Assembly: GCA_947853665.1 (NCBI GenBank)
Contig: CANTXF010000016.1
Location: 124,001-188,000 of the forward strand
DNA from: an uncultured Deferribacterales bacterium
Lineage (GTDB): Bacteria > Chrysiogenota > Deferribacteres > Deferribacterales > Mucispirillaceae
Length of the DNA: 64,000 nt
Direction: 5' to 3'
Position 1 is the first letter of the stretch; the number at the start of each line of letters is the position of its first letter. This document shows positions 1-64,000 of this stretch, piece by piece. The translations under genes and the position numbers were made by a program. A model generated the notes under the pieces. The model was given only the letters and a program-made list of their open reading frames with translations. It was not told where the DNA came from and searched no databases.

Positions 1-185
1 ATATTATAAAAAATTCTTCTGATAAATATTAAAAAACGGTCTGTAAATCTTAAGGTTTTTTAAACCGCACTTGATATGCCTGCTAAAAAATATCTTTATT
101 ACAAATAGATTATTAAATAAATATCCCCTGCCGCGCATTTTCGGTTTCTATTTTTATATTTTTTATTATATTTTAACGAAATCTC

Positions 186-214
186 TTGACAACCGCGCAA
201 GTCGAGTATATTAA
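186..214 (+). promoter_or_regulatory. Promoter of potABCD
   Basis: A perfect -35 box TTGACA (186-191) is followed after 17 bases by TATTAA (209-214), a 4/6 match to the -10 consensus. It lies about 40 bases upstream of the potA start and is the only sigma70-like site I see in the AT-rich first 250 bases. The potA ribosome site GGTGAGG (248-254) sits unusually close to the ATG at 256. Confidence 0.65.
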
Positions 215-255
215 TCAGCTCGTATTTCTGAAAAGCAAAAAAACAGCGGTGAGGA

Positions 256-1359
256 ATGGAAAACAGAAAACCGGTCGTAGAGCTTCAGAACGTTAAAAAA
301 AGTTTTGACGACAAAACGATACTTAAAAATATAAACCTTACCATATATAACGGCGAGTTTCTGACCCTTCTGGGGCCGTCCGGCTGCGGCAAGACCACCA
401 CTCTGCGCATTATAGCAGGCTTCGAATCGGCCGATTCCGGAAACGTGATAATAAACGGCGAAAGGGTAAACGATATACCTCCGAATAAACGAGGAGTACA
501 CACTGTTTTCCAGAGCTACGCTCTCTTCCCCCACATGACGGTCTACAATAACGTGGCCTTCGGCCTTAAAATGCACAAAGTCCCCAAAAATGAAATAAAA
601 TCGAGAGTTACGGAAGTCCTGCGTATCGTAAAGCTGGAAAACTTTGCGGACAGGAAGCCCCACCAGCTTTCAGGCGGCCAGCAGCAGAGGGTCGCCCTCG
701 CCAGAGCTCTCGTAAACAAACCTCTCGTCCTGCTTCTGGACGAACCGCTCAGCGCCCTTGACGCAAGCCTGAGAAAAGGCATGCAGAAAGAGCTTAAACA
801 GCTTCAGAGAGCCCTTGGAATAACCTTTATACTCGTAACCCACGATCAGGAGGAGGCCCTTTCCATGTCAGACAGGGTAGTCGTTATGAACGAAGGCGTT
901 ATAGAGCAGACAGGTACTCCCAAAAACGTTTATGAGGAACCCAATTCCGTTTTTGTGGCAGGCTTTATAGGCGATATAAACATATTAAACGGGGAAGTTC
1001 TCGGACTTGGCGACGGCGGTATAAGCGCTCGGGTGGAAGGCCGCCTGTGCGCGATAAAAACGAAAAAAAGCCTGAAAATAGGCGACAGATTTAAGCTCTT
1101 GCTGCGGCCTGAAGATATGCGCATCGAAAAGCTGAGCGAAAATCCGGAAACCGACGGGCTAATGATAGGCAACGTAGTGCTGAAAACCTATAAAGGCGCC
1201 ACCCTAGACACACTTATACGCCTTCAGAACGGAACCCAGATAAAGGCAAGCGAATTTTTCGACGAAGAATACGAGGATTTCGACTATAATATGGACGAAA
1301 AAGTTTCCATAGGCTGGGTATCCGGCTGGGAGGTGGTGCTGCCAGATGAAGGAGCGTAA
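256..1359 (+). CDS. potA: Spermidine/putrescine ABC transporter ATPase PotA
   Basis: This is the cytoplasmic ATPase that powers polyamine import through PotB and PotC. Residues 40-48 carry Walker [10 protein letters not shown], 138-142 the ABC signature LSGGQ and 159-164 Walker B LLLDEP. The C-terminal third (from about residue 240) fits a regulatory TOBE/OB domain, as in PotA and CysA-like ATPases. At 367 residues it has the family's normal length. It is the first gene of a four-gene operon: its last 14 bases overlap potB, and permeases and a binding protein follow directly, which fixes the assignment. Whether spermidine or putrescine is preferred cannot be read from the sequence. Confidence 0.93.
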
Positions 1360-2197
1360 CCTTTTTCAGATAGTCACAATCGGCATAATCGCTATTTGGC
1401 TCGTTATTTTCGCCCTCATACCCAATATAATGGTGTTTGCCGTCAGTTTTATGGAGCGCAGCGAAGAATCCTTTATAAAGGCGGCCTTTACCTTTGAAAA
1501 CTACCGGGCCTTTTTCAGCTCCATGTATTTTTCGATATTCGCCGCGTCTTTCAAGATGGCCTTTATCACCACGCTTATATGCCTTGTGATAGGATATCCA
1601 TTCGCTTTCATACTGGCAAGATCAGGATCCCGCTTTAAGAGCCTGCTGGCGCTGTTTGTGATAATACCGTACTGGACAAGCGCCCTTATAAGAACGTACG
1701 CCATAAAAGTAATCCTTACCACAAACGGGCTTATCAATACGTTCCTTATAAAAGCGGGCGTTATCAGCGAGCCTCTGAATATGCTCTATACTCAGGGAGC
1801 GGTCGTTCTCGGGCTTGTATACACATTGCTGCCATTTATGATACTGCCTTTATACGCCGCAATAGACAAGCTGGACACAAGATATATAGAAGCCTCTCAG
1901 GATTTGGGAGCATCCAGGCTTCAGACACTTGCCTACGTTATAATCCCGATAACCGTACCCGGCATAGTGGCTGGTTGTCTCCTTGTATTCCTGCCCTCTC
2001 TGGGGCTTTTCTATATACCGGACATATTGGGCGGAGCCAAAAACATTCTTATAGGAAACCTTATAAGAGACCAGTTCCTTAATTCGAGAAACTGGCCTTT
2101 CGGCGCCGCGGCTAGCAACATTCTTACCATAGTTATGGCTTTTATGCTTTTTGCGTACTACAAAAGCGTGCGGGCAATAAACCGCAGGGTGCTGTGA
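1346..2197 (+). CDS. potB: Polyamine ABC transporter permease PotB
   Basis: Inner-membrane permease of the polyamine importer, 283 residues, with about six hydrophobic segments beginning at residues 8-35. The cytoplasmic EAA loop that contacts the ATPase is seen at about 182-201 (EASQDLGAS followed by a hydrophobic stretch). It starts 14 bases inside potA, so translation is probably coupled. It is distinguished from potC by order and by its PotB/HisM-like N-terminus. The substrate is inferred from the complete potABCD context. Confidence 0.92.
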
Positions 2198-2970
2198 TGC
2201 TGAACAAACTGCTGAAAAGGTCGTATCTGGGTGCCGTATATCTTTTTCTGTACGCTCCGCTGTTTCTGCTCATAATATTGTCCTTCAATTCCTCGGAGTT
2301 CGGTACGAAGTGGACCGGATTTACCACTGACTGGTACTTAAAGCTGTTTAATAACGGCACTCTTATGGACGCGGCGGTAAATTCCTTCCTTGTTGCCGTT
2401 TCCTCCGCCACAACGGCCACGGTCATCGGAACCCTGGCCGCCGTAAGTATTTTCAGATTCAGGTTTTTCGGCAGAAATTTCCTTATGACCATGCTTTATA
2501 TAGTGATGATGTCGCCCGAAATCGTTATGGGAATATCGCTGCTTATACTCTTTATGACGCTTAACATACCATTAGGCTTCCAGACGCTGCTGATAGCCCA
2601 CACGACTTTCAGCCTTCCTTTCGTTATGATAGTGCTTTTCACAAGGCTTTCCGATTTTGACAAAAGCGTTATAGAGGCGGCGAAAGACCTGGGGGCTGAC
2701 GAGCTTAAAACTTTCTGGTATGTGATACTGCCGTCCATAGCTCCCGCCGTAGTGGCCGGATGGCTTTTAAGCTTTACCATATCGATGGACGACAGCATAG
2801 CCAGCTTTTTTACTACCGGCCCGGGTTTTGAAGTTCTGCCGCTTAAAATATATTCTATGGTACGCCTCGGCATAAAACCGGAAGTAAACGCTTTAAGCGC
2901 TATAATATTTGTTTTCTGTATCATTTTAGTGGTAATAGCCCAATTTTTGCTTAAAGAGAGGAAAAAATGA
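2197..2970 (+). CDS. potC: Polyamine ABC transporter permease PotC
   Basis: Second inner-membrane permease of the importer, about 257 residues with six predicted membrane segments. The EAA loop is at about 160-179 (EAAKDLGADELKTFWYVILP). I place the start at the ATG whose first base is the last base of the potB stop (TGATG). A GTG three bases earlier (2194) would give one more residue and cannot be excluded. Its stop overlaps the potD start by four bases. PotB and PotC are expected to form the heteromeric channel. Confidence 0.92.
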   Translation: MLNKLLKRSYLGAVYLFLYAPLFLLIILSFNSSEFGTKWTGFTTDWYLKLFNNGTLMDAAVNSFLVAVSSATTATVIGTLAAVSIFRFRFFGRNFLMTMLYIVMMSPEIVMGISLLILFMTLNIPLGFQTLLIAHTTFSLPFVMIVLFTRLSDFDKSVIEAAKDLGADELKTFWYVILPSIAPAVVAGWLLSFTISMDDSIASFFTTGPGFEVLPLKIYSMVRLGIKPEVNALSAIIFVFCIILVVIAQFLLKERKK

Positions 2971-4001
2971 AAAAACTGCTAACGGTTATCTTAATGTCTC
3001 TTGCTCTTTTTTCCTGCGGGAAAAAAGCGGAAAAGGAAGTCCACGTTTTCAACTGGTCGGAATATATTCCGGACGAAATACTGAAACAATTTGAAAAGGA
3101 AACGGGAATAAAGGTCGTATATACCACATACGACAGCAACGAAGCAATGTACGCCAAACTTAAAGTTCTCGACGGCGCAGGCTACGACGTTACCTTTCCA
3201 TCTACTTATTATATAAAAAAAATGAGCGACGAAGGGCTTATCAGTAAAATAGACAAATCGAAGCTGACAAACTATAAAGAGCTCGACCCTGCGCTCCTGA
3301 ACCAGCCTTTCGACCCGGACAACAGCTACAGCGTGCCGTTTATGTGGGGCACCACCGGCATAGGGGTAAACGCCAAATATATAGACCCATCGTCCGTAAC
3401 TAAATGGAAAGACCTGTGGAAGCCGGAATATAAGGGCAAACTCATGCTGCAGAACGACGTGCGGGAGGTATTCCATATGGCGCTGACGGCACTTGGATAT
3501 TCAGGAAACTCTACCGACGAAAAACAAATAGAGCAGGCGTACGAAGAGCTGAAAAAACTTATGCCCTCCGTGCGCCTCTTTAATTCGGATTCTCCCAAGG
3601 TGCCCTTCCTCAATGAAGAAGTATATATTGGCATGCTGTGGGGCGGAGAAGCTTTCAGGGCCCAAAAAGTAAACCCCGATATAAAATTCATCTATCCCGA
3701 AGAGGGAGTAGCCCTTTGGGCGGACAGCCTGGTAATCCCCAGCAAAGCGAAAAACCCGGAAAACGCCATGATATTCATAGATTTTCTCATAAGGCCCGAT
3801 ATTTCCGCAAAAATATCCGATTCCGTGGGCTATATGTCTCCGGTGGTATCATCCAAGGAATACCTGGATAACGAAACGAAAAACAGCCGTATAATATTCC
3901 CCACAAAAGAAGACCTGCGCAACGCCGAATTTCAGCTCAACGTAGGCCAGGCCATTACTATATATCAAAAATACTGGGAGAAGCTGAAATCGGGCAAATA
4001 A
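2967..4001 (+). CDS. potD: Polyamine-binding lipoprotein PotD
   Basis: Substrate-binding component of the PotABCD importer. The N-terminus is a lipoprotein signal: Lys-Lys, a hydrophobic core, then the lipobox LFSC with the modified cysteine at residue 17. The protein is thus membrane-anchored, not free in the periplasm as in E. coli. The mature part starts with the PotD/PotF-typical HVFNWSEYIPDEIL. Length is 344 residues. It overlaps potC by four bases (ATGA) and is followed at once by a strong terminator, so it closes the operon. Confidence 0.93.
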   Translation: MKKLLTVILMSLALFSCGKKAEKEVHVFNWSEYIPDEILKQFEKETGIKVVYTTYDSNEAMYAKLKVLDGAGYDVTFPSTYYIKKMSDEGLISKIDKSKLTNYKELDPALLNQPFDPDNSYSVPFMWGTTGIGVNAKYIDPSSVTKWKDLWKPEYKGKLMLQNDVREVFHMALTALGYSGNSTDEKQIEQAYEELKKLMPSVRLFNSDSPKVPFLNEEVYIGMLWGGEAFRAQKVNPDIKFIYPEEGVALWADSLVIPSKAKNPENAMIFIDFLIRPDISAKISDSVGYMSPVVSSKEYLDNETKNSRIIFPTKEDLRNAEFQLNVGQAITIYQKYWEKLKSGK

Positions 4002-4005
4002 AATA

Positions 4006-4033
4006 AAAGCCGCTCTTACGAGCGGCTTTTTTA
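4006..4033. terminator. Bidirectional intrinsic terminator
   Basis: A 10-bp perfect stem (4006-4015 with 4020-4029) and a TTAC loop is flanked by T-runs in both directions. It separates potD (+) from the convergent hook-like gene (-), whose TAA stop (4031-4033) lies in the T-tract. Confidence 0.88.
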
Positions 4034-4633
4034 TGCCTTAAGGTCTATAACGCTGCCAAGCATTTCATCCGCCGCTCTGACTGTAAAGGCGTTGCTTTGA
4101 AAATATCTTAAATTTATCATACCGGATACGGTTTCGAACCCAACGTCCACGTTTGAGCCCATAACATATCCGGAAAGCACGGACGCTCCGGTAGGAATAT
4201 AATATTCTCCTGACACTGCGTCTATACGTCCTATCAGCTCTCCCTCGAAATACAGGCCCCCGTCCGCGTCCAGGCGGACATTGCCCCCTGCCCCGGTAAA
4301 TAGTATGCTTCCAGACGGCGAACGAAGGTTTCCAAGATCGTCTATACTGAAACGCTTAGCCGCGGCGCCGTAATAATCGGCGGAAGAAACGTCGGAACCC
4401 TTCCCTCCGAAAACGGCAATATCGCCGGGATTCCCGGTAGGAACCGCATACCCGTCGCTTTTATTCATTTTTACGGCGGAAAGACGCACCCCGCCTCTGC
4501 TCATATCGGAAAGAACCGCCATGCGCGATTTAAAGGACGGAGTGTTTACATTAGCCGTATTGCCGGCGTTTACAGCCGCGACGGAAGCCGACGCGTTCAG
4601 AGCCGACACGGCGCTGTTAAAGGCGTCTGTCAT
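4031..4633 (-). CDS. Orphan flagellar rod/hook-family protein
   Basis: This 200-residue protein has both ends of a flagellar rod/hook protein. The N-terminal helix ends in ANVNTPSFKS (compare the ANANTPGYK motif of FlgB/FlgC/FlgE/FlgG). The C-terminus, from about residue 160, resembles the flagellar basal-body rod C-terminal domain (RYFQSNAFTVRAADEMLGS). The middle contains GNPGDIAVFGGKG, like the hook-core signature. It is shorter than FlgE, FlgF or FlgG (about 250 or more), lies alone among non-flagellar genes and could be an accessory rod/hook paralogue. No ribosome-binding site precedes the ATG, and the promoter lies so close that the message may be leaderless. Confidence 0.75.
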   Translation of the reverse strand: MTDAFNSAVSALNASASVAAVNAGNTANVNTPSFKSRMAVLSDMSRGGVRLSAVKMNKSDGYAVPTGNPGDIAVFGGKGSDVSSADYYGAAAKRFSIDDLGNLRSPSGSILFTGAGGNVRLDADGGLYFEGELIGRIDAVSGEYYIPTGASVLSGYVMGSNVDVGFETVSGMINLRYFQSNAFTVRAADEMLGSVIDLKA

Positions 4634-4639
4634 GCTTAT

Positions 4640-4668
4640 AATTTATAATTTTTAACGGGACTTTTCAA
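4640..4668 (-). promoter_or_regulatory. Promoter of the hook-like gene, possibly leaderless
   Basis: On the minus strand TTGAAA (4663-4668) is followed after 17 bases by TAAATT (4640-4645); TATAAA at 4642-4647 is an alternative with a 15-base spacer. The ATG is at 4633-4631, so transcription should begin at or next to the start codon. Confidence 0.45.
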
Positions 4669-4679
4669 GTATTTCCGGC

Positions 4680-4730
4680 TTGCAAAATATATATACCGGG
4701 ATATAATTACACCCGGAAAAATTTCAGAGG
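4680..4730 (+). promoter_or_regulatory. Promoter and ribosome site of the selenium operon
   Basis: TTGCAA (4680-4685), a 16-base spacer and a perfect TATAAT (4702-4707), followed by AGAGG (4726-4730) seven bases before the ATG at 4738. All six downstream genes overlap their neighbours, so this is likely the operon's only promoter. Confidence 0.65.
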
Positions 4731-4737
4731 TAACCTG

Positions 4738-5820
4738 ATGAGACGTATAGCATTTATACCTGTAGCGGCGGGAATCGTAATAGGGATAACGGCTTCTTTG
4801 CTCGTAATGTTCGGAAATCCGGGCAATATGGGCGTATGCGTAGCCTGCTTCACCAGAGATACGGTTGGAGCGCTGGGCTTTCACAGGGCGGGAATAGTCC
4901 AATACATAAGGCCGGAAATATTAGGCTTTATCATAGGCGCCCTTATATCGGCCATGCTTTTCAGAGAATTCAAACCAAGGGCCGGTTCCACTCCTTTCGC
5001 CCGTTTTTTTCTGGGGATGTTCGCAATGATAGGGGCTCTCGTTTTTCTGGGGTGCCCATGGAGAGCTTACCTGCGCCTTGCGGGAGGAGACTGGAACGCC
5101 ATAGCAGGCATAGCCGGCCTTGTATGCGGCGTTCTTATAGGCATATTTTTTCTTAAAAGAGGTTTTTCGCTGGGAAGAAACAGAAAAACCTTTATGTTTG
5201 CCGGCTACCTTATGCCCATACTTGCGGTCGGGCTTCTTATTTTGCTGATTACAGGAATACAGTTCGGCAAAACACCCGAAGGGAATCCCGCGCCTCCCGT
5301 ATTTTTCTCTTCGAGCGGCCCGGGAAGCCAGCACGCGCCTCTTATAATATCTCTCATAGCCGGTATAGTAATAGGCATTATAGCTCAGAAATCGCGCTTC
5401 TGCACTATTGCCGCGATAAGGGATACCGTTCTCTTAAAGGACGGCCATCTGCTCCAGGGCGTAATAGCCTTTATCATTGCGGCTTTCGTAACCAATCTTT
5501 TTCTGGGCCAGTTTCATCCCGGTTTTGAAGGACAGCCGGTGGCCCATACCAACACCTTGTGGAATTTCCTCGGTATGGTGCTGTCAGGTCTTGCGTTCAC
5601 TCTGGCGGGCGGATGCCCGGGAAGGCAGCTGATACTTTCCGGAGAGGGTGATTCCGACGCGGCCGTATTTGTAGCGGGAATGGCAGCCGGAGCGGCAGTT
5701 GCACACAATTTCAGCCTGGCAAGCTCAGGCGCCGGGATAACCTCCTTTGCGCCTTACGCTGTTTTTATCGGCCTGGCGTTTTGCGTTATTCTGGGATTTA
5801 CCATGAGGGAAAGAGGATGA
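4738..5820 (+). CDS. yedE: YedE-family putative selenium transporter
   Basis: A polytopic inner-membrane protein of 360 residues in the YeeE/YedE family, with about ten hydrophobic segments in two related halves. Each half carries a Gly-Cys-Pro turn (LGCPWRAYLR in the first, GGCPGRQLILSGEG in the second), the cysteine-containing pore motif of the family. YeeE members import thiosulfate. The longer YedE type co-occurs with selenium metabolism genes and is proposed to carry a selenium compound. The four genes that follow (TusA-like, cysteine desulfurase-like, DUF3343, FetAB) support the selenium-linked type. The substrate is inferred, not shown. Confidence 0.85.
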   Translation: MRRIAFIPVAAGIVIGITASLLVMFGNPGNMGVCVACFTRDTVGALGFHRAGIVQYIRPEILGFIIGALISAMLFREFKPRAGSTPFARFFLGMFAMIGALVFLGCPWRAYLRLAGGDWNAIAGIAGLVCGVLIGIFFLKRGFSLGRNRKTFMFAGYLMPILAVGLLILLITGIQFGKTPEGNPAPPVFFSSSGPGSQHAPLIISLIAGIVIGIIAQKSRFCTIAAIRDTVLLKDGHLLQGVIAFIIAAFVTNLFLGQFHPGFEGQPVAHTNTLWNFLGMVLSGLAFTLAGGCPGRQLILSGEGDSDAAVFVAGMAAGAAVAHNFSLASSGAGITSFAPYAVFIGLAFCVILGFTMRERG

Positions 5821-6029
5821 AAAAGACTGTAGATACAAGAGGATACTCGTGCCCTGAACCGGTGCTTATGACAAAAAACGCCATAGCATCCGACGAAAAC
5901 GGCGAGCTTACCATATTGACGGATGCCGGAACTCCTAAGGAAAACGTTACCCGTTTTGCGGAATATTCGGGTTATAAGGTCGAAACCGAGCCTTTTGAGG
6001 ACGGGTTCCGATTAAACCTGACAAAATGA
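5817..6029 (+). CDS. TusA/SirA-like sulfur or selenium carrier
   Basis: A 70-residue TusA-fold protein. The functional Cys-Pro-x-Pro motif is at residues 12-15 (SCPEP), where the cysteine would carry a persulfide or selenide. I use the ATG at 5817 that overlaps the yedE stop (ATGA). An upstream in-frame start at 5781 would only add residues encoded within yedE. It equals the N-terminal domain of YedF without the C-terminal DsrE-like part. It ends in a four-base overlap with the desulfurase-like gene, its likely donor. Confidence 0.85.
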   Translation: MKKTVDTRGYSCPEPVLMTKNAIASDENGELTILTDAGTPKENVTRFAEYSGYKVETEPFEDGFRLNLTK

Positions 6030-7177
6030 TTTATATGGATAACGCTGCCACTACGTTTCCCAAACCGGAGCAGGCGGCCGAAGCCATCAGGAAATTTATT
6101 ACAGATATAGGCGCGAACGCCGGACGCTCGGGGCACAGCTGCTCCGTGCGTGCCGGACGCGTCATATACGAAGCGAGAGAAGCTGCCGCGGCTCTTTTCA
6201 ATATAGGAGACCCTTTACGCGTTATCTTCACTTTAAACGCAACCGCGGCTATCAATACTGCTTTATACGGGATTCTGGAAGAAGGCGACTTGATAGTTAC
6301 CTCCGACGCGGAGCACAATTCGTCCATGCGTCCCATCAGGGAGCTTTCGCAGAGAAAAGGCATAAGGCTGGTAACGGCGCGTACCGATGAAAACGGCGTG
6401 ATAGACTATGATGATCTGCGTGCAAAATCAAAGGGCGCAAAGCTTATTTCCATAGCTCACGGCAATAACGTTACGGGAGCCGTATCCGATATAAAAAGCG
6501 CCGCGGATATTGCCCATGAAAACGGAGCCTATTTTATGACGGACGCGGCGCAGACGGCCGGTCTTATAGAAATAGATATGGAGTCCTGCGGAATCGACAT
6601 ACTCTGCGCCAGCGGCCATAAAGGGCTTTACGGCCCACAGGGCACGGGAATTATGATATTGGGAGAAAATATCGACCACAGGAAAATGAAGACCCTTTTC
6701 CAGGGAGGCACGGGCAGCCGTTCGGAGGAAGAGCGTCAGCCTGAAATGCTCCCGGATAAATTCGAATCGGGGACTGCCAACGGGCCGGGTATAGCCGGGC
6801 TTTCGGCATCTATAAAATGGCTTTCGGAGCGCGGCGTAGAAGCAAACTATATCCATGAAAAAAAATTGAGAGACAGCCTTCTTGCCGGGCTGGCGGATAT
6901 AGGCTGCGTGGAGCTGTACGCGTCTCCCGCCGGTTCGGTGTCTACCGGGACGCTTTCCTTCAATATACAGGGAAGAGAATCGTCGGAAATATGTTACCGG
7001 CTTGATTCCGCATACGGTATAATGACAAGGGCCGGACTTCACTGCGCGCCGTCCGTGCACCGCCGGATAGGGACTTACCCCGAAGGAACCGTAAGGCTGT
7101 CGGTAGGCGCCTTTACAAGCCTGCAGGACGTGGATTTCACTATAAATGCCGTAAAAGAGCTCGCCAGTGAAAAGTAA
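6026..7177 (+). CDS. Class V aminotransferase, cysteine desulfurase/selenocysteine lyase type
   Basis: A PLP enzyme of 383 residues expected to release sulfur from cysteine or selenium from selenocysteine. The PLP lysine is K199 in SGHKGLYGPQG. The candidate catalytic cysteine is C340 in GLHCAPSVHRRIG. The N-terminus MIYMDNAATTFPKP and the lack of an IscS C-terminal tail match the shorter subgroup often found beside YedE, YedF-like and DUF3343 genes. The clustering suggests it feeds the adjacent TusA-like and DUF3343 carriers. Sulfur versus selenium preference is not decidable from sequence. Confidence 0.85.
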   Translation: MIYMDNAATTFPKPEQAAEAIRKFITDIGANAGRSGHSCSVRAGRVIYEAREAAAALFNIGDPLRVIFTLNATAAINTALYGILEEGDLIVTSDAEHNSSMRPIRELSQRKGIRLVTARTDENGVIDYDDLRAKSKGAKLISIAHGNNVTGAVSDIKSAADIAHENGAYFMTDAAQTAGLIEIDMESCGIDILCASGHKGLYGPQGTGIMILGENIDHRKMKTLFQGGTGSRSEEERQPEMLPDKFESGTANGPGIAGLSASIKWLSERGVEANYIHEKKLRDSLLAGLADIGCVELYASPAGSVSTGTLSFNIQGRESSEICYRLDSAYGIMTRAGLHCAPSVHRRIGTYPEGTVRLSVGAFTSLQDVDFTINAVKELASEK

Positions 7178-7400
7178 CGGATACATTCTCGTCTATACTA
7201 CTTCCTCCGCTTTCAAAGCGGAAAAAATCTTAAAAAACGCAGGAATGAACATAAAGCTCGTGCCTACTCCCAGACATCTTTCAAGCGATTGCGGAATAAG
7301 CGTATATTTTGAAGCCGCTTCTACGGACGAAATAACAAACCTTCTGGACGAAAAAAGCATAGAATACGAAATAGGCGGCATGGAACAAGCCGATGACTAA
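7167..7400 (+). CDS. DUF3343 putative Se/S carrier-like protein
   Basis: A small protein of 77 residues matching the DUF3343 family. The N-terminal strand YILVYTTSSAFKAEKIL is followed by LVPTPRHLSSDCGISVYF, containing the conserved proline-arginine segment and the single cysteine (DCGI) expected to bind the chalcogen. The family accompanies YedE/YedF and orphan SelD genes in anaerobes with selenium-dependent molybdenum hydroxylases. That is known from genome comparison, not biochemistry. It overlaps the desulfurase-like gene by 11 bases and the ABC ATPase gene by 8. Confidence 0.8.
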   Translation: MKSNGYILVYTTSSAFKAEKILKNAGMNIKLVPTPRHLSSDCGISVYFEAASTDEITNLLDEKSIEYEIGGMEQADD

Positions 7401-8055
7401 TATGGTTCTGGAGTTTAAGCGCGCAGCCTTTAAATGGCCGGACGGGCCTGAACTGAAAAATATAAATCTTAAAGTCGGAAAAGGCGACTTCATACTTATT
7501 ACCGGACCCTCGGGTTCGGGTAAATCCACCCTTCTGCGGCTGGCTTCAAGGCTTGAAGAGCCGTCCGCAGGCATAATACTTTTCAACGGAATCCCCATAA
7601 CGGAAATAAACCCGGAAATGCTGCGCCGCAAGGTCGCATTCATACAGCAAACCCCCACGGTTACGGACGGTTCGGTAAAGGATAATCTGCTGCTGCCCTA
7701 TTCTTTTGCAGTTAACAGAAAAAGCCAGGTTCCGGACGATAAAGATATTCGTGAAAATTTAAAAAAACTGCGTCTTGATATTAACCCGGATAAGGATGCG
7801 TCGTCATTGAGCGTAGGACAAAGGCAAAGACTGTGCATACTGCGCTCCCTGCTCCTGAAACCGGCCGTTCTGCTGATGGACGAGCCCACAAGCGCCCTTG
7901 ACCCGGAAAGCAGGCTGCTTGTGGAAAAAATGTCGGAAGAAGTTAATCTGGAAGGCACGGCCATACTAATGGTCAGCCATTCGGAATACAGGCCGTCGGT
8001 TCCGTACAGAAAAATCACAGTTAAAGACGGCCGTATTACGGAAGAACGACAATGA
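7393..8055 (+). CDS. fetA: FetA/YbbL-like ABC exporter ATPase
   Basis: ATPase of 220 residues with Walker A GPSGSGKST (38-46), a variant signature LSVGQ (139-143) and Walker B LLMDEP (160-165). The next gene encodes the FetB/YbbM (UPF0014) membrane partner, so the pair corresponds to E. coli FetAB, associated with iron export and peroxide resistance. Its overlap with the DUF3343 gene and the absence of an internal promoter make it part of the selenium-linked transcript. That raises the possibility that this pair moves something other than iron. ATG at 7402 is an alternative start three codons in. Confidence 0.8.
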   Translation: MTNMVLEFKRAAFKWPDGPELKNINLKVGKGDFILITGPSGSGKSTLLRLASRLEEPSAGIILFNGIPITEINPEMLRRKVAFIQQTPTVTDGSVKDNLLLPYSFAVNRKSQVPDDKDIRENLKKLRLDINPDKDASSLSVGQRQRLCILRSLLLKPAVLLMDEPTSALDPESRLLVEKMSEEVNLEGTAILMVSHSEYRPSVPYRKITVKDGRITEERQ

Positions 8056-8828
8056 ACGGCGCCATTGAAATATCGACGGGAAACCTGGCGATAGGTCTGA
8101 TTTTTATCGTTATTGCGGGAATAATGTCCGTAATCCACGGGCTGAAGCTGGAAAAGGATTTGACGATAGGAACGATACGCTCTATCGCTCAGCTTACGGC
8201 CATGGGATACCTGCTTAAAATAATTTTCAGCATGGAGTCGGCCGTTTTTGTCATTATTCTGTTTGCCGTTATGACCTTTTTCGCGGCGGAAATAATAAAA
8301 GGACGCGTAAAAAAACAAAACGTACCCTATTTTCTTCCCACTCTTTTTTCTGTGCAGATAACGTTTTTTTTAATAACATACATAGTAACCGCTCTTATAG
8401 TGGAAGCTAAACCCTGGTGGACTCCGCAATACTTTATACCTATCGGAGGTATGATAGCGGGAAATTCCATGAGCGCGCTTGCCATATCTCTCGACAGGCT
8501 TTTTTCCGACTTTAAAGCGAAAAGAGCGCTGGTGGAAATGAAACTGTGCCTGGGAGCCTCTCCCGCAGAAGCAAGCAGTGAAATATTCAAAGACGCTCTG
8601 AAAGCAGGGATGATACCATCCATAAACGGAATGATGGGCGCTGGCCTCGTTTCCATACCCGGCATGATGACTGGGCAGATTCTGGCAGGCTCCGACCCTA
8701 CGGAAGCGGTAAAATACCAGATAGTGGTTATGCTTATGCTTGTGGCTTCTACTGCCATAGCGAGCTTTATAGTGCTGAAACTTGTAGGCGGGCGCTGCTT
8801 CGGAAAAGGCGGCAATCTGCTTGTATAG
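8052..8828 (+). CDS. fetB: FetB/YbbM-like (UPF0014) membrane component
   Basis: Inner-membrane protein of 258 residues with about seven hydrophobic segments, belonging to the UPF0014/FetB family. Family hallmarks are the conserved GGMIAGNSMSALAISLDR (about residues 136-153) and MMGAGLVSIPGMMTGQILAG (about 197-216). It overlaps fetA by four bases (ATGA) and ends the operon. FetAB is reported to export iron in E. coli. Here the tight link to selenium/sulfur-carrier genes is unusual and leaves the cargo open. Confidence 0.82.
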   Translation: MNGAIEISTGNLAIGLIFIVIAGIMSVIHGLKLEKDLTIGTIRSIAQLTAMGYLLKIIFSMESAVFVIILFAVMTFFAAEIIKGRVKKQNVPYFLPTLFSVQITFFLITYIVTALIVEAKPWWTPQYFIPIGGMIAGNSMSALAISLDRLFSDFKAKRALVEMKLCLGASPAEASSEIFKDALKAGMIPSINGMMGAGLVSIPGMMTGQILAGSDPTEAVKYQIVVMLMLVASTAIASFIVLKLVGGRCFGKGGNLLV

Positions 8829-9070
8829 CTTATTTTACACACTCTGACGCATAACCCATTAGGCGCCAAGTTTTTAAGGCAATAAGATTTATGCTCCTAA
8901 AGCTTAAAGCCGCATTAACAATATACCTAAGATACGGAGCAAAATTATAAACGGCATTTCCACCGGCTTTAACCGATTGCTCCGGATGAGCGCGAGAACT
9001 GGCCTATATACGGCATCTAAACTCATATATACGGGATTTAAGTAAGAAACCCCTTTAATAAATAATATCA

Positions 9071-9103
9071 GCCGTCCGAAAACCTATACGGATTCCGGAC
9101 GGC
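9071..9103 (-). terminator. Possible terminator of the acyl-CoA ligase gene
   Basis: An 8-bp perfect stem GCCGTCCG/CGGACGGC (9071-9078 with 9096-9103) spans the stop codon of the minus-strand ligase. Beyond it the minus strand is AT-rich but lacks a solid T-run. The rest of the 255-base gap 8829-9083 shows nothing I can name. Confidence 0.4.
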
Positions 9104-10709
9104 GGCCGGGAGCCAGCTTATCTTTTGCGGAGCTAAAGGCATCTTCTATTTTCGGGCCTGCAATCTGGCCGTTCATTATCATTTCCTTAAGTTTGCGTTT
9201 AAGCACTTTGCCGATTGTGGTAAGGGGCAGCTCTTCAGAAAAATAAATATGCTTCGGTATTTTAAAATTGGCCAGATTCTCTTTAAGGTATTGTTTGATG
9301 GATTTCTCCGTTGCCTCCGAATCCGGGGCTTTTTTAACATAAGCGACTATTACTTCGTCGCCTTCAGAATCCGGAATCCCTATAACGGCGGCGGCCTCTA
9401 CCCCGGGCACCTTGTAGACAAGCTCTTCCACCTCTCTTGGATAAACGTTCATGCCTTTTACAAGAATAAGGTCTTTTTTTCTGTCCACTATGCTTATATT
9501 GCCGTCTTCGTCCATATATCCGAGATCGCCCGTAAAAAACCAGCCGTTTTTCAAAACGTCGGCGGTATCTTTGGGTTTTTTCCAATATCCGCGCATAATA
9601 TTGCTGCCGGAAACTATTATTTCCCCGACCGTTCCCCTTGGTACTTCCATGTCGTCTCCGTCCACAATCCTGACGCTGACGCCTTTGAGAGGCTTGCCGA
9701 CGCTGCCGGCTTTGGGGCTTTCTATGGAATTTCCGGCGACTACGGGGGAGGCCTCTGAAAGACCGTAGCCTTCCAGCAGGCCCGTGCCGAATTTCTTTTT
9801 GAAAGCGTTGAAAACTTCCACGGGAAGCCCTGAACCGCTTGATAAATGTATCTTTACGGGATAAAGCAGCTTAATGAACCATTTAGGCATATCAGCTTTT
9901 ACAAGAGCCGCGTAAACGCTGGGAACCGCCACCATAACGGTCGGGCGCTTGAATATCAGTATACTTTTAAAATTCTTTTTCTTAAGGTCCATGACAGATT
10001 CAAGAACGATTATGCTGGCACCCAGAAAAGTAGGGAAAATAATCGTAACCTCAAGAGAATATATATGGAACATAGGCAGGAAAAGCAGAAATCTGTCTTT
10101 TGCGTTCATGCTGTAGGTGTCGTTGGCCATAGCGCACATTGTTATAAGATTGCCGTGAGACAGCATGGCGCCCTTAGGCTCGCCGGTAGTCCCGGACGTA
10201 TATATTATAACCGCAAGATCCGAATGGTCTATGGGTATGTCAAGCGGCTTGTCGCTCATGGGGCCGGAGTATGCCAGCAAATCCTTAGCGCCCCACTCGG
10301 ACGCTCCGGGGCCGAAGGCGAAAATCGTTTTAAGAGTATCGCATTCCTCCGCCGCACCCTTTATTACAGATTTATACTTTTCAGAAGATATGATAATCTC
10401 CGCCTCGCAGTTTTCCAGTATATAGGCGACTTCCCTTTCTTTCAGAAAAGTATTTACCGGCACGGCTACTCCGCCCGCTTTTACTATGGCAAAAAGGGAA
10501 AATATGAAATACGGCGAGTTTTCCAGCATTAAAGCGACTCTGTCGCCTTTTTTCAGCCCTGTCGTCAAAAGGGCCCTGGAAAGCTTATTGCATATTTTTT
10601 CCGCCTGAGAATACGTAAATTTAGTATCTTTAAAAAATATATATTTCTTACGGCCGCGGGCGGCAGCCATTTCCGTTAAAATATTACCGATGTTTCCGGG
10701 TATAGTCAT
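9084..10709 (-). CDS. Long-chain acyl-CoA ligase (AMP-forming)
   Basis: An adenylate-forming enzyme of 541 residues that activates a carboxylic acid, most likely a fatty acid, to its CoA thioester. The AMP-binding loop YTSGTTGEPKG is at 170-180. Later come GYGLSEASP, the TGDLGYMDEDG hinge region with RKKDLILVKG, and near the C-terminus GKVLKRKL with the catalytic lysine. The pattern is of FadD-type ligases; acid chain length cannot be told. It stands alone, flanked by unrelated genes, so no pathway can be inferred from neighbours. Confidence 0.85.
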   Translation of the reverse strand: MTIPGNIGNILTEMAAARGRKKYIFFKDTKFTYSQAEKICNKLSRALLTTGLKKGDRVALMLENSPYFIFSLFAIVKAGGVAVPVNTFLKEREVAYILENCEAEIIISSEKYKSVIKGAAEECDTLKTIFAFGPGASEWGAKDLLAYSGPMSDKPLDIPIDHSDLAVIIYTSGTTGEPKGAMLSHGNLITMCAMANDTYSMNAKDRFLLFLPMFHIYSLEVTIIFPTFLGASIIVLESVMDLKKKNFKSILIFKRPTVMVAVPSVYAALVKADMPKWFIKLLYPVKIHLSSGSGLPVEVFNAFKKKFGTGLLEGYGLSEASPVVAGNSIESPKAGSVGKPLKGVSVRIVDGDDMEVPRGTVGEIIVSGSNIMRGYWKKPKDTADVLKNGWFFTGDLGYMDEDGNISIVDRKKDLILVKGMNVYPREVEELVYKVPGVEAAAVIGIPDSEGDEVIVAYVKKAPDSEATEKSIKQYLKENLANFKIPKHIYFSEELPLTTIGKVLKRKLKEMIMNGQIAGPKIEDAFSSAKDKLAPGRRPESV

Positions 10710-10815
10710 ATTAAAATTCCTTAAAATTTATTTAAGCGCAAACGCCGGGCATTTTAACAGGCAGGCACAACAGCCCGCCGTTTACCGGGCATAAAACGGT
10801 TAAAATTATAACGCG

Positions 10816-11682
10816 TTATAAATGCAGGAGTTCTTTCGCCCTTTCGGCAAACGCGCGCCGCAGAACTCCCCTCGCCTCTTCTTCCGACATATAGCTTCCT
10901 GATATTTCCACTTCTTCGGAGTATTTTACCTGAGCGTTTTTAACGTCGTATTCCTCAAGGGCTTCCGTTTCAAAATCGGCTCCCCTTACAACGAGACGCC
11001 CGCAAAAGTCATTACCAAGAAGGTTTTTAAGCATATCCCTGAGCTGAGCCGCGTTAAGCACCTGCTTCTGCTTTGGAGCGGCAACCGTTATATCGAATTT
11101 CAAACCGCCAAGCTCGTCAACGATGCCAAGAAGCTTTCCTTCCCCGGTCATATTAAATTCGGCCAGATCGTCGTGGGTCGGAAAGCTCATAGAGGCCGAA
11201 ACCTTTTTATAATAATCCCACGACAGGGTTTTTACGTCTATCCTGTCCTCAAAAAGAGGAGTGAGCTTTACGCCTCCGTCTGTGGAAAATTCCTTCAGAA
11301 ACTTTTTAAAGCTTCCGGCGGCAGCTCCGGAAGCCGCTGCCATGGCAAGCACAAATTTTCCCGCCGGATTTATATAAGCGTAAAAAAGCTCTCCCAGCGA
11401 TCCTTCGCTTAAAGGTACGGATGATATTTCCCCATCCTCGTTAAACCATACGGGCCAGGCTGATTTTTCTTTTACAAGGCTTATAAAATAAGTATCAGTA
11501 TCGGAGATATCTTCTCGGCCGTTAATTCTCCATAAAAAACGCGTCTCCCCCGATTCGAAGGAACCGGACGTTTCGCCGCTGTCAAGCAGCGCGTTCATAG
11601 AGTTATGAAAATTTACAAAATATTCCTCGTCGGAGGCTTCTATAAAATGATAGCTTACCGACGCTTTTTTACTCCAGCTCAA
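10816..11682 (-). CDS. Unrecognised 288-residue cytoplasmic protein
   Basis: I do not recognise this protein with confidence. It has no signal peptide or membrane segment and looks alpha/beta. A Gly/Ala-rich stretch (FVLAMAAASGAAAGSF) lies in the middle and a basic helical C-terminus ends it (RRAFAERAKELLHL). I chose the TTG at 11682 because GGAGG lies seven bases upstream; the frame stays open to 11748 but that extension has no ribosome site. The layout (short N-terminal part, WPVWF segment, LGELF segment) recalls proteins of unknown function seen near phage or defence genes, but that is only an impression. Confidence 0.6.
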   Translation of the reverse strand: MSWSKKASVSYHFIEASDEEYFVNFHNSMNALLDSGETSGSFESGETRFLWRINGREDISDTDTYFISLVKEKSAWPVWFNEDGEISSVPLSEGSLGELFYAYINPAGKFVLAMAAASGAAAGSFKKFLKEFSTDGGVKLTPLFEDRIDVKTLSWDYYKKVSASMSFPTHDDLAEFNMTGEGKLLGIVDELGGLKFDITVAAPKQKQVLNAAQLRDMLKNLLGNDFCGRLVVRGADFETEALEEYDVKNAQVKYSEEVEISGSYMSEEEARGVLRRAFAERAKELLHL

Positions 11683-11816
11683 AAAAATACCTCCACCCCG
11701 AAAAAAATCGCAACAACAGACGATGTTATTATTACCAGATAGACTCATATTTGTAAACTTTTTCCGTTTTGGAAAATCATCATCATATATTTTATCTCTT
11801 ATTCCAAGGATATTAC

Positions 11817-13067
11817 ATGAAAAAAGCGCTCTCCCTCGTATTTATCTTATTTACGGTCTTTACCGCGTTTTCTTCCCATGCTTCTAACAGGCTTACGCCG
11901 GTTGCCGCCGCAGTCAGAGACATACAGGATTCCGTGGTAAACATAAGAACGGAGAAAATAGTTAAGCAAAGGCCGCTAATGGACCCTTTTTTCGATGATT
12001 TTTTCGGTTTTTCAAATACTTACCGCACACAAAGCCTGGGCTCCGGAGTGATAATATCTTCCGACGGGATAATAATAACCAATAATCACGTGGTTGAAGC
12101 GGCAAATAAGATATTTATAATACTTACCGACAACAGACAAACGGAAGCGGAAATAATCGGCACCGACCCTACCCTGGACATTGCCGTAATAAAAATTAAA
12201 AACAAAGTAGACGGTCTTAAACCGGCACGCCTCGGAAAAAGCTCCGACATAATGCTCGGGGAAACGGTTATCGCCATGGGAAACCCCTACGGCCTTAATT
12301 CCTCAGTCACGACCGGAGTAGTTTCAAACGTAAGGCGCATAGTGGGCGGAGACGCCGGTTTTTCCGTGTTCGTTCAAACGGACGCTCTCATCAATCCGGG
12401 AAACTCCGGAGGCCCGCTTATAAATCTTGACGGCGAAGTGATAGGCATAAACACTGCCGTTTACAGGGAAGCGCAGGGCATAGGCTTTTCCATCCCCATA
12501 GATACGGTAAAAAGAGCCGTACCGGAATTTGTGCGGTACGGCGCTATCAGACGGGGCTTTCCCGGGTTCAGCGTAAAAGAAAGAGGCGGCGGGGAAGGCG
12601 GTCTCGAAATAGCCTCCGTACACGCGAAAAGCGCGGCGTCCGGAGCAGGAGTTAAAGAGGGATACAGGCTTATATCCCTGGACGGTATCCCCGTTAACAC
12701 TATCAACGCTTTCCGGTATATAGTAAGGACGTTTCCGCGCGGATGCACGGTTTCCGCCGTATTTACCGGAGAAGGACGGCGTATAGAAACGGATATCGAA
12801 ATGGCCCCTCTGCCGAAAGATTACGGTTTGTCCCTTCTCAAATCAAAATACGGCATAACGTTTACGGAAACAGGCAGCTATATAATAGTATCGTCCAGCG
12901 GGGCGGAAAAATATATAAGGCGCGGAGACATACTTCTTGCCGTCAATAACAGGAAGCTATCGTCGTCCGCCCACCTTTCCGAGCTGCTGAACGATGCGGA
13001 AGGAACATCCGCGGTTTTTACATTCGCGAGAAACAACGGGGTTTTTAACGTGCAATTGTCTTTATAG
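11817..13067 (+). CDS. DegP/HtrA-type periplasmic serine protease
   Basis: Exported trypsin-fold protease of 416 residues for envelope protein quality control. A signal peptide covers about residues 1-23. The catalytic triad is visible: H91 in NNHVV, D121 in TLDIAVIK and S197 in NPGNSGGPL. Two PDZ-like regions follow (about 235-320 and 345-416). The second is short and divergent, so this resembles a DegQ/DegS-length protein more than DegP. The start at 11817 follows AAGGA at a six-base spacing; upstream in-frame codons lack a ribosome site. It is transcribed divergently from the unknown gene at 10816. Confidence 0.9.
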   Translation: MKKALSLVFILFTVFTAFSSHASNRLTPVAAAVRDIQDSVVNIRTEKIVKQRPLMDPFFDDFFGFSNTYRTQSLGSGVIISSDGIIITNNHVVEAANKIFIILTDNRQTEAEIIGTDPTLDIAVIKIKNKVDGLKPARLGKSSDIMLGETVIAMGNPYGLNSSVTTGVVSNVRRIVGGDAGFSVFVQTDALINPGNSGGPLINLDGEVIGINTAVYREAQGIGFSIPIDTVKRAVPEFVRYGAIRRGFPGFSVKERGGGEGGLEIASVHAKSAASGAGVKEGYRLISLDGIPVNTINAFRYIVRTFPRGCTVSAVFTGEGRRIETDIEMAPLPKDYGLSLLKSKYGITFTETGSYIIVSSSGAEKYIRRGDILLAVNNRKLSSSAHLSELLNDAEGTSAVFTFARNNGVFNVQLSL

Positions 13068-13077
13068 CTCTTACGGA

Positions 13078-13106
13078 TTGAAAAATAACGGGATTTATAC
13101 TATAAT
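13078..13106 (+). promoter_or_regulatory. Promoter of mltG operon
   Basis: TTGAAA (13078-13083), a 17-base spacer and a perfect TATAAT (13101-13106), 31 bases before the mltG start. AAGG (13125-13128) is the ribosome site for the TTG start at 13138. Confidence 0.75.
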
Positions 13107-13137
13107 CCGTCAAAAATAAACAAAAAGGTACTCTATA

Positions 13138-14142
13138 TTGAACAAATTCGTTAAACCGCTGATAATAATCTGCGCCGCCGCACTTGCAGCAGCAGCCGCC
13201 GCCATCGGCATATGGCTCGGAGTAAACGCTTTTTTTCTTAAAAATACTGTGATAACAAAAGAAATAACCATATCGAAAGGCGAAACGCTGCCTGCAATAT
13301 ACGAAGACATCTTCGGCGGTCTCGATACCCCGCCTGGTTTTAAAACCTACGTAGGTAGAGTAAAACAGCTTGGCAAACATATAAAATACGGCTATTACTC
13401 GGCGAAAAATATCTCTCTTGAGGAATTTCTTTCCAATATAGCAAAGGGCGTCCAATCCACGGTAAAAGTTACCATACCGGAGGGATTCAATATATTCGAA
13501 ATCGCCTCCGCCCTGGAACGTATGGGCGTGGCCGGAAAAGAAAGCTTCATAGACGACGCTTTCGATAAAAACGTCGTGATATCGGTAACCGGCGAAAAAT
13601 ACGACAGTATGGAAGGATTCCTTGCTCCGGGAACGTACAAGTTTCCCAAAAATTACGACAATATAATGATAATAAAAGCCCTTTACAGCGAATTCAAAAG
13701 AACGTTTCCCAAGGATTTTAAAGAAAAGGCCGCAGAAAAAGGGCTTACCGAATACGAAGCCCTTACTCTGGCCTCCATCGTCCAGAAAGAAACTTATTCC
13801 GCCGTGGAGGCGCCCATAGTGGCGTCTGTATTTCACAACAGGCTGAAACTGAAAATGAGATTACAGGCGGACCCTACGATAATATACGGAAAATACCTTG
13901 ATTTCGACGGAAACATACATAAAAAAGACATACAGGACGCCACAAACATATTCAATACATACAGGCACGGCGGCCTGCCGCCTACTCCCATCTGCAACCC
14001 CTCCGCCACGGCTCTTAACGCCGTCATCAACCCGGCGGACACAAATTACATATATTTCGTGGCCGATAAAAAAGGAAATCATCTGTTTTCAGCCGATTAC
14101 AGACAGCATGTGAACAATGTCAGAAAATATCAGAAGCAATAA
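13138..14142 (+). CDS. mltG: Endolytic murein transglycosylase MltG
   Basis: Membrane-anchored lytic transglycosylase of the YceG/MltG family that cuts nascent peptidoglycan strands. One N-terminal membrane segment (about residues 7-30) is followed by a LysM-like region. The catalytic domain has the proposed catalytic glutamate E218 in ASIVQKETY and the conserved VFHNRL and QADPT(I)IYG segments. Length is 334 residues, normal for the family. The start is a TTG behind AAGG and a near-consensus promoter. Its last 26 bases overlap ppx/gppA. Confidence 0.92.
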   Translation: MNKFVKPLIIICAAALAAAAAAIGIWLGVNAFFLKNTVITKEITISKGETLPAIYEDIFGGLDTPPGFKTYVGRVKQLGKHIKYGYYSAKNISLEEFLSNIAKGVQSTVKVTIPEGFNIFEIASALERMGVAGKESFIDDAFDKNVVISVTGEKYDSMEGFLAPGTYKFPKNYDNIMIIKALYSEFKRTFPKDFKEKAAEKGLTEYEALTLASIVQKETYSAVEAPIVASVFHNRLKLKMRLQADPTIIYGKYLDFDGNIHKKDIQDATNIFNTYRHGGLPPTPICNPSATALNAVINPADTNYIYFVADKKGNHLFSADYRQHVNNVRKYQKQ

Positions 14143-15049
14143 GAGCGTAACGGCGGCCGGAATAGATATCGGCAGCAACTCCATACGCATGCTGATAGGC
14201 AGAGTGGAAAACGGCGGGATAACTGAAATGCTGGCTTCCGAAAGGGCCACTACCCGCCTGGCTTCCGGAATAAAAACAAGCGGCAGACTGTGCGAAGAAT
14301 CCGTGGAAGCGTCGATAAAGGCTCTGGAAAATTTTAAAAAAGTATTGGATAAATTCCGCGTCAGAAAAATAAAGGCTTTTGCCACAAGCGCCGTTAGGGA
14401 AGCGGAAAACGGGAACGATTTTATCCTTTCCGTAAGGAACATGGGCATACCGGTTGAAATAATAACCGGAGTCGAAGAAGCAAATATGGTATATACCGGC
14501 GTAAGCACCGGTCTTGATACCGGCGAAGCGCCTCTTATCTTTGATACCGGAGGAGGCTCCACGGAATTTATAGCGGCCAGGAACAAAAAAATAATTTTTG
14601 CCGAAAGCTATAAAATAGGCGTTGTAAAGCTGGTGGACCAGTTCGATATGAAAGACGGAGCGGCGGAAAATATAGGGCCCTGTTCTGCGTTTGTAGCTGA
14701 TTTTTTTAAAAGCGTAAGATTCCCGGAAGGCAGCGAAAGCCTTATTGCAACAGCAGGAACCGCTACCACAGTAGCGGCTATCGATATGGGCATGAAGGAA
14801 TACGACTGGCGTATGATTAACGGTTATACCGTATCGAAGGACAAGATACTGGCCCTTCTTAAAAAAATATCCTCAGTCCCCTATAAAAAACGCGCGGAAA
14901 TAACCGGTATGGAAAAAGGCAGAGAAGATCTTGTGATACCGGGTATGATAATAATGCTTGAAATAATGGCCAAATCAGGCTTCGACAGCCTGACGGTATC
15001 CGATTTCGGCCTCAGGGAGGGAGCAGTTGTTGCCGCAGCAGTTGGTTGA
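14117..15049 (+). CDS. Ppx/GppA-family phosphatase (short form)
   Basis: ASKHA-fold phosphatase acting on polyphosphate or pppGpp. The phosphate loops are visible: GIDIGSNSIRMLIG at 15-28, TSAVREA at 90-96 and DTGGGSTEF at 143-151. At 310 residues it holds only the two N-terminal ASKHA subdomains and lacks the helical C-terminal HD-like domain of E. coli Ppx/GppA, as many bacterial short homologues do. It begins 26 bases inside mltG and ends 23 bases inside the DUF445 gene, so the three are probably one transcript. The choice between exopolyphosphatase and pppGpp hydrolase is open. Confidence 0.88.
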   Translation: MSENIRSNKSVTAAGIDIGSNSIRMLIGRVENGGITEMLASERATTRLASGIKTSGRLCEESVEASIKALENFKKVLDKFRVRKIKAFATSAVREAENGNDFILSVRNMGIPVEIITGVEEANMVYTGVSTGLDTGEAPLIFDTGGGSTEFIAARNKKIIFAESYKIGVVKLVDQFDMKDGAAENIGPCSAFVADFFKSVRFPEGSESLIATAGTATTVAAIDMGMKEYDWRMINGYTVSKDKILALLKKISSVPYKKRAEITGMEKGREDLVIPGMIIMLEIMAKSGFDSLTVSDFGLREGAVVAAAVG

Positions 15050-16454
15050 CGTTATATACCTGCCATTCGTAACAGGTCTCGTAGGATACCTTACAAACAA
15101 ACTCGCCATAAAAATGCTTTTCAGGCCATACAAAGCCAGGTGGTACACATTAGGCTGGCAGGGCGTAGTCCCGCGGACGAGACCTGCGCTGGCGCAAAAA
15201 ATCGCACGTGTGGTCGGAGGCAGGCTTATAGCCCACGACGATATACTGAAAGTAATTTCCGGCAGCGATTTCAGAATATTTCTTCAAAACTCCGTATCCT
15301 CAAGACTTTCAGGGATAACGGAAAAAGATATCGTAACCATACTTTCTGAAATTGATATAAAAAATATCATCGAAAAAAACTCCGGCATTATCGATAAGGC
15401 CGGCTCGGAGATGCTGGAAACATTTTTATCGAAACCCCTGTCGGAATATATAAATACGCAAAAAACCGCCCAAAAGGCCGGAGCATACGCTGCGCCAATA
15501 ATAGCCGGGTTCCTCTCGTCTGAAATATCCGGCTTTATAAATAACCTGGTATACTCGGGAAAAACTCTGGAAGAAATCACTCCCGAGCCTATTTTGAAAA
15601 AAACGGATGAAATATCCTCACACATTACCGAGTCCGCCGCCCGGATAATAAAGGCCGCGGGGCGTTCGGCGGCGGTAAAGGAAGCCGCGGCGGAAAAGGT
15701 CGTAGAATTCAAAAACTCATTTTTCGGCGGCGGAGGCTCCGATATGCTGAAAATAGGCCTTTTGAATATGTTTTTAAACGACGAGACGATATCCAACACG
15801 GTAAAACGCGAACTGCCTTCATTTCTGGACGGAATAGCCGACAACCCGTCTGTAAGGGACAGTATCCGGTCAGGAGTAAAAGCGGAGATAGAAAAGATAT
15901 TAAAGCTGAAATTGTCGGATGCGGCGGATAAAGCGGGAAAAGATTTACTCCCCTCTCTGAACGCCGCCATATCTCAGCAATTTTCCTCCGCCGGAGGGCA
16001 GGGAAAAATAAACGCTGCGGCGGTAAAATTTATTGCGGAAATAAGCGGTAGCCTTTCCTCCATGACCATAAGGGAGGCTCTTAAAAAAGCCGGAGCCTAT
16101 GAAAAAATTAAGGAGCTGCGCCTGTCCGTGCTGCTGCTTTCCTGGGCGGATACTGCGTTATCATCCGACTTCGGCCGGAAGGCCGCCCTTTATGTCAGCT
16201 CCAGAAGCCATGAAATTTCAATACTGGCGGCAGATAAAATCATAGCCCTCATAAAATCCAATCTTGCGTCCGTTCTTGAAAAGATAAATATAGAAAAAAC
16301 CGTGGAAAATAAAATAAACGGCCTTTCTCTGGCCGAAGTCGAAGACATACTTTTTTCATTTATGCGCACTCATTTCAAATGGATAAATATATTGGGCTTT
16401 GCCATAGGCTTCGTTATAGGCTGCCTCCAGCTTGTAATAACAAAATTTATGTAG
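15027..16454 (+). CDS. DUF445 family membrane protein
   Basis: A 475-residue DUF445 (YheB-like) protein. Hydrophobic helices lie at both ends: an N-terminal segment containing TGLVGYLTNKLAIKMLFRP, the family's most conserved motif, and a C-terminal anchor at about 450-472. The long middle is charged, helical and rich in Ala/Glu/Lys. The function of the family is unknown. The start is a TTG preceded by AGGGAGG about six bases upstream, within the end of the ppx/gppA gene, suggesting coupled translation. Confidence 0.82.
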   Translation: MLPQQLVDVIYLPFVTGLVGYLTNKLAIKMLFRPYKARWYTLGWQGVVPRTRPALAQKIARVVGGRLIAHDDILKVISGSDFRIFLQNSVSSRLSGITEKDIVTILSEIDIKNIIEKNSGIIDKAGSEMLETFLSKPLSEYINTQKTAQKAGAYAAPIIAGFLSSEISGFINNLVYSGKTLEEITPEPILKKTDEISSHITESAARIIKAAGRSAAVKEAAAEKVVEFKNSFFGGGGSDMLKIGLLNMFLNDETISNTVKRELPSFLDGIADNPSVRDSIRSGVKAEIEKILKLKLSDAADKAGKDLLPSLNAAISQQFSSAGGQGKINAAAVKFIAEISGSLSSMTIREALKKAGAYEKIKELRLSVLLLSWADTALSSDFGRKAALYVSSRSHEISILAADKIIALIKSNLASVLEKINIEKTVENKINGLSLAEVEDILFSFMRTHFKWINILGFAIGFVIGCLQLVITKFM

Positions 16455-16477
16455 CCTTCCGATTTTAAGGTGACAAT

Positions 16478-17026
16478 ATGGGATTCTTGAGCAATTTTCT
16501 GGACAAAATCAAAATTAAACCGGAAAACGACGATTTTTATTACAGCACGGAGCAAAAGCCCGAAAACGATAACATCAAAAAAAGGCGTTCAGCGCTTCCT
16601 GTAGGCTTTTGCATATTCGTTCCAGAGGAAAACGAAGAAATCGACCCTATGAACACGCCGTTTATTTACGGAAACATGGTGGAGTTAAACATATCGGAAG
16701 CCGTATTCAGCGCGGAATCAAATATTGCCTGCTCCCCTTACGCACACGACGCAGAAAAAGAGATAAGACCAGGCATATCGGTAAAAATTCTGTTAAGCTC
16801 CGCCGAAAGCCCGTCCTGCGCCGGAGGAGGCTGCAGAACGGCGGAAAAACAGGACGAACGCCTTCTGACAATAACGGACGCTCTGAAAAATGAAATAATA
16901 GAGGCGGAGATAATCCTGGTTGAAAACGGAAGCTTCCGCTGCCGGTTTATCAAACCAGACCGGAAAATTAAGGAAGCTTTGGAGAAAATAATAATATTTA
17001 TGGATGAAGAAAGCGGACTCAGTTGA
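16478..17026 (+). CDS. Unrecognised 182-residue protein
   Basis: I do not recognise this protein. It starts with a possible amphipathic helix (FLSNFLDKIKIK), has no signal peptide and carries a cysteine-containing loop in the middle (SCAGGGCRTAEK). The second half alternates hydrophobic and acidic residues as in an OB- or PilZ-like beta domain, which is only a guess. AAGGTG precedes the ATG. It follows the DUF445 gene by 23 bases and may be its operon partner. Its last eight bases overlap the convergent small gene. Confidence 0.6.
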   Translation: MGFLSNFLDKIKIKPENDDFYYSTEQKPENDNIKKRRSALPVGFCIFVPEENEEIDPMNTPFIYGNMVELNISEAVFSAESNIACSPYAHDAEKEIRPGISVKILLSSAESPSCAGGGCRTAEKQDERLLTITDALKNEIIEAEIILVENGSFRCRFIKPDRKIKEALEKIIIFMDEESGLS

Positions 17027-17231
17027 TTATATTCTTCATCTGCCGCTCGTATTCCTCTCCGCTTATACGGCCGCTCTCATAAAGGTATTTAACTTCGTCG
17101 TATTTGGTTTCAAATTCCGTTTCTTCTTTTCGTATTCGCATAGGCGCGTCGTTTTTTCTGGTAACGGCCAGAACGACGCCGGCGGCCACCAATATCAGCA
17201 AAGCCGCCGACAACATTATTATGGCAAGCAT
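17019..17231 (-). CDS. Small single-span membrane protein with SHOCT-like tail
   Basis: A 70-residue protein with one N-terminal membrane helix (about 3-23), a charged linker and a C-terminal segment YLYESGRISGEEYERQMKNI. That segment has the pattern of a SHOCT motif (short helical tail with a Gly-x-Ile-(S/T) turn and a final hydrophobic helix). Such tails occur in many small membrane proteins and are thought to mediate oligomerisation or protein contacts. It converges on the gene at 16478 with an eight-base overlap. No function can be assigned. Confidence 0.6.
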   Translation of the reverse strand: MLAIIMLSAALLILVAAGVVLAVTRKNDAPMRIRKEETEFETKYDEVKYLYESGRISGEEYERQMKNIIN

Positions 17232-17324
17232 TAAAAACCTTCTCCGAATCTATTTTTTTATTTTTTAGCATATAAACCTCTTATTTTCAAATCCAAATCC
17301 GGCTGTCTGCAAAAGGCTTATATC

Positions 17325-17384
17325 TTGCCCGCCACAGCAAAATATTATATAATATAAAGTTATTCAGTATACGTATTGCAGGAG
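17325..17384 (+). promoter_or_regulatory. Promoter and ribosome site of tex
   Basis: TTGCCC (17325-17330), a 17-base spacer and TATAAT (17348-17353), then AGGAG (17380-17384) five bases before the ATG at 17390. Confidence 0.65.
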
Positions 17385-17389
17385 TATCG

Positions 17390-19510
17390 ATGATAGAGCG
17401 TTTGACAAACGAATTTCCGTTTCCTAAAAAAGCCGTGGAAAATCTGATAAGCCTCCATCTTGAGGGAAACACCGTGCCTTTTATAGCCAGATATCGAAAA
17501 GAAATGACTGGAGCAATGGACGAAATACAGATAAGAGCCGTTCTCGAAAGGTACGAATATCTGGAAAATCTTGATAAAAGAAAATCCGAAGTGCTAAAAA
17601 ACATAGAGGAAAAAGGCAAGCTTACGGAAGATCTGAAAAAAGCGGTCTTCTCGGCGTCCACCCTTACGGAAGTGGAGGACATTTACGCTCCGTACAAATC
17701 CAAGAAAAAAACTAAAGCTGATATTGCGAGGGAGGCCGGTATCGAGCCTCTGGCCTTTTATATAAAAACCTCTCCCGATTTACCCGGCCTTGCGGAAGAA
17801 GCGGGTAAATATGTCGGCGGCCCTGTTCCTGACTCTGATACGGCCGTAGCAATGGCCCGCGATATTCTTACGGAAGAACTGGGCCACGATATAGATATTA
17901 AGAAACGGATAAGAGAGCTTTATGCGGAAGCATGCGTACTTACCTCCGAAAAAGCCTCCGATTCCAAGGAGCGCACTCCTTACGAAGCATACTACGAATT
18001 TTCCGAAAAAATATCGTCCGTGCCTCCTCACAGAGTTCTTGCCATATTCAGGGGAGAACGGGAAAAGATACTGAAAGTCCGCCTGGAAATAGACGAAGAA
18101 ACGTGTATAAACGCGGTAGAGGCAATGGCGTTATCAAAAGGATGGGCAAAAAACGATATTACCGGAAAGTGCGCTTCCAGAGCTTTCAAATCAATGCTCT
18201 CTTCGTCGATAGAGCTCGAAATAAGAGGCGAGCTTAAAACGGAGGGCGAAAACAGAGCCATAAGCGTATTTGCCGATAATCTTAAAAGCCTGCTTATGAC
18301 GCCTCCCGTTAAGGGAAGGTCCGTATTGGGGCTTGACCCGGCGTACCGAACCGGCTGTAAATACGCGGCAGTGGACGATACTGGCAAACTTCTGACATAC
18401 GGGGTGATATACCCTACTCCGCCACAAAGCGATTACGAAGGGAGCAGGCAGACCGTTCTGGATATAATAAACAGATACGAAATCAACGCCATATCCATCG
18501 GAAACGGCACAGCAAGCCGGGAAACCGAGGAGTTTGTGGCCAAAGTGATATCGGAAACCGGCGTGCAGGTGGAATATACTATCGTAAACGAAGCCGGGGC
18601 CAGCGTGTATTCCGCAAGCGAAATAGCAGCCAGAGAGTTTCCAGAGCTGGACCTTACCATACGCGGAGCCATATCCATAGCCCGCAGGGTAATAGACCCT
18701 CTGGCCGAACTTGTAAAGATAGAGCCGCGCTCAATAGGCGTAGGCATGTATCAGCACGACGTAAACAAAAAGAAACTGGAAACCACACTGCAGGCCGTGG
18801 TTGAGGACGTAGTCAACAGCGTGGGCGTTAACCTTAACACGGCAAGTCCGTCGCTGCTTCAGTATGTAGCGGGTCTGAATTCTTCCATAGCCGAAAAGAT
18901 AGTAAAATTCCGGGAAGAAGCCGGCAAATTTGAAAACAGGGAACAGCTTTTAAAAGTTTCCGGTCTCGGAGAATCCATATACAGACAATGCGCAGGCTTT
19001 CTCAAAATATACGAGGGCAAGGAACCTCTTGACAGTATGTTTATTCACCCTGAAAACTACGAAGCCGTGCACAGTCTTCTAAAAAAACTTAATCTATCAG
19101 CAGATAAAGCGTCCCTTATAAGGTTGGCATCAAAAAACGCCAATATAAACAAAATCGCGGAAGACCTGGGAATTGGAAAATACACCTTTGAAGATATTGT
19201 CGAAAACCTTGAAAAACCGGACAGGGATATAAGAGATACCGTGGACCCTATAATATTCAGAAAAGGCGCGGTAAGCTTCGACGACCTTAAGCCGGGCATG
19301 ATGCTTGACGGCAAGATTACAAACGTGGTTGATTTCGGAGCCTTTGTTGACGTTGGTCTGAAAAACGACGGCCTTATACATATTTCCGAGCTTTCCGAAG
19401 GCTTCGTCAAAAATCCTAAGGACGTGGTTAAAGTCGGTCAGAAAGTTCACGTTATGGTTGTGGCCATAGACAAAGAAAGAGGACGTATAAGCCTCTCCAT
19501 GAGGGTTTAA
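17390..19510 (+). CDS. tex: Tex-family RNA-binding transcription accessory protein
   Basis: Cytoplasmic nucleic-acid-binding protein of 706 residues with the Tex/Spt6-like order. It has an N-terminal helical region beginning with conserved FIARYRKEMTGAMDE (about 31-45), a YqgF-like RNase H fold starting at LGLDPAYRTGCK (about 318-329), helix-hairpin-helix repeats (SPSLLQYVAGLN, LLKVSGLGESI), and a C-terminal S1 domain (about 635-706, KITNVVDFGAFVDVG). It is slightly shorter than the usual 720-780 residues. Tex is implicated in transcription and RNA metabolism and toxin expression in several pathogens, but its precise role is unsettled. Confidence 0.93.
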   Translation: MIERLTNEFPFPKKAVENLISLHLEGNTVPFIARYRKEMTGAMDEIQIRAVLERYEYLENLDKRKSEVLKNIEEKGKLTEDLKKAVFSASTLTEVEDIYAPYKSKKKTKADIAREAGIEPLAFYIKTSPDLPGLAEEAGKYVGGPVPDSDTAVAMARDILTEELGHDIDIKKRIRELYAEACVLTSEKASDSKERTPYEAYYEFSEKISSVPPHRVLAIFRGEREKILKVRLEIDEETCINAVEAMALSKGWAKNDITGKCASRAFKSMLSSSIELEIRGELKTEGENRAISVFADNLKSLLMTPPVKGRSVLGLDPAYRTGCKYAAVDDTGKLLTYGVIYPTPPQSDYEGSRQTVLDIINRYEINAISIGNGTASRETEEFVAKVISETGVQVEYTIVNEAGASVYSASEIAAREFPELDLTIRGAISIARRVIDPLAELVKIEPRSIGVGMYQHDVNKKKLETTLQAVVEDVVNSVGVNLNTASPSLLQYVAGLNSSIAEKIVKFREEAGKFENREQLLKVSGLGESIYRQCAGFLKIYEGKEPLDSMFIHPENYEAVHSLLKKLNLSADKASLIRLASKNANINKIAEDLGIGKYTFEDIVENLEKPDRDIRDTVDPIIFRKGAVSFDDLKPGMMLDGKITNVVDFGAFVDVGLKNDGLIHISELSEGFVKNPKDVVKVGQKVHVMVVAIDKERGRISLSMRV

Positions 19511-19580
19511 AAGAGCGCGGTAAAAGTTGCAATAACCGCCGGTTTCATCTAACATATACGGAAAAAATCTGGAGATATAT

Positions 19581-20126
19581 ATGAAGAAAATACTGTTTGC
19601 CGCTATTTTTACCTTTATTACGGCGCAATCCGCCATGGCGCTGTCCGTGTCCGCCAACGGAGGAGCCTACGTTCCCATAGGAAGCTACGGGAATATGTTT
19701 AACGCAGGCTACGATTACGGCCTTACCCTGGAACAGGAAATATTTATTTTCACATCGCTCAAGCTTAACTACCACAGGTACCATGCCGAAGGAAAAAGCG
19801 GAAACGACTGGTACTCCGGTTCGGATCTCGACGGAGACGCTGTGGAGCTTATGCTGAAAGTAGCGCCTTTCGATTTTATAGTTGAACCTTATATTGCGGC
19901 CGGCGGAGGCTATTACAACAACCGGATCAACACGAAATGGGACAAATATACCCAGGACGGTTTCGGCTTCGTAGGCGAAGCGGGGTTTAACGTCAGTTTT
20001 TTCATAATGTCGGCCGGTATAAACGCCAAATATTACGCTTCCAAACTAAACGGTGGCGGCCGCTCTGACACGGCGGAATCTTTTACCGTAGGAGCCACCC
20101 TGTCGGTGCATATACCGCTGCTTTGA
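19581..20126 (+). CDS. Small outer-membrane beta-barrel protein
   Basis: A 181-residue exported protein with a signal peptide ending near residue 21 (AMA/LSVS). The mature part alternates hydrophobic and polar residues and is rich in Gly, Tyr and Asn, as in eight-stranded barrels of the OmpA/OmpW/OmpX size class. GGAG lies six bases before the ATG. It follows tex by 70 bases and converges on the TpsA gene, with two bases between the stops. A specific function is not evident. Confidence 0.7.
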   Translation: MKKILFAAIFTFITAQSAMALSVSANGGAYVPIGSYGNMFNAGYDYGLTLEQEIFIFTSLKLNYHRYHAEGKSGNDWYSGSDLDGDAVELMLKVAPFDFIVEPYIAAGGGYYNNRINTKWDKYTQDGFGFVGEAGFNVSFFIMSAGINAKYYASKLNGGGRSDTAESFTVGATLSVHIPLL

Positions 20127-20128
20127 TT

Positions 20129-23100
20129 TTACCTTAACTCAGGCTTTCCATTTCTGTCTGATATGGCCGAGGCTCCATGTCCTTCCGGCCATGTCAGAGT
20201 TATCATATCGCTTTCAGCCCTTTTAGCCTCGCCGGCAAGCAGATTATATCCGGTTCCTATGTTTTTGTCCTCAAAAGGGAAAAAATTATAAAGCCCGGCT
20301 TTTTGTATAAGAAAATACAGCCTTTTATCAACAGGAACGCCGTTAAGATAAGCCGTGCCGTCGGTAAGAAACATATACGACTTTATCGCGCTAAACCTGT
20401 CGGGAGCCGCGATATTCACAGTTTTTTCTCCGAAAGGACCGCGGGCTTTCAGAACGGCCCTTCCCGCATCCACAAGGATGGAAGAATCAACGCCGATTTT
20501 CATGGCTTCAAGGTAAATATCAGAAGCGGACAGCCTGCCGGTGCCCGATATATCGCCGGAGGTTCTTATATCAATATTCACAGCCCTTACGGAAGAATCG
20601 AAAGAGGAAAGGATAAAAGAGCCGGAGTTTACGATAAAAGACCCTGCCGAAGCTTTATTGGCAAGAAACACGGCTCCGGAAGAATCGGCTTTAAAATACT
20701 CCGCTTTTATCGCGTTTTTATCGTTATCAAGGTCTTCAAAGGAAATGTCGCCCGCGAGGGATAAAACAAATCGTCCGCCTGAAATATCCGCTTTTTGAGC
20801 GTTTATGCCGAAGAGACCGCCGCCGTCAATATGGAGAATAATCTCTTTAGAGGTCAGAGAAAAACCGGAACCGTCGTTAATATTTTTTCCTTTAAGCGTT
20901 ATTCTGTCCGCAACGGCAAGGCTGTTTCCCGGCATAATAATATTTCCGTTTTCGGATACGAGGGAAAGCTCTTTTATGCCAGGGGCGTTTATGGCTGAAA
21001 CAGTGAGGCTGCCTCCGTTTTCCACGGATATATTATTGTCCGCTCCGTTTTCTAAATTGAAAGCCATATCTTTTTCGCCGCCGCGAACGTAAGTATTTAC
21101 GCCGTCGGCGGTGCGTATATTTACCGGGTCTTTCGACAGGATAGAGTTTATTCTTAAATCTCCAGCGTTTTCCACGTTTACAGACACTCCGGACTCAGCC
21201 GCGCTTAAAAGCTCAAAAATAGCCCCGTCCTTTTCCGATACGTTTATGCCGCCTCCGGAAGAAACTAAAGAGCCTTTTTCCACATCGGTAACGACGTTTA
21301 TATCTCCAAAAGCGTTTATATCCAGACGCGATACTGTTATTCTGTTCGAGCCGGAATTGACGGCTCCTCCGGCAGACGTAAGATAAAGGGAAGTCCCCGG
21401 CTTATCTATGGCGTCAGACACGTTTATATCGCCCGAAGCCTTTATATCCAGAAGCGAGGCGTCTATACGGCCCATAAGGGACGCTCCTATATCCGCCGCC
21501 CCGTCCCCGGATTTGGACAGATAAACGCCGGCGCCTTTAAGCAGCATATTTTTAGAAAGGTCAGCGGCAAAATCGAAATCGGCGTATATGCCGCCGGAAC
21601 CGTTTGTAATGCCTATAAATCCCCCGCCAGCATCGATATTGCTGTCTATAACTACGTCGCCCCCAGATTGAAAATAGGCTATATCCCCGCCGTTAGCCGT
21701 TACCGAATCAAGATAAACTTTACCCGTATACGAATTCTCTATATTGACGGAACCGGCTCCGGAAGAAGCGTTAACCCTGCCGGACGATATTTTCACATCC
21801 ATATCGCCGCCGGACGACATATTGGCCGTGTAACCGGATATTCCCTCTCCTGTCAGCTTTCCGGCCGCCTTTATAAATACCTGCCTGCCGTAAGCGGAGG
21901 ATATGTTAAGATCCGCGACGCCGCTCAGAGAAACGTTTCCTGACGCTGATTCGGCGGAAACGGAGCCTACGTTCCCGATATTGGAAATATCAATAACGCT
22001 TCCGGACGCAGACGCTTTTAAATAAGAAGCGTTAAGCGCCGCGGAAGAAGAAACGGAGCCTCCCGCCTCCAGAGTAAGCCCTCCGGTAAGGTTTATCCCC
22101 TCGTTAGCTATAAGTATATCCCCGGCGGCGCGCAGCGTAAGGCCGGAACCGGATATCAAAGAGCCAGCTCCACCGGCGACGGATATATCTCCCCTGCCGT
22201 TTCCGGAAGTGCCTACCGTTGATATGGTAACGTCTGAAAGCGAAAGCTGCCCGTTTAAATAATCCATATCTATGTAGGATATATCAGAACCTCCCGGAAC
22301 TGTGAAATCTCCCTCAAGAGAGCCTGAAGGAGCGTCTTTCATTATTACGATATCCGTAGGGTCGATAAGAAAGCCGCCTTTTTTTCCGTATACCGAGCGG
22401 GTATCCGCCATACCTTTTGCCGAAACTCTCTTGCCGCTGACCTCGATAAAGCCGCCGTCGCCGTAAACGGAACGCGCATGCGCTTCGGCTCCGCTTTTAA
22501 AATGAACGTCTCCTCCGGACAAAAGCTTTATCTCTCCTCCTGCGGCTTCCCCGTCGGCCGATATAAGGCTTCCTGCTTCCGCAGAAACGTATTCCGCTCC
22601 TTCAATGTAAACGGAGCCACCGGAAACTCCGGACGCGTCTATAACGCCGGACTGAACGACCCCGCCGCCAGTAAGAACGACCTTGCCGCCTTCCTCGTAT
22701 ATGCCGGAAGCCTTTATCACACCGGAATTATTTACTGCTCCGGCAAGAATATCCGAGGCCGCTCCTGTTGTCATTATCACGGAGGCGCCCTCCAAAATCC
22801 CAGAGTTTGAAGCGTAAGCCCCCGATATGCCCTTATCCACTTCTATACCAATAAGACCGGAACCGTCGAAATCAAGACGAAAGGACTCTCCCGAAGCAAG
22901 AACCGTTTTTCCCAGCCTGGCAGAGATAAAGCCTTCATTGGAAACCTTCCCGCCTATAAGGGCCGCAAAACCCCTTCCGTTTACGCGGATATCCCCACGG
23001 TTGACTACTTCGCCCAAAGCCCCGCCGAATAAATATCTACCGTCGATAAAATCCTTGTCGGAAATAGCCGCCGCTCCGCCTAAAAAGGACCCTGCTTCCA

Positions 23101-23452
23101 CAGAGGCGCCTTTTCCGATAACAAGCCCGTTCTGATTTATCAGGAAAATGCTGCCGTTGCCCGTAAGGCGGCCGTATATTTCGCTGGGATTTCCTCCCGT
23201 AACCCTGTTAAGCACTACGCTGCCAGAACCAGGCTGTTTAAAATCCACGCGTTCGCCCGATCCGATATCAAAAGAGCCCCAATTAATAATGGCCTTATCG
23301 GAATACTGGTTTATGCTCGTATCGCCTCCGCTCTGAAATATATCGGCGTTTCCGTGAACCACCTGACCGCCTTGCGGAGACGCGTGTGCAATACTTAAAG
23401 AAAATAAAACCAATATGCTTATAATCAAGAACTTTATCGCTTTAGAAATCAT
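20129..23452 (-). CDS. TpsA-type exoprotein with haemagglutinin N-terminal domain
   Basis: Secreted two-partner exoprotein of 1107 residues. A signal peptide (about 1-24) precedes a TPS domain: GGQVVHGNADI, NQYSDKAIINWGSFDIGSG and the FLINQNGLVIGKGA segment correspond to the NPNG-type motifs recognised by TpsB. The rest is a Gly/Ser/Ala/Asp-rich right-handed beta-helix with repeated short turns. There is no obvious CDI toxin, protease or release domain at the C-terminus, which favours an adhesin. It starts 11 bases inside tpsB, its dedicated exporter. Confidence 0.9.
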   Translation of the reverse strand: MISKAIKFLIISILVLFSLSIAHASPQGGQVVHGNADIFQSGGDTSINQYSDKAIINWGSFDIGSGERVDFKQPGSGSVVLNRVTGGNPSEIYGRLTGNGSIFLINQNGLVIGKGASVEAGSFLGGAAAISDKDFIDGRYLFGGALGEVVNRGDIRVNGRGFAALIGGKVSNEGFISARLGKTVLASGESFRLDFDGSGLIGIEVDKGISGAYASNSGILEGASVIMTTGAASDILAGAVNNSGVIKASGIYEEGGKVVLTGGGVVQSGVIDASGVSGGSVYIEGAEYVSAEAGSLISADGEAAGGEIKLLSGGDVHFKSGAEAHARSVYGDGGFIEVSGKRVSAKGMADTRSVYGKKGGFLIDPTDIVIMKDAPSGSLEGDFTVPGGSDISYIDMDYLNGQLSLSDVTISTVGTSGNGRGDISVAGGAGSLISGSGLTLRAAGDILIANEGINLTGGLTLEAGGSVSSSAALNASYLKASASGSVIDISNIGNVGSVSAESASGNVSLSGVADLNISSAYGRQVFIKAAGKLTGEGISGYTANMSSGGDMDVKISSGRVNASSGAGSVNIENSYTGKVYLDSVTANGGDIAYFQSGGDVVIDSNIDAGGGFIGITNGSGGIYADFDFAADLSKNMLLKGAGVYLSKSGDGAADIGASLMGRIDASLLDIKASGDINVSDAIDKPGTSLYLTSAGGAVNSGSNRITVSRLDINAFGDINVVTDVEKGSLVSSGGGINVSEKDGAIFELLSAAESGVSVNVENAGDLRINSILSKDPVNIRTADGVNTYVRGGEKDMAFNLENGADNNISVENGGSLTVSAINAPGIKELSLVSENGNIIMPGNSLAVADRITLKGKNINDGSGFSLTSKEIILHIDGGGLFGINAQKADISGGRFVLSLAGDISFEDLDNDKNAIKAEYFKADSSGAVFLANKASAGSFIVNSGSFILSSFDSSVRAVNIDIRTSGDISGTGRLSASDIYLEAMKIGVDSSILVDAGRAVLKARGPFGEKTVNIAAPDRFSAIKSYMFLTDGTAYLNGVPVDKRLYFLIQKAGLYNFFPFEDKNIGTGYNLLAGEAKRAESDMITLTWPEGHGASAISDRNGKPELR

Positions 23453-25106
23453 AACTTATCCTCGCGTAAAAAGTGCCGGAATTCACTTTCTCTCTGGATG
23501 CGCTCAAAGGCAGACCGTAATCCGCTTTCAGAGCCAGCCCCTTAAAAGGATATACGCGCAGCCCCACTCCCACAGAATCGAGAGACGCGTCTGAATAGCC
23601 GGTATAATCGGACGAAATATTTTGAACCCAGCCCCTGTCATAAAATACAAGCGCTTTTATCTGCGGCAGATAAACGTCGGTTTCTATTTCCAGACTCAGC
23701 CTGTAGCCGTTATCGCCGGAATTTATTCCGCTTTCAAAGCCGCGGACGCTGTATATGCCTCCGATATAGAATTTTTCTGACGCGAACATTTCCTCCGATG
23801 CGTATTGACCGGAAAAAGCAAAATTCATCCTGAGAAATGAAAGAATATGCTGCGTAAAATCAAGCTCTCCGTATATTTTTTCAAAAAGGCCCCCCGCGTC
23901 CGGCCTGCTGGAGCCCGAGCTGTTGTGGCTGCCGTGGAAAAGCGGATTTATGCCCTGCTCAAGAGAAAGCATATACCAGCCCGCCCCGCCGTTCCATGGG
24001 AAAAACCCGCCGTAAAGCCCGGCGGATAAGACGTATATGCCGTCGGCCGTATTGCGCTCGCCCAATATTTTATCCATAGAGTCTTTTATTCTGAACTGCC
24101 CGGTAAAATTGGCGGTAAAAGAGGTTTTGAGTATAATAGGATATTCGGCGTAAAGCTGAAACTCATTTGAATAACCGTTCATGTCCAGAAGTTTGAAATC
24201 CCCCGTAGCCCTGTAATTGCTTCTGGTATAAGCGGCTCCAGCCTTAAATCCGCTGCCGCCGAAAGAAAGCCTGTAATCTATCCGGCCGAAAAGCAAATCC
24301 CTGGGGTCGAAATTATCCAGACCCATTGAAAAATACGCGGACAGCCTGTCCCCGCTTGCTATTAAGTTGCCGACGGAAGCCGCCGCGTTAAACCTGTACA
24401 GGCTGGTTTCTTCCGTGCCGTAATTATCGAAAGCAAAGCTTACTCTGTAAGGATTGCGGTCTTTAACATATATCACTATATCGGATGTCCCAGGCTCTTT
24501 CCCCGGTCTGAGAGACGCTTTCGCATCAAGATCCATGTAGGAATTAAGAAGAAGGAGGCTGCGCTCCAGATTTGATATATCAAGCACTATGCCGGATTTT
24601 AAAGGGGATAGATGCTTCTCTATAAAACCTTTTTTATAATCCGACTGGCCATCCACAATAACTTCGCCGATTTCGCCTTCGACCACAGAGATAGTTACGA
24701 TCCCATCGTCTACCAGCTGAGGAGGTATATAAGCGTAGCTTATTATATAGCCTTTATCCCTGTAAAGAGCGGTCACCGCGCCGGCGGCGTCGTTAAGCTC
24801 CGCAAGGGTGAGAGACTTGTCAGCGTAAGGAGCTACCGCTTTTTCAAGCTCCCGCCCTCCTATAACTCTGTTGCCGGTAAAAATGAAAGATTTTACAAAA
24901 ACGTTTGTGGAACCGGTCTCTTTGGGAAGGGCTTCCGTTATGTCCTTTTCCTCGATTATACCGGTATTTTTATCCCTCGGATAAGGAACATTACGATAAT
25001 CTTTTTTAAAGCTGTCGTCTACGGCCCCGCCGAGACCGGTCTGGGCGCAAACCGCCTGACCGTATAAAAATAACACCGCAAAAAACAGGCACAGTTTTTT
25101 CGTCAT
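23442..25106 (-). CDS. TpsB-type outer-membrane translocator (ShlB/FhaC/HecB)
   Basis: Outer-membrane transporter of 554 residues for the adjacent TpsA. A signal peptide (about 1-21) is followed by a POTRA_2-like region (SFIFTGNRVIGGRELEKAV) and a second POTRA (VSVVEGEIGEVIVDG). A 16-strand-type barrel then runs from about residue 200, with DNYGTEETSLYRF near its start and the lid-loop region YSVRGFESGINSGDNGYRLS. The C-terminal FYARISYDF ends in phenylalanine, the usual outer-membrane signal. The ribosome site is weak. It overlaps tpsA, giving a typical tpsBA operon. Confidence 0.92.
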   Translation of the reverse strand: MTKKLCLFFAVLFLYGQAVCAQTGLGGAVDDSFKKDYRNVPYPRDKNTGIIEEKDITEALPKETGSTNVFVKSFIFTGNRVIGGRELEKAVAPYADKSLTLAELNDAAGAVTALYRDKGYIISYAYIPPQLVDDGIVTISVVEGEIGEVIVDGQSDYKKGFIEKHLSPLKSGIVLDISNLERSLLLLNSYMDLDAKASLRPGKEPGTSDIVIYVKDRNPYRVSFAFDNYGTEETSLYRFNAAASVGNLIASGDRLSAYFSMGLDNFDPRDLLFGRIDYRLSFGGSGFKAGAAYTRSNYRATGDFKLLDMNGYSNEFQLYAEYPIILKTSFTANFTGQFRIKDSMDKILGERNTADGIYVLSAGLYGGFFPWNGGAGWYMLSLEQGINPLFHGSHNSSGSSRPDAGGLFEKIYGELDFTQHILSFLRMNFAFSGQYASEEMFASEKFYIGGIYSVRGFESGINSGDNGYRLSLEIETDVYLPQIKALVFYDRGWVQNISSDYTGYSDASLDSVGVGLRVYPFKGLALKADYGLPLSASREKVNSGTFYARISYDF

Positions 25107-25125
25107 GACCGCCCCGCAAGCCAGC

Positions 25126-25181
25126 TATTTCTCCGGAATATACGCATATTGGATAATATCGGCAGATATCCCGGAGAAATA
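25126..25181 (-). other. Structured 56-base element between the activase gene and tpsB
   Basis: A perfect 11-bp outer stem (25126-25136 with 25171-25181) encloses two smaller inverted repeats: AATAT/ATATT with an ACGC loop (25137-25150) and GATA/TATC (25152-25155 with 25167-25170). It can fold as a three-way junction. There is no T-run after it on the minus strand, so a simple intrinsic terminator is unlikely. It lies 20 bases before tpsB. Confidence 0.5.
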
Positions 25182-25192
25182 AAGTAAAAAAA

Positions 25193-28100
25193 CTATACCG
25201 CGGCAAGATTTTTCTTAGCGACCGACATAAGCAGCTTTATTCTGTTAAGCTGGTTCACTTCGCTGGCTCCGGGGTCGTAATCCACAGCCGCAATATTGGC
25301 GTTGCTGTATGCGGCTCTGAGAGCTTTCATTACGCCCTTTCCCGTTATATGGTTAGGCAGACAGGCAAAAGGCTGCACGCAAAGCACATTCGGCACGCCG
25401 CCTTCTATAAGCTCCACCATTTCGGCAGTAAGAAGCCACCCTTCGCCCGACTGATTGCCCAGCGAAACTATTTTTTCGGCAAGTTCGGTTAAATCGTAAA
25501 TATTAGGCATGGGTTTGAAACGCCTGCTCTTTTTGAGGGCTTTACGCATAATATTGCGCTTATGCTCAATATACCATATAAGGATATTTGCAGCGATTTT
25601 TCTCGTTTTTGAACCGGACATATGTTTGCTTCTGTATATGTCGTCGTAAACGCAATAAAGCACAAAATCCATAAAATCCGGCACGACGGCTTCACCGCCT
25701 TCGGATTCTATAACCTCCACCGCGCGGTTGTTGGCGTCCGGATGAAACTTTATAAGAATTTCTCCCACTATTCCTACTTTAGGCTTGGGCGTATCGTAAA
25801 CGTCCACGGAATCGAAATCCTTTACCATCTGCCGGACATGTTTTTTAAACGCGCCCCATTTATAGTCGAAAACATTTTTAGCGCATATCTCCGACCATCT
25901 GTCGTAAAGGGCTTTGGCAGTCCCGGGAGTTTTTTCATAGGGCCTTGTGGCATAAAGAAGGCGCATAAGCAAATCGCCGTAAAGAATAGCCATTATAAGG
26001 CGTTTAACTATGGGAAGAGTTATGGAAAAACCTTCGTGGGGCTCAAGGCCGTGCAGATTGAAGGAAAGCACCGGGATATGGCTTAATCCCATCTTCTGCA
26101 ATGCGTTTTTCAGAAAACCTATATAGTTCGTGGCCCTGCACCCTCCGGCGGTCTGCGAAATAAGCAGAGCAACCCTTTCAGTATCGCATTCGGGAGAAGC
26201 TACATAGTTTAAAAGCTGCCCGACAGAAATAATGGCAGGATAACATGCGTCGTTATTGATATATTTCAGCCCTTTATCTATATCGGAGCGGGAGGTATCC
26301 TCCAAAACCACAAGATTATACCCCTCCGCCGTAAAGGCTTCCTTCATCATTTTCATATGTATGGGAGAAAGCTGCGGAGCGACGATAGTATGGGTATGTT
26401 TCATTTCTTTTGTAAATTCGGCTCTCGGAACGGCGGGAGTAAAACTGCGCACAACGCCCCTGCGTTTTCTATCGTCTATAGCGGCTATAAGGGAACGTAT
26501 GCGTATGCGGACAGCTCCCAGGTTATTGCCCTCGTCTATTTTTATAACGGTGTAAAGCTTATCGTGCCGGTTTAAGATGTCATACACCTGCTCCGTGGTA
26601 ATGGAGTCGAGACCGCAGCCGAAAGAGTTAAGCTGTATCAGTTCAAGATTTTCTTTTTCGGCAACAAAGCTGGCAGCTTTATATAAACGGGAATGATACG
26701 TCCATTGATCCACGGCTTTAAGGGGGCGCTCCACGGTTCCCAAATGAGCGACGGAATCTTCGGTAAGGACGGCAAGCCCGTTAGAAGTGATAAGCTCCGG
26801 AATACCGTGATTTATTTCGTTGTCAACATGATACGGCCTTCCCGATAAAACTACACCTACGGTTCCCGTTTCATCGAGATATTTCAGCGTCTCCTCCCCT
26901 TTGAGGCGCATATCGGCGCGGAAATTACTCATTTCCTCCGCCGCTTTCCTGTGGGCAGCCCTTACCTCTTCGTCGGAAATGCCCATGGGCCTGAACATAG
27001 CTATAAGGCTGGGCCCCAGTATTTTATCGTTATCTATCGGAAGGAACGGGCAGAGAAACTTTATATCCTGTTCCTTTATCGCGTCGATATTAAGCCTTAT
27101 GACCTCGGGATAGCTGCATACGACGGGACAGTTAAAATGATTGTCCGCCCCGTCCTCATAAACCTCGAACTGAACGCACGGATAGAAAATAAACTTAATC
27201 CCCCTGGATATAAGGTTCACAACATGACCGTGAACCAGCTTGGCGGGATAGCATACCGTCTGCGACGGGATGGTATCGAGGCCGGAATTGAAAAGCTCCT
27301 TGGAAGACTTATCTGATATTTCCACCCTGAACCCGAGACTGGTAAACAGGGTAAACCAAAACGGATAATTCTCATAAATATTCAGCACCCTGGGTATCCC
27401 GACGATTCCTCTGGGAGCTTTATCTGCGTCCAGAGGCAGGTAATATTCAAACAACCGTTGAACTTTATAAGCATAAAGATTTGGCAAAGCTTGAGAATTT
27501 TCAACTTCTTCTATGCCTTTCTCACATCTGTTTCCCGTTATATAACGCCTGCCGTCTGAAAACTTATTTACCGTAAGCAGACAGTGATTGCTGCATCTTT
27601 TGCATCTGGTATTTACCGATTCTATGGTAAAAGCGCTGAGATTCTTCTCGGAAATAAGAGAGGAAACGCGGCCTTCTTCATGTCCGTTCCTGGCAATAAG
27701 AGCCGCTCCGAAAGCACCCATAAGACCGGATATGGCAAACCTGGTCACTTTGCAGCCTACGGAAAGCTCAAAAGCCCTGAGGACGGCGTCGTTAAAAAAG
27801 GCTCCTCCCTGCACTACGACATGGGAGCCAAGATCTTCCACGCCGCTCATTTTGATAACTTTATAAAGAGCGTTTTTAACGACGGAATAAGAAAGCCCGG
27901 CGGAAATATCCCCCACCCCGGCGCCTTCTTTCTGAGCCTGCTTCACTTTAGAATTCATAAATACGGTACATCGCGAACCCAGATCCACAGGATGTTTGGA
28001 CGTTATGGCGGCTTGAGCGAAATCCTGTACGGTAACGCCAACGGATTTGGCGAAAGTTTCTATAAATGAGCCGCATCCGGACGAACACGCTTCATTCAGC

Positions 28101-29428
28101 ACTATCTTATCTATGGCCCCGTTTTTAACGTACATGCATTTCATATCCTGGCCGCCGATATCCAAAATAAAAGTGACTTCAGGCACAAAATACCTGGCCG
28201 CCGTAAAATGGGCAACGGTTTCCACTTCTCCCCTGTCCACTCCGAGAGCGGCCTTTATAAGGCCCTCTCCGTAGCCCGTGATGCAGGAATCGGCAATGAA
28301 CGCGCCTTCCGGCAGCCTGGAATAAAGCTCCTTAAGAACAAGTATCACGGACTGAACAGGATTTCCCAGATTGCTCTGATACGAAGAATAAAGAAGATTA
28401 TATTCTTTATCTATAAGTATGGCCTTTGTAGTGGTCGAGCCGACGTCCAAACCCAAAAAAAGACCTCCGGAGGCCGAAGATATATCCTTTTCGGCAAGTA
28501 TGCCGTCTTTCGAATGACGTTCTTTAAACTCTTTATAATCGTCATCAGATTTAAAAAGCACTGGCAAAGGCTCTATTTCGGCTTTTATAGGGCTGTTCTG
28601 AAGCTCCACGACCCGTTCGTGCAGATAGGAAAAAGAAACGGGCTTAGAATTTTTTGAAAGTAGAGCGGCTCCCATGGCAACGAAAAGCTGCGGATTTTCC
28701 GGGAAAATCACCTGCTCCGGCGTAAGTCCAAGGGTTTCCGTAAATCTGGTTCTGAGTTGAGACAAAAAATAAAGAGGGCCTCCGAGAAAAGCCACGTTGC
28801 CTTTGATCGTTCTGCCGCAGGCAAGCCCGCCGATGGTCTGATCCACCACAGCCTGAAAGATGGAGGCGGCAATATCTTCCTTTGCGGCGCCTTCGTTCAA
28901 AAGAGGCAGTACGTCGGTTTTCGCAAAAACGCCGCATCTTGCGGCTATCGGATATATTGTGTTATGTTTTTCTGCAAGCTCGTTAAGACCGGCAGCGTCC
29001 GTCTGAAGAACGGAGGCCATTTGGTCTATAAACGCCCCGGTACCGCCTGCGCAGGTTTCGTTCATGCGCTGGTCTATACCGTTGTCGAAAAAAGTGAGTT
29101 TCGCGTCCTCTCCGCCAAGCTCGATAGCCACGTCCGTCTGAGGGATGTACTTTTTAATGGACTCCGTAGACGCTATGACTTCCTGCACAAAATCTATGCC
29201 AAACCAGCCGGCAACGGAAATACCTCCGGAACCGGCGACGCTTATCGTAACATCCGCGTCCTTAAATTCCTCCCACGCTTCGTTGATAACTGCCGCCAAA
29301 GTGTTCCTCATATCGGACATATGGCGGCGGTATTTACTGTAAACTATTTTATCATCGGTATCCGTAACGACTATTTTTATAGTAGTGGAACCTATATCTA
29401 AACCTATATGATAGAACCCTTTTTTCAT
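25193..29428 (-). CDS. Two-module acyl-CoA dehydratase activase-related protein
   Basis: A 1411-residue protein built from two BadF/BadG/BcrA/BcrD-type ASKHA ATPase domains, each starting with an acid-glycine phosphate loop (GLDIGSTTIKIVVTD at 8-22; GLDVGSTTTKAILID at about 325-339). Each has the cysteine motif that binds a bridging [4Fe-4S] cluster in HgdC-type activators (ETCAGGTGAF; EACSSGCGSF). A DUF2229-like region, a Cys cluster (RCKRCSNHC) and a C-terminal part related to dehydratase D components follow. Single-domain activators drive ATP-dependent electron injection into 2-hydroxyacyl-CoA dehydratases or benzoyl-CoA reductases. This long form is common in anaerobes but its substrate is unknown. 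No dehydratase subunits lie nearby. Confidence 0.88.
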   Translation of the reverse strand: MKKGFYHIGLDIGSTTIKIVVTDTDDKIVYSKYRRHMSDMRNTLAAVINEAWEEFKDADVTISVAGSGGISVAGWFGIDFVQEVIASTESIKKYIPQTDVAIELGGEDAKLTFFDNGIDQRMNETCAGGTGAFIDQMASVLQTDAAGLNELAEKHNTIYPIAARCGVFAKTDVLPLLNEGAAKEDIAASIFQAVVDQTIGGLACGRTIKGNVAFLGGPLYFLSQLRTRFTETLGLTPEQVIFPENPQLFVAMGAALLSKNSKPVSFSYLHERVVELQNSPIKAEIEPLPVLFKSDDDYKEFKERHSKDGILAEKDISSASGGLFLGLDVGSTTTKAILIDKEYNLLYSSYQSNLGNPVQSVILVLKELYSRLPEGAFIADSCITGYGEGLIKAALGVDRGEVETVAHFTAARYFVPEVTFILDIGGQDMKCMYVKNGAIDKIVLNEACSSGCGSFIETFAKSVGVTVQDFAQAAITSKHPVDLGSRCTVFMNSKVKQAQKEGAGVGDISAGLSYSVVKNALYKVIKMSGVEDLGSHVVVQGGAFFNDAVLRAFELSVGCKVTRFAISGLMGAFGAALIARNGHEEGRVSSLISEKNLSAFTIESVNTRCKRCSNHCLLTVNKFSDGRRYITGNRCEKGIEEVENSQALPNLYAYKVQRLFEYYLPLDADKAPRGIVGIPRVLNIYENYPFWFTLFTSLGFRVEISDKSSKELFNSGLDTIPSQTVCYPAKLVHGHVVNLISRGIKFIFYPCVQFEVYEDGADNHFNCPVVCSYPEVIRLNIDAIKEQDIKFLCPFLPIDNDKILGPSLIAMFRPMGISDEEVRAAHRKAAEEMSNFRADMRLKGEETLKYLDETGTVGVVLSGRPYHVDNEINHGIPELITSNGLAVLTEDSVAHLGTVERPLKAVDQWTYHSRLYKAASFVAEKENLELIQLNSFGCGLDSITTEQVYDILNRHDKLYTVIKIDEGNNLGAVRIRIRSLIAAIDDRKRRGVVRSFTPAVPRAEFTKEMKHTHTIVAPQLSPIHMKMMKEAFTAEGYNLVVLEDTSRSDIDKGLKYINNDACYPAIISVGQLLNYVASPECDTERVALLISQTAGGCRATNYIGFLKNALQKMGLSHIPVLSFNLHGLEPHEGFSITLPIVKRLIMAILYGDLLMRLLYATRPYEKTPGTAKALYDRWSEICAKNVFDYKWGAFKKHVRQMVKDFDSVDVYDTPKPKVGIVGEILIKFHPDANNRAVEVIESEGGEAVVPDFMDFVLYCVYDDIYRSKHMSGSKTRKIAANILIWYIEHKRNIMRKALKKSRRFKPMPNIYDLTELAEKIVSLGNQSGEGWLLTAEMVELIEGGVPNVLCVQPFACLPNHITGKGVMKALRAAYSNANIAAVDYDPGASEVNQLNRIKLLMSVAKKNLAAV

Positions 29429-29531
29429 TATTTCCCCTGACCCTCTTGAAGAAATTATATATTAACACAAGATTTGTATTCTTTAAATACAGTATATAAT
29501 ACGGTTTATGATTTTTTGCCATACAGAATAT

Positions 29532-29560
29532 AATATAACCGCGATTTTTCTTTAACGCAA
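29532..29560 (-). promoter_or_regulatory. Promoter of the activase gene
   Basis: Minus-strand TTGCGT (29555-29560), a 17-base spacer and TATATT (29532-29537), about 100 bases upstream of the activase start. Further TATA-like boxes lie in the AT-rich leader, so the exact start is uncertain. Confidence 0.45.
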
Positions 29561-29615
29561 TTATCTAATTATATGAAGGCGCAGAAGAATATATGCGAAA
29601 AAACTACGGCAGGAA

Positions 29616-30803
29616 TTATTTGCGGAAAGAGGTCAGATCGACCACTCTGCCTCTTTTATGGGCCGGATCCCAGGCGTAAATATCTATGGACGCGTTATAC
29701 TCCGTCTCCGGCTGCCCTCCCAAAAGCCTGTTTTCAAGGTTAAGAACGGCAACAGTTTTCGCATTTTCCGACATTATGAAACAATCGTACCCCGGATGTT
29801 TCAGCTCCTGAAGGGAGCGGCACGTTATATCGGTTATTATCGCTTTTTCATAGTCGAGTATAAGAACCTTATTGTCCGATATTTCTTCAATAGCGGCGGA
29901 CTGATAAACCAGCGGGTACGGATGATAGGCACGCAGGGTGTCGCCCTCCGTCTCGTCCCTCAGGTGCGCGAATTTGAGAGAAGCGGTCTTGTCAAATATC
30001 ATAAGGCCGCCTACACCGGAATATATGCTTCCGACCGTACCCCATACTCTGCCGGAACACAGGGCTATGTCATAAAATCCGTAACGCTGGTAATGGAGCT
30101 CGAAATCGTCCTTCTGCCTGTCATAAATAAAAAGGCCGCCTATTTCCGTAGCGGAATTGTTAGTAGCCATGGCTATGGTCTGGCCGTCTTTCGACGTCTC
30201 TACATCCAGCCAGTCCACCTCTTCTTCAAATTTGAAGGTAGTTATAAGCTCCAGGGAAGAATCGTATATTTCCCAATCCCTTCCCATGGCGCACACAACG
30301 TAGCCGTTGCTTATATACCATTTCTGGCCTTCCAGAACGTTAATCTCCCTTACCGGATTTCCGACGGAATAAAGATGAACCCTGTTATGCCTTATAAGAA
30401 GCAGACGGCATTCTCCCCGGTATTCGAAAAGCCTGAAATAATCCATATCGTGCTGATAGCTTTCGCGGGAGGCGGAAAAAACCTGGGTCATGCCGTTATC
30501 TTCCCCGGATTTGTAAACGGTGTACGTCTCGTCGTACTCTCCTATTATATTTACGAAGGACATATAAAAAACGCCTCCGATATATTGATAATCACTTATG
30601 AGACCGTTGGGCACATAAACCGTCCAGCGATTCAGTTCCGCCCCTTCCGGGTCTATATGACGCACCGTAAAATTTTCATAATCGTTTTCACATACCAGAA
30701 AACCGCCTTCGCGGCAAAATTTTATACGTTTGAACATGGAAAGGCAGGCGTCGGTATACGCCCTTTGAGGACAGAGTTCTATGGAACGGGATTTTTCAAA
30801 CAA
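29616..30803 (-). CDS. Unrecognised 395-residue beta-rich protein, propeller-like
   Basis: I do not recognise this protein. It has no signal peptide or membrane helix and consists of repeating short beta segments with aromatic and acidic residues (for example GGFLVCENDYENFTV, GGLFIYDRQKDDFELHY, GGLMIFDKTASLKF). That spacing fits a seven-bladed WD40/YVTN-like propeller. The start is a TTG with AGAGG eight bases upstream. It is monocistronic by position, with more than 70 bases on either side. A scaffold or sensory role is possible but nothing in the context supports one. Confidence 0.6.
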   Translation of the reverse strand: MFEKSRSIELCPQRAYTDACLSMFKRIKFCREGGFLVCENDYENFTVRHIDPEGAELNRWTVYVPNGLISDYQYIGGVFYMSFVNIIGEYDETYTVYKSGEDNGMTQVFSASRESYQHDMDYFRLFEYRGECRLLLIRHNRVHLYSVGNPVREINVLEGQKWYISNGYVVCAMGRDWEIYDSSLELITTFKFEEEVDWLDVETSKDGQTIAMATNNSATEIGGLFIYDRQKDDFELHYQRYGFYDIALCSGRVWGTVGSIYSGVGGLMIFDKTASLKFAHLRDETEGDTLRAYHPYPLVYQSAAIEEISDNKVLILDYEKAIITDITCRSLQELKHPGYDCFIMSENAKTVAVLNLENRLLGGQPETEYNASIDIYAWDPAHKRGRVVDLTSFRK

Positions 30804-30882
30804 TGGTAAAGCCTCTCAATTTATGAGGAGCCATTTAACCATATAAGAATTACAACGTCAAGGTGTTAAAAAGACATATTAT

Positions 30883-31095
30883 TTAAGCAAGAACGTCCAA
30901 TATAACGCCCGTGCCGCGGGCCGCCGCGTTAGCTCCGGAAGCGCCGGAAACGGCCGACGCCGAATCTATCAGCTGCAATACGGCCTGCCCCTGAGCTTCG
31001 GTAATATTTTTAGCTTTTTTTGCGACGGAAACGGCGGCATCCATATAAGCGCTGCCCGCATCCAGATAAGACTGCACTAAATCGATAGACGACAT
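30883..31095 (-). CDS. YjfB-family putative motility protein
   Basis: A 70-residue Ala/Ser-rich helical protein whose pattern (LVQSYLDAGSAYMDAAVSVA, KKAKNITEAQGQAVLQLI) matches the short YjfB family annotated as putative motility proteins. Members are small, secreted or flagellum-associated in some species, but their role is unproven. No signal peptide is seen. It lies alone between the propeller-like gene and a terminator. It is the second small flagellar-type orphan in the window, after the hook-like gene at 4031. Confidence 0.6.
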   Translation of the reverse strand: MSSIDLVQSYLDAGSAYMDAAVSVAKKAKNITEAQGQAVLQLIDSASAVSGASGANAAARGTGVILDVLA

Positions 31096-31189
31096 AATTT
31101 TTGCCCTCCGGTAAAGTTATCCCGCCAGACGTGCCGTCTTAAAGAGATTTGATTATTTATAAATATCTATCCGCGAAAAAGGATTGTCA

Positions 31190-31223
31190 AGAAAAAAATA
31201 AAAAAGCCGCCCTTAAAGGCGGC
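31190..31223 (-). terminator. Intrinsic terminator of the gene at 31243
   Basis: Six-bp GC stem GCCGCC/GGCGGC (31206-31211 with 31218-31223), loop of six, followed on the minus strand by a long T-rich tract (31190-31205). Confidence 0.85.
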
Positions 31224-31242
31224 CCGATATATTTTTAAAAAG

Positions 31243-31833
31243 TTATTTTGCCGGAGCTTCAGGAGACGCCGGAACGGCGGTGCCATTCTCATCGGACGGA
31301 ATATCGAGGTTCTCCACATCCATTTCAAGCGGAGAAACATAGCCTTCCGCAGGAGCCGCACCGCAATAGGTTACGTTTATGTATTCGTCGAGCTTTTCCT
31401 GAGGTATCATGCCCAGATGGGTCATTATGGAAACCTGGAACACATTGGACACTCCCTCGCCTATGCCTTGAAATACTTCTTCCATCAGGGTTTTATTGTC
31501 GCCGAGCTTCGTTTCAAGCTGCTTGCCGAAAATATCCATGGTAGCTTCAAATTTTTTCATGGCCGGCGTCATATTATCGGGAGCCACTTCTGCGGAAAGC
31601 TCGGGGTTATCCGCAAAATCCTTATTAATATCGCTGATCATCCCGGCCAGAGATTTGGCGTCTTCGCACGCAAGCTGATATTTCCCGCCGTCAATAAGCA
31701 CCAGAGTGGCGCCTCCGAAATTTCCGTCGGTAACTGCGGTATCCATTTCCTTCTTTTCCACCATAGAATAAATAAGAAACCCGAGAGCGGCAACGGCACA
31801 GATGATAACTAATACTAAAATACCTTTTTTCAT
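31243..31833 (-). CDS. Unrecognised membrane-anchored protein
   Basis: A 196-residue protein with one N-terminal hydrophobic helix (about residues 3-23, starting MKKG) that may be an anchor or uncleaved signal. A mainly helical, acidic periplasmic domain follows, with two cysteines (LACEDAK and VTYCGAA) that could form a disulfide. The C-terminus is a Pro/Ala/Glu tail. The ATG at 31833 has GGAGA upstream, so I prefer it to the in-frame TTG at 31845. A strong terminator follows. I cannot assign a family. Confidence 0.6.
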   Translation of the reverse strand: MKKGILVLVIICAVAALGFLIYSMVEKKEMDTAVTDGNFGGATLVLIDGGKYQLACEDAKSLAGMISDINKDFADNPELSAEVAPDNMTPAMKKFEATMDIFGKQLETKLGDNKTLMEEVFQGIGEGVSNVFQVSIMTHLGMIPQEKLDEYINVTYCGAAPAEGYVSPLEMDVENLDIPSDENGTAVPASPEAPAK

Positions 31834-31935
31834 TAATGTCTCCAAATTTTTACTGTCCGGCCGGTATAAAACGGCCTAATTGATTATTACTTTATCCAAC
31901 TGTAATAAATACTGCAACCTTTAGTTTCGCTTAAA

Positions 31936-32814
31936 TTACTGCGCAAATTCGAGCAGCAGACGCTCTACCCTCTCCTTTTCTTCTTGTTTGTCAAAAGCTT
32001 CGAACATTTTTTCCACAAAATAAACGGCTCCCGCCGCGGCGATATAAGGCAATATCAGCCCGCCTGCCGAGGCCGCTCCCGCACCAGCTCCGAAAACTGC
32101 CGTCACTCCGGCGGAAGCGGAAGATCCTACGGCGCTCTTTACCGCTATCGTTCTCATTTCGTGACGGTCCGCGTAACCGGTAGCGAAAGCGCCAGCGGCA
32201 AACAACGCCCCTGATGCGGCTCCTCCCGCGGCGCTGCTTAAGGCTCCCTGTATAACGCCCCCCGATAAAACAGGCTTAAATAAAAAATCGGCCGCGTACG
32301 AGCCGGCGTTAACGCCTAAATAAGATGAACCGGCCATTAAAGAGGCGGCTCTGGCGCTTGTCCCCAAATCTATGAGGCCTGTTTCCGCAAACCTGTCCAG
32401 CCCTACGGAAAGACCCGCCGCGATTCCGCCGGCAGCTGCGCCTGAAATACCGGGGTTAACGGAAACGCTGTAATATCCGGCTGCGGTCCTTATAAAAAAA
32501 GCAGGAACGCTTGCGGGCCGTATATCTTCATATCCGCCCCCACGCCCGGCAAAATAAAGCCCGGCGGTTTCATTTACGTTTTCCTTTTTATCGTAGAGGC
32601 CTGCCGAGTAAATATCTCCTAAGTTATTTACCGGCTCCTTATAGTAAATAGCATCCTTTTCACTTATATATGAATCCCCGCCGTCAGGAACCGCGTCTTT
32701 GCTTTCAAAGCGTACAAAAACGCCTGTCTCACCGGACGGTATAAACGGAAAATCGCTCCCGGCGGCAAACGTAACAAAAACCAACAGAAAAAACAGGGTC
32801 TTGAAAGCTGTCAC
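31936..32814 (-). CDS. Unrecognised exported Gly/Ala-rich protein
   Basis: A 292-residue protein with a signal peptide (about 1-19, cleavage near AAGS). After a polar N-terminal part, about 150 residues (from about 115 to 270) are strongly Gly/Ala/Ser-rich with small hydrophobic runs, for example SAAGGAASGALFAAGAFATG. This resembles glycine-zipper membrane-inserting segments. The C-terminal helix is charged (DKQEEKERVERLLLEF). The start is a GTG one base after the stop of the upstream gene with no ribosome site of its own, so it should be translated by coupling to that gene. Confidence 0.6.
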   Translation of the reverse strand: MTAFKTLFFLLVFVTFAAGSDFPFIPSGETGVFVRFESKDAVPDGGDSYISEKDAIYYKEPVNNLGDIYSAGLYDKKENVNETAGLYFAGRGGGYEDIRPASVPAFFIRTAAGYYSVSVNPGISGAAAGGIAAGLSVGLDRFAETGLIDLGTSARAASLMAGSSYLGVNAGSYAADFLFKPVLSGGVIQGALSSAAGGAASGALFAAGAFATGYADRHEMRTIAVKSAVGSSASAGVTAVFGAGAGAASAGGLILPYIAAAGAVYFVEKMFEAFDKQEEKERVERLLLEFAQ

Positions 32815-32815
32815 T

Positions 32816-34330
32816 TTAAAATTCCGATAAAGGTTTTTTAGCGCAGTTTACAAATTCTGCGGAAAGGTCAAGCCGCTGATCCCTGTCCAGCTCTTTATAA
32901 AAAAAATCAAAAACCTCCGTGTATGCCCTGAGCCCCGGAACACCCAGATATTTAAGGTCTATCGGACATAAATAATCTTTCATTCCCAAATATATCCTGT
33001 TTTTAGTATCCCTTCCAGAACCAAGCACGCCCATTTCGCTTTTATATAAGTCATTGAATTTTACGACAGTTTTCACCGCCCATCGTTCATAGCGGGAATA
33101 CTGTATATCCCGCCACGTTTCTATATCTTCGTTAATGGAGGAGATAAGCCCCCTTATTTCCTTTAAAGTATCCGCGTCTGATATTGCGGATGATTCTATT
33201 ATGATTTCATCCTGCAGGGCGTAAAGCGATTTCAGAGCCTTCTCTGCGTTGGTTTCGTTTTTTACAAGGCGTTTTACGACGGCGTCATATTTATTTTTAA
33301 GCCGCAGCGCAACCTTTTTCCCGTAAGACCCGGCAGCCTCCGCCGAAAGACCTTCAAAGCGTTTACTAAAAATATCTATACGCCTTTTCAAAGCGGGAGA
33401 CGCTCCGAAGGACAAAAGAGCAAGCCTTTGATTTATAACGGCAGCCTCTTCAGCGGCGTCCGAAATATTTATCCTTTTTTCCTCCGCCGCGTCAATCAGG
33501 GCAAAACCTTTCTCCAGCATCCTTTCGGCGTCCTCCCTGCCGGCTGTTTCGTTTATTCTTGAGGAAAGCCTTTTTATCGTAAGAAATACATCCTCGTCCG
33601 AATCATCGGAGGAAAATTTCATCAGCTTCGCGGCCAGCGTCTGGAGCCTGGCCTGATAGGAAGTAACGTTGTCAAGCCCCTCCGGTATATCGGAGGAAAG
33701 AGCTTTTTTAGATTCGTTTATTATTTCCTGCACATTTTCAGCGCCGGTGTTTCTGTTTTTGCTGAAAGCGGCTTTTCCCGCCTCCGCCGCTTTCGATTCT
33801 ATTTTCTTAAGGAGCTGTTCGGCGCTTTCAGCGTTTGAAGGAAGTATCAGGGATGCGTTGGCATATAAAAATCTTTCCATATCCGAAAGAGCCAGCAGAG
33901 CCGCTTCCGGCCTGCCGCTTTTAATGCTTCTATCCGCCCAGTTAAGAACGGCGTTTACGTATCCGTAAAGATATAGGCCTTCCTCCGGGTCGGAAAAGCA
34001 TGCTATGGAATAATAAAGCCCGGCTTCTTTCATATTACCGAGATCCGCCATATCCTGAGCTTTATCGAACGCGGCTTTAGCGCTTTTTTTAAGAGCAAGC
34101 CGTCTGTTTTCTTCCGACTCGATCAATTTTAAGATTTCGTTCAGCTTATCGCGTATCGGAGTCGTTTCTTCCTCCACCAAACCTTTTACTTCCGGAAGTA
34201 AAATCGATAAAAGACGCGCGTTTCCTTCCATAACGGCTTTTTCCGTTTCCGATACGTTATCGTCCGCCAACCCCGCCGATGACAGAAACATAAAAAACAA
34301 CGCAATAAATGCGGAAAACAAACGGGGCAT
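32816..34330 (-). CDS. Unrecognised exported helical protein
   Basis: A 504-residue protein with a signal peptide (about 1-22, SSAGLADD). The remainder is almost entirely helical and rich in Lys, Glu, Ala and Leu, compatible with long TPR-like or coiled-coil bundles. A more conserved-looking C-terminal part carries aromatic residues and two cysteines (DYLCPIDLKYLG and EFVNCAKK). One base separates its stop from the GTG of the glycine-zipper-like gene, so the two probably function together in the envelope. No known family comes to mind. Confidence 0.6.
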   Translation of the reverse strand: MPRLFSAFIALFFMFLSSAGLADDNVSETEKAVMEGNARLLSILLPEVKGLVEEETTPIRDKLNEILKLIESEENRRLALKKSAKAAFDKAQDMADLGNMKEAGLYYSIACFSDPEEGLYLYGYVNAVLNWADRSIKSGRPEAALLALSDMERFLYANASLILPSNAESAEQLLKKIESKAAEAGKAAFSKNRNTGAENVQEIINESKKALSSDIPEGLDNVTSYQARLQTLAAKLMKFSSDDSDEDVFLTIKRLSSRINETAGREDAERMLEKGFALIDAAEEKRINISDAAEEAAVINQRLALLSFGASPALKRRIDIFSKRFEGLSAEAAGSYGKKVALRLKNKYDAVVKRLVKNETNAEKALKSLYALQDEIIIESSAISDADTLKEIRGLISSINEDIETWRDIQYSRYERWAVKTVVKFNDLYKSEMGVLGSGRDTKNRIYLGMKDYLCPIDLKYLGVPGLRAYTEVFDFFYKELDRDQRLDLSAEFVNCAKKPLSEF

Positions 34331-34410
34331 AAAAATACTCCTTAAAACCGATATATCTGTTATTACCCGAAAGGATATGCTATAAGCAAAAAATTTACAA
34401 GGAGCCTTTA

Positions 34411-34611
34411 ATGGTAAAAAGCCTGATAATAACCGCCATTATGGTGGGAGCAGTTTACTTCGTCCTGAAAAAACTAACCGTATACCGATGCCCCAAATGC
34501 GCTTCGACTCATATAACGAAGCTGAAAGAGCATAACTACAAAAGCTCGGAAACCGTCTATTTCTGCACAAAATGCGGAACGGCTTTCACCAGGAAAAAGC
34601 CGCTCAATTAA
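34411..34611 (+). CDS. Small membrane-anchored zinc-ribbon protein
   Basis: A 66-residue protein with an N-terminal hydrophobic helix (about 4-20) and a four-cysteine zinc ribbon made of CPKC and CTKC knuckles separated by about 24 residues. AAGGAG lies six bases before the ATG. It is transcribed divergently from the exported helical protein gene and ends at a bidirectional terminator. The ribbon may bind zinc or iron. The role is unknown. Confidence 0.65.
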   Translation: MVKSLIITAIMVGAVYFVLKKLTVYRCPKCASTHITKLKEHNYKSSETVYFCTKCGTAFTRKKPLN

Positions 34612-34612
34612 A

Positions 34613-34638
34613 AAAGGCGGAGACAAAGCTCCGCCTTT
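34613..34638. terminator. Bidirectional intrinsic terminator
   Basis: A 10-bp perfect stem (34613-34622 with 34629-34638, core GGCGGAG/CTCCGCC) with an ACAAAG loop, between the zinc-ribbon gene (+) and the TolC-family gene (-). Confidence 0.85.
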
Positions 34639-34658
34639 ATATATCGCCGTAAAAAATC

Positions 34659-35939
34659 TTATTCAACCGGAAATTCAGCCTCGACAAGCCTTTCAAGGCT
34701 GTAAACGGAGCCGATAACGTCGTAAACCGCGTTGCTTTTAGCGACTTTTGCCTCGTTAAGCAAAACTGAGGCGTTCAGAAGATCAGTCATAGTAGCGGCG
34801 CTTTGATCGTATTGATTCTTTATAACGCGGAAATTTTCTTCGGCGGAAGCGACGCTTATCTCAGATTGTTTAAGAGTGGCCAGAGCGGTAAGGTGGGTTT
34901 CGATAGCCGAGCTGAGCTGAAGGCTCATAGACTGTTTGGTATCGGCTATGGTATATCCCAGCGCCATGGTTTCCCTCTTTTTGCCCCGCGACTGATAATA
35001 TCCGGAAAAAGCGTCCAGAAGATTCCAGGAAGCGGTAACGCCCACAGCGGCGGAAGAATCCTTAGGAGTGGAACCGCTCCAGGCCCACACGTCGTCTCCG
35101 TAAGCGCTGTAAGAGGCTTTCAGGTCTACCGTCGGATAAAGCGATTTTTTAGTCATATTTTCGCTTTTCTGAGAAGATATATAGCTTTGCTCAAGATATT
35201 TTATCTGGCTGTTGTTTTTAAACATCATATCGCGCAGTTTGTCTTCGCTTTCAATTTTAACGTTGCTCATAACGGGTTCGACAAGAACTTCATTTTTATC
35301 CAAAGGTCTGTTTATGGTATTTTCAAGGGTCTGCCTGGCAATTATAAGGGCGCTTTCGGCATTTATACGCTGCAGCTCAGCGGAAGCGAGATACGTATCC
35401 ACCTGGAGCAAATCGTTTTTAGCGATAAGCCCGTTATCGGCAGAAAGCTGGGCGTCGCGTTTCTGCATCTTAAGAAGCTGCAGGTTTTCTTCCGCCACAT
35501 TCAGATTGCTCTGAGCTTTCAGCACGGATATAAAATCGTTTCTTGCCTGTAAAATTATATCGTAATTGGCGGAAGTAAGTTCTGTGGAAGCCATCTCCCT
35601 GCCCAGCTTGGCGGCATCGACGGCATTCATATCATAAAGGCCGTTAAAAAGATTCAGCGTGGCGCTGAACACAGCCGAGCTGGAATCGTAATCCTGCCTT
35701 CCGTTGCCGGCGGTAGAAAGGTCGTCCCAATAGTAATTATAGTTATAACTTACTCCGATAGAAGGGAAATAAAGCAATATGGCGTTTTTCGCCTCAAAAT
35801 CCCTGGCTTCCACCAGAGACATCTTATTTTTAATAACGTTATTGCTGTCAAGCGCCAGCTTAACGGCTTCGTCAACCGTAAGGGCGTACCCCGAAAAGGG
35901 GACGACAAGAACCATCAAACAAATCAAAAACCTCAACAT
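34659..35939 (-). CDS. TolC-family outer-membrane efflux protein
   Basis: A 426-residue outer-membrane channel of the OEP/TolC family. A signal peptide (about 1-19, GYA/LTVDEA) is followed by the typical opening LTVDEAVKLALDSNN and two OEP repeats of long amphipathic helices with barrel strands (SVSYNYNYYW, DLKASYSAYGDD). It would dock onto an inner-membrane pump for export of drugs, proteins or polysaccharides. No membrane-fusion or pump gene is adjacent, so the partner is encoded elsewhere. The 251-base gap upstream (35940-36190) is AT-rich with no clear element. Confidence 0.88.
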   Translation of the reverse strand: MLRFLICLMVLVVPFSGYALTVDEAVKLALDSNNVIKNKMSLVEARDFEAKNAILLYFPSIGVSYNYNYYWDDLSTAGNGRQDYDSSSAVFSATLNLFNGLYDMNAVDAAKLGREMASTELTSANYDIILQARNDFISVLKAQSNLNVAEENLQLLKMQKRDAQLSADNGLIAKNDLLQVDTYLASAELQRINAESALIIARQTLENTINRPLDKNEVLVEPVMSNVKIESEDKLRDMMFKNNSQIKYLEQSYISSQKSENMTKKSLYPTVDLKASYSAYGDDVWAWSGSTPKDSSAAVGVTASWNLLDAFSGYYQSRGKKRETMALGYTIADTKQSMSLQLSSAIETHLTALATLKQSEISVASAEENFRVIKNQYDQSAATMTDLLNASVLLNEAKVAKSNAVYDVIGSVYSLERLVEAEFPVE

Positions 35940-36190
35940 AAATCACTCCTTAAGCACTGTACGCCGAGAAAATTCAAGTTACTAATTTCATCAAATATTG
36001 TCAATTCATTATTCATTAGTACGAATACCCCCAGAGCCAAGTTACACTTATATCACATATTACCAAACAGGTATATATATAATTGTACTTATGACGAAGT
36101 TTTTTTTTAATAGTTCATAAGAAAAACGATTTACAACAATTTTATAATGTATGAAAATATAGTTTTGAGAAATAAGGAGGAAAAACATAT

Positions 36191-36649
36191 ATGTATTTAA
36201 TAAATATAGAAAAAGCAGCCGAAACAGCCCTTATGAAATTTACAGATGAAAAATGGCACTGCGCCGAATCGGTCCTTTACGGTCTTTTAACAGGAGCCGG
36301 TTTCCGTAATGCCGACGAATATGTTACGTCCATGTCCGGCTTCAACGGAGGCGTAGGAGGCACTAAAAATATGTGCGGCGCATTATCGGGAGGGGTGGCG
36401 GCCGCGGGATATATGCTGGGGCGCGGCGGAAGCGCCATGCGGGATATGGCGCTCTGCGCCGAAACCTGCGGCAGATTCTACAAAGCCTTTGAAGCGCATT
36501 TCGGAACCGCTATGTGCGGAGAGTTAACGAAGGGCTACGAATTCGTCTGCCCCGAAAGAAGAACATACTGCCGGAATATGGTGGAATTTTCCGTAAGGGC
36601 ATGCGGAAAAGAAATAAACGAAACAATAGAAAAAAACCTCGGAAAATGA
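36191..36649 (+). CDS. C_GCAxxG_C_C family redox protein
   Basis: A 152-residue member of the C_GCAxxG_C_C family, defined by conserved cysteines around a Gly-Cys-(G)Ala motif. Visible here are HCAES near residue 24, GGTKNMCGALSGGV (about 57-70), the Cys pair CAETCG (about 90-95) and CPERRTYCRNMV (about 117-128). The arrangement suggests metal or redox-disulfide chemistry. Members occur widely in anaerobes, often beside electron-transfer genes, and their reaction is unknown. A strong GGAGG (36176-36180) lies ten bases before the ATG. Its TGA overlaps the nuclease ATG by three bases. Confidence 0.8.
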   Translation: MYLINIEKAAETALMKFTDEKWHCAESVLYGLLTGAGFRNADEYVTSMSGFNGGVGGTKNMCGALSGGVAAAGYMLGRGGSAMRDMALCAETCGRFYKAFEAHFGTAMCGELTKGYEFVCPERRTYCRNMVEFSVRACGKEINETIEKNLGK

Positions 36650-37254
36650 CAACCCTCGCACGAATATTAACGATAATATCTTTTATTTTCTATGCGCCGT
36701 CTGTTTTTGCCGATACGGAGGCAAGGCTGCTTGAAGTGCACGACGGAGATACTATAACGGTCCTATACAAATCCGGCAAAAAATACAGGATACGTCTGTA
36801 CGGAATAGACGCTCCGGAGTTGAGCCAGCCCTATGGCCATGCATCCAAAAACCATCTTACCCTGCTGCTGGCCGGAAAAAAGATGACCGTCCGCAGCGAA
36901 GGCGGCGACACTTACGGCAGAAAACTTGCCACGGTTTTCGTAAACGGAAAAAATATAAATTTTCAGATGGTTAAAGACGGATACGCATGGCATTACAAAA
37001 GGTATTATAAATCCGAAAAAATGGAAAAAGCTCAGGAATACGCAAAGAAAAATGCGCTGGGGTTGTGGAAGCAGAAAAACCCGAAAGAACCCTGGGCTTA
37101 CAGGCGGGAAGCAAAAGGATACGAAAACGCCAATAACAAGCCTCTTATAAAAAGCCCCATAAAAGGCGTCGTAATATGTTTCGACCCGGAAAGCTACAAA
37201 ATAAGCATAGGTACGGAAAACTGCCCCAAAGGGAGCATTACCGTAGTGAAATAA
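36646..37254 (+). CDS. Secreted thermonuclease-like protein (SNase fold)
   Basis: A 202-residue staphylococcal-nuclease-like enzyme with a signal peptide (about 1-22, FADTEA). Active-site elements of the family are present: VHDGDTI (31-37), RLYGIDAPE (50-58, with the catalytic Arg, Asp and Glu) and DTYGRKLATV (88-97, second Arg). A C-terminal extension of about 50 residues with two cysteines follows the SNase core. I use the ATG at 36646, whose ATGA overlaps the preceding stop. Upstream in-frame codons would add a basic segment that hides the signal peptide. It should degrade DNA/RNA outside the cytoplasm. Confidence 0.88.
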   Translation: MTTLARILTIISFIFYAPSVFADTEARLLEVHDGDTITVLYKSGKKYRIRLYGIDAPELSQPYGHASKNHLTLLLAGKKMTVRSEGGDTYGRKLATVFVNGKNINFQMVKDGYAWHYKRYYKSEKMEKAQEYAKKNALGLWKQKNPKEPWAYRREAKGYENANNKPLIKSPIKGVVICFDPESYKISIGTENCPKGSITVVK

Positions 37255-37292
37255 TATTTTTCACGGCTGCACAACTATGCAAATCAGCTCAT

Positions 37293-37425
37293 AAATTATA
37301 GGAAATATTTATAATAAAGCGGCTTGCTCTAAAACCGTAAAAAAATAAGGCCGGAGCGTCCTGAAAAGCGCCGTATAAAAGCTAATCTGAAAAGTTTGCC
37401 TTGCCCGCGCAGGCATGATAATAAA
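37293..37425 (+). repeat. Dispersed inverted-end repeat, copy 1
   Basis: The left end (37293-37326) contains GGAAATATTTATAATAAAGC; the right end (37394-37425) contains TTTGCCTTGCCCGCGCAGG. The reverse complement of the right end resembles the left end, as in the other copies at 39.6, 51.7 and 60.6 kb. Length is 133 bases. Confidence 0.6.
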
Positions 37426-37547
37426 CGCTTTCTTTGAGTATCCGGAAAATATTTGCCTTATCAATTCAAATGTTTATATTCCGGGCCAGCCGTAAAACAT
37501 CCGCCTTATTCAGCAGGGATGTTTCCAATCCGAACCGGCTTTAAAAC

Positions 37548-37579
37548 GAGCCGCATTAATTAAGGCGGTTCCCGTTTTT
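37548..37579. terminator. Hairpin terminator between nuclease and NarK-like genes
   Basis: Seven-bp stem GAGCCGC/GCGGTTC (37548-37554 with 37565-37571, one G-T pair), loop of ten, T5 at 37575-37579 on the plus strand and GTTTTAA on the minus strand. It could serve the convergent MFS gene. Confidence 0.5.
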
Positions 37580-37625
37580 GGCGTGACGGAGCTGATATAT
37601 AATAACCTTCCGCATCTGTCTCACG

Positions 37626-38942
37626 TCAGGAGGCAGCCGTCATATTTTTTACGCGCTTTCTGTCAAGGATGGTCATTATCAATATGCAAACGGCAAAAAG
37701 GAAGGAATATATAAGAAAACCTTTAGTATAGCCGCCCTCCCCCAAAGCGCTTACCGCCATGCCCAGCAGCGGGGGAATTATAAAGCCTCCCATGGCTCCC
37801 ACTCCTCCGATTATGCCGGCCGCCCCTCCGACGGCTCCGTCTATATAAACGGGAACGAGCCTGAATACGGAAGCGTTGGAAATCCCTATGCCCCCGACCA
37901 TAATAAAAATGCCAAGACCGCTCATAAACGCCGTACCGCCGAAAGAAAGAATCATCCCTCCTGCCAGACAGCATGAAAGAGCAGCTATCGTAATATGCTC
38001 GGCCTGGAAAATATCAGACAGTTTACCACCGAATATCCTCATAAATGGAGAAAAAGCGGAAGATAGCCCGGTAATAATGCCAGCAGCCTGGAGAGAAAAA
38101 CCGTGATGGGCAGTCCAGAACGAAGGAAGCCAGGCCGTAAGAGCCAAACTGCCTCCGAAAGTAGAAAAATATACGGCGGTAAGGGCCCAGCATCTGCCGT
38201 TTTTTGCCGCGGTTAAAATGGATTCCTTCATCCTGCCTTTCGGAAATTCCTCCTGACCGGCGCTTTTCGCTTTTTCCGCCGCCTTGGCCGGATTTACACC
38301 GGCTCTTAAAAGCTGAAAATACCATGCGTCCCTATCCGTAATTACAAAAACTACGGTACCGGCCAGCACGATAAGGAACCATAGCGTATAAACGCCGCTG
38401 AAACCTATAAAATAAAGCCCTATGGGTATAAGAGCCGTGGCAACCCCGGAAGATATGCCCCCTATGCCGGAATAAAGACCCAGCGCCGTTCCCTGTCTGG
38501 CCATAGAATACCAGTATGAAACATGGGCTATCCCCGCTGTAAAAACGCCTATGCCGCAGCCTGTTAAAGCGCCGCACAAAAGTAAAACGGGATAAAGGTT
38601 TCCTGGAATTTCGCCTTCCGGATAAAATAAAGCCAGCACGGAGAAAGACGCCAGCCCGCAAAGAGTAAGCAGCAATAGAAGAACTATCGGCTTTTTACCG
38701 CCGTTTGAATCGGCCCAAGCTCCGCACGGCACGCGCAAAAGCCCGCCGGTAAGCGTCGGAATGGCCACAAGAAGCCCCACCTGATAAGGAGAAAGCCCCA
38801 TGCCTTCCTTAATAACCGGAGCCGTAGCACCGAAAAAGGCAACCGAAGCAAATCCCATGAAAAGGCCGAGAATGGCCGAAGCAAGACCTATAATTGGGTT
38901 GCCTTTTAAAACTAATTCGGTTAATCTTTTATTATAAGACAT
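37626..38942 (-). CDS. NarK-like nitrate/nitrite MFS porter
   Basis: A 12-span MFS transporter of 438 residues. It has the MFS loop motif RVPCGAWADSNGGKKP after helix 2 and glycine-rich helix signatures (GLYSGIGGISSGV; GGVGAMGGFIIPPLLG) like the nitrate-signature regions of the NarK/NNP family. The N-terminal GLFMGFASVAFFGATAPVI is also typical of that family. Nitrate/nitrite transport is the best guess, but other MFS anion porters share these features and no nitrate reductase gene lies near. It is monocistronic and precedes no obvious partner. Confidence 0.7.
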   Translation of the reverse strand: MSYNKRLTELVLKGNPIIGLASAILGLFMGFASVAFFGATAPVIKEGMGLSPYQVGLLVAIPTLTGGLLRVPCGAWADSNGGKKPIVLLLLLTLCGLASFSVLALFYPEGEIPGNLYPVLLLCGALTGCGIGVFTAGIAHVSYWYSMARQGTALGLYSGIGGISSGVATALIPIGLYFIGFSGVYTLWFLIVLAGTVVFVITDRDAWYFQLLRAGVNPAKAAEKAKSAGQEEFPKGRMKESILTAAKNGRCWALTAVYFSTFGGSLALTAWLPSFWTAHHGFSLQAAGIITGLSSAFSPFMRIFGGKLSDIFQAEHITIAALSCCLAGGMILSFGGTAFMSGLGIFIMVGGIGISNASVFRLVPVYIDGAVGGAAGIIGGVGAMGGFIIPPLLGMAVSALGEGGYTKGFLIYSFLFAVCILIMTILDRKRVKNMTAAS

Positions 38943-39037
38943 AACGGTATAAATTTAATACCGCCGCGCATAAAAATCAATATTTTAAGGCGTATGGCTT
39001 TTAAACGGATGCTTTAAAGCCTCTTACCGGAGAAACG

Positions 39038-39400
39038 ATGCGGGAAAATTTCGAATTAAGAATAAGAGAATTTGGAAAACTGAAACAGGGCTGGAACTAC
39101 GGTAAAGGAGAAACTTTTTCGGACGAGCTTATAGAACTGGCTGTGCAGCTGGCAAAAAGATACTTTAAAGCCTATGGACTCAGCGTAAGCGGAGCTCCAA
39201 AAGAGGACGGCTCGATAGATTTGATGTTCAATAAAAGCGACCATTTTATGGATATAACGGTATCTCCAGGTTCATCCGCCGTTTCTCTCAAATACTGCAA
39301 GGGCATAGGGAAAAACAAGCTGGAAGAATCATGGGGAACGGTAGAAATAGCGAAGCTTGACGATATACTGTCAAAATTCGACGAAATATCCGGCGGTTGA
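39038..39400 (+). CDS. Small orphan protein of unknown function
   Basis: A 120-residue cytoplasmic protein. It begins with a short helix ending in GKLKQGWNYGKGETFSDELIE, then an amphipathic helix (AVQLAKRYFKAY) and a beta part (EDGSIDLMFNKSDHFMDITV). The order (a loop with W and G, a helix, then a DG-x-I-x-L/F strand and a strand with a hydrophobic-Asp pattern) recalls a widespread family of small proteins found near phage, plasmid or toxin genes. That is an impression only. GGAG precedes the ATG. A weak hairpin follows. Confidence 0.55.
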   Translation: MRENFELRIREFGKLKQGWNYGKGETFSDELIELAVQLAKRYFKAYGLSVSGAPKEDGSIDLMFNKSDHFMDITVSPGSSAVSLKYCKGIGKNKLEESWGTVEIAKLDDILSKFDEISGG

Positions 39401-39727
39401 TTTTATAAACGACCGGATAGAATCCTTCCGGCCGTTTCCTGCCATAATTAAAACCGCCGGCCCGGCGGTATGTATAAATTTTTTCCAATAAAAGAATACG
39501 GCTATATATTGACGCATATAATTATAATATCATTTCTAGGCTTCAAGTTATTTATCATAAAGCCTGCGCGGCAAAGCGAGATTTGGCCAAGTTATTAAAC
39601 AGCCCCCGGCATAATGCTCACGCGCGATCATTCGTTACAGACGCAAGTTCTATACTATAACAATCTCCCGTGGCATTAAAATAAGTTATGCGAGAGTATA
39701 GCTGCATAAAAGAATAAACAATAAAAA
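39401..39727. other. 327-base intergenic region with hairpin and repeat
   Basis: No gene is visible. It contains a hairpin just after the small orphan gene (11-base arms 39407-39417 and 39427-39437 with one mismatch, no T-run) and a dispersed repeat copy (39551-39667, minus). Confidence 0.55.
39551..39667 (-). repeat. Dispersed inverted-end repeat, copy 2 (degenerate)
   Basis: Read on the minus strand, the right end (39551-39580) has CGCTTTGCCGCGCAGGC followed by TTTATGATAAA, matching copies 1, 3 and 4. The left end (39643-39667) is more diverged (GAGATTGTTATAGTATAG against GAAATATTTATAATACAG). At 117 bases it is the shortest copy. Confidence 0.45.
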
Positions 39728-40291
39728 CTAAAAACCGCTTCTGAAGGCTCTGATATTTACGTCAGTAGTTTTGGGAGGAACGCTGGCGCTTATTACGTCT
39801 TCCCATATATTTTTATCCATATTCAGAACTTTGCACAACTCTCCAAGCAAAGGCATCCCGGCGGCCTTTATATTACCTGCCTCCTCGGCGGCTTTATCGG
39901 CGTCTATTTCATAAACGCACGCAAATTTCTTTTTCCATTCGTCTATGGTATCGGACGGATATTCCGCGTTTCCCATGGCAACCGCGGGAGGCATGATCTT
40001 TCTCGTATTGAGAATAAGCACAGTACCGGCATTTATGAAACCCGAGTACCTGAGAAACTCCATATTTTCGAAAGATACGATAATATGAGCTCCGCCAGAG
40101 GGTATTACGGGAGAATAAACCTTATCTCCGAACCGTATATGGGAAACTACGCTGCCCCCTCTTTGGGCCATTCCGTGTATCTCGCTTTTCTTCACGTCGA
40201 AACCGGCCTGCAAAAAAGCTCCGCAGGCGATATTGCTTGCAAGGATTATACCCTGACCTCCCACTCCGGCCATTATGATATTTTTAACCAT
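39728..40291 (-). CDS. iorB: Indolepyruvate:ferredoxin oxidoreductase beta subunit
   Basis: Gamma/beta-type subunit of 187 residues, working with IorA to oxidise arylpyruvates (from Phe, Tyr, Trp) to aryl-acetyl-CoA with ferredoxin reduction, a fermentation or synthesis route in anaerobes. The N-terminal GVGGQGIILASN and the SEIHGMAQRGGSVVSHIRFG segment are characteristic of 2-oxoacid:acceptor oxidoreductase gamma domains. It overlaps iorA by eight bases and ends the minus-strand block that begins at 51.4 kb. The enzyme is oxygen-sensitive, which supports an anaerobic host. Confidence 0.93.
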   Translation of the reverse strand: MVKNIIMAGVGGQGIILASNIACGAFLQAGFDVKKSEIHGMAQRGGSVVSHIRFGDKVYSPVIPSGGAHIIVSFENMEFLRYSGFINAGTVLILNTRKIMPPAVAMGNAEYPSDTIDEWKKKFACVYEIDADKAAEEAGNIKAAGMPLLGELCKVLNMDKNIWEDVISASVPPKTTDVNIRAFRSGF

Positions 40292-42023
40292 GGCGGCCCT
40301 CCCCTTTTTCTATGGCGGAAAAACGGCATACTTTCATACAAAGGTCGCATCCGGTACACATAGCCGGGTCTATCGACGCCTTGCGGGCGGAATTATCCCA
40401 CGTTATGGCCGGGCATCCGAGCCTCGTACATATTTTGCATCCAGTACATTTAGATGCGTTTACCGCAAGAGAAGGCTTTATAACCGACCTGTCCGCAAAA
40501 ATACACGGTCTGTTGGTAATTATAACGCTGACTTCCTTCGCCTCGGTTTCCTCTTTCAGAACCCTCATACATTCTTCAACATCAAAAGGGTCTACTACTC
40601 TTATACGTTTCACGCCCACTGCAGCGCATAATTCCGGAAATTTTACAGCGTAAGCGGGCTCCTTCTTGATTGTAAAGCCGGACGCGGGATTAGGCTGATG
40701 CCCGGTCATTCCTGTGATTCTGTTATCCAGAATAACCACGGTGGAAACGCCTTTATTATAAACGGAATTAATAAGCCCTGCCAGACCGGTATGCAGGAAA
40801 GTGGAATCTCCTATCACAGCAACTGATTTCCCGGCGGCGTCGCCATTAGTAGCTCTGTCGGCGCCGTGGGCCATAGAAACGCCAGCTCCCATGCATACGG
40901 TGGTATTTACCGCGTTTAAAGGGGGAAGCAGGCCGAGAGTATAACAGCCTATATCGCCGAAGGAGAAAAGTTTCAGCCTGGACATGGCGTAAAAAATTCC
41001 CCTATGCGAACAGCCTGGACATAAATTAGGCGGCCTTACCGGCAGCTCGGAACAGACCTCTTCCGTTTCAGGCAGCTCTTTATTAAAAAGAGCCCTTACG
41101 GCATCCTGGGAAAGCTCGCCGCATAAGTCCCTGGGCAGCGGCTCCACGTCTATTCCGGCGGCTTTTATTTCAGTTTCGAATATGGGGTCCAGTTCTTCCA
41201 CAACATATAGCTTACCTACGGTACGGGCAAATTCCGCAATTTCTTTCATCGGAAGGGGCCATACCATAGCGGGTTTGAATATGCACGCATCGGGTAAAGC
41301 CTCTTTAACATACTGATAGGCAACACCGGAACACACGACGCCGTACCCGCCCTCGCCCTTTTCAACCTTTGCGAGAAGCCCGGAATAAGCCTGAAGGCAT
41401 TTAAGCCTTTCTTCAACCGCCCGATGCCTTCTTCTTGCGTTTGCGGGCACCATTACCCACTTATCAGTGTCTTTTTCAAAATCTTTTTTAAAAATTTCAG
41501 CCTGTTCCCCGAGAGACACAACCGACATACTATGGGAAACCCTCGTTTCGGAACGCACTATAACAGGAACGGAGAATTTTTCCGATATTTCAAAAGCGAG
41601 CTTGGTAAAATCCTTAGCTTCCTGGCTGTCGGAAGGCTCAAGCATGGGCACTTTTGCAAAACGTGCGTAATTGCGGCTGTCCTGTTCGTTCTGGGAAGAA
41701 TGCATATTAGGGTCGTCCGCCACAATAAAAACAAGCCCGGCGTTTACTCCTGTATAGCTTCCGGTCATAAGCGGCTCGGAAGCAAGGTTCAATCCTACGT
41801 GTTTCATGCACGTCATAGCGCGGCGGCCTGCAAGAGACGCTCCCAGAGCGGCTTCGGCAGCGACCTTTTCATTTGAGGCCCATTCTGAAACTATATCGCC
41901 GTATTTGGAAATAAACTCCGTTATCTCGGTGCTTGGGGTCCCGGGATATGAACTGACGAAACCTACGCCGGCTTCAAATGCCCCTCTGGCAAAGGCCTCG
42001 TTGCCGCTCATGATTTTATTCAT
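40284..42023 (-). CDS. iorA: Indolepyruvate:ferredoxin oxidoreductase alpha subunit
   Basis: Catalytic subunit of 579 residues binding thiamine diphosphate and iron-sulfur clusters. The pyrimidine-binding domain is N-terminal (GNEAFARGAFEAGVGF, YPGTPSTEI). The TPP domain contains LCPGCSHRG, GDIGCYTLG and GDSTFLHTG with the NRITGMTG Mg-binding loop. Two [4Fe-4S] motifs end the chain (CTGCKICTRLGCP and CTGCDLCMKVC). The first cluster has a slightly longer spacing before its last Cys, as in known IorA. Length matches the family. GGAG lies nine bases before the ATG. Confidence 0.95.
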   Translation of the reverse strand: MNKIMSGNEAFARGAFEAGVGFVSSYPGTPSTEITEFISKYGDIVSEWASNEKVAAEAALGASLAGRRAMTCMKHVGLNLASEPLMTGSYTGVNAGLVFIVADDPNMHSSQNEQDSRNYARFAKVPMLEPSDSQEAKDFTKLAFEISEKFSVPVIVRSETRVSHSMSVVSLGEQAEIFKKDFEKDTDKWVMVPANARRRHRAVEERLKCLQAYSGLLAKVEKGEGGYGVVCSGVAYQYVKEALPDACIFKPAMVWPLPMKEIAEFARTVGKLYVVEELDPIFETEIKAAGIDVEPLPRDLCGELSQDAVRALFNKELPETEEVCSELPVRPPNLCPGCSHRGIFYAMSRLKLFSFGDIGCYTLGLLPPLNAVNTTVCMGAGVSMAHGADRATNGDAAGKSVAVIGDSTFLHTGLAGLINSVYNKGVSTVVILDNRITGMTGHQPNPASGFTIKKEPAYAVKFPELCAAVGVKRIRVVDPFDVEECMRVLKEETEAKEVSVIITNRPCIFADRSVIKPSLAVNASKCTGCKICTRLGCPAITWDNSARKASIDPAMCTGCDLCMKVCRFSAIEKGEGRHG

Positions 42024-42025
42024 AT

Positions 42026-42586
42026 TTACATGCTCCAGTTTTCCAGCAGCCGGAGAAGCCTGCTTTCGGGATAGGCGGCCTTAAAAAGGTTAAGGTTTTT
42101 CTCTCTGTCCTCGGGTTTGGACGAAAGCACAAGCCTGTAATACCATACGGGTTTCATATAACCGGATTTTATAAACTGTTCGACGTTAACGTTCGCTCCC
42201 AGGTCAAAAGCAAGACCGTCGCCTATTTCCTTAAAATTACCGCTTAATCCGGCAAGCTCCTTTAGAGCGGCGTCATTATCGCCTGCAAGCGCCCACGCTT
42301 CAGACGCTCTTACCGATATATATCCTTTCAGAAACGGCACCTGGGAAGACAGCGATTCAAAACTCTCTATCCCAGCGGGAGTGTCCAGGGCAAGCTCAGC
42401 CCGGCCTACAAGATCGGCTTTTTTCGCCTTGGAGGAGCCGTGTATGCTGTAAAAAGCGTAACCAGCTATAAAAATTACGACTACCGCCGCTATACCGAAA
42501 ATCAGCTGCTTAAAATAAGACTGGAGAAACGATTCAAGTTTGTCTATACCTGCGTTTTCAGTAACCGGATTATTTTTACGAGCCAT
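42026..42586 (-). CDS. Membrane-anchored TPR-like protein (YfgM-like)
   Basis: A 186-residue protein with a polar N-terminus, one membrane helix (about residues 26-47, LIFGIAAVVVIFIAGYAFY) and a helical periplasmic part with TPR-like repeats (RAELALDTPAGIESFESLS, ASEAWALAGDNDAALKELAG). This layout matches YfgM/tetratricopeptide ancillary proteins linked to the Sec translocon or to envelope chaperones. I use the ATG at 42586 because GGAGG lies eight bases upstream. The in-frame extension to 42613 lacks a ribosome site. It follows the PHP gene by one base and precedes iorA by two. Confidence 0.65.
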   Translation of the reverse strand: MARKNNPVTENAGIDKLESFLQSYFKQLIFGIAAVVVIFIAGYAFYSIHGSSKAKKADLVGRAELALDTPAGIESFESLSSQVPFLKGYISVRASEAWALAGDNDAALKELAGLSGNFKEIGDGLAFDLGANVNVEQFIKSGYMKPVWYYRLVLSSKPEDREKNLNLFKAAYPESRLLRLLENWSM

Positions 42587-42587
42587 A

Positions 42588-43253
42588 TTAAAATCCTCCG
42601 AAGGCTTTTTCAAATATATTCTTATTATTCATAAAAATTTTTTCAATTTCCGCGCCGTCCAGCCCGCTGCCGCGCAGTATTTTCACTGCCGTTTCGGGCC
42701 CCACATAATCGGAAGGCGCATGAGCGTCGTTATCCACTACCATAAGGGCCCCCGTAAGCCTGGCCATATTGGCCACATGGGCGTTAGTATAGGCGTGCCC
42801 CTTTCTCGTGGTTATTTCGAGAGCCACTCCGTTTTTTGCCGCAAGCTCGGCATCTTTAAAAGAAATAAGCCCCGGATGGGCTAAAATATCTACGCCTGCC
42901 TCCGCCGCCGCTCTGTTAGTACCCTCTTCCACGGGCTCGGCTATCGTTTCGCCGTGAACCACGACTATATCCGCTCCGTTATTTCTGGCAAGCTCCGTCA
43001 GCCTTCCGATATCTGCCGGAGAAACATGGGTCAGCTCTACGCCGGTTATAACCTTAAAACCGGAGGAAGAAGCGTTGAACGTTTCCTTAAAGCCAGCGTA
43101 AGCTTCTAAAAGGCTTAATATATTAGACGAATCGGCATGATCCGTAACGGCTATACCGGCATATCCGGCCACATAAGCGCGCCTTGCCGATTCGGACGGA
43201 ATAAGCGCGCCGTCCGAATGAGTGCTATGGGTGTGCAGATCGTATAATATCAC
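42588..43253 (-). CDS. PHP-domain phosphoesterase
   Basis: A 221-residue metal-dependent hydrolase of the PHP superfamily. Metal ligands are visible: DLHTHSTHSDG at the N-terminus, TDHAD near 38, a glutamate in TGVELTH, VHGE and HPGLI, and VDNDAH near the C-terminus. Related proteins are histidinol phosphatases or nucleoside 3',5'-bisphosphate phosphatases. Without other his genes nearby the substrate is open. The start is GTG with GGAAGG about nine bases upstream. It has its own promoter (43277-43305). Confidence 0.8.
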   Translation of the reverse strand: MILYDLHTHSTHSDGALIPSESARRAYVAGYAGIAVTDHADSSNILSLLEAYAGFKETFNASSSGFKVITGVELTHVSPADIGRLTELARNNGADIVVVHGETIAEPVEEGTNRAAAEAGVDILAHPGLISFKDAELAAKNGVALEITTRKGHAYTNAHVANMARLTGALMVVDNDAHAPSDYVGPETAVKILRGSGLDGAEIEKIFMNNKNIFEKAFGGF

Positions 43254-43276
43254 AGCAAGTACCTTCCAAAAAGGAT

Positions 43277-43305
43277 TTTATAATTTTTTTACGGTGAAAA
43301 GGCAA
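43277..43305 (-). promoter_or_regulatory. Promoter of the PHP-iorAB segment
   Basis: Minus-strand TTGCCT (43300-43305), a 17-base spacer and TATAAA (43277-43282), 24 bases before the PHP gene's GTG. It marks a new transcript start within the long minus-strand block. Confidence 0.6.
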
Positions 43306-43412
43306 GTATATTTATACCGTCGGTTCTTTTGCCATACGGGCCGCGCGCGGAACTTTTCCTCCTCCCGAAAGCCTGCAAAACAGGATGTTCCGGCCTCCGA
43401 TTATAAATCCGC

Positions 43413-44213
43413 TCAAGAGCGGTAAGCTATATCGGACAGTTTTTTAATATCCGGCTCAGGTTCCGTTCCCGTCCATATGGCAAAAGAACGGCAGGCCTGC
43501 CAGACGAGCATGGAAAATCCGTTTATCCTTTCAGGGCCGCTCCCGTATCCGGCAAGAAACGGAGTTACGGCAGGTTTGTACTGCAGATCCACCAGGGCTT
43601 CCGAAGCTGCGCCCACAGCCGGAAATCCCTCTCCTTTAAGGCCGATCGACGTTGAATTTATTATTATATCGTATATCCCGCCGCGCACCGAATCCATATC
43701 AGAAGATACCGCTTTAAAAGAACATAAAGAAGCGAGAAAACCTGCTTTTGCTACCGTCCTGTTGGCAATTGTAAGCTTATCCGGCTGAAATTCCGCAAGA
43801 TAGGCAATTACGGCCCTGGCGGCTCCGCCGGCTCCCAAAAGGAGGATATTTTTACCGGCAGTCGAAATTCCGGCGGTTTCAAGCATCCTGCCAAAGCCGT
43901 AAACGTCAGTATTATACCCGGTTATTTTACCGTTTACAAAACGCAGGGTGTTGACGGCTCCCGTTTTTTCCGCCGAGGCGTCTAAAGCGTCGCAGTATTT
44001 CATTATCTCAATCTTATAGGGCACGGTAACGTTGACTCCGGCAAAAGAATATCTTCTGAACATATCCAGAAGATAAGGTATTGAAGATGGGCTTTCGGCC
44101 TCATAGCAGGTATACCCTCCGTTTATCCCCGTAATATCCAGAAAATGGGTATGCAGAACGGGAGAAAAAGTATGCCCGAGGGGATACCCGATAAGGCCCA
44201 TATTAACGTACAT
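43413..44213 (-). CDS. aroE: Shikimate dehydrogenase
   Basis: NADP-dependent enzyme of 266 residues reducing 3-dehydroshikimate to shikimate in aromatic amino-acid synthesis. The substrate site includes GYPLGHTFSP near the N-terminus, NVTVPYK (about 63-69) with the catalytic lysine, and NTLRF. The nucleotide loop is GAGGAARAV (about 128-136), followed by NRT. The ATG at 44213 follows GGCGG by nine bases. A TTG at 44222 would add three residues. It overlaps the DUF502 gene by 11 bases. Confidence 0.93.
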   Translation of the reverse strand: MYVNMGLIGYPLGHTFSPVLHTHFLDITGINGGYTCYEAESPSSIPYLLDMFRRYSFAGVNVTVPYKIEIMKYCDALDASAEKTGAVNTLRFVNGKITGYNTDVYGFGRMLETAGISTAGKNILLLGAGGAARAVIAYLAEFQPDKLTIANRTVAKAGFLASLCSFKAVSSDMDSVRGGIYDIIINSTSIGLKGEGFPAVGAASEALVDLQYKPAVTPFLAGYGSGPERINGFSMLVWQACRSFAIWTGTEPEPDIKKLSDIAYRS

Positions 44214-44895
44214 TTTTTTCAACCGCCTTTTTTATTTCGATGTCGGCAGAATCGGGGCTGAGGTTTACCAGTCCTACGGAAAAAACAAATTTGATACCGT
44301 CCTCAACAGAAATATCAAGCTCCCTCACGTCGCTTTTAGCGACTATCGAAACGAAGCCGGACGTGGGATTAGGAGCGGTGGGGACAAACACGTTATAAGC
44401 GTCCTCCGTGCCGACTGAAGGCAGAGCCATAAAAGCCTGGGCGTCCTTTACCACGAACCCTACCATCCACATATCGCGGCGGGGAAATTCAACAAGCACA
44501 ACTTTTGAAAAGGTCGAGCCGCTTGTCGACTTAAAAGAATCTATCACCTGCTTGGTGCCGTAGTATATCGTTCTTGCGATAGGTATCGTAGACATTATCT
44601 TCTCGATAAGTCTGAATATTTTTCCTCCGATATAAGCTCTCGCTATAAGCCCGACAGAAAAAATAATTGCAATAACTATAATAAAAGCGGAAAGCTGCAG
44701 AATATAAGGCGGAAAAACATAATGGGATTTATCGGCGATTTTGGCCACTATGGGGAGAATATCACCGGTTAAAAGACGGTAAATAAACGATATGAGATAT
44801 ACGGTAACGACCAATGGAAGGCAGGCAAATATACCGGTAATGAATATCTGCCTGATTTTCTGGGAAAAGGGCGTTTTTTTACTCGCTTCGCCCAT
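44203..44895 (-). CDS. DUF502 family membrane protein
   Basis: A 230-residue inner-membrane protein of the DUF502 family. Two membrane helices lie at about 15-40 and 65-90, with the conserved loop IPIARTIYYGTKQVIDSF (about 104-121) and a soluble C-terminal beta domain with VFVPTAPNPTSGF, the family's best-conserved motif. The function is unknown; members occur in many bacteria and in plants. It overlaps aroE at its 3' end. The hairpin at 44923-44943 separates it from rny. Confidence 0.85.
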   Translation of the reverse strand: MGEASKKTPFSQKIRQIFITGIFACLPLVVTVYLISFIYRLLTGDILPIVAKIADKSHYVFPPYILQLSAFIIVIAIIFSVGLIARAYIGGKIFRLIEKIMSTIPIARTIYYGTKQVIDSFKSTSGSTFSKVVLVEFPRRDMWMVGFVVKDAQAFMALPSVGTEDAYNVFVPTAPNPTSGFVSIVAKSDVRELDISVEDGIKFVFSVGLVNLSPDSADIEIKKAVEKNVR

Positions 44896-44922
44896 AGCTT
44901 ACCTCCGAATACAAAATGGACA

Positions 44923-44943
44923 GGCCCTCCGTAAAGGAGGGCC
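44923..44943 (-). terminator. Hairpin after rny
   Basis: A perfect 8-bp stem GGCCCTCC/GGAGGGCC with a GTAAA loop, 20 bases after the rny stop. No T-run follows on the minus strand, so it may act as a partial terminator or protect the rny mRNA 3' end. Confidence 0.5.
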
Positions 44944-44962
44944 TTAAAAAATCAAAATCGGT

Positions 44963-46525
44963 CTATCTGGCGTATTCTATGGCTCTTGACTCCCGTATCA
45001 CCATTACTTTTATCTGACCGGGGTACGTAAGCTCTTCTTCCACCTTTTTGGATATGTCTTTGGAAAGGGTAACCAGCCTGTCGTCGTTTACTTTTTCAGG
45101 CTCCACGATTATCCTGACTTCTCTGCCCGCCTGTATTGCAAAGGATTTGGATACTCCGTCGAAGGACGAGGCAACTTCCTCAAGTTTTTCCAGACGTTTT
45201 ATATACGTTTCAAGAACTTCTCTCCTGGCTCCGGGGCGTGAAGCCGATATGGCGTCGGACGCCTGCACCAGCACTGCCTCGATACATTTGAATTCCTCTT
45301 CGCCGTGGTGGCTTGCGATGGCGTTTATAACGCGCCAGTCCTCTTTATATTTTTTTGCCACTTCTACGCCGATAGTCGTATGGGAGCCTTCCGCTTCATA
45401 GTCTATTGCCTTGCCTATATCATGAAGTAAACCGGCGCGTTTTGCTATTTTCGGGTCCATGCCCAGCTCCGCCGCCATAATGCCCGCAATGGTGGCGACT
45501 TCTATGGAATGGCCCAAAACGTTTTGTCCGTAGCTTGTGCGGTATTTGAGCCTGCCTATCAGCTTAAGTATCTCTGCGTTGATATTATGTATGCCGAGAT
45601 TAAAAACCGTTTCCTCTCCAAGCTCAAGTATATGCTTATCCATCTCTATTTTACTTTTGTTATGGAGCTCTTCTATGCGCGCCGGATGTATTCTGCCGTC
45701 GCTGATAAGCTTTTCAAGCGTGAGCTTCGCCGTTTCCCTTCTGAAAGGGTCGTAAGAGGAAAGTATAACGGCTTCGGGAGTATCGTCCACGATTATGTCC
45801 ACCCCGGTTATACTTTCAAATGTACGGATATTGCGGCCCTCACGGCCTATTATGCGTCCCTTCATCTCGTCGTTGGGAAGATTTACGAGAGTAACGGTTA
45901 TATCGTTTATAAACTCCGGAGCGCAGCGCTGTATGGCCGTGGAAATTATGCTTCTGGCGCGCTTTTCAGACTCGTTGCGCACCTCTTCCTCTATTTCCCT
46001 TATGGCTCTGGCGGAATCGATTTTCGCCTCCTCCACCATTTGTTCCACCAGCATTTTCCTAGCTTCTTCTCCTGTCATGCCGGCAACTCGCTCCACCTCG
46101 TGTATAAGACCAGCCTTTATTTCCTCGTTTTTGGCTTTAAGGTTGTCGAGCTCTTTCAGCCTGCGCTCACATTCATGGTCTTTTTTATTAAGAGCGTCTT
46201 CCTTCTTATCGACGGCTTCGATTTTTTTGTCCAGAGACTCTTCTCTAGCTTCAAGCCTGCGTTCGATATGGTTAAGGTCTTTTTTCTTTTCCTTGATTTC
46301 CCTGTCAAGCTCCTGACGGCCTTTAAAAATTATTTCCTTGGACTCGAGCTTGGCTTCCTTAACTATTTCCTCGCCTTCTCTGCGGGCTTTAGCCATTATT
46401 TCTTCTTTAGTATTGTTCAATCTCTTATTTTCAGCATCCACAAGGCGTTTTGAGAAATAAAAGCCGACCAGTCCGCCGACCAGAACCCCAACCACCGGTC
46501 CGATGATGATATATAACAAACTCAT
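44963..46525 (-). CDS. rny: Ribonuclease Y
   Basis: Membrane-bound endoribonuclease of 520 residues that starts mRNA decay. The order is standard: an N-terminal membrane helix (about 4-25), a long charged coiled coil (about 28-190), a KH domain ([21 protein letters not shown], shown in part, about 220-240) and an HD domain with the metal motif [10 protein letters not shown] and a downstream ASHHGEEEF. RNase Y replaces RNase E in many non-enteric bacteria. It overlaps the 5-FCL gene by four bases. Confidence 0.96.
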
Positions 46526-47067
46526 CCTATCCTCCTTATCAGTCGATTTTCAGTAATTATAATATCTACAGGTTCGTCATGGCTCTCCGGATATACCGTG
46601 GAAACTACCTGAAAATCGTACGCTAACCCAACCTTCACGCACGAACCGCAGGAAGCCATGAACCTGTCGTAAAATCCGCCGCCGTAGCCCAGCCTGTTGC
46701 ATAATTCGTCATAAGCAACGGCGGGAACGGCCATAACGTCAAACCCGCCATCAAGACGCTCGCCTTTAGGCTCGGGTATGCCGAAACGGCCGGGCTTCAT
46801 TTCAGACGGCCCTTCAAATATTCTGAAACAAATGCCCCCGTCTTCAACAACCGGCAAATAAACCCGCTTACCTTCAAGGCGCAGCTTTTCAGCAAGCGGT
46901 AAAACGTTCACTTCGCACTTTACAGGCGAATACATAAGAAAACTGCTCCGCCGGGAAAACATTGCATAAAATTTCCCGCAGACAGCGTCCGACTTTTCTT
47001 GCAGCAAAGCCCTGTCGGCCGTCTGACGCATATCAAGCAAATAACGTCTGACGGCGTCTTTAGTCAT
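46522..47067 (-). CDS. fau: 5-formyltetrahydrofolate cyclo-ligase
   Basis: ATP-dependent folate enzyme of 181 residues converting 5-formyl-THF to 5,10-methenyl-THF. The signature [20 protein letters not shown] with the following GGFYDRF is clear, and the N-terminal part is shortened but complete. The gene corresponds to ygfA/fau, which in proteobacteria lies directly after zapA and the 6S RNA gene. Here rarA is inserted between them. It overlaps rarA by eight bases and rny by four, so the three are co-translated. Confidence 0.9.
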
Positions 47068-48271
47068 ACTTTTTGACGCCTGCCCAAAGTTTTTTAAGCC
47101 TGTCCTTAAGCTTTATCTCAAAACCTGCGTCCGACGGACGGTAAAACTGAACTCCGTCTGGAAGATACTTCTGTTTTACAAAAAAACCGTAGTCGAAAGG
47201 ATATTTATATCCTTCCGGCGAATGGGTTATATTTAAAGGGACAGCCGGGTCAGCGCCCTCCAAATATTCAGAGGCTCCGTGAAAAGCTTCATAGCTTCTG
47301 TTGCTTTTTGGGCAGGAAGCAAGGAAGGTTATCGCGTGAGCCAGTATTATCAGCCCCTCCGGCACCCCCACGTTAGTAAAGGAGCTATAAGCCGCGTTTA
47401 CAAATACAGCCGCATCAGGATAAGCGTTTCCGATATCCTCCGACGCGGAAATCATAAGGCGCCTGAAAACTGCGTCCGGGCTTACGCCGTTTTTTATAAG
47501 CTTCATCCCCCACAGAAGCGCCGCGTCCGGGTCGCTGCCGCGAACGCTTTTTATCATAGCAGAAAGTACGTCGTAATATTCGTCCTCTGCAAACATCCGC
47601 TTTGAAGCGATATCAAGCAAACCCTCGGAAGAACACTTAAGAACCCGCCCTTCCTTTATACCTATAAGAGCCGAAAGCTCCAAAAGATTAAGAAAACGCC
47701 TTACGTCTCCGGCGGCGTTTTCAATAATATATTCAAGGCATTCCGAAGTGTCTACCGCATCCGCGTCGAAATTTTCCTTAAAATACCCCTCGGCTTTACG
47801 CGCAAGAGCTTCCATATCGGCCGCGGATACCGGTTTGAAGCTGAAAATAAAACTGCGCGAACGTAAAGCCGGAACAAGATTGTAATACGGATTTTCGGCG
47901 GATGCGCCAACAAGCTTAACGAGCCTGTCGTCAATGAGTTTGAGCAGAAGATCCTGCTGAGATTTATTATACCGGTGGATTTCATCGATAAAAACCAGGG
48001 ACTTAAACCCGTTTTTAGCGGAATCCGATATTTTTTTCAGCTCGGACGCGCCGGCAGTCGCGGCATGCAGAGAATAAAAATCCATATCCAGGGCTACGCC
48101 AGTAAGCCTCGCCATGCTTGTCTTGCCCGTTCCCGGAGGGCCTACAAACATAATGGAATCAAAATTCCCGCTGCCAAGGAGCTTCATCAAAAGAGCGTCG
48201 TCGCCCGTAAGATGCGGCTGCCCCACTATATCCTTAAACGTCTGCGGACGCATTGCATCTGCTAAATTCAT
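47060..48271 (-). CDS. rarA: Replication-associated recombination AAA+ ATPase RarA/MgsA
   Basis: Clamp-loader-like AAA+ ATPase of 403 residues acting at stalled replication forks. Walker A is GPPGTGKTS at 44-52, Walker B is VFIDEIHR near 93-100, and sensor motif ASAENPYYNLVPALRSR follows. The C-terminal tetramerisation part contains GSDPDAALLW, SASEDIGNAYPDA and a closing YKYPFDY region, all typical of RarA. It begins about 25 bases after the end of the 6S RNA gene, so it may be read through from that transcript. Confidence 0.94.
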   Translation of the reverse strand: MNLADAMRPQTFKDIVGQPHLTGDDALLMKLLGSGNFDSIMFVGPPGTGKTSMARLTGVALDMDFYSLHAATAGASELKKISDSAKNGFKSLVFIDEIHRYNKSQQDLLLKLIDDRLVKLVGASAENPYYNLVPALRSRSFIFSFKPVSAADMEALARKAEGYFKENFDADAVDTSECLEYIIENAAGDVRRFLNLLELSALIGIKEGRVLKCSSEGLLDIASKRMFAEDEYYDVLSAMIKSVRGSDPDAALLWGMKLIKNGVSPDAVFRRLMISASEDIGNAYPDAAVFVNAAYSSFTNVGVPEGLIILAHAITFLASCPKSNRSYEAFHGASEYLEGADPAVPLNITHSPEGYKYPFDYGFFVKQKYLPDGVQFYRPSDAGFEIKLKDRLKKLWAGVKKYD

Positions 48272-48296
48272 TAATCTATATTTTTCCGAAAATCTA

Positions 48297-48480
48297 TAAA
48301 AAACGCCCCCGCATGTGCCGTATGAAATTAACAGTGCAGCCTGATATAAATCAGGTGCCGCTCAGCGCTGTTTCAGGCTTCCTTATTCATGTAAGGCATG
48401 CACACCGCAGCGTCATCGCGGCAGGTATTTCAAAAGTGTTGGCTCCAGTCCGTTAAAAACAACACGCGCACCGCAGGGGT
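48297..48480 (-). ncRNA. ssrS: 6S RNA
   Basis: The gap between zapA and rarA folds as a long hairpin on the minus strand. The 5' arm CCCCTGC plus GTGC (from 48479) pairs with the 3' arm GCAC plus GCGGGGG (ending at 48306), giving the closing stem of 6S RNA, followed by T6 (48299-48304). A large central region with a bulge, as needed to mimic an open promoter and trap sigma70 RNA polymerase, lies in between. Length of about 180 bases and position directly after zapA and upstream of the 5-FCL gene match the known ssrS neighbourhood. Boundaries are approximate. Confidence 0.8.
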
Positions 48481-48486
48481 GATCTT

Positions 48487-48756
48487 TCAAGCACCGAAAG
48501 AATCAATATTGCCGTCTATCCTTTCAAGGATTTTAAGCCCTTTATCCATTTCGGACTTTAATCCCATATTTTCCGCCGCAAGGCGAAAGGCTACCCTTAC
48601 GGCGACTCTTATATCCGAGCGTATATCTTCTTTGCGCCCCTCTTCTTCCATCATTTTGTCAAGAAAGGACGCGACCTTAAGATAATATTCCTTTTCGCCG
48701 TCCGGCGGATTTATACGGAACGTCTGCCCGAATATCTTTATTTCCACGTAATCCAT
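48487..48756 (-). CDS. zapA: Cell division protein ZapA
   Basis: Small FtsZ-ring stabiliser of 89 residues. The N-terminal globular part (VEIKIFGQTFRINPPDGEKE) is followed by a helix with YYLKVASFLDKMMEE and the long C-terminal coiled coil (RVAVRVAFRLAAENMGLKSE). Its stop is seven bases before the 6S RNA 5' end, the classical zapA-ssrS arrangement. It lies downstream of a ZapB-like coiled-coil gene, its likely partner. Confidence 0.88.
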   Translation of the reverse strand: MDYVEIKIFGQTFRINPPDGEKEYYLKVASFLDKMMEEEGRKEDIRSDIRVAVRVAFRLAAENMGLKSEMDKGLKILERIDGNIDSFGA

Positions 48757-48778
48757 GGCTCTACCGGAAAAAACGCCG

Positions 48779-49000
48779 TCAGTCGAATCTTGCGATTATG
48801 CTTTCAATTTTATGCCTTGCGGCGTCCCGGTCTTCTTTTATACGCTTGAGCTCGTCTTCCGCCGCGATATATTTTTCAAGCAGCTCGTCGTATTCCTGCT
48901 GCAGACCGGCTTTTGCGTCCCTTGCTTCCGCCGCGTCGGCAAGCAGTTTGTCTATTTTATTTTCCAATAAATTTATTTTATCGTATAATTCCATAATCAT
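48779..49000 (-). CDS. ZapB-like coiled-coil protein
   Basis: A small protein of about 73 residues that is almost entirely a charged coiled coil with heptads (ELYDKINLLENKIDKLLADA, then more of the same). It has the length and position of a cell-division ZapB-like protein, 22 bases upstream of zapA. ATG at 49000 has GGTA upstream; ATG at 48994 is equally possible. Assignment rests on composition and neighbourhood, because coiled coils of this size are not distinctive. Confidence 0.65.
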   Translation of the reverse strand: MIMELYDKINLLENKIDKLLADAAEARDAKAGLQQEYDELLEKYIAAEDELKRIKEDRDAARHKIESIIARFD

Positions 49001-49047
49001 TTTTACCACGCATGACAACACATTGTCAATGCGAAGTATCTACAAAA

Positions 49048-49755
49048 TTATCTGATGCCTAGCAGCTTATGGGCCTGCGGAATGACCCTGGCCGCAATGC
49101 CGTTTTCATAAAACGCGCGGAAAAGACAGTCCACATCGTAGCCGTTTATTTTATTATCCACCGGCTGAACGATAATATCCTTTATACCGAAAGAAACCAT
49201 TTGCCCGACTACTATATCCAGAAGCTCCCGTCTGAAATTTTCAGGCAGCAGCAGCTTAAGATAATATTCGGACATTTTAAGCCCCGTTACGGTTCGAAAT
49301 AAAACAGGTATATTCTCAAGAACCTTATCAGAATGGGTCTTTATATCTATACTCATTATATCGAAAAGGCCGTCGAACCTAGGAAGCTGCTCAGCTATAA
49401 GCCCGGAAGTTTCAAGAAACGTTTTCCTGCCGGAACGGTATTTCAGGATATTTGCGCATTCTTCCAGGAAATCCGCCGCCAAAAGCGGCTCGCCGCCGGT
49501 AAAAGAATAGCTGTGAATAAAACGCGGATCATACTCGTGAAGCACCGCCTCGGCAACGGAATCCGGAGCGGCCGGATTGCTCAGCGTTATTTCCCCGACC
49601 GATACGGTTTCTTCTGCGGAAAAATCCGTATCGCAGTAAGGACAGTCGAAAACGCACCCGGAAAGGCGTATAAATACCTGCCTGCACCCTATATAACGCC
49701 CTTCTCCCTGAACGGAAGAAAATATTTCAGAAATATATGCTTTATTCGACGCCAT
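49048..49755 (-). CDS. queE: 7-carboxy-7-deazaguanine synthase QueE
   Basis: Radical-SAM enzyme of 235 residues in queuosine synthesis, contracting the ring of 6-carboxy-tetrahydropterin. It starts with the family motif SEIFSSVQGEGRYIG. The [4Fe-4S]-binding cysteines are C34, C38 and C41 (CVFDCPYC), followed by DTDFS and the SAM-binding GGEPLL. The queC/queD/queF partners are not in this window. It begins two bases after the M20 peptidase gene, so the two share a transcript. Confidence 0.93.
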   Translation of the reverse strand: MASNKAYISEIFSSVQGEGRYIGCRQVFIRLSGCVFDCPYCDTDFSAEETVSVGEITLSNPAAPDSVAEAVLHEYDPRFIHSYSFTGGEPLLAADFLEECANILKYRSGRKTFLETSGLIAEQLPRFDGLFDIMSIDIKTHSDKVLENIPVLFRTVTGLKMSEYYLKLLLPENFRRELLDIVVGQMVSFGIKDIIVQPVDNKINGYDVDCLFRAFYENGIAARVIPQAHKLLGIR

Positions 49756-49757
49756 TG

Positions 49758-51419
49758 TTACTTCTCTATATTGCGCAGATAAAAATTCAGAAAAGTTTTT
49801 ATCTGCTCCGGAAGAACCTTAAATACGTAAGGAAGATATACCCTTTCCGTCATTTTATGAGCGTCTTTTCCTATGGGGCCCATATTGATAACGGGGACGT
49901 CCAGCTCCATCATGCTTTCAAAAGGCGTATTGATATCCGTTTTATAACCGACGAGATTTGAAGTAAGAAAATCCAGCTCTTCGCGGCTTTCCTGAAATCC
50001 CAGCTCGCTCATATCCGATATGCCCTCGTACACCTCCGATATTGCGAGCGGTTTACCATAGCTTTTTTCAAACCACTCTTTAACCTGCTCCACAGATTTA
50101 ATCATGGCCAGTTCATAAGGCGTCTGACGGTCGTTCACGCGGGATTGACAGTAAGGCGAAAGAAACCCTATTATCACTTTGAGACCGTCTATACCGGCAA
50201 GGTCTATATATTTGTTTATAAGGGCTATTCCCCTGTCCTGAGAATCCGAAGCCGGGTCCAGGGACGAAAAAACCTCCGCCGCTATATCCTCATGTTTACG
50301 GCCGGTAACTTTTTCCACTATATCTATAAGCTCCGAATAATACATTACCTTGTAATCGTAAGATATTTCCGGCAGCATTACGGCTCCTTTTTCAAAAAGC
50401 CTGTCCCTGCGGTCTTTTACCTGAGCGATAGCGCGATTAAGGGCGATTTCCGCTTTTTCTGCGAAATAGGCTAATATTTCCTCCGGAGTGCGGGCCACCA
50501 TAAGGACGTTATAGCACAGAATCACCCTCTCCGGCAGCGTAACGGAATAACCCTGGCGCAGCTCCTGAAGTTTAAGACAGGTCTGGGGAGAATACCACAC
50601 GCCTTTCCATTCGTCGGAGGTATCGGGGTCCCCTTCCGCAAGCATATTGAGATGGCTGGCTATCAAGGCGCCGTTTACTCCTTCGAAATATTCCCCGACA
50701 TGGCTCTCTTTGCCTATACATAAAGCAAACGGCGTAGCGCAGCCTATCGTGCCCAGGTATACCCTGGCTATATCTTTTTCCTCGCTGGTTATAGTAGGCT
50801 CCGCATCTATGCAGCATATAAAATCAAGGCCGTGTTCCTTTTTCATCCCCGCCATCATTTTTACGGCCTGATGAACTCCGAAGCCGTTATTCTCCTCGTC
50901 CGCAAGCCCCAAAAGAAGGTAATTGCATTCAAGGCTGCCGGCATTTTCGGACATTTCGGCAAATATGCCGGTTAAAACCGTCAGGCCGGACTTCATATCG
51001 GACACGCCTCTGCCGAAAAGCCAGCCTCCGGCATTAAGATCCGCCCTGGCATCCTGCGGGATGTCTGTATCTTTCATTTTTTCGGTATATTTTTCAGGCT
51101 CAAAAGCAAGCTCCGAGAACTCTCCGCAAACGTCAGTGCTGACAACGTCTATATGGCCGATAAAAACCACGGTTTTAAGTGTTTTTTTACCGGCTTCTAC
51201 AAAAGCGCAGAAATTTTTGCGCCCCATAGGGTCGCTTTCCAGGGCGTCGAACCATATATTTTTAGGGTTTCTTTTAAAATAATCCAGGCAGGAAAGCCTG
51301 CTATACATAAATTCGGCGGCTTCATTTTCGCCGTTGGGAGAGCCTACGATGCTTTTCACGCGGCAAAAACCGAGTAAAAATTCATACATGCTTTCATAAT
51401 TATTTCCGATAATTCCCAA
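49758..51419 (-). CDS. M20-family metallopeptidase, RocB-like
   Basis: Zinc-dependent M20 hydrolase of 553 residues in the RocB-like branch (longer than ordinary M20 enzymes of about 400). The metal-site motifs are visible: FIGHIDVVS, FGRGVSDMKSG (bridging Asp) and LADEENNG with the catalytic glutamates, plus a C-terminal GPIGKDAHKMTERV bearing the last histidine ligand. B. subtilis RocB is linked to arginine catabolism, but the reaction is undefined. The start is a TTG with GGAGG nine bases upstream. Three internal in-frame ATGs are less favoured. Confidence 0.8.
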   Translation of the reverse strand: MGIIGNNYESMYEFLLGFCRVKSIVGSPNGENEAAEFMYSRLSCLDYFKRNPKNIWFDALESDPMGRKNFCAFVEAGKKTLKTVVFIGHIDVVSTDVCGEFSELAFEPEKYTEKMKDTDIPQDARADLNAGGWLFGRGVSDMKSGLTVLTGIFAEMSENAGSLECNYLLLGLADEENNGFGVHQAVKMMAGMKKEHGLDFICCIDAEPTITSEEKDIARVYLGTIGCATPFALCIGKESHVGEYFEGVNGALIASHLNMLAEGDPDTSDEWKGVWYSPQTCLKLQELRQGYSVTLPERVILCYNVLMVARTPEEILAYFAEKAEIALNRAIAQVKDRRDRLFEKGAVMLPEISYDYKVMYYSELIDIVEKVTGRKHEDIAAEVFSSLDPASDSQDRGIALINKYIDLAGIDGLKVIIGFLSPYCQSRVNDRQTPYELAMIKSVEQVKEWFEKSYGKPLAISEVYEGISDMSELGFQESREELDFLTSNLVGYKTDINTPFESMMELDVPVINMGPIGKDAHKMTERVYLPYVFKVLPEQIKTFLNFYLRNIEK

Positions 51420-51605
51420 CTTTATGCACCTCCGAGAAAAATATACATATAGGCCAGATAGTTATTGTAATATAAAACGTATAAAAAAACCACAGGATAA
51501 AGGAGAAAAGTACAGATTTATATGAAAAAATCAAATATTTCAGGCGGCCATACCATAATGCTGATAGTTACGGTAAATAATTACGCGACTGTCTAATAAT
51601 ACAGG

Positions 51606-51634
51606 TAGTTACAGAAAATATTTATAGTATGATC
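51606..51634 (+). repeat. Solo repeat end beside copy 3
   Basis: GTTACAGAAAATATTTATAG matches the left end of the dispersed repeat (GTTATGGGAAATATTTATAA at 60 kb). It lies just outside the right end of the full copy 51651-51787 and in opposite orientation to it. Confidence 0.45.
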
Positions 51635-51650
51635 TCCGAGGCGGCAAAAA

Positions 51651-51787
51651 CATTCATAATAAAAGCTGCGCGGCAATGCGAACTCTCTTTTTTCGGCCAT
51701 ACATCAGAAAGTCTATAGCCCGGCGCTTACATCTTATGCTCTATCGCATTGGTGCAAGCCGCTTTATTATAATTTTTTCATAACCTT
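51651..51787 (-). repeat. Dispersed inverted-end repeat, copy 3
   Basis: Read on the minus strand: left end TTATAATAAAGCGGCTTG (within 51754-51787) and right end CATTGCCGCGCAGC with TTTTATTATGAATG (within 51651-51681). It spans 137 bases. Its internal part is diverged from other copies but keeps GCGCCGGG near the middle. Confidence 0.6.
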
Positions 51788-51832
51788 ACGCTAATATATG
51801 TAAAGGTATAGTTATACGATATCCTATACGGT

Positions 51833-52819
51833 TTATGCTCCGTAGCCGTTCGGATTATTTTTATGCCATTCCCATGCGGAAGCTACCATTTCATCAAGAG
51901 AGCGGCGTTCCGGTTTCCATCCGAGTATCTTTCCGGCCTTTTCCGATGAAGCGACAAGTACGGACGGGTCTCCCGGACGCCTTTGCACGGTTTCCGCAGG
52001 AATAGGGTGCCCGGTAATTTTCCGCGCCGTCTCTATTACTTCTTTAACCGAAAACCCGCTCCCGTTTCCGAGGTTAAGTGAAACGCTGGGGGACCCCGAC
52101 ATAAGGTAATCGTAAGCGGCAAGGTGAGCCGAAGCAAGATCCGACACGTGGATGTAATCCCTGACGCAGGTTCCGTCAGGCGTGGGATAATCGTCCCCGA
52201 AGATAAAAATCTGCTTTCGTATGCCTTGGGCAGTCTGAAGAACAAGCGGAATAAGATGCGTCTCGGGATGGTGATCTTCTCCGTTGCCAGTGCCGTCCGA
52301 ACCGCAGGCGTTAAAATATCTCAACGCGGCATATCTTATTCCGTAAGAAGCAGAAAAAGTTTCCAGTATTTTTTCGGTAAACAGCTTGGAAAGCCCGTAA
52401 GGATTCGTCGGATTTTTAGGATGCTCCTCATCTATCGGAGTATATTTCGGCTCGCCGTATACGGCCGCAGTGGAGGAAAATACGATTTTTTTAACTCCGG
52501 CGTCCATTAAAGCATGGAATAATCCGAGAGACGACGCGGTATTGTTGTAAAAATATTTATACGGGTCTTTTACGGATTCTCCGGCTTCGATAAACGCGGC
52601 AAAATGGAGACAAGCCGATATCTCGTGTTCTTTCGCGATTTTTGCGATAAGCTCCCCGTTATCAGAGCGCCCTTCATAAAAAGCGCACCCCTCAGGCACG
52701 GAAGCCGGGAGAGACTTTGAAAAATCGTCAAGAACAACTACCTCCTCTCCCCTGCTTAAAAAGCTTCTGGCAACGGTTCCGCCTATATATCCGGCTCCTC
52801 CCGTAACAAGTATGGCCAT
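51833..52819 (-). CDS. galE: UDP-glucose 4-epimerase
   Basis: NAD-dependent short-chain epimerase of 328 residues interconverting UDP-glucose and UDP-galactose (or the N-acetyl forms). The nucleotide loop GGAGYIGGTV is at the N-terminus. The catalytic region has FSSTAAVYGEP and YGLSKLFTE (Tyr-x-x-x-Lys), followed by RYFNACGSD and DGTCVRDYIHVSDLA. It follows rfbD by 12 bases and ends the rhamnose operon, so it probably supplies a sugar for the same surface polysaccharide. Confidence 0.92.
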   Translation of the reverse strand: MAILVTGGAGYIGGTVARSFLSRGEEVVVLDDFSKSLPASVPEGCAFYEGRSDNGELIAKIAKEHEISACLHFAAFIEAGESVKDPYKYFYNNTASSLGLFHALMDAGVKKIVFSSTAAVYGEPKYTPIDEEHPKNPTNPYGLSKLFTEKILETFSASYGIRYAALRYFNACGSDGTGNGEDHHPETHLIPLVLQTAQGIRKQIFIFGDDYPTPDGTCVRDYIHVSDLASAHLAAYDYLMSGSPSVSLNLGNGSGFSVKEVIETARKITGHPIPAETVQRRPGDPSVLVASSEKAGKILGWKPERRSLDEMVASAWEWHKNNPNGYGA

Positions 52820-52831
52820 TGCTGCACGCTC

Positions 52832-53677
52832 CTAAAAAACTTCGTTTTTTAAAAAATCCCTCAAGGCGTCTTTCCAATGCGGCATAGCGGGCAACCCGCA
52901 AAGACGCATATTCATTTTATCAAGCCGTGAATTAAGCGGCCTGGGAGCCGGCCTCGGAAACTCCTCCGTAGTACAACCGACAATTTTCTGGTTTATGTTC
53001 TTTAAAGCGAAAAGCTCCTCCGCCAAATCATACCAGGAAGCCTCCCCTTCGCAGGTAACGTGAAATGTACCGCAAAGACTATTTTCCTCAAGAAAGTTTA
53101 GGAGAGCCGAAGCCACGGCGTCGGTACTCGTAGGATTTCCAATCTGATCCCTGACAATTTTAAGTTCCGGCCTGGAACCGTCGGCCAGCTTCATCATAGT
53201 ATGGATAAAACTTGGCCCTCCCTGCCCGTAAAGCCATGATACACGGGCTATTATATGGTTTGGACAATGATTTCTCACCATTTCCTCACCCGCATATTTG
53301 CTTTTTCCATATACGGTTTTTGGCGCGGGAACATCGTATTCGTTATAAGGATTCGTACTGCCTCCGTCAAAAACGTAGTCCGTAGATATAGCTATAAGGC
53401 GGGCTCCATACCTGCGGCAGCTTGAAGCCACGTTAGCAGAACCGATGGCGTTTATCCGGAAAGCCCCGTCTTTATCAGCTTCGCACCCGTCCACGTCAGT
53501 CATTGCCGCGCAATGTATTACCGCTCCGGGCATGTTTTTCTTTATAAAAGCATCGGTTCCAGAAGAATCCGTTATGTCAAGCGTATCCTTATCTGCGATT
53601 ATAATTTCATGACCGGATAATTTTTTTACCAGAGTACGGCCAAGCATACCCTTTCCGCCGGTTATGACTATTTTCAT
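52832..53677 (-). CDS. rfbD: dTDP-4-dehydrorhamnose reductase
   Basis: Last enzyme of dTDP-L-rhamnose synthesis, 281 residues, reducing dTDP-4-dehydro-L-rhamnose with NADPH. The N-terminal loop is GGKGMLGRTL, then AAMTDVDGCE, STDYVFDG and YGKSKYAGEE (catalytic Tyr-x-x-x-Lys), and RVSWLYG. It overlaps rfbC by four bases. All four rhamnose enzymes are present in order rfbB-A-C-D, so the pathway is complete here. Confidence 0.94.
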   Translation of the reverse strand: MKIVITGGKGMLGRTLVKKLSGHEIIIADKDTLDITDSSGTDAFIKKNMPGAVIHCAAMTDVDGCEADKDGAFRINAIGSANVASSCRRYGARLIAISTDYVFDGGSTNPYNEYDVPAPKTVYGKSKYAGEEMVRNHCPNHIIARVSWLYGQGGPSFIHTMMKLADGSRPELKIVRDQIGNPTSTDAVASALLNFLEENSLCGTFHVTCEGEASWYDLAEELFALKNINQKIVGCTTEEFPRPAPRPLNSRLDKMNMRLCGLPAMPHWKDALRDFLKNEVF

Positions 53678-54222
53678 AATACCGGCTCCGCATCCCGCAA
53701 AAATGGGTGCATCTTATCTCTGGATGATAAATTCGTTTTATCTTTAGGTACGCGCCAGTCTATATTAAGAGCCGGATCGTCAAACCGGATGCCTCTTTCA
53801 TAATCTGGAGCATAATAATTATCGCATTTATAAGAAAAAACAGCCGTTTCGCTCAAAACGGCAAAACCGTGGGCAAATCCCGCCGGAATAAAAAACTGGC
53901 GTTTGTTCTCCCCCGTAAGCTCAACGCTGAAGTGTTTTCCGAAAGTGGGAGACCCGGCCCTGATATCTAAAGCCACATCGATAACGCGGCCGCTTATAAC
54001 CCGCACCAGTTTCGCCTGACTATAAGGAGGGATCTGATAATGCAGGCCGCGTATTACTCCGTAAGACGATAAAGACTCGTTATCCTGAATAAAATTTACA
54101 TCTATACCGGCTTCAATATATCTTTTCCCGTTATATGACTCCATAAAATATCCGCGCTCATCTCCAAAAACTTTGGGCTCTATTATCAACAAGCCTTCAA
54201 TATCAGTTTTTATGACATTCAC
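53674..54222 (-). CDS. rfbC: dTDP-4-dehydrorhamnose 3,5-epimerase
   Basis: Cupin-fold epimerase of 182 residues, third step of dTDP-L-rhamnose synthesis. Conserved segments include EPKVFGDERGYFMESYN, the catalytic histidine in RGLHYQIPPYSQAKLVRV, VALDIRAGSPTFG, PAGFAHGF and the tyrosine in YKCDNYYAP. Length is normal. It starts two bases after rfbA and overlaps rfbD. Confidence 0.95.
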   Translation of the reverse strand: MNVIKTDIEGLLIIEPKVFGDERGYFMESYNGKRYIEAGIDVNFIQDNESLSSYGVIRGLHYQIPPYSQAKLVRVISGRVIDVALDIRAGSPTFGKHFSVELTGENKRQFFIPAGFAHGFAVLSETAVFSYKCDNYYAPDYERGIRFDDPALNIDWRVPKDKTNLSSRDKMHPFLRDAEPVL

Positions 54223-54224
54223 GT

Positions 54225-55094
54225 TTAAACATCCCTCATTATATTGTATAAATACATGCCGTATTCGGTTTTTTGAAGCAGCTCAGCCTTTTTCAGCACC
54301 ACGTCTCCGTCTATCCAGCCGTTGTCATAGGCGATTTCTTCAAGACAGGCTATTTTAAGCCCTTGACGCTGCTCTATGGTTCTTATAAACTGCCCGGCCT
54401 CCATAAGGCTTTCATGTGTGCCGGTATCAAGCCACGCGTGGCCACGTCCCAAAAGTTCCACATTAAGTTCTCCCATATTAAGGTATTCCATATTAACGGA
54501 AGTGATTTCAAGCTCCCCTCTGGCGGAAGGCTTAATGCTCTTTGCTATATCGACAACCCTGTTATCATAGAAATAAAGCCCCGTAACGGCATAATTCGAG
54601 GACGGCTTCAGCGGTTTTTCCTCTATGGAAACGGCTTTGCCTCTTTCGTCAAACTCGACTACGCCGAATCTTTCCGGATCTGCCACCCAGTATCCGAACA
54701 CAGTTGCCCCGGAATCTCTTGAAACGGCTCTCTCCAGTATGGAGCTTAAACTGAAGCCATAAAATATATTATCGCCAAGAACAAGAGCGCAGTTATCGGA
54801 CCCTATAAAATTCTCCCCAATAATAAATGCCTGGGCAAGCCCTTCCGGCTTAGGCTGAACAAGATATTCAAGATTTATACCGAAATCCGAACCGTCTCCG
54901 AGGACGCGCATAAACCCGCTTTGATCCTCAGGGGTGGTGATAATAAGGATATCCCTGATCTTTGCCAGCATAAGAATGGACAGAGGATAATATATCATAG
55001 GCTTATCATAAACCGGCAAAAGCTGCTTTGAAACCCCCAGCGTAACGGGGTGCAGTCTTGAACCGGCTCCTCCGGCCAGAACGATGCCTTTCAT
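54225..55094 (-). CDS. rfbA: Glucose-1-phosphate thymidylyltransferase
   Basis: First step of dTDP-rhamnose synthesis: joins dTTP and glucose-1-phosphate. The 289-residue chain opens with [18 protein letters not shown] (nucleotide loop) and has [31 protein letters not shown] and [18 protein letters not shown], all RmlA hallmarks. I place the start at 55094, with GGAGG upstream and an ATGA overlap with the rfbB stop. The open frame runs to 55154, but that part lies inside rfbB. Confidence 0.95.
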
Positions 55095-56170
55095 TTTCCG
55101 CCTCCGAGCCCCAATCTTTCCATTCTGTAGCTTCCGTCCAAAACCCTTCTGCACCAGCCGTCCCTGTTTTCAAGATACCACATTACGGTTTTGCGTATCC
55201 CGGAATCGAACGTCTCAAGAGGTTCCCAGCCCAAATCTTTGCATATTTTAGACGCGTCTATGGCGTAGCGCATATCATGGCCAGGCCTGTCCGAAACGAA
55301 GGTAATCTGTTCCTTATATGATTTTTTATCGTCTCTGGGATAAAGCTCGTCCAAGATCTCGCATATTTTATTTACGACGTCTATGTTTCGCCGTTCGTTG
55401 CTGCCGCCGATATTGTAAGTTTCGCCCGCCTTGCCGGAAGATGCTACGGCATAAAGAGCCCGGACGTGATCTTCCACATAAAGCCAGTCCCTTATCTGAG
55501 CTCCGGTTCCGTACACTGGGATTGGTTTTCCTTCCACGGCTCTCAAAATAGCCAAAGGTATCAGCTTTTCTGGAAAATGATACGGCCCGTAATTATTGGA
55601 ACAGTTGGTTACCACCGCGGGCAGGCCGTAAGTTCTGTACCACGCCCTTACAAGATGGTCTGAAGACGCCTTGGAAGCGGAATAAGGTGAGCTGGGAGAA
55701 TAAGGAGTATCTTCCCTGAAAAAGTCTTTATCGTTTTCAAGGTCACCATAAACTTCATCCGTGGAAATATGATGGAAAATAAAATTTTCCTTACAGCCTC
55801 CGGCGGAGGCAAGATACGCTCGCGAAGCTTCCAGCAGCGTATAGGTTCCGAAAATATTGGTTTGCATAAAGTCGTCGGGGGAATCTATAGACCTGTCCAC
55901 ATGAGACTCGGCGGCAAGGTTCATAACGGTGTCAGGTCTAAAATCATGGAATATTTTATCAAGCCCTGCTCTGTCGCATATATCGCATTTATAAAATCTG
56001 AAACGTCCGCTTCCGGAAACGCTTTCGAGAGAATCCATATTTCCGGCATAAGTGAGCTTATCTATTACCGCCACGTTATTTTCAGTATCGTTTATAAGAT
56101 AGCGCACGAGAGCCGAACCTATGAACCCAGCGCCACCGGTAACGATTATATTTTTTGCTTCGGAAACCAT
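55091..56170 (-). CDS. rfbB: dTDP-glucose 4,6-dehydratase
   Basis: Second step of dTDP-rhamnose synthesis, 359 residues. NAD-binding TGGAGFIG is at 11-18, then [18 protein letters not shown], the catalytic [28 protein letters not shown] and GDGxQIRDWL-like [13 protein letters not shown]. The start at 56170 follows GGAGGG. An open extension to 56227 has no ribosome site. It is first in the operon, with a promoter at 56199-56227, and is transcribed divergently from the nitroreductase gene. Confidence 0.95.
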
Positions 56171-56198
56171 GCTCCCTCCTGATTGGTTTTGTAAGAAT

Positions 56199-56227
56199 AT
56201 TAAAAAATTTATGGACAAAAAATGCAA
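56199..56227 (-). promoter_or_regulatory. Promoter of the rhamnose operon
   Basis: Minus-strand TTGCAT (56222-56227), a 17-base spacer and TTTAAT (56199-56204), about 30 bases before the rfbB start. Confidence 0.5.
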
Positions 56228-56289
56228 TTAAAATATTATATTTTCGTATTTTTATTAACATACAGAATTAAAAGATGCGGAGAGTTTTT

Positions 56290-57105
56290 ATGTCTTTTTT
56301 TCATTTGGATACGGAAAGGTGCGCAAAGGATGGCATTTGCTCAAAGGTATGTATCGTAGGGATAATAAAAAACGATGAAAACCATTTGCCTTATATTGAC
56401 GAATCAAAGGAGAAGTCGTGCATGGCATGCGGTCTATGCGTGGCGTTCTGCCCGCATGAAGCCTGTTATGTGGAAAAGCTGGATAAAGAGCAGTTTTCGG
56501 TTATTGAAGAAATAAAAACGCCGGACGGTTCGCAGATTGACACGTTGCTCAAATCAAGGAGAAGCGTGCGTAATTTCAGAAAAACTCCGGTGGACAGCGA
56601 AACCCTCTATAAAGTAATGGATGCCGTAAGATACGCTCCAACGGCAAAAAACTCACAGAATATCCGGTGGGCCATAACTAAAAATATGGAAGAAACCGAT
56701 AAAATAAGAGAGCTTATGCTCAGGTATTTTGAAGAAACGTCCAAAGTAACCCCGGCGCCGGAATCCGTATTTATGAAAAGCATGATAAGGGCTTATAACC
56801 AAGGCCGGGACGTTTTTCTCAGAGGGGCTCCGCAGCTGGCGGTCGCAGTTCTTCCTAAAGATTACGTATGGAAGGAAGACGCGGCGATAGCCCTTACTTA
56901 TTTTGAAATTTCGGCCTTTGCACATGGGCTTGGCACGTGCTGGTCCGGCTATTATACGGCGGCGGCAAGGAAATACCTGCCCTTAAGAGAAGCTATGGGA
57001 ATAGGAGAAGACGAATACGTAGGCGGAGCCTTGATGCTGGGCAATCCGATATACAGGCCGAAAGCCGTGCCTTCGCGAAACAACGTGAAAATATCCTGGA
57101 TATAA
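56290..57105 (+). CDS. Ferredoxin-nitroreductase fusion protein
   Basis: A 271-residue flavoprotein with an N-terminal bacterial ferredoxin domain (CAKDGICSKVC and CMACGLCVAFCP, two [4Fe-4S] clusters) fused to a nitroreductase-like FMN domain. The FMN domain has KSRRSVRNFRKTPVD (phosphate contact), RYAPTAKNSQN and GLGTCWSGYY. Such fusions, common in anaerobes, probably take electrons from ferredoxin to reduce nitro- or quinone-like compounds. The ATG at 56290 has GGAGAG five bases upstream. An earlier in-frame ATG at 56275 lacks a site. Substrate unknown. Confidence 0.88.
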   Translation: MSFFHLDTERCAKDGICSKVCIVGIIKNDENHLPYIDESKEKSCMACGLCVAFCPHEACYVEKLDKEQFSVIEEIKTPDGSQIDTLLKSRRSVRNFRKTPVDSETLYKVMDAVRYAPTAKNSQNIRWAITKNMEETDKIRELMLRYFEETSKVTPAPESVFMKSMIRAYNQGRDVFLRGAPQLAVAVLPKDYVWKEDAAIALTYFEISAFAHGLGTCWSGYYTAAARKYLPLREAMGIGEDEYVGGALMLGNPIYRPKAVPSRNNVKISWI

Positions 57106-57154
57106 GCTTTTTCCCGTACTGCGGGAGCTTTCATACTCCTGTATATAGGCTTTT

Positions 57155-57174
57155 AAAAATTTAATAAAGCGGCG
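57155..57174 (+). repeat. Possible solo repeat end
   Basis: AAAAATTTAATAAAGCGGCG resembles the left end of the dispersed repeat (AAATATTTATAATAAAGCGGC), just after the nitroreductase gene. Short and diverged. Confidence 0.3.
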
Positions 57175-57208
57175 GCGATACGGTACGCGGTTATTACCTA
57201 TATCGCCG
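57173..57208 (-). terminator. Possible terminator of the Crp/Fnr gene
   Basis: Perfect 8-bp arms CGGCGATA/TATCGCCG (57173-57180 with 57201-57208) with a 20-base loop, overlapping the Crp/Fnr stop. The minus strand beyond is T-rich (57150-57168). Confidence 0.4.
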
Positions 57209-57908
57209 TAACCCATTTATAAATTTCCCGCAGATTTGCGGGTTTAATATAATAATGCCTGCCGTCCCTCATAAGAAAAGAACTTTTAACCCAGTTGGCA
57301 AATAACCTGTCGAGAGTTATTTTGCTGGTATAAATTATTTTTATGATATCGTCCCTGCGGATTGAAATAGGCACCTTAACCCATTCGTTATCCATAGACT
57401 CGTCGAAAGAATAACCGTAAGCGCATAAGATATTGGTAAAAAGAAACCGTAACCTGTCCTCCGTTGACATGGAAAAAAGCCCTATCATACCGTTAAGCTC
57501 CGAACGGTCGCAAAGTTCACAGTAATTCACAAGCCGCTTATAAAGCTCCATATCACTATCTATTATACATTCCATCATATCAAAATCCAGTATAATAATT
57601 TCACTTCTATCAAGGGCAGTTATACGGCGGGGCGAATTGGTTCCCGTAAAGAAGTTAAGATAGCCCATCATCCTTCCGGGAATAAATATATTCATAGCCA
57701 AAGGCTTATTAAGGCTGAAATTTACAACAGCCTGTGAAATAATACCAGACTTGATATAAAAAAGAAAATCCATGATCTCCTTTTCATGGATTATGATGGA
57801 ATCTTTTTTATAGGTTACCTTTTTTCCGTATTTTATAAAAATATCAACAAGAGGTTTAGACAGTTTCGGAACTATCCATGGAACCGGTTTATCATGCATA
57901 TTCTTCAT
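57198..57908 (-). CDS. Crp/Fnr-family transcriptional regulator
   Basis: A 236-residue protein with an N-terminal cyclic-nucleotide-binding-like beta barrel (about 20-130) and a C-terminal helical and winged-helix part (from about 150). It lacks the FNR N-terminal cysteine cluster and the clear cAMP phosphate-binding motif of CRP, so the signal is unknown. The DNA-reading helix region reads RRDDIIKIIYTSKITLDRLF, diverged from the usual Crp pattern. It lies between the nitroreductase and the flavocytochrome genes and may regulate either. GGGAGG precedes the ATG by about seven bases. Confidence 0.78.
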   Translation of the reverse strand: MKNMHDKPVPWIVPKLSKPLVDIFIKYGKKVTYKKDSIIIHEKEIMDFLFYIKSGIISQAVVNFSLNKPLAMNIFIPGRMMGYLNFFTGTNSPRRITALDRSEIIILDFDMMECIIDSDMELYKRLVNYCELCDRSELNGMIGLFSMSTEDRLRFLFTNILCAYGYSFDESMDNEWVKVPISIRRDDIIKIIYTSKITLDRLFANWVKSSFLMRDGRHYYIKPANLREIYKWVTAI

Positions 57909-58257
57909 AATACGCCTCCCGCCGCATCAAATATACACATGTCCCACAACTAAGCGCAAATATAAAATTATTGGTAACTATCCGTCTGTACGCTTTAAGC
58001 AAAGCATTAGTCACCATATCTGTACTGGAGAGCAAATTCTTGGCCTTATCCCCCGGATAATGACCTGACCGACTCATCGTATGAGATTCTTCATCGACTA
58101 GAAGCAAGTTTATATACAGACGCGGCGCGGGACCCGTTATATGGCCCTGCTAAAGCGCGTGTTTTACAAATATTTATAACGTGCGCTTTTAAATACCGCT
58201 GCGTCTTATTTACCTCAAGAAGAACCGTACAGGGTGCTATCTTTCAGATATATCAAA
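57909..58257. other. 349-base intergenic region
   Basis: No convincing gene: a 71-codon open frame on the minus strand (57892-58107) has no recognisable product and overlaps the Crp/Fnr start. A repeat-end-like sequence lies at 58164-58190, flanked by AAAGCGC/GCGCTTT inverted arms (58152-58158 with 58183-58189). Nothing else is evident. Confidence 0.5.
58164..58190 (+). repeat. Possible solo repeat end
   Basis: ACAAATATTTATAACGTGCG matches the core of the dispersed repeat's left end. The expected right end would fall inside the cytochrome gene and is absent. Confidence 0.35.
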
Positions 58258-58650
58258 TTACTTAACCTTAACCTTGAAGCTGTGACATTCGTTGCAGTAA
58301 AGAACGGGTTCTTTATGAGACGTATGACATACGGTACAGCGGATTTCTCCCTGGTGGCTGTCATGAATATTTACGCTTTTTGTTCCGGCAGCTTCGCTGT
58401 AAGTTTTTTTCAGCGGTTGGCCGTCATCACCCAATACGCCTTTATAAGTGCCGTCCTTGTTTTCGTGACATTCAATGCAGGACGATGCCGGGGCTCTTTT
58501 CTCAGGGTTCTCCGTTTTATGGCAGTCCGCACATACAAGGCCGTTTTCCGCATGAGCTTTCATGGAAACAATCTGCTTATCCGCCGCAGCGTAGGCGCAT
58601 AAAACTCCAGTCATAAGCACAAATATAAAAATAACGGCAAGTTTTTTCAT
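58258..58650 (-). CDS. Periplasmic tetrahaem cytochrome c subunit
   Basis: A 130-residue exported cytochrome with a signal peptide (about 1-22) and exactly four CXXCH haem sites: CADCH (40-44), CIECH (58-62), CTVCH (105-109) and CNECH (119-123). Size and haem spacing match the haem domain of flavocytochrome c fumarate reductases, here as a separate protein. It lies directly after the FAD subunit gene, so it should pass electrons from a quinol-oxidising membrane cytochrome to that flavoprotein. The start at 58650 follows a GGGAGAGGG ribosome site. An open upstream extension to 58728 is not needed. Confidence 0.9.
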   Translation of the reverse strand: MKKLAVIFIFVLMTGVLCAYAAADKQIVSMKAHAENGLVCADCHKTENPEKRAPASSCIECHENKDGTYKGVLGDDGQPLKKTYSEAAGTKSVNIHDSHQGEIRCTVCHTSHKEPVLYCNECHSFKVKVK

Positions 58651-58745
58651 CTGCCCTCTCCCTTTACTTTTTAATAATATAAAACAGATAAAAATACGTC
58701 TCATCTCATCCCATAAAGGAAAAGACAATTTACAGAAATTAATAA

Positions 58746-58782
58746 TCAGAATTCAGGCGGAATGAAACCGCCTGAATTCTGA
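58746..58782 (-). other. 15-bp perfect intercistronic hairpin
   Basis: Arms 58746-58760 and 58768-58782 are perfectly complementary (core AATTCAGGCGG/CCGCCTGAATT) with a seven-base loop, in the gap between the flavoprotein and cytochrome genes. No strong T-run follows on the minus strand, so it may tune the two subunits' ratio by partial termination or by protecting the upstream mRNA. Confidence 0.7.
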
Positions 58783-58810
58783 ATTAACACGAGCCTTTAA
58801 GAAAGGAGGC

Positions 58811-60337
58811 TTATTTAGAGTTTTCTTTCATATGCTTTACAGAAAGCCTGCCGCCCGCGATTGCAAAGGCGCTGCCCGTACCTTCCGCTATATGCATATC
58901 GTAAGAATCGCTGTAAAGGCCGCCGGCATCCTGACCTATGGCGTAAAGACCGGGTATTACCTTGCCTTGTTTATCAAGAACTTGAAAATTTTCGTTGATC
59001 TTAGCTCCTCCGAGAGTCGCATACATTTTAAGAACTGTTTTAAATGCGTAGAAAGGGCCTTTTTCTATTTTTCTTAAAGCTTTTCTTTCTTTATAAAACT
59101 CTTCGTCATAACCCTGAGCGGCATATTTATTGATATTGGCTACGCTCTGCTTCAGCTTTACGGGATCCATGCCCGTCTTTTTGGCCAGTTCATCAAGCGT
59201 TTTAGCCTTAACGACAACGTTGCCAGGTTCTTTCATGGCTTCAACTATAAGTTTGTCCAGGTCTTTAAGCCTGTCCCCCGCAACCAGGATATTACCGTGG
59301 TTTCTTACTACGCCGTTGCCGTGCTGGAGATCATCAATAATAGCCTGGTCCATAATATTCCACGTTCTGCCGCCCCGCTTTTCGATAGCATTGGACATAT
59401 ATTCAAAAGAAAGAGTTTCGTCAAAGAAACGTTCCCCCTGCATATCCACATGGAGGAAAGGCTGAAGAACAACAGCCCCGAAAGCGGCATATTTTACGTT
59501 ATTGCCAAAGGTAAGGGAAGAATCTACATCGAAGCATGGGCCGGACTGCATTCCCAGATCCATATTGGCCGTATCAGCTCCAACGGCAATCATCATGTTT
59601 ATGCCGTCGCCCTCACGTCCTTTGGCCCCCTGACCCTCAAGAGGAAATCTGGTAAGATATTTTTTAACCATTTCACGGTTCATGGCAAAACCGCCCGTTG
59701 CCACGATTACGCCGCGTTTAGCGTTTACCGTTATCCGCTCGCCATCGGCATTTTCAGCTATCACTCCGGTAATACGGCCCGATTTATCCTGTATAAGTTG
59801 TTTACCTGGAGTTTCTGTCAATATTATCCCGCCTTTTTCCTTTATAAGAGGCACGAAGGCTTTTATCATAGTGGCGCCGGTATTGTCCTTAAATACATGC
59901 CAAGTAAGGTTGTAGCCCACAAACATTGTTTTTATTCCTTCAAATTCAACGCCGTGGTCAAGGAGAAAATCGATATTATCGGCAGTAGCGTTAATAAATG
60001 TTCTTACAAGTTTGGGTTCTATCCTCCAGTGATGGAAATCCATTATCTGTTTAAACCCGTATTCAGGGTTATATGGATAGTTTTCCTTTATCTGCATACG
60101 GCTGCCTGCGGCATAGGTACCTTCCATAAAGTTGCCGCCCCCGCCGAGACCTGGCATTTTTTCCAGAAGTACTACGGAAAATCCCTGCTCCAAAGCGGAA
60201 AGGGCTGCCGTAGTTCCGCCGGCTCCGGCTCCTATAACGCAAACATCAACGTTATAGACCTTATCCTCGGCAAAACTCTGAACGGCCATAAGGCAGAAAA
60301 AACACGAAGCGGCGGCAAGCGCCAGAATCTTTTTCAT
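58811..60337 (-). CDS. Periplasmic FAD subunit of a flavocytochrome c reductase
   Basis: A 508-residue exported flavoprotein of the fumarate reductase/succinate dehydrogenase flavoprotein family. A signal peptide covers about 1-23. The FAD dinucleotide loop GAGAGGTTAAL is at 36-46, with LLEKMPGLGGG following. Near the C-terminus PGLYAIGQDAGG is the second FAD contact. The segment after it (GLYSDSYDMHIAEGT) lacks the HGANR-type substrate motif of true fumarate reductases. With a separate tetrahaem cytochrome next to it, the closest known arrangement is the periplasmic methacrylate/acrylate reductase type. The electron acceptor is therefore an enoate, but which one is open. Confidence 0.85.
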   Translation of the reverse strand: MKKILALAAASCFFCLMAVQSFAEDKVYNVDVCVIGAGAGGTTAALSALEQGFSVVLLEKMPGLGGGGNFMEGTYAAGSRMQIKENYPYNPEYGFKQIMDFHHWRIEPKLVRTFINATADNIDFLLDHGVEFEGIKTMFVGYNLTWHVFKDNTGATMIKAFVPLIKEKGGIILTETPGKQLIQDKSGRITGVIAENADGERITVNAKRGVIVATGGFAMNREMVKKYLTRFPLEGQGAKGREGDGINMMIAVGADTANMDLGMQSGPCFDVDSSLTFGNNVKYAAFGAVVLQPFLHVDMQGERFFDETLSFEYMSNAIEKRGGRTWNIMDQAIIDDLQHGNGVVRNHGNILVAGDRLKDLDKLIVEAMKEPGNVVVKAKTLDELAKKTGMDPVKLKQSVANINKYAAQGYDEEFYKERKALRKIEKGPFYAFKTVLKMYATLGGAKINENFQVLDKQGKVIPGLYAIGQDAGGLYSDSYDMHIAEGTGSAFAIAGGRLSVKHMKENSK

Positions 60338-60419
60338 AAATTCCTCCTAATATAGAATAAAAATAAACATCAATAATAAACAACGGTATATTTTTAAATT
60401 AAAATATAGATTAAAAATA

Positions 60420-60433
60420 CTATCATGAGATAG
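60420..60433. promoter_or_regulatory. Palindrome upstream of the flavocytochrome operon
   Basis: CTATCATGAGATAG, two 5-bp arms around four bases, about 85 bases before the flavoprotein start. It could be an operator, but I find no second copy near the Crp/Fnr gene. Confidence 0.25.
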
Positions 60434-60476
60434 ATGTTTCATATTTTTTAGCACAGCGATCCCTTATATGTGGCCG

Positions 60477-60510
60477 AATAAAGTTATGGAAATGTTTATA
60501 GAGAAGCGGC
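60477..60510 (+). repeat. Solo repeat end upstream of copy 4
   Basis: AATAAAGTTATGG followed by AAATGTTTATAGAGAAGCGGC closely repeats the left end at 60563-60597, 86 bases away in the same orientation. Confidence 0.6.
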
Positions 60511-60562
60511 CCTTACGCCCGGCGGCAAAGGATATCGCAACGATACCCTTGCGTGAATTAAT

Positions 60563-60701
60563 AAAGTTATGGGAAATATTTATAATACAGCGACTTGTGG
60601 CGGCAATGAATAATAAGACCAAAAGCGCTTGGCAAGGCACTGTTTGAGGGGTTAAGCTCCGAATTTGCCTTGCTGCGTAGGTATTATTATGAATATTTTT
60701 G
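60563..60701 (+). repeat. Dispersed inverted-end repeat, copy 4
   Basis: Left end AAAGTTATGGGAAATATTTA with TAATACAGCGACTTG (60563-60597); right end TTTGCCTTGCTGCGTAGG with TATTATTATGAATATTTTTG (60663-60701). The reverse complement of the right end (AAATATTCATAATA then GCGCAGC-like) resembles the left end, so the element has imperfect inverted termini. Length is 139 bases. Confidence 0.65.
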
Positions 60702-60863
60702 ATGCCTTAAAAGCATTATTACAATTATTTGCGATAACTATCTACGTTAGGGGATAGGCACCAAGAATATTATCCGAAGCCGAGCGGTATGGCGCCGTTT
60801 TAGCGATTATGCCCGCAGTTCACATGCATGGCAAGCCTGTTAGCGGTGTATTGGGATAGCCGT

Positions 60864-60893
60864 ATATAAAAAAGCCGGGCGTAAAGGCCCGGC
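60864..60893 (-). terminator. Intrinsic terminator of the YdbC-like gene
   Basis: Perfect 7-bp stem GCCGGGC/GCCCGGC (60874-60880 with 60887-60893), loop GTAAAG, followed on the minus strand by T6 and an AT-rich tail. Confidence 0.85.
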
Positions 60894-60918
60894 GTTAAAA
60901 TTACAGACGCGCGATCCG

Positions 60919-61140
60919 TTATATATCAAGCCCGTTTAATATTTCTTTAAGCTTTGAAGCTTCCTCCCGGGAAAGAGTAACCCCCTTGCCCATTTTCTCG
61001 CCGTCGGGAGACCACTCCCTTATATCGTATTTAGCGTCTCTGTCGTTCCATCTGATAAAATTAAGCTCTTTGCGCCAGCCTTTGGCAGATTCTCCCAATA
61101 CTCCGAAGCGATTTGTGATTTCATATTTTATTTCCGCCAC
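60919..61140 (-). CDS. YdbC-like PC4-domain protein
   Basis: A 73-residue protein of the YdbC family, the bacterial form of the PC4/p15 transcriptional coactivator fold, which binds single-stranded DNA as a dimer. Diagnostic pieces are EIKYEITNRFGVLGESAKGW, a central WNDRDAKYDIREWSPDGEKM and the final helix SREEASKLKEILNGL. Members are short and lack other domains; their cellular role is not established. It is monocistronic with its own terminator. Confidence 0.85.
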   Translation of the reverse strand: MAEIKYEITNRFGVLGESAKGWRKELNFIRWNDRDAKYDIREWSPDGEKMGKGVTLSREEASKLKEILNGLDI

Positions 61141-61325
61141 CGTATCCTCCCATGCAGTTTTTATTCTAAAAAGCAGAATATCACGCCAGTATACGTTTAG
61201 TAAATAATGATTTCAAACTATCTCGAAAATAAATAAAAATATAAAATAAACTTGTAAAATACGAATATATCATATACACTTTAAGTTAAATATACTAATG
61301 ATTTCCACCGAACGGAGTATTTCGG

Positions 61326-62015
61326 ATGCCATCGAAACCTGTACATAGAAAACGCAATAAAGAAGCAAGCAAGGCGGCCATAATACAGGCGGCAGTAGCC
61401 GTATTTGCTAAAAACGGCTACGACAAAGCCACTTATAAAGCAATATCCGAAATCTCCGGCCTCAACGAATCGCTTATAACAAGATATTTCGGCAGTAAAA
61501 TGGGGCTTGCGGTCGCAACCGTAAATTACGTTAAAAACGAATGTTTTAAGGCTATCAAAGCCACGGAGCCAAGAGAAACTTTCGCTGAAGAATTCCACGC
61601 CATAGGCACCGCACTGACTCAGGTATATAAAAAAAATGTTAACAACATTATCACGCTTTTTTTGCTTATTCCGATAGACGAGGCTCTTTCCGATGATATA
61701 TCAAAAGAAAATCTGCTGAAATTTCCGGATGCGGACAGGCTGAAGCGTTATCAGGAAAACGGCGAAATACCCGCTGATATAAATACGGTAAGTTTATTAA
61801 GGCACATGCTTACGCTTATGCATTCCATACTGTATTTCGTATTTCTGGCATTAAGGCTGCCGATAAAGGAAGCCGAGCGATTCCTGCATTTTAATATAGA
61901 TTCCTTTATATACGGCCTTACGAAAGAAAATAAATCTCTGGCGGATCTTTCTTTAAGCCGTAAAGTCTGCACTAATTTTCCGTATGAAAGACGCCGCAGC
62001 AGAAGAGACGATTAA
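61326..62015 (+). CDS. TetR/AcrR-family transcriptional regulator
   Basis: A 229-residue repressor-type protein. The N-terminal DNA-binding domain (about 15-62) has the TetR pattern: IIQAAVAVFAKNGYDKATYK, then AISEISGLNESLITRYFGSK with the recognition helix. The C-terminal ligand domain is helical and diverged, with hydrophobic segments near 165-185. GGAG lies eight bases before the ATG. Its 3' end overlaps the convergent ABC-2 permease gene by four bases, so it probably controls that exporter, as is common for TetR genes beside efflux pumps. No clear operator palindrome is visible. Confidence 0.88.
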   Translation: MPSKPVHRKRNKEASKAAIIQAAVAVFAKNGYDKATYKAISEISGLNESLITRYFGSKMGLAVATVNYVKNECFKAIKATEPRETFAEEFHAIGTALTQVYKKNVNNIITLFLLIPIDEALSDDISKENLLKFPDADRLKRYQENGEIPADINTVSLLRHMLTLMHSILYFVFLALRLPIKEAERFLHFNIDSFIYGLTKENKSLADLSLSRKVCTNFPYERRRSRRDD

Positions 62016-63130
62016 TTAAGCCGTCTGCGCAGAAACAGTACGGCGGCAGTTATATATACGACGCCAAGTCCGGCCAGGGCGGCCGTCTCCGCTTTTAAAC
62101 TGTCAAGATACAGCCCTTTAAGGAACACTCCCCTTATTATTACCAGAAAATAACGCACTGGATTTATATAAGTAACGTATTGTATTATTTTAGGCATATT
62201 CTCTATCGGAAAAGCAAATCCTGACAGCAATATCAAAGGAAAAATCACCATAAAGGTCGACATCATCGCCTGCTGCTGGGTAGAGCTTATGGCTGAAATC
62301 AAAAGGCCTATACCTAAAGTGGAAAGAATATAAAGCATAGACGAACACAAAAGCAAAGTAAGACTGCCCTTTACCGGAATACCGAACCAGAACACCGCAA
62401 TGGCAACGATAAGAAGCACATCAAGAAAGCTTACAACGGCGAAAGGAACGCATTTGCCGGCAATAAATTCCCCCGCCGTTATCGGGCTTACGATAAGCTG
62501 CTCCATGGTGCCCGTCTCTTTCTCATGAACGATAGCCATGCCAGAAAGAAGAACAGAAATGATAATAAGCAACATGGCAAGAATTGACGGTACAAAGAAA
62601 TTACGGCTTTCAAAATTATCGTTGAACCATGTGCGAAAATCCACAGAAACGCCGGGAGAGAGAACCGACGAGGATTCACGCGCCATAAATTCCTTATTAA
62701 AAAGCCCGATGACTCCGCTTACATAGCCTGAGGCCATGCCTGCGCTGACGGAGTTTGTAGCGTCAAGAATTATCTGGACGTCGCTGTTTTCTCCTTTTTT
62801 CAGGCGTTTTTCAAAGCCCTTGGGTATATTTACTATCATGGCGGCGTCTCCGGCCAGAATCATACGCTCCGCGTTTTCCATATCCGTTTCCGCCGCTTTT
62901 TTAAAAGTGCCCCCGGAAAAAAATTTGGCGGCAAGGGCTTTGCTTTCCTCAGAATCGTCCATATCCACAATTGCAGTTTTTACATATTTAAGGTCCATAT
63001 TTACTGCATAACCAAGGATAAGCGACTGAATTATAGGCACCGCAACGATTATTATCCTCATTTTCTTATCGCGGACAATATATATAAATTCCTTATAAAT
63101 CATTGCAAAAAGCCGGTTTATAATATTCAT
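62012..63130 (-). CDS. ABC-2 type exporter permease (YbhR/YhhJ-like)
   Basis: A 372-residue inner-membrane permease of the ABC-2 family. It has an N-terminal helix with KEFIYIVRDKKMRI (about 12-25), a large periplasmic domain (about 50-170), and five further helices from about 175 containing VHEKETGTMEQLIVSPI, the conserved cytoplasmic motif. With the next gene it forms a permease pair as in YbhFSR or YhiI/YhhJ drug exporters. The ATPase and membrane-fusion genes would lie beyond the window. It is preceded by the paralogous permease with four bases between. Confidence 0.88.
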   Translation of the reverse strand: MNIINRLFAMIYKEFIYIVRDKKMRIIIVAVPIIQSLILGYAVNMDLKYVKTAIVDMDDSEESKALAAKFFSGGTFKKAAETDMENAERMILAGDAAMIVNIPKGFEKRLKKGENSDVQIILDATNSVSAGMASGYVSGVIGLFNKEFMARESSSVLSPGVSVDFRTWFNDNFESRNFFVPSILAMLLIIISVLLSGMAIVHEKETGTMEQLIVSPITAGEFIAGKCVPFAVVSFLDVLLIVAIAVFWFGIPVKGSLTLLLCSSMLYILSTLGIGLLISAISSTQQQAMMSTFMVIFPLILLSGFAFPIENMPKIIQYVTYINPVRYFLVIIRGVFLKGLYLDSLKAETAALAGLGVVYITAAVLFLRRRLN

Positions 63131-63134
63131 GCGG

Positions 63135-64000
63135 CTAAGACCTCAAACGCAGTTTCATGCGGCATAAAAAAAGCATTAATGCGGAATAAGCAGCCAGAAA
63201 CGCCCCGTTTATGTAAAGATATTCTATCCCAACGCCTTTAAGATATATTCCGCGCAATATGGAAACGAAATATTTAGCGGGAAAAGCGTACGTCACTATC
63301 TGGATTATAAAAGGCATATTTGCTATGTCAAAAATAAATCCGGACAGCAGAAACGCGGGAAGCATAGTCGCAAGCGTCGTTATCTGGCTTGCGGCAAGCT
63401 GGCTTTTCATGGCGGTGCTTATAAATATTCCGAAAGACAGCATACTTAAAAGAAAAAGCATTCCAAAAAATAAAGTGAGTCCCACGCTGCCTCTCAAAGG
63501 CACTCCGAAAACGAACTCGCCCATTATAAGATATAATATTATATCTATGAAACCGATTACAAAATACGTCGCCAGCTTTCCCAGAATAAGCTCCCCTTCC
63601 GTCAGAGGAGTGGGAATAAGCTGCTCCATAGTTCCGTTTTCCCATTCCCTCGATATGGTAAGGGATGTTAAAAGCCCCGCCACCACCGACATTATTATGG
63701 CCACAAGGCCAGGAAAAAGATAGTTTACGGATCGCATTTCCTCATTGAACCAAAACCGCATTTCCGGAACCGCTATCCCCTGAGACACATATCCGCCGGA
63801 ATGGCGAAGAATTTTTTCGACGTTTATTTCGTTATAAAGAGAAGTGATGCCGGAAATATAATTCGTTATGGAAGAAGCCGTAGATACGTCTCCCCCGTCG
63901 ACCACAGCCTGTACGTAAGCAGGAGAACCGCCGGTAACCGCTTTGCCGAACCCACTTTTCACGACCAGAAAGACTTTGATTTTATCCGTATCCATAAGGC
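63135..64000 (-). CDS. ABC-2 type exporter permease, truncated by the window
   Basis: Second ABC-2 permease, paralogous to its neighbour: the same REWENGTMEQLIPTPLTEGEL motif, periplasmic part (WFNEEMRSVNYLFPGLVAIIM) and helices. The visible part is about 288 residues. By comparison with the neighbour (372) roughly 90 N-terminal residues, including the first helix, lie beyond the edge at 64000. The reading frame is open to the edge, so the ATG at 63995 is an internal methionine, not the start. Confidence 0.85.
   Translation of the reverse strand, partial: LMDTDKIKVFLVVKSGFGKAVTGGSPAYVQAVVDGGDVSTASSITNYISGITSLYNEINVEKILRHSGGYVSQGIAVPEMRFWFNEEMRSVNYLFPGLVAIIMSVVAGLLTSLTISREWENGTMEQLIPTPLTEGELILGKLATYFVIGFIDIILYLIMGEFVFGVPLRGSVGLTLFFGMLFLLSMLSFGIFISTAMKSQLAASQITTLATMLPAFLLSGFIFDIANMPFIIQIVTYAFPAKYFVSILRGIYLKGVGIEYLYINGAFLAAYSALMLFLCRMKLRLRS

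Follow-up and report, generated by a model that had tools for sequence, protein, structure and literature searches.

The stretch of DNA analysed here, referred to as the window, is a 64 kb part of a genome of 2.43 Mb that is the sole member of its genus among 51 genomes of its phylum and, to judge by group sizes, probably belongs to a Mucispirillaceae relative in Deferribacterota. At positions 4738-8828, the plus strand of the window contains a block of six ORFs coding for YedE, a TusA-like protein, a desulfurase, a DUF3343 protein, and FetA-like and FetB-like proteins. The initial annotation of this block as six overlapping genes of these families is upheld: the ORFs are in place, the matches pass the Pfam or TIGR cut-offs given below, and the successive junctions overlap by 4, 4, 11, 8 and 4 bases. 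The features of the block are as follows.

4680..4707, + strand: promoter-like site TTGCAA-16-TATAAT, 10/12, a consensus match only, ~30 bases 5' of the yedE start
4738..5820, + strand: YedE-family putative selenium transporter, 360 aa (TIGR04112, 498 bits; cut-off 200)
5817..6029, + strand: TusA-like sulfur/selenium carrier, 70 aa (PF01206, 59.5 bits; cut-off 28.6)
6026..7177, + strand: PLP-dependent cysteine desulfurase/selenocysteine-lyase-like enzyme (TIGR01977, 405 bits; cut-off 377)
7167..7400, + strand: DUF3343 Se/S carrier-like protein, 77 aa, GTG start (PF11823, 75.9 bits; cut-off 25)
7393..8055, + strand: FetA-like ABC ATPase (PF00005, 110 bits; cut-off 25; best family NF007601, FetA)
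8052..8828, + strand: FetB-like UPF0014 ABC permease, 258 aa, the last gene of the block (PF03649, 284 bits; cut-off 22.6)

The block is flanked by a divergent gene (4031-4633, minus strand) and a convergent gene (9084-10709, minus strand). The divergent gene encodes a small flagellar hook/rod-like protein of 200 aa with the Flg_bbr_C domain; no second flagellar gene is located directly beside it.

Gene block and host genome

All six genes were originally placed behind one visible promoter. A consensus scan detects the site upstream of yedE and no promoter-like site in the 1.0 kb 5' of fetA, the closest internal match (9/12) being at 6290-6319, but the number of promoter-like matches across the region (5 observed against 6.4 expected from shuffles) is not above background, so that a single promoter for the block is plausible rather than demonstrated. 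Gene overlap by itself is not unusual here either, because overlaps are frequent in this genome (13 of the 39 same-strand neighbours in the window). The six genes are presumably co-transcribed, and fetAB is most likely made together with the preceding genes through translational coupling. RNA folding in the region upstream of the operon is unremarkable (z -1.6), and a search against Rfam yields no match inside the operon; a 6S RNA (RF00013, 83.3 bits) is located at 48302-48482 on the minus strand of the window. The composition is slightly higher over the desulfurase gene (about 0.52, compared with 0.43-0.50), a rise too small to prove foreign origin.

The host decodes selenocysteine, given that its genome encodes SelD (301 bits, G000:C11:20706-21620) whose reading frame contains a TGA close to the beginning of the matched part, on its upstream side, as well as SelB (291 bits; cut-off 242) and a tRNA-Sec with the tca anticodon (72.9 bits). 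The in-frame TGA indicates that SelD is probably itself a selenoprotein, and the same applies to most of the relatives with selD. Among the sampled members of its own family, no other genome encodes SelD over the cut-off, FetB or DUF3343.

The four-gene cassette

The TIGR04112 (seleno_YedE) match spans residues 9-354 of YedE, which makes this protein a full-length member of the family, and its gene is linked to TusA/SirA-like, Sec-lyase-like and DUF3343 genes, the combination that characterises the seleno-YedE cassette. The TusA-like protein keeps the CPxP motif (as CPEP) and lacks the DsrE-like second domain; its match to YedF (TIGR03527) stays below the cut-off (52 against 110) and covers profile positions 1-61 of 194, so that this is a TusA-only protein and not a YedF. 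In the desulfurase, the PLP lysine (SGHK) and the catalytic cysteine (RAGLHC) are both intact. The enzyme scores below the cut-off of the SclA selenocysteine lyase (NF040779; 304 against 525); TIGR01977, the family to which it belongs, is named selenocysteine lyase in PMC2276186. The only cysteine of the DUF3343 protein lies in the SSxCG motif (here SSDCG). Its predicted fold, modelled from a two-sequence alignment (mean pLDDT 83.5), is beta-alpha-beta-beta-alpha-beta with this cysteine in a loop, and would be compatible with a carrier role; a PDB sequence search with the protein returned no match.

The association of YedE, DUF3343 and TIGR01977 with selenium has been published (PMC5322559, PMC2276186), and the four-gene core is in line with these reports. 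In Desulfobacterota, the phylum of Desulfovibrio sp. A2, relatives of the window YedE reach 64% identity, and 9 of the 20 YedE loci inspected contain YedE, TusA, desulfurase and DUF3343 in the exact order of the window, with selD as the directly next gene in three of the nine. The window YedE clusters with the YedEs of Desulfobacterota (branch value 99), apart from the only YedE seen in its own phylum (G050). The shared gene order and this grouping identify the four-gene core as a known selenium-type cassette; what sets the window apart is fetAB joined to its end. The selenium link initially proposed for the first four genes is thus borne out by the seleno_YedE membership, the Sec-decoding host and the same cassette in Desulfobacterota, where selD is sometimes the fifth gene.

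The desulfurase-DUF3343 pair alone is no proof of a selenium function, because it has SufBD-core neighbours in some Bacillota. At three loci from genomes of Moorella's phylum (L276-L278), genes for an ABC ATPase of the SufC type and a SufBD-core protein, and after them a LysR-type gene, lie downstream of the pair, possibly forming a minimal SUF system with DUF3343 as the sulfur carrier. In several Moorella-family genomes, the pair directly adjoins feoA-feoB, along with a gene for an MntR/DtxR-family regulator. Such neighbours indicate that desulfurase and DUF3343 can also work for the metabolism of sulfur or Fe-S clusters.

The FetAB-like pair and its rarity beside the cassette

In the FetA-like ATPase, Walker A, LSVGQ, Walker B and the H-loop are all intact. 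Both proteins fall short of the curated equivalog cut-offs, FetA with 154 bits against 292 (NF007601) and FetB with 157 bits against 410 (TIGR00245), so that an iron-export role is suggested by distant homology only. Of the FetAB-type exporter in the initial annotation, the pair of a UPF0014 permease and an ABC ATPase stands, whereas 'exporter' is a label taken over by analogy from E. coli. There, FetAB (YbbL/YbbM) was reported by Nicolaou et al. (2013; cited in PMC4902296) to export iron; overproduction lowers the iron content of the cells and, according to PMC4902296, a transport assay had not yet been shown. A PDB sequence search with FetB found no relative, comparing the fold of the FetB model (pLDDT 85.6) with PDB structures brought up nothing at E <= 0.001, and the literature surveyed around FetB/UPF0014 contains nothing that ties the family to selenium.

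The window FetB is placed within a Desulfovibrionaceae clade (branch value 99), with identity up to 65-67%, compared with only 31-42% for the FetBs of its own phylum. The nearest Desulfovibrionaceae homologues have no YedE-cassette neighbours. The own-phylum fetAB genes have a context of their own, metX (homoserine acetyltransferase-like), a methyltransferase-like gene, fetA, fetB and a ClC-channel-like gene, conserved at seven loci (L027, L029, L033, L034, L035, L037 and L039); some of the FetBs in this phylum come without fetA.

The initial annotation suggested looking across genomes for fetAB as a conserved neighbour of DUF3343 and YedE genes. In the genome samples and the one pattern-based scan employed here, the full six-gene arrangement was found in no other sampled genome, and beyond the window the neighbourhood is limited to Moorella stamsii and to DUF3343. 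Among the 80 FetB loci nearest to that of the window (GTDB species genomes), several of which are on short contigs so that absence is not always informative, M. stamsii alone has the desulfurase-DUF3343 pair directly 5' of fetAB. Of the 130 genomes sampled from Moorella's phylum, 88 contain PF11823 and 62 contain PF03649, the two lying within 3 kb of each other only in M. stamsii. The matches listed for the Desulfovibrio phylum (148 genomes) include no FetB beside YedE or DUF3343, and in a 395-genome search of the same phylum FetB is found in the 1.5 kb flanks of 0 of the 30 best DUF3343 loci. Confinement of the arrangement to this genome, initially named as one half of the outcome that would refute the proposal, is thus nearly the case, the partial match in M. 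stamsii being the sole exception.

In M. stamsii (L075), the genes run desulfurase-DUF3343-fetA-fetB-feoA-feoB, and past them lies a regulator gene of the MntR family. The fetAB pair looks inserted in this cluster too, because 12 further loci from the Moorella family contain desulfurase and DUF3343 but no fetAB, and in several of them these two genes lie directly beside feoA-feoB. The M. stamsii feoB (10317-12511) appears to be split into a GTPase-domain ORF of 265 aa and a membrane ORF of 465 aa, as in several relatives.

Co-occurrence with selD in Moorella's phylum is strong for DUF3343 (odds 19.6, p 1.5e-11) and weak for FetB (odds 2.2, p 0.055, a statistic that ignores kinship). The FetB-selD link within the phylum of the window (all 23 FetB genomes have selD; FetB is present in 0 of the 26 without it) was dropped as support, because these FetBs occur in other contexts, are only 31-42% identical to that of the window, and follow lineages, and because the pattern nearly vanishes in Moorella's phylum.

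Probable origin and possible function of the operon

The block is probably a Desulfobacterota-type operon for the acquisition and delivery of selenium (or selenium and sulfur) to which a metal-exporter-like fetAB pair has been appended. Going by the protein families, from which the order of the relay, what YedE and FetAB carry and in which direction, and any physiological coupling are deduced, YedE would carry a reduced form of selenium or sulfane sulfur through the membrane, and the desulfurase/selenocysteine lyase would act on selenocysteine or cysteine and take up the released Se(0) or S(0) on its active-site cysteine. The TusA-like and DUF3343 proteins, each using its one conserved cysteine, would then hand Se/S on to SelD, whose gene lies at another place in the genome, and SelD would feed selenocysteine synthesis. 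The FetAB-like transporter most likely retains its family role as an exporter of a metal (iron) or a small molecule, and perhaps lowers free iron during selenide/sulfide handling. The junction between the cassette and fetAB does exist, but it is rare, and horizontal gene transfer is its probable source.

It is possible, though somewhat unlikely, that the junction is an accident, fetAB having arrived downstream of the cassette by horizontal transfer and retaining an independent, iron-controlled function. The occurrence of the full arrangement only here, the Desulfovibrionaceae affinity of a FetB unlike the others of the phylum, and the absence of both FetB and DUF3343 from own-family relatives all agree with such an origin, whereas the 8-base overlap between DUF3343 and fetA, with no promoter-like site just 5' of the latter, suggests dependence on upstream transcription, and Moorella shows that the pairing came about on at least one further occasion. 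An operon whose main task is to bring sulfur to Fe-S clusters, in which desulfurase-DUF3343 would supply the sulfur and FetAB balance the iron, is unlikely: the SufC/SufBD-type or feoA-feoB and MntR/DtxR-family neighbours of the pair in Bacillota, and the position of the M. stamsii fetAB between DUF3343 and feoA, are what it would predict, but the window YedE is of the selenium type, well over the TIGR04112 cut-off, the Desulfobacterota counterparts carry selD rather than suf or feo genes, and the host decodes Sec. Selenium is preferred over sulfur here because of this YedE and the selD-bearing counterparts.

That FetAB functions within the selenium pathway by carrying a selenium or sulfur compound, e.g. 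a persulfide or selenide bound to a thiol, is very unlikely, even though fetA is co-directional and overlaps with a carrier gene, a second, separate desulfurase-DUF3343-fetAB cluster exists in M. stamsii, and the missed FetA/FetB equivalog cut-offs imply that the family does not fix the cargo. Against this stand the nearest FetAB relatives (Desulfovibrionaceae), which have no cassette neighbours, the sampled close relatives of the cassette, which have no fetAB, and the weak FetB-selD co-occurrence outside the phylum of the window. A broader proposal, under which a UPF0014-type ABC exporter was recruited at least twice independently, in the window and in M. stamsii, to chalcogen-carrier clusters, and either exports a Se/S compound or links the efflux of iron to the trafficking of selenide or persulfide, is quite unlikely as well. 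The iron-selenium coordination or different cargo initially put forward is not established, with the six-gene order found nowhere else and desulfurase-DUF3343-fetAB recurring only in M. stamsii; the rarity of the arrangement makes either less likely than a lineage-specific addition of fetAB, and the case for a new selenium-iron system, or for a selenium cargo of FetAB, is thin.

What UPF0014 transporters carry, and what YedE and DUF3343 do, is so far putative in each case, and a natural operon that joins the three offers a compact setting in which to study them. Even if ordinary, the locus documents YedE-TusA-desulfurase-DUF3343(-selD) as a conserved cassette, which probably spread horizontally into this Deferribacterota-like genome.

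Compared with the known selenium clusters of YedE, TusA/SirA-like, Sec-lyase-like and DUF3343 genes (PMC5322559; TIGR04112, TIGR01977, PF11823), the window contains the same four families in a Sec-decoding genome, with the difference that its cassette is followed by fetAB and the known ones by selD or an unrelated gene. With the M. stamsii cluster, it shares the order and strand of desulfurase, DUF3343, FetA and FetB, at only 39% identity for the desulfurase and 36% for DUF3343; there, YedE and TusA are not adjacent, whereas feo and MntR genes adjoin. The two-gene ATPase-permease architecture and the UPF0014 family are common to the window pair and E. coli FetAB, from which the window pair differs in scoring under both equivalog cut-offs, in its other neighbours, and in a FetB for which the PDB searches gave neither a sequence relative nor a fold match at the E-value limit used.

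Follow-up and report, generated by a model that had tools for sequence, protein, structure and literature searches.

A dispersed MITE-like family of intergenic repeats with long terminal inverted repeats and 8-bp target-site duplications in the genome of an uncultured Deferribacterales bacterium

The four repeats that lie in the intergenic gaps of the analyzed stretch of DNA (the window: 64,000 nucleotides, C16:124001-188000, from a genome of 2.43 Mb in 68 contigs) belong to a single family with more than 100 copies in the genome. We are highly confident that this family is best explained as a family of MITEs, presumably mobilized in trans, and the enzyme responsible would be a DDE transposase that cuts with an 8-bp stagger. 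A MITE-like, non-autonomous element was one of two possibilities raised in the first-pass annotation of this DNA, and it is this suggestion that is supported by the copy number, the terminal inverted repeats (TIRs) of ~50 bp, the 8-bp target-site duplications (TSDs) at the tips, the intergenic sites, the lack of coding capacity and the existence of internally deleted derivatives.

A profile built from copies outside the window scores the four window copies at 212.9, 111.7, 69.5 and 53.1 bits and reaches at most 13.7 bits in dinucleotide shuffles of the window's intergenic DNA (1.25 Mb in total). All four are thus far above what shuffled DNA yields, and the concern that such DNA might give equal matches can be set aside. 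The best window copy is a full-length element of 227 bp on the plus strand (60536-60762; nhmmer 212.9 bits with a model excluding this copy), which corresponds to the match C16:184537-184761 of R1, a sequence model of 231 positions made from 35 full copies. Alignment to the consensus TIRs places its left TIR at 60536-60588 (+) and its right TIR at 60715-60762 (-), and comparison of the flanks places its TSDs, which are identical at 7 of 8 positions, at 60528-60535 (AAGGATAT) and 60763-60770 (AAGAATAT). The copy at 51585-51813 (-; 111.7 bits; R1 match C16:175585-175813, minus strand) is full-length and diverged, and two copies are degenerate: one at 37264-37457 (+; 69.5 bits, E 7e-21; C16:161274-161465), which has lost its right tip, and one at 39511-39705 (-; 53.1 bits, E 7e-16; C16:163509-163705, minus strand).

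The solo ends that had been reported beside these copies fared less well. The segment 60477-60510 lies in what is probably a fragment from the left end of a second copy (60456-60532, +), which at 12.5 bits (E 0.0019) is borderline relative to the shuffled maximum of 13.7 bits. The segment 51606-51634 is not a solo end: it belongs to the 51585-51813 copy, in which it forms the inner part of the right TIR, and the weak ends at 57155 and 58164 are no better than chance (no match and 0.2 bits, respectively). An extra right end (51543-51583, -; model positions 189-229, 15.7 bits, E 1.9e-4) with the terminus GGCGGCCATACC adjoins the 51585-51813 copy and is likely what is left of a host copy after a nested insertion. 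Other features of the window are a strong hairpin resembling an intrinsic terminator (GCCGGGCCTTTACGCCCGGC then TTTTTT on the minus strand) at 60874-60893, just past the 60536-60762 copy; a 6S RNA gene (Rfam RF00013, 83.3 bits) at 48302-48482 (-), inside the large gap 48272-49047; and an iorA homologue at 40284-42023 with 62-65% identity to records from Deferribacteraceae, Calditerrivibrio and Seleniivibrio, which places the host within Deferribacterales.

The units of 117-139 bp that were first recognized are real, and their ends were misplaced, falling in the inner parts of the TIRs: the element extends ~30-60 bases further on each side. In oriented and aligned genome copies, the true tips, reading inward, are 5'-CGCRGCTATACCC on the left and 5'-GGCGGCTATCCCC on the right. 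The inverted ends noted earlier are borne out as imperfect TIRs of ~50 bp, the consensus TIRs being identical at 41 of 50 aligned positions and differing in addition by an 8-base indel; this is longer than the 4-30 bp typical of MITEs (PMC10969869). Full copies are ~230 bp long (209-235 bp in 35 full copies), the consensus has a G+C content of 43%, and pairwise identity in the aligned set averages 75% and is at most 88%. Few parts of the element vary as little as the inner TIR block TATTTATAAT. No transposase gene is encoded, the longest open stretch in the 35 full copies having a median of 51 aa and a maximum of 76 aa, and the element is well below the limit of ~500 bp for a MITE that lacks such a gene. 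Together with its dispersal into many copies that lie mostly between genes and at AT-rich target sites, this makes the repeat a MITE as this class is defined in a review (PMC10969869). When genes were called simply as longest ORFs, 88.5% of the window proved to be covered by ORFs, and yet not one of the 65 testable copies is contained in an ORF.

In 49 full copies, the bases immediately outside the left and right tips were compared with those of mispaired flanks while length and offset were scanned. The best length is 8 with an offset of 0/0 from the TIR tips, at which identity is 68% compared to 42% in mispaired flanks (z = 10.5). In 20 of the 49 copies, at least 7 of the 8 positions match, where mispaired flanks predict 0.8 copies (1.7%), and the duplication is perfect in nine copies (for example TTTTGTTT, TTTAAAAA and TAATACTA). 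Thus, the target-site duplications that the first-pass annotation proposed to look for are present exactly at the TIR tips. They are ~90% A+T compared to 56% in the farther flanks. Counting against the MITE reading, the quality of the TSDs correlates only weakly with the divergence of the copies (Spearman 0.20, p 0.17).

Whole-genome scans, which had also been proposed, detect the family in far more copies than expected by chance. A blastn search with one window copy as query returns ~40 copies (E 5e-83 to 2e-23), and the pattern of the TIR tips, with up to 3 mismatches, has 89 matches compared to 1 for the reversed control. The R1 profile gives 153 rows which, after subtraction of ~16 opposite-strand doubles, correspond to at least ~135-137 places, fragments included; this count is close to a lower bound, and 7 of the ~137 places represent a related core-only repeat. 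The family makes up ~1% of the genome, and yet 26 of the 136 contig ends fall within a copy, an excess that is likely caused by breakage of the assembly at near-identical copies. The element therefore probably fragments the assembly and may hide recent copies.

Variant copies add to this picture. Some copies are internally deleted derivatives of the full element, down to mini-elements in which hardly anything but the two tips is left, as in the example at C2:26959, which is flanked by repeated TTAATTTTT. In an inverted-core subfamily (C25:4449/4656, C34:76769/76771, C22:5065/5066, C27:9358, C39:9799, C44:86161, C61:2756 and C66:12051), the core is of the left type and adjoins an outer tip of the right type, and the opposite side carries a left-type tip; several of these copies have near-perfect TSDs, which argues that the subfamily transposed as a unit. 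We suggest that the core was flipped by recombination within the TIRs and that the inverted form then spread. In nested or tandem arrangements on C64, C44, C13 and C63, and in the window beside the 51585-51813 copy, a truncated host copy stops at the inner TIR where another copy starts. On C64 the outermost flanks have TTTTTTTATT in common, as would be the case if a nested insertion had occurred and one host remnant had then been lost, and recombination between TIRs may be how host-copy remnants are lost after insertion. No intact empty site was found in these arrangements because one host remnant is missing in each of those examined.

A second family of dispersed intergenic repeats was also observed. 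It forms mosaic arrays of modules such as CGTTTTCTGTCCACCAACGTCTGC and TTTTAGAGCAAGCTCGGAATAGAAA (for example at C40:21979-22640, C53:27376, C53:31705, C68:35797, C27:11801 and C37:431), has 44 genome matches to a 181-base probe and often carries a diverged MITE core (model positions 44-197) without the MITE TIRs. A coding role for copies consisting of the core only was rejected since their reading frames are not common to all copies.

Could the copies have acquired a function in the host? One scenario, which we consider unlikely, is that they were co-opted as putative promoters, by means of TATAAT in the inner TIR, or as candidate terminators or RNase III sites that would tune neighboring genes. 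The low variability of the TATTTATAAT block and a sigma-70-like match (10 of 12 positions) at 60558-60586 are consistent with this idea, and there are published precedents in the Correia and ERIC elements (PMC10969869, PMC2229807). However, the number of promoter-like matches is 7 compared to 3.6 +/- 1.8 in shuffles, and the copies follow no clear orientation rule: 36 lie between tandem genes (22 in the same and 14 in the opposite orientation), 18 between convergent and 10 between divergent genes. Old copies seem to be under no constraint as they decay, and a MITE family would explain the data without any host function.

The transposase that would mobilize the MITE is not evident. ISL3, IS1595 and IS256 elements generate target duplications of 8 bp (8-9 bp for IS256) that are often AT-rich, and the 8-bp AT-rich TSDs described here are reminiscent of enzymes of these types, which are possible sources of the transposase. 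ISL3 (PF01610) and IS1595 (PF12762) transposases, as well as DDE_Tnp_1 (PF01609) and IS6/IS240 (PF13610) transposases, were not detected in the 68-contig assembly. The only transposase found among the five families searched is a single IS256-family copy (PF00872; C16:253918-254964, in an ORF of 394 aa), which is located near ORFs resembling mobile-element genes. It was rejected as the partner given that it has no match to the MITE TIRs. The initial statement that no transposase is seen thus holds across the assembly for the DDE families searched, apart from this unrelated copy outside the window. Likewise, no pair of TIRs surrounds an ORF among the 89 tip matches in the assembly, as would be the case for an autonomous element with matching ends. 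Such a partner would support a MITE but is not needed for one, and its absence from an assembly of 68 contigs counts, weakly, against the MITE reading. We infer that the partner has been lost, is unassembled or belongs to a family beyond the five searched. A more speculative proposal, and one that we regard as improbable, is that an undescribed type of transposase in Deferribacterota recognizes the ~50-bp TIR as a bipartite site, i.e. the tip plus the conserved TATTTATAAT subterminal block, and that the copies serve as portable promoters or as insertion hot spots for further copies.

The second possibility raised at the outset, a REP/BIME-like structured repeat, is not supported. REP/BIME units are palindromes of 20-40 bp without TSDs, whereas the units described here are 230 bp long and have TSDs at fixed tips. 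More generally, it is very improbable that selection on the hairpin maintains the family as a structured intergenic repeat with a role at the RNA or DNA level, be it a REP/BIME-like repeat or a family of small RNAs. Single copies do form one long hairpin, with values far below those of shuffled sequences (z = -8.1 for copy L012 and -3.2 for the window copy), which follows from the palindromic sequence, and the restriction of all 65 tested copies to intergenic DNA would also fit such a repeat. However, RNAalifold returns zero consensus pairs over 35 copies, and if the consensus hairpin is imposed, 84.1% of arm cells pair compared to 83.7% with shuffled partners, with double changes in 56 compared to 47 cells. 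That pairing of the arms is no better than in shuffles, without compensatory base changes, argues against a conserved RNA or a REP-type repeat: arm pairing is inherited and then decays, with no sign of copy-by-copy maintenance. In addition, an Rfam scan of the window identified no family at the copies, its sole hit being the 6S RNA elsewhere, and the family is absent from all relatives searched. Finally, that the copies are remnants of a larger transposon that never moved as a 230-bp unit is hardly credible, for although the ends resemble IS-type TIRs and some solo ends exist, no longer version was seen and full copies of 209-235 bp have both tips with TSDs directly at them, which refutes this reading for the main family.

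The MITE family is confined to its host lineage in the collections searched. No copies were found by blastn in 59 relatives or in phage and plasmid records, with the R1 profile in 14 genomes of the same family, or with the TIR-tip pattern in 45 other genomes of the order, and the exact TIR pattern matched nothing outside its own genome among 84,980 species genomes and viral contigs. The family is therefore lineage-specific, and it likely arose or arrived in the host lineage after the split from the sampled sister genera.

Elements of this kind are well known, and the repeat represents a new family of them. By description, the closest known systems in size, copy structure and habit are the Chunjie and Correia elements. 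As outlined in the passage on Chunjie in a review (PMC10969869, citing Chen et al. 2008), this MITE of Geobacter uraniireducens is 235 bp long and has TIRs, direct repeats, 38 copies of 178-235 bp and 57 partial copies, mostly intergenic; on this account, the two are alike in size, in the presence of full and partial copies and in intergenic habit, whereas the Deferribacterales family has the higher copy number and TIRs of ~50 bp. The Correia/NEMIS elements of Neisseria similarly have more than 100 copies, TIRs, TSDs, hairpin-forming potential and reported inversion of the element (PMC10969869), all of which are common to both families. The Correia/NEMIS elements measure 100-200 bp, have TIRs of 24 bp and carry TA at their ends (PMC2229807), whereas the family described here has GGC/CGC tips and an 8-bp TSD and resides in another lineage. 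ERIC (127 bp) and RUP (107 bp) have short TIRs of 7 and 9 bp, respectively, and TA termini (PMC2229807); they too are short palindromic repeats of intergenic DNA that are classed as MITEs, and differ from the present family in its 8-bp TSD and long TIRs.

In the literature searched, no MITE has been described in Deferribacterota. The family reported here represents a dense expansion of such an element, with one copy per ~18 kb, and its copies provide natural insertion markers for strain typing.
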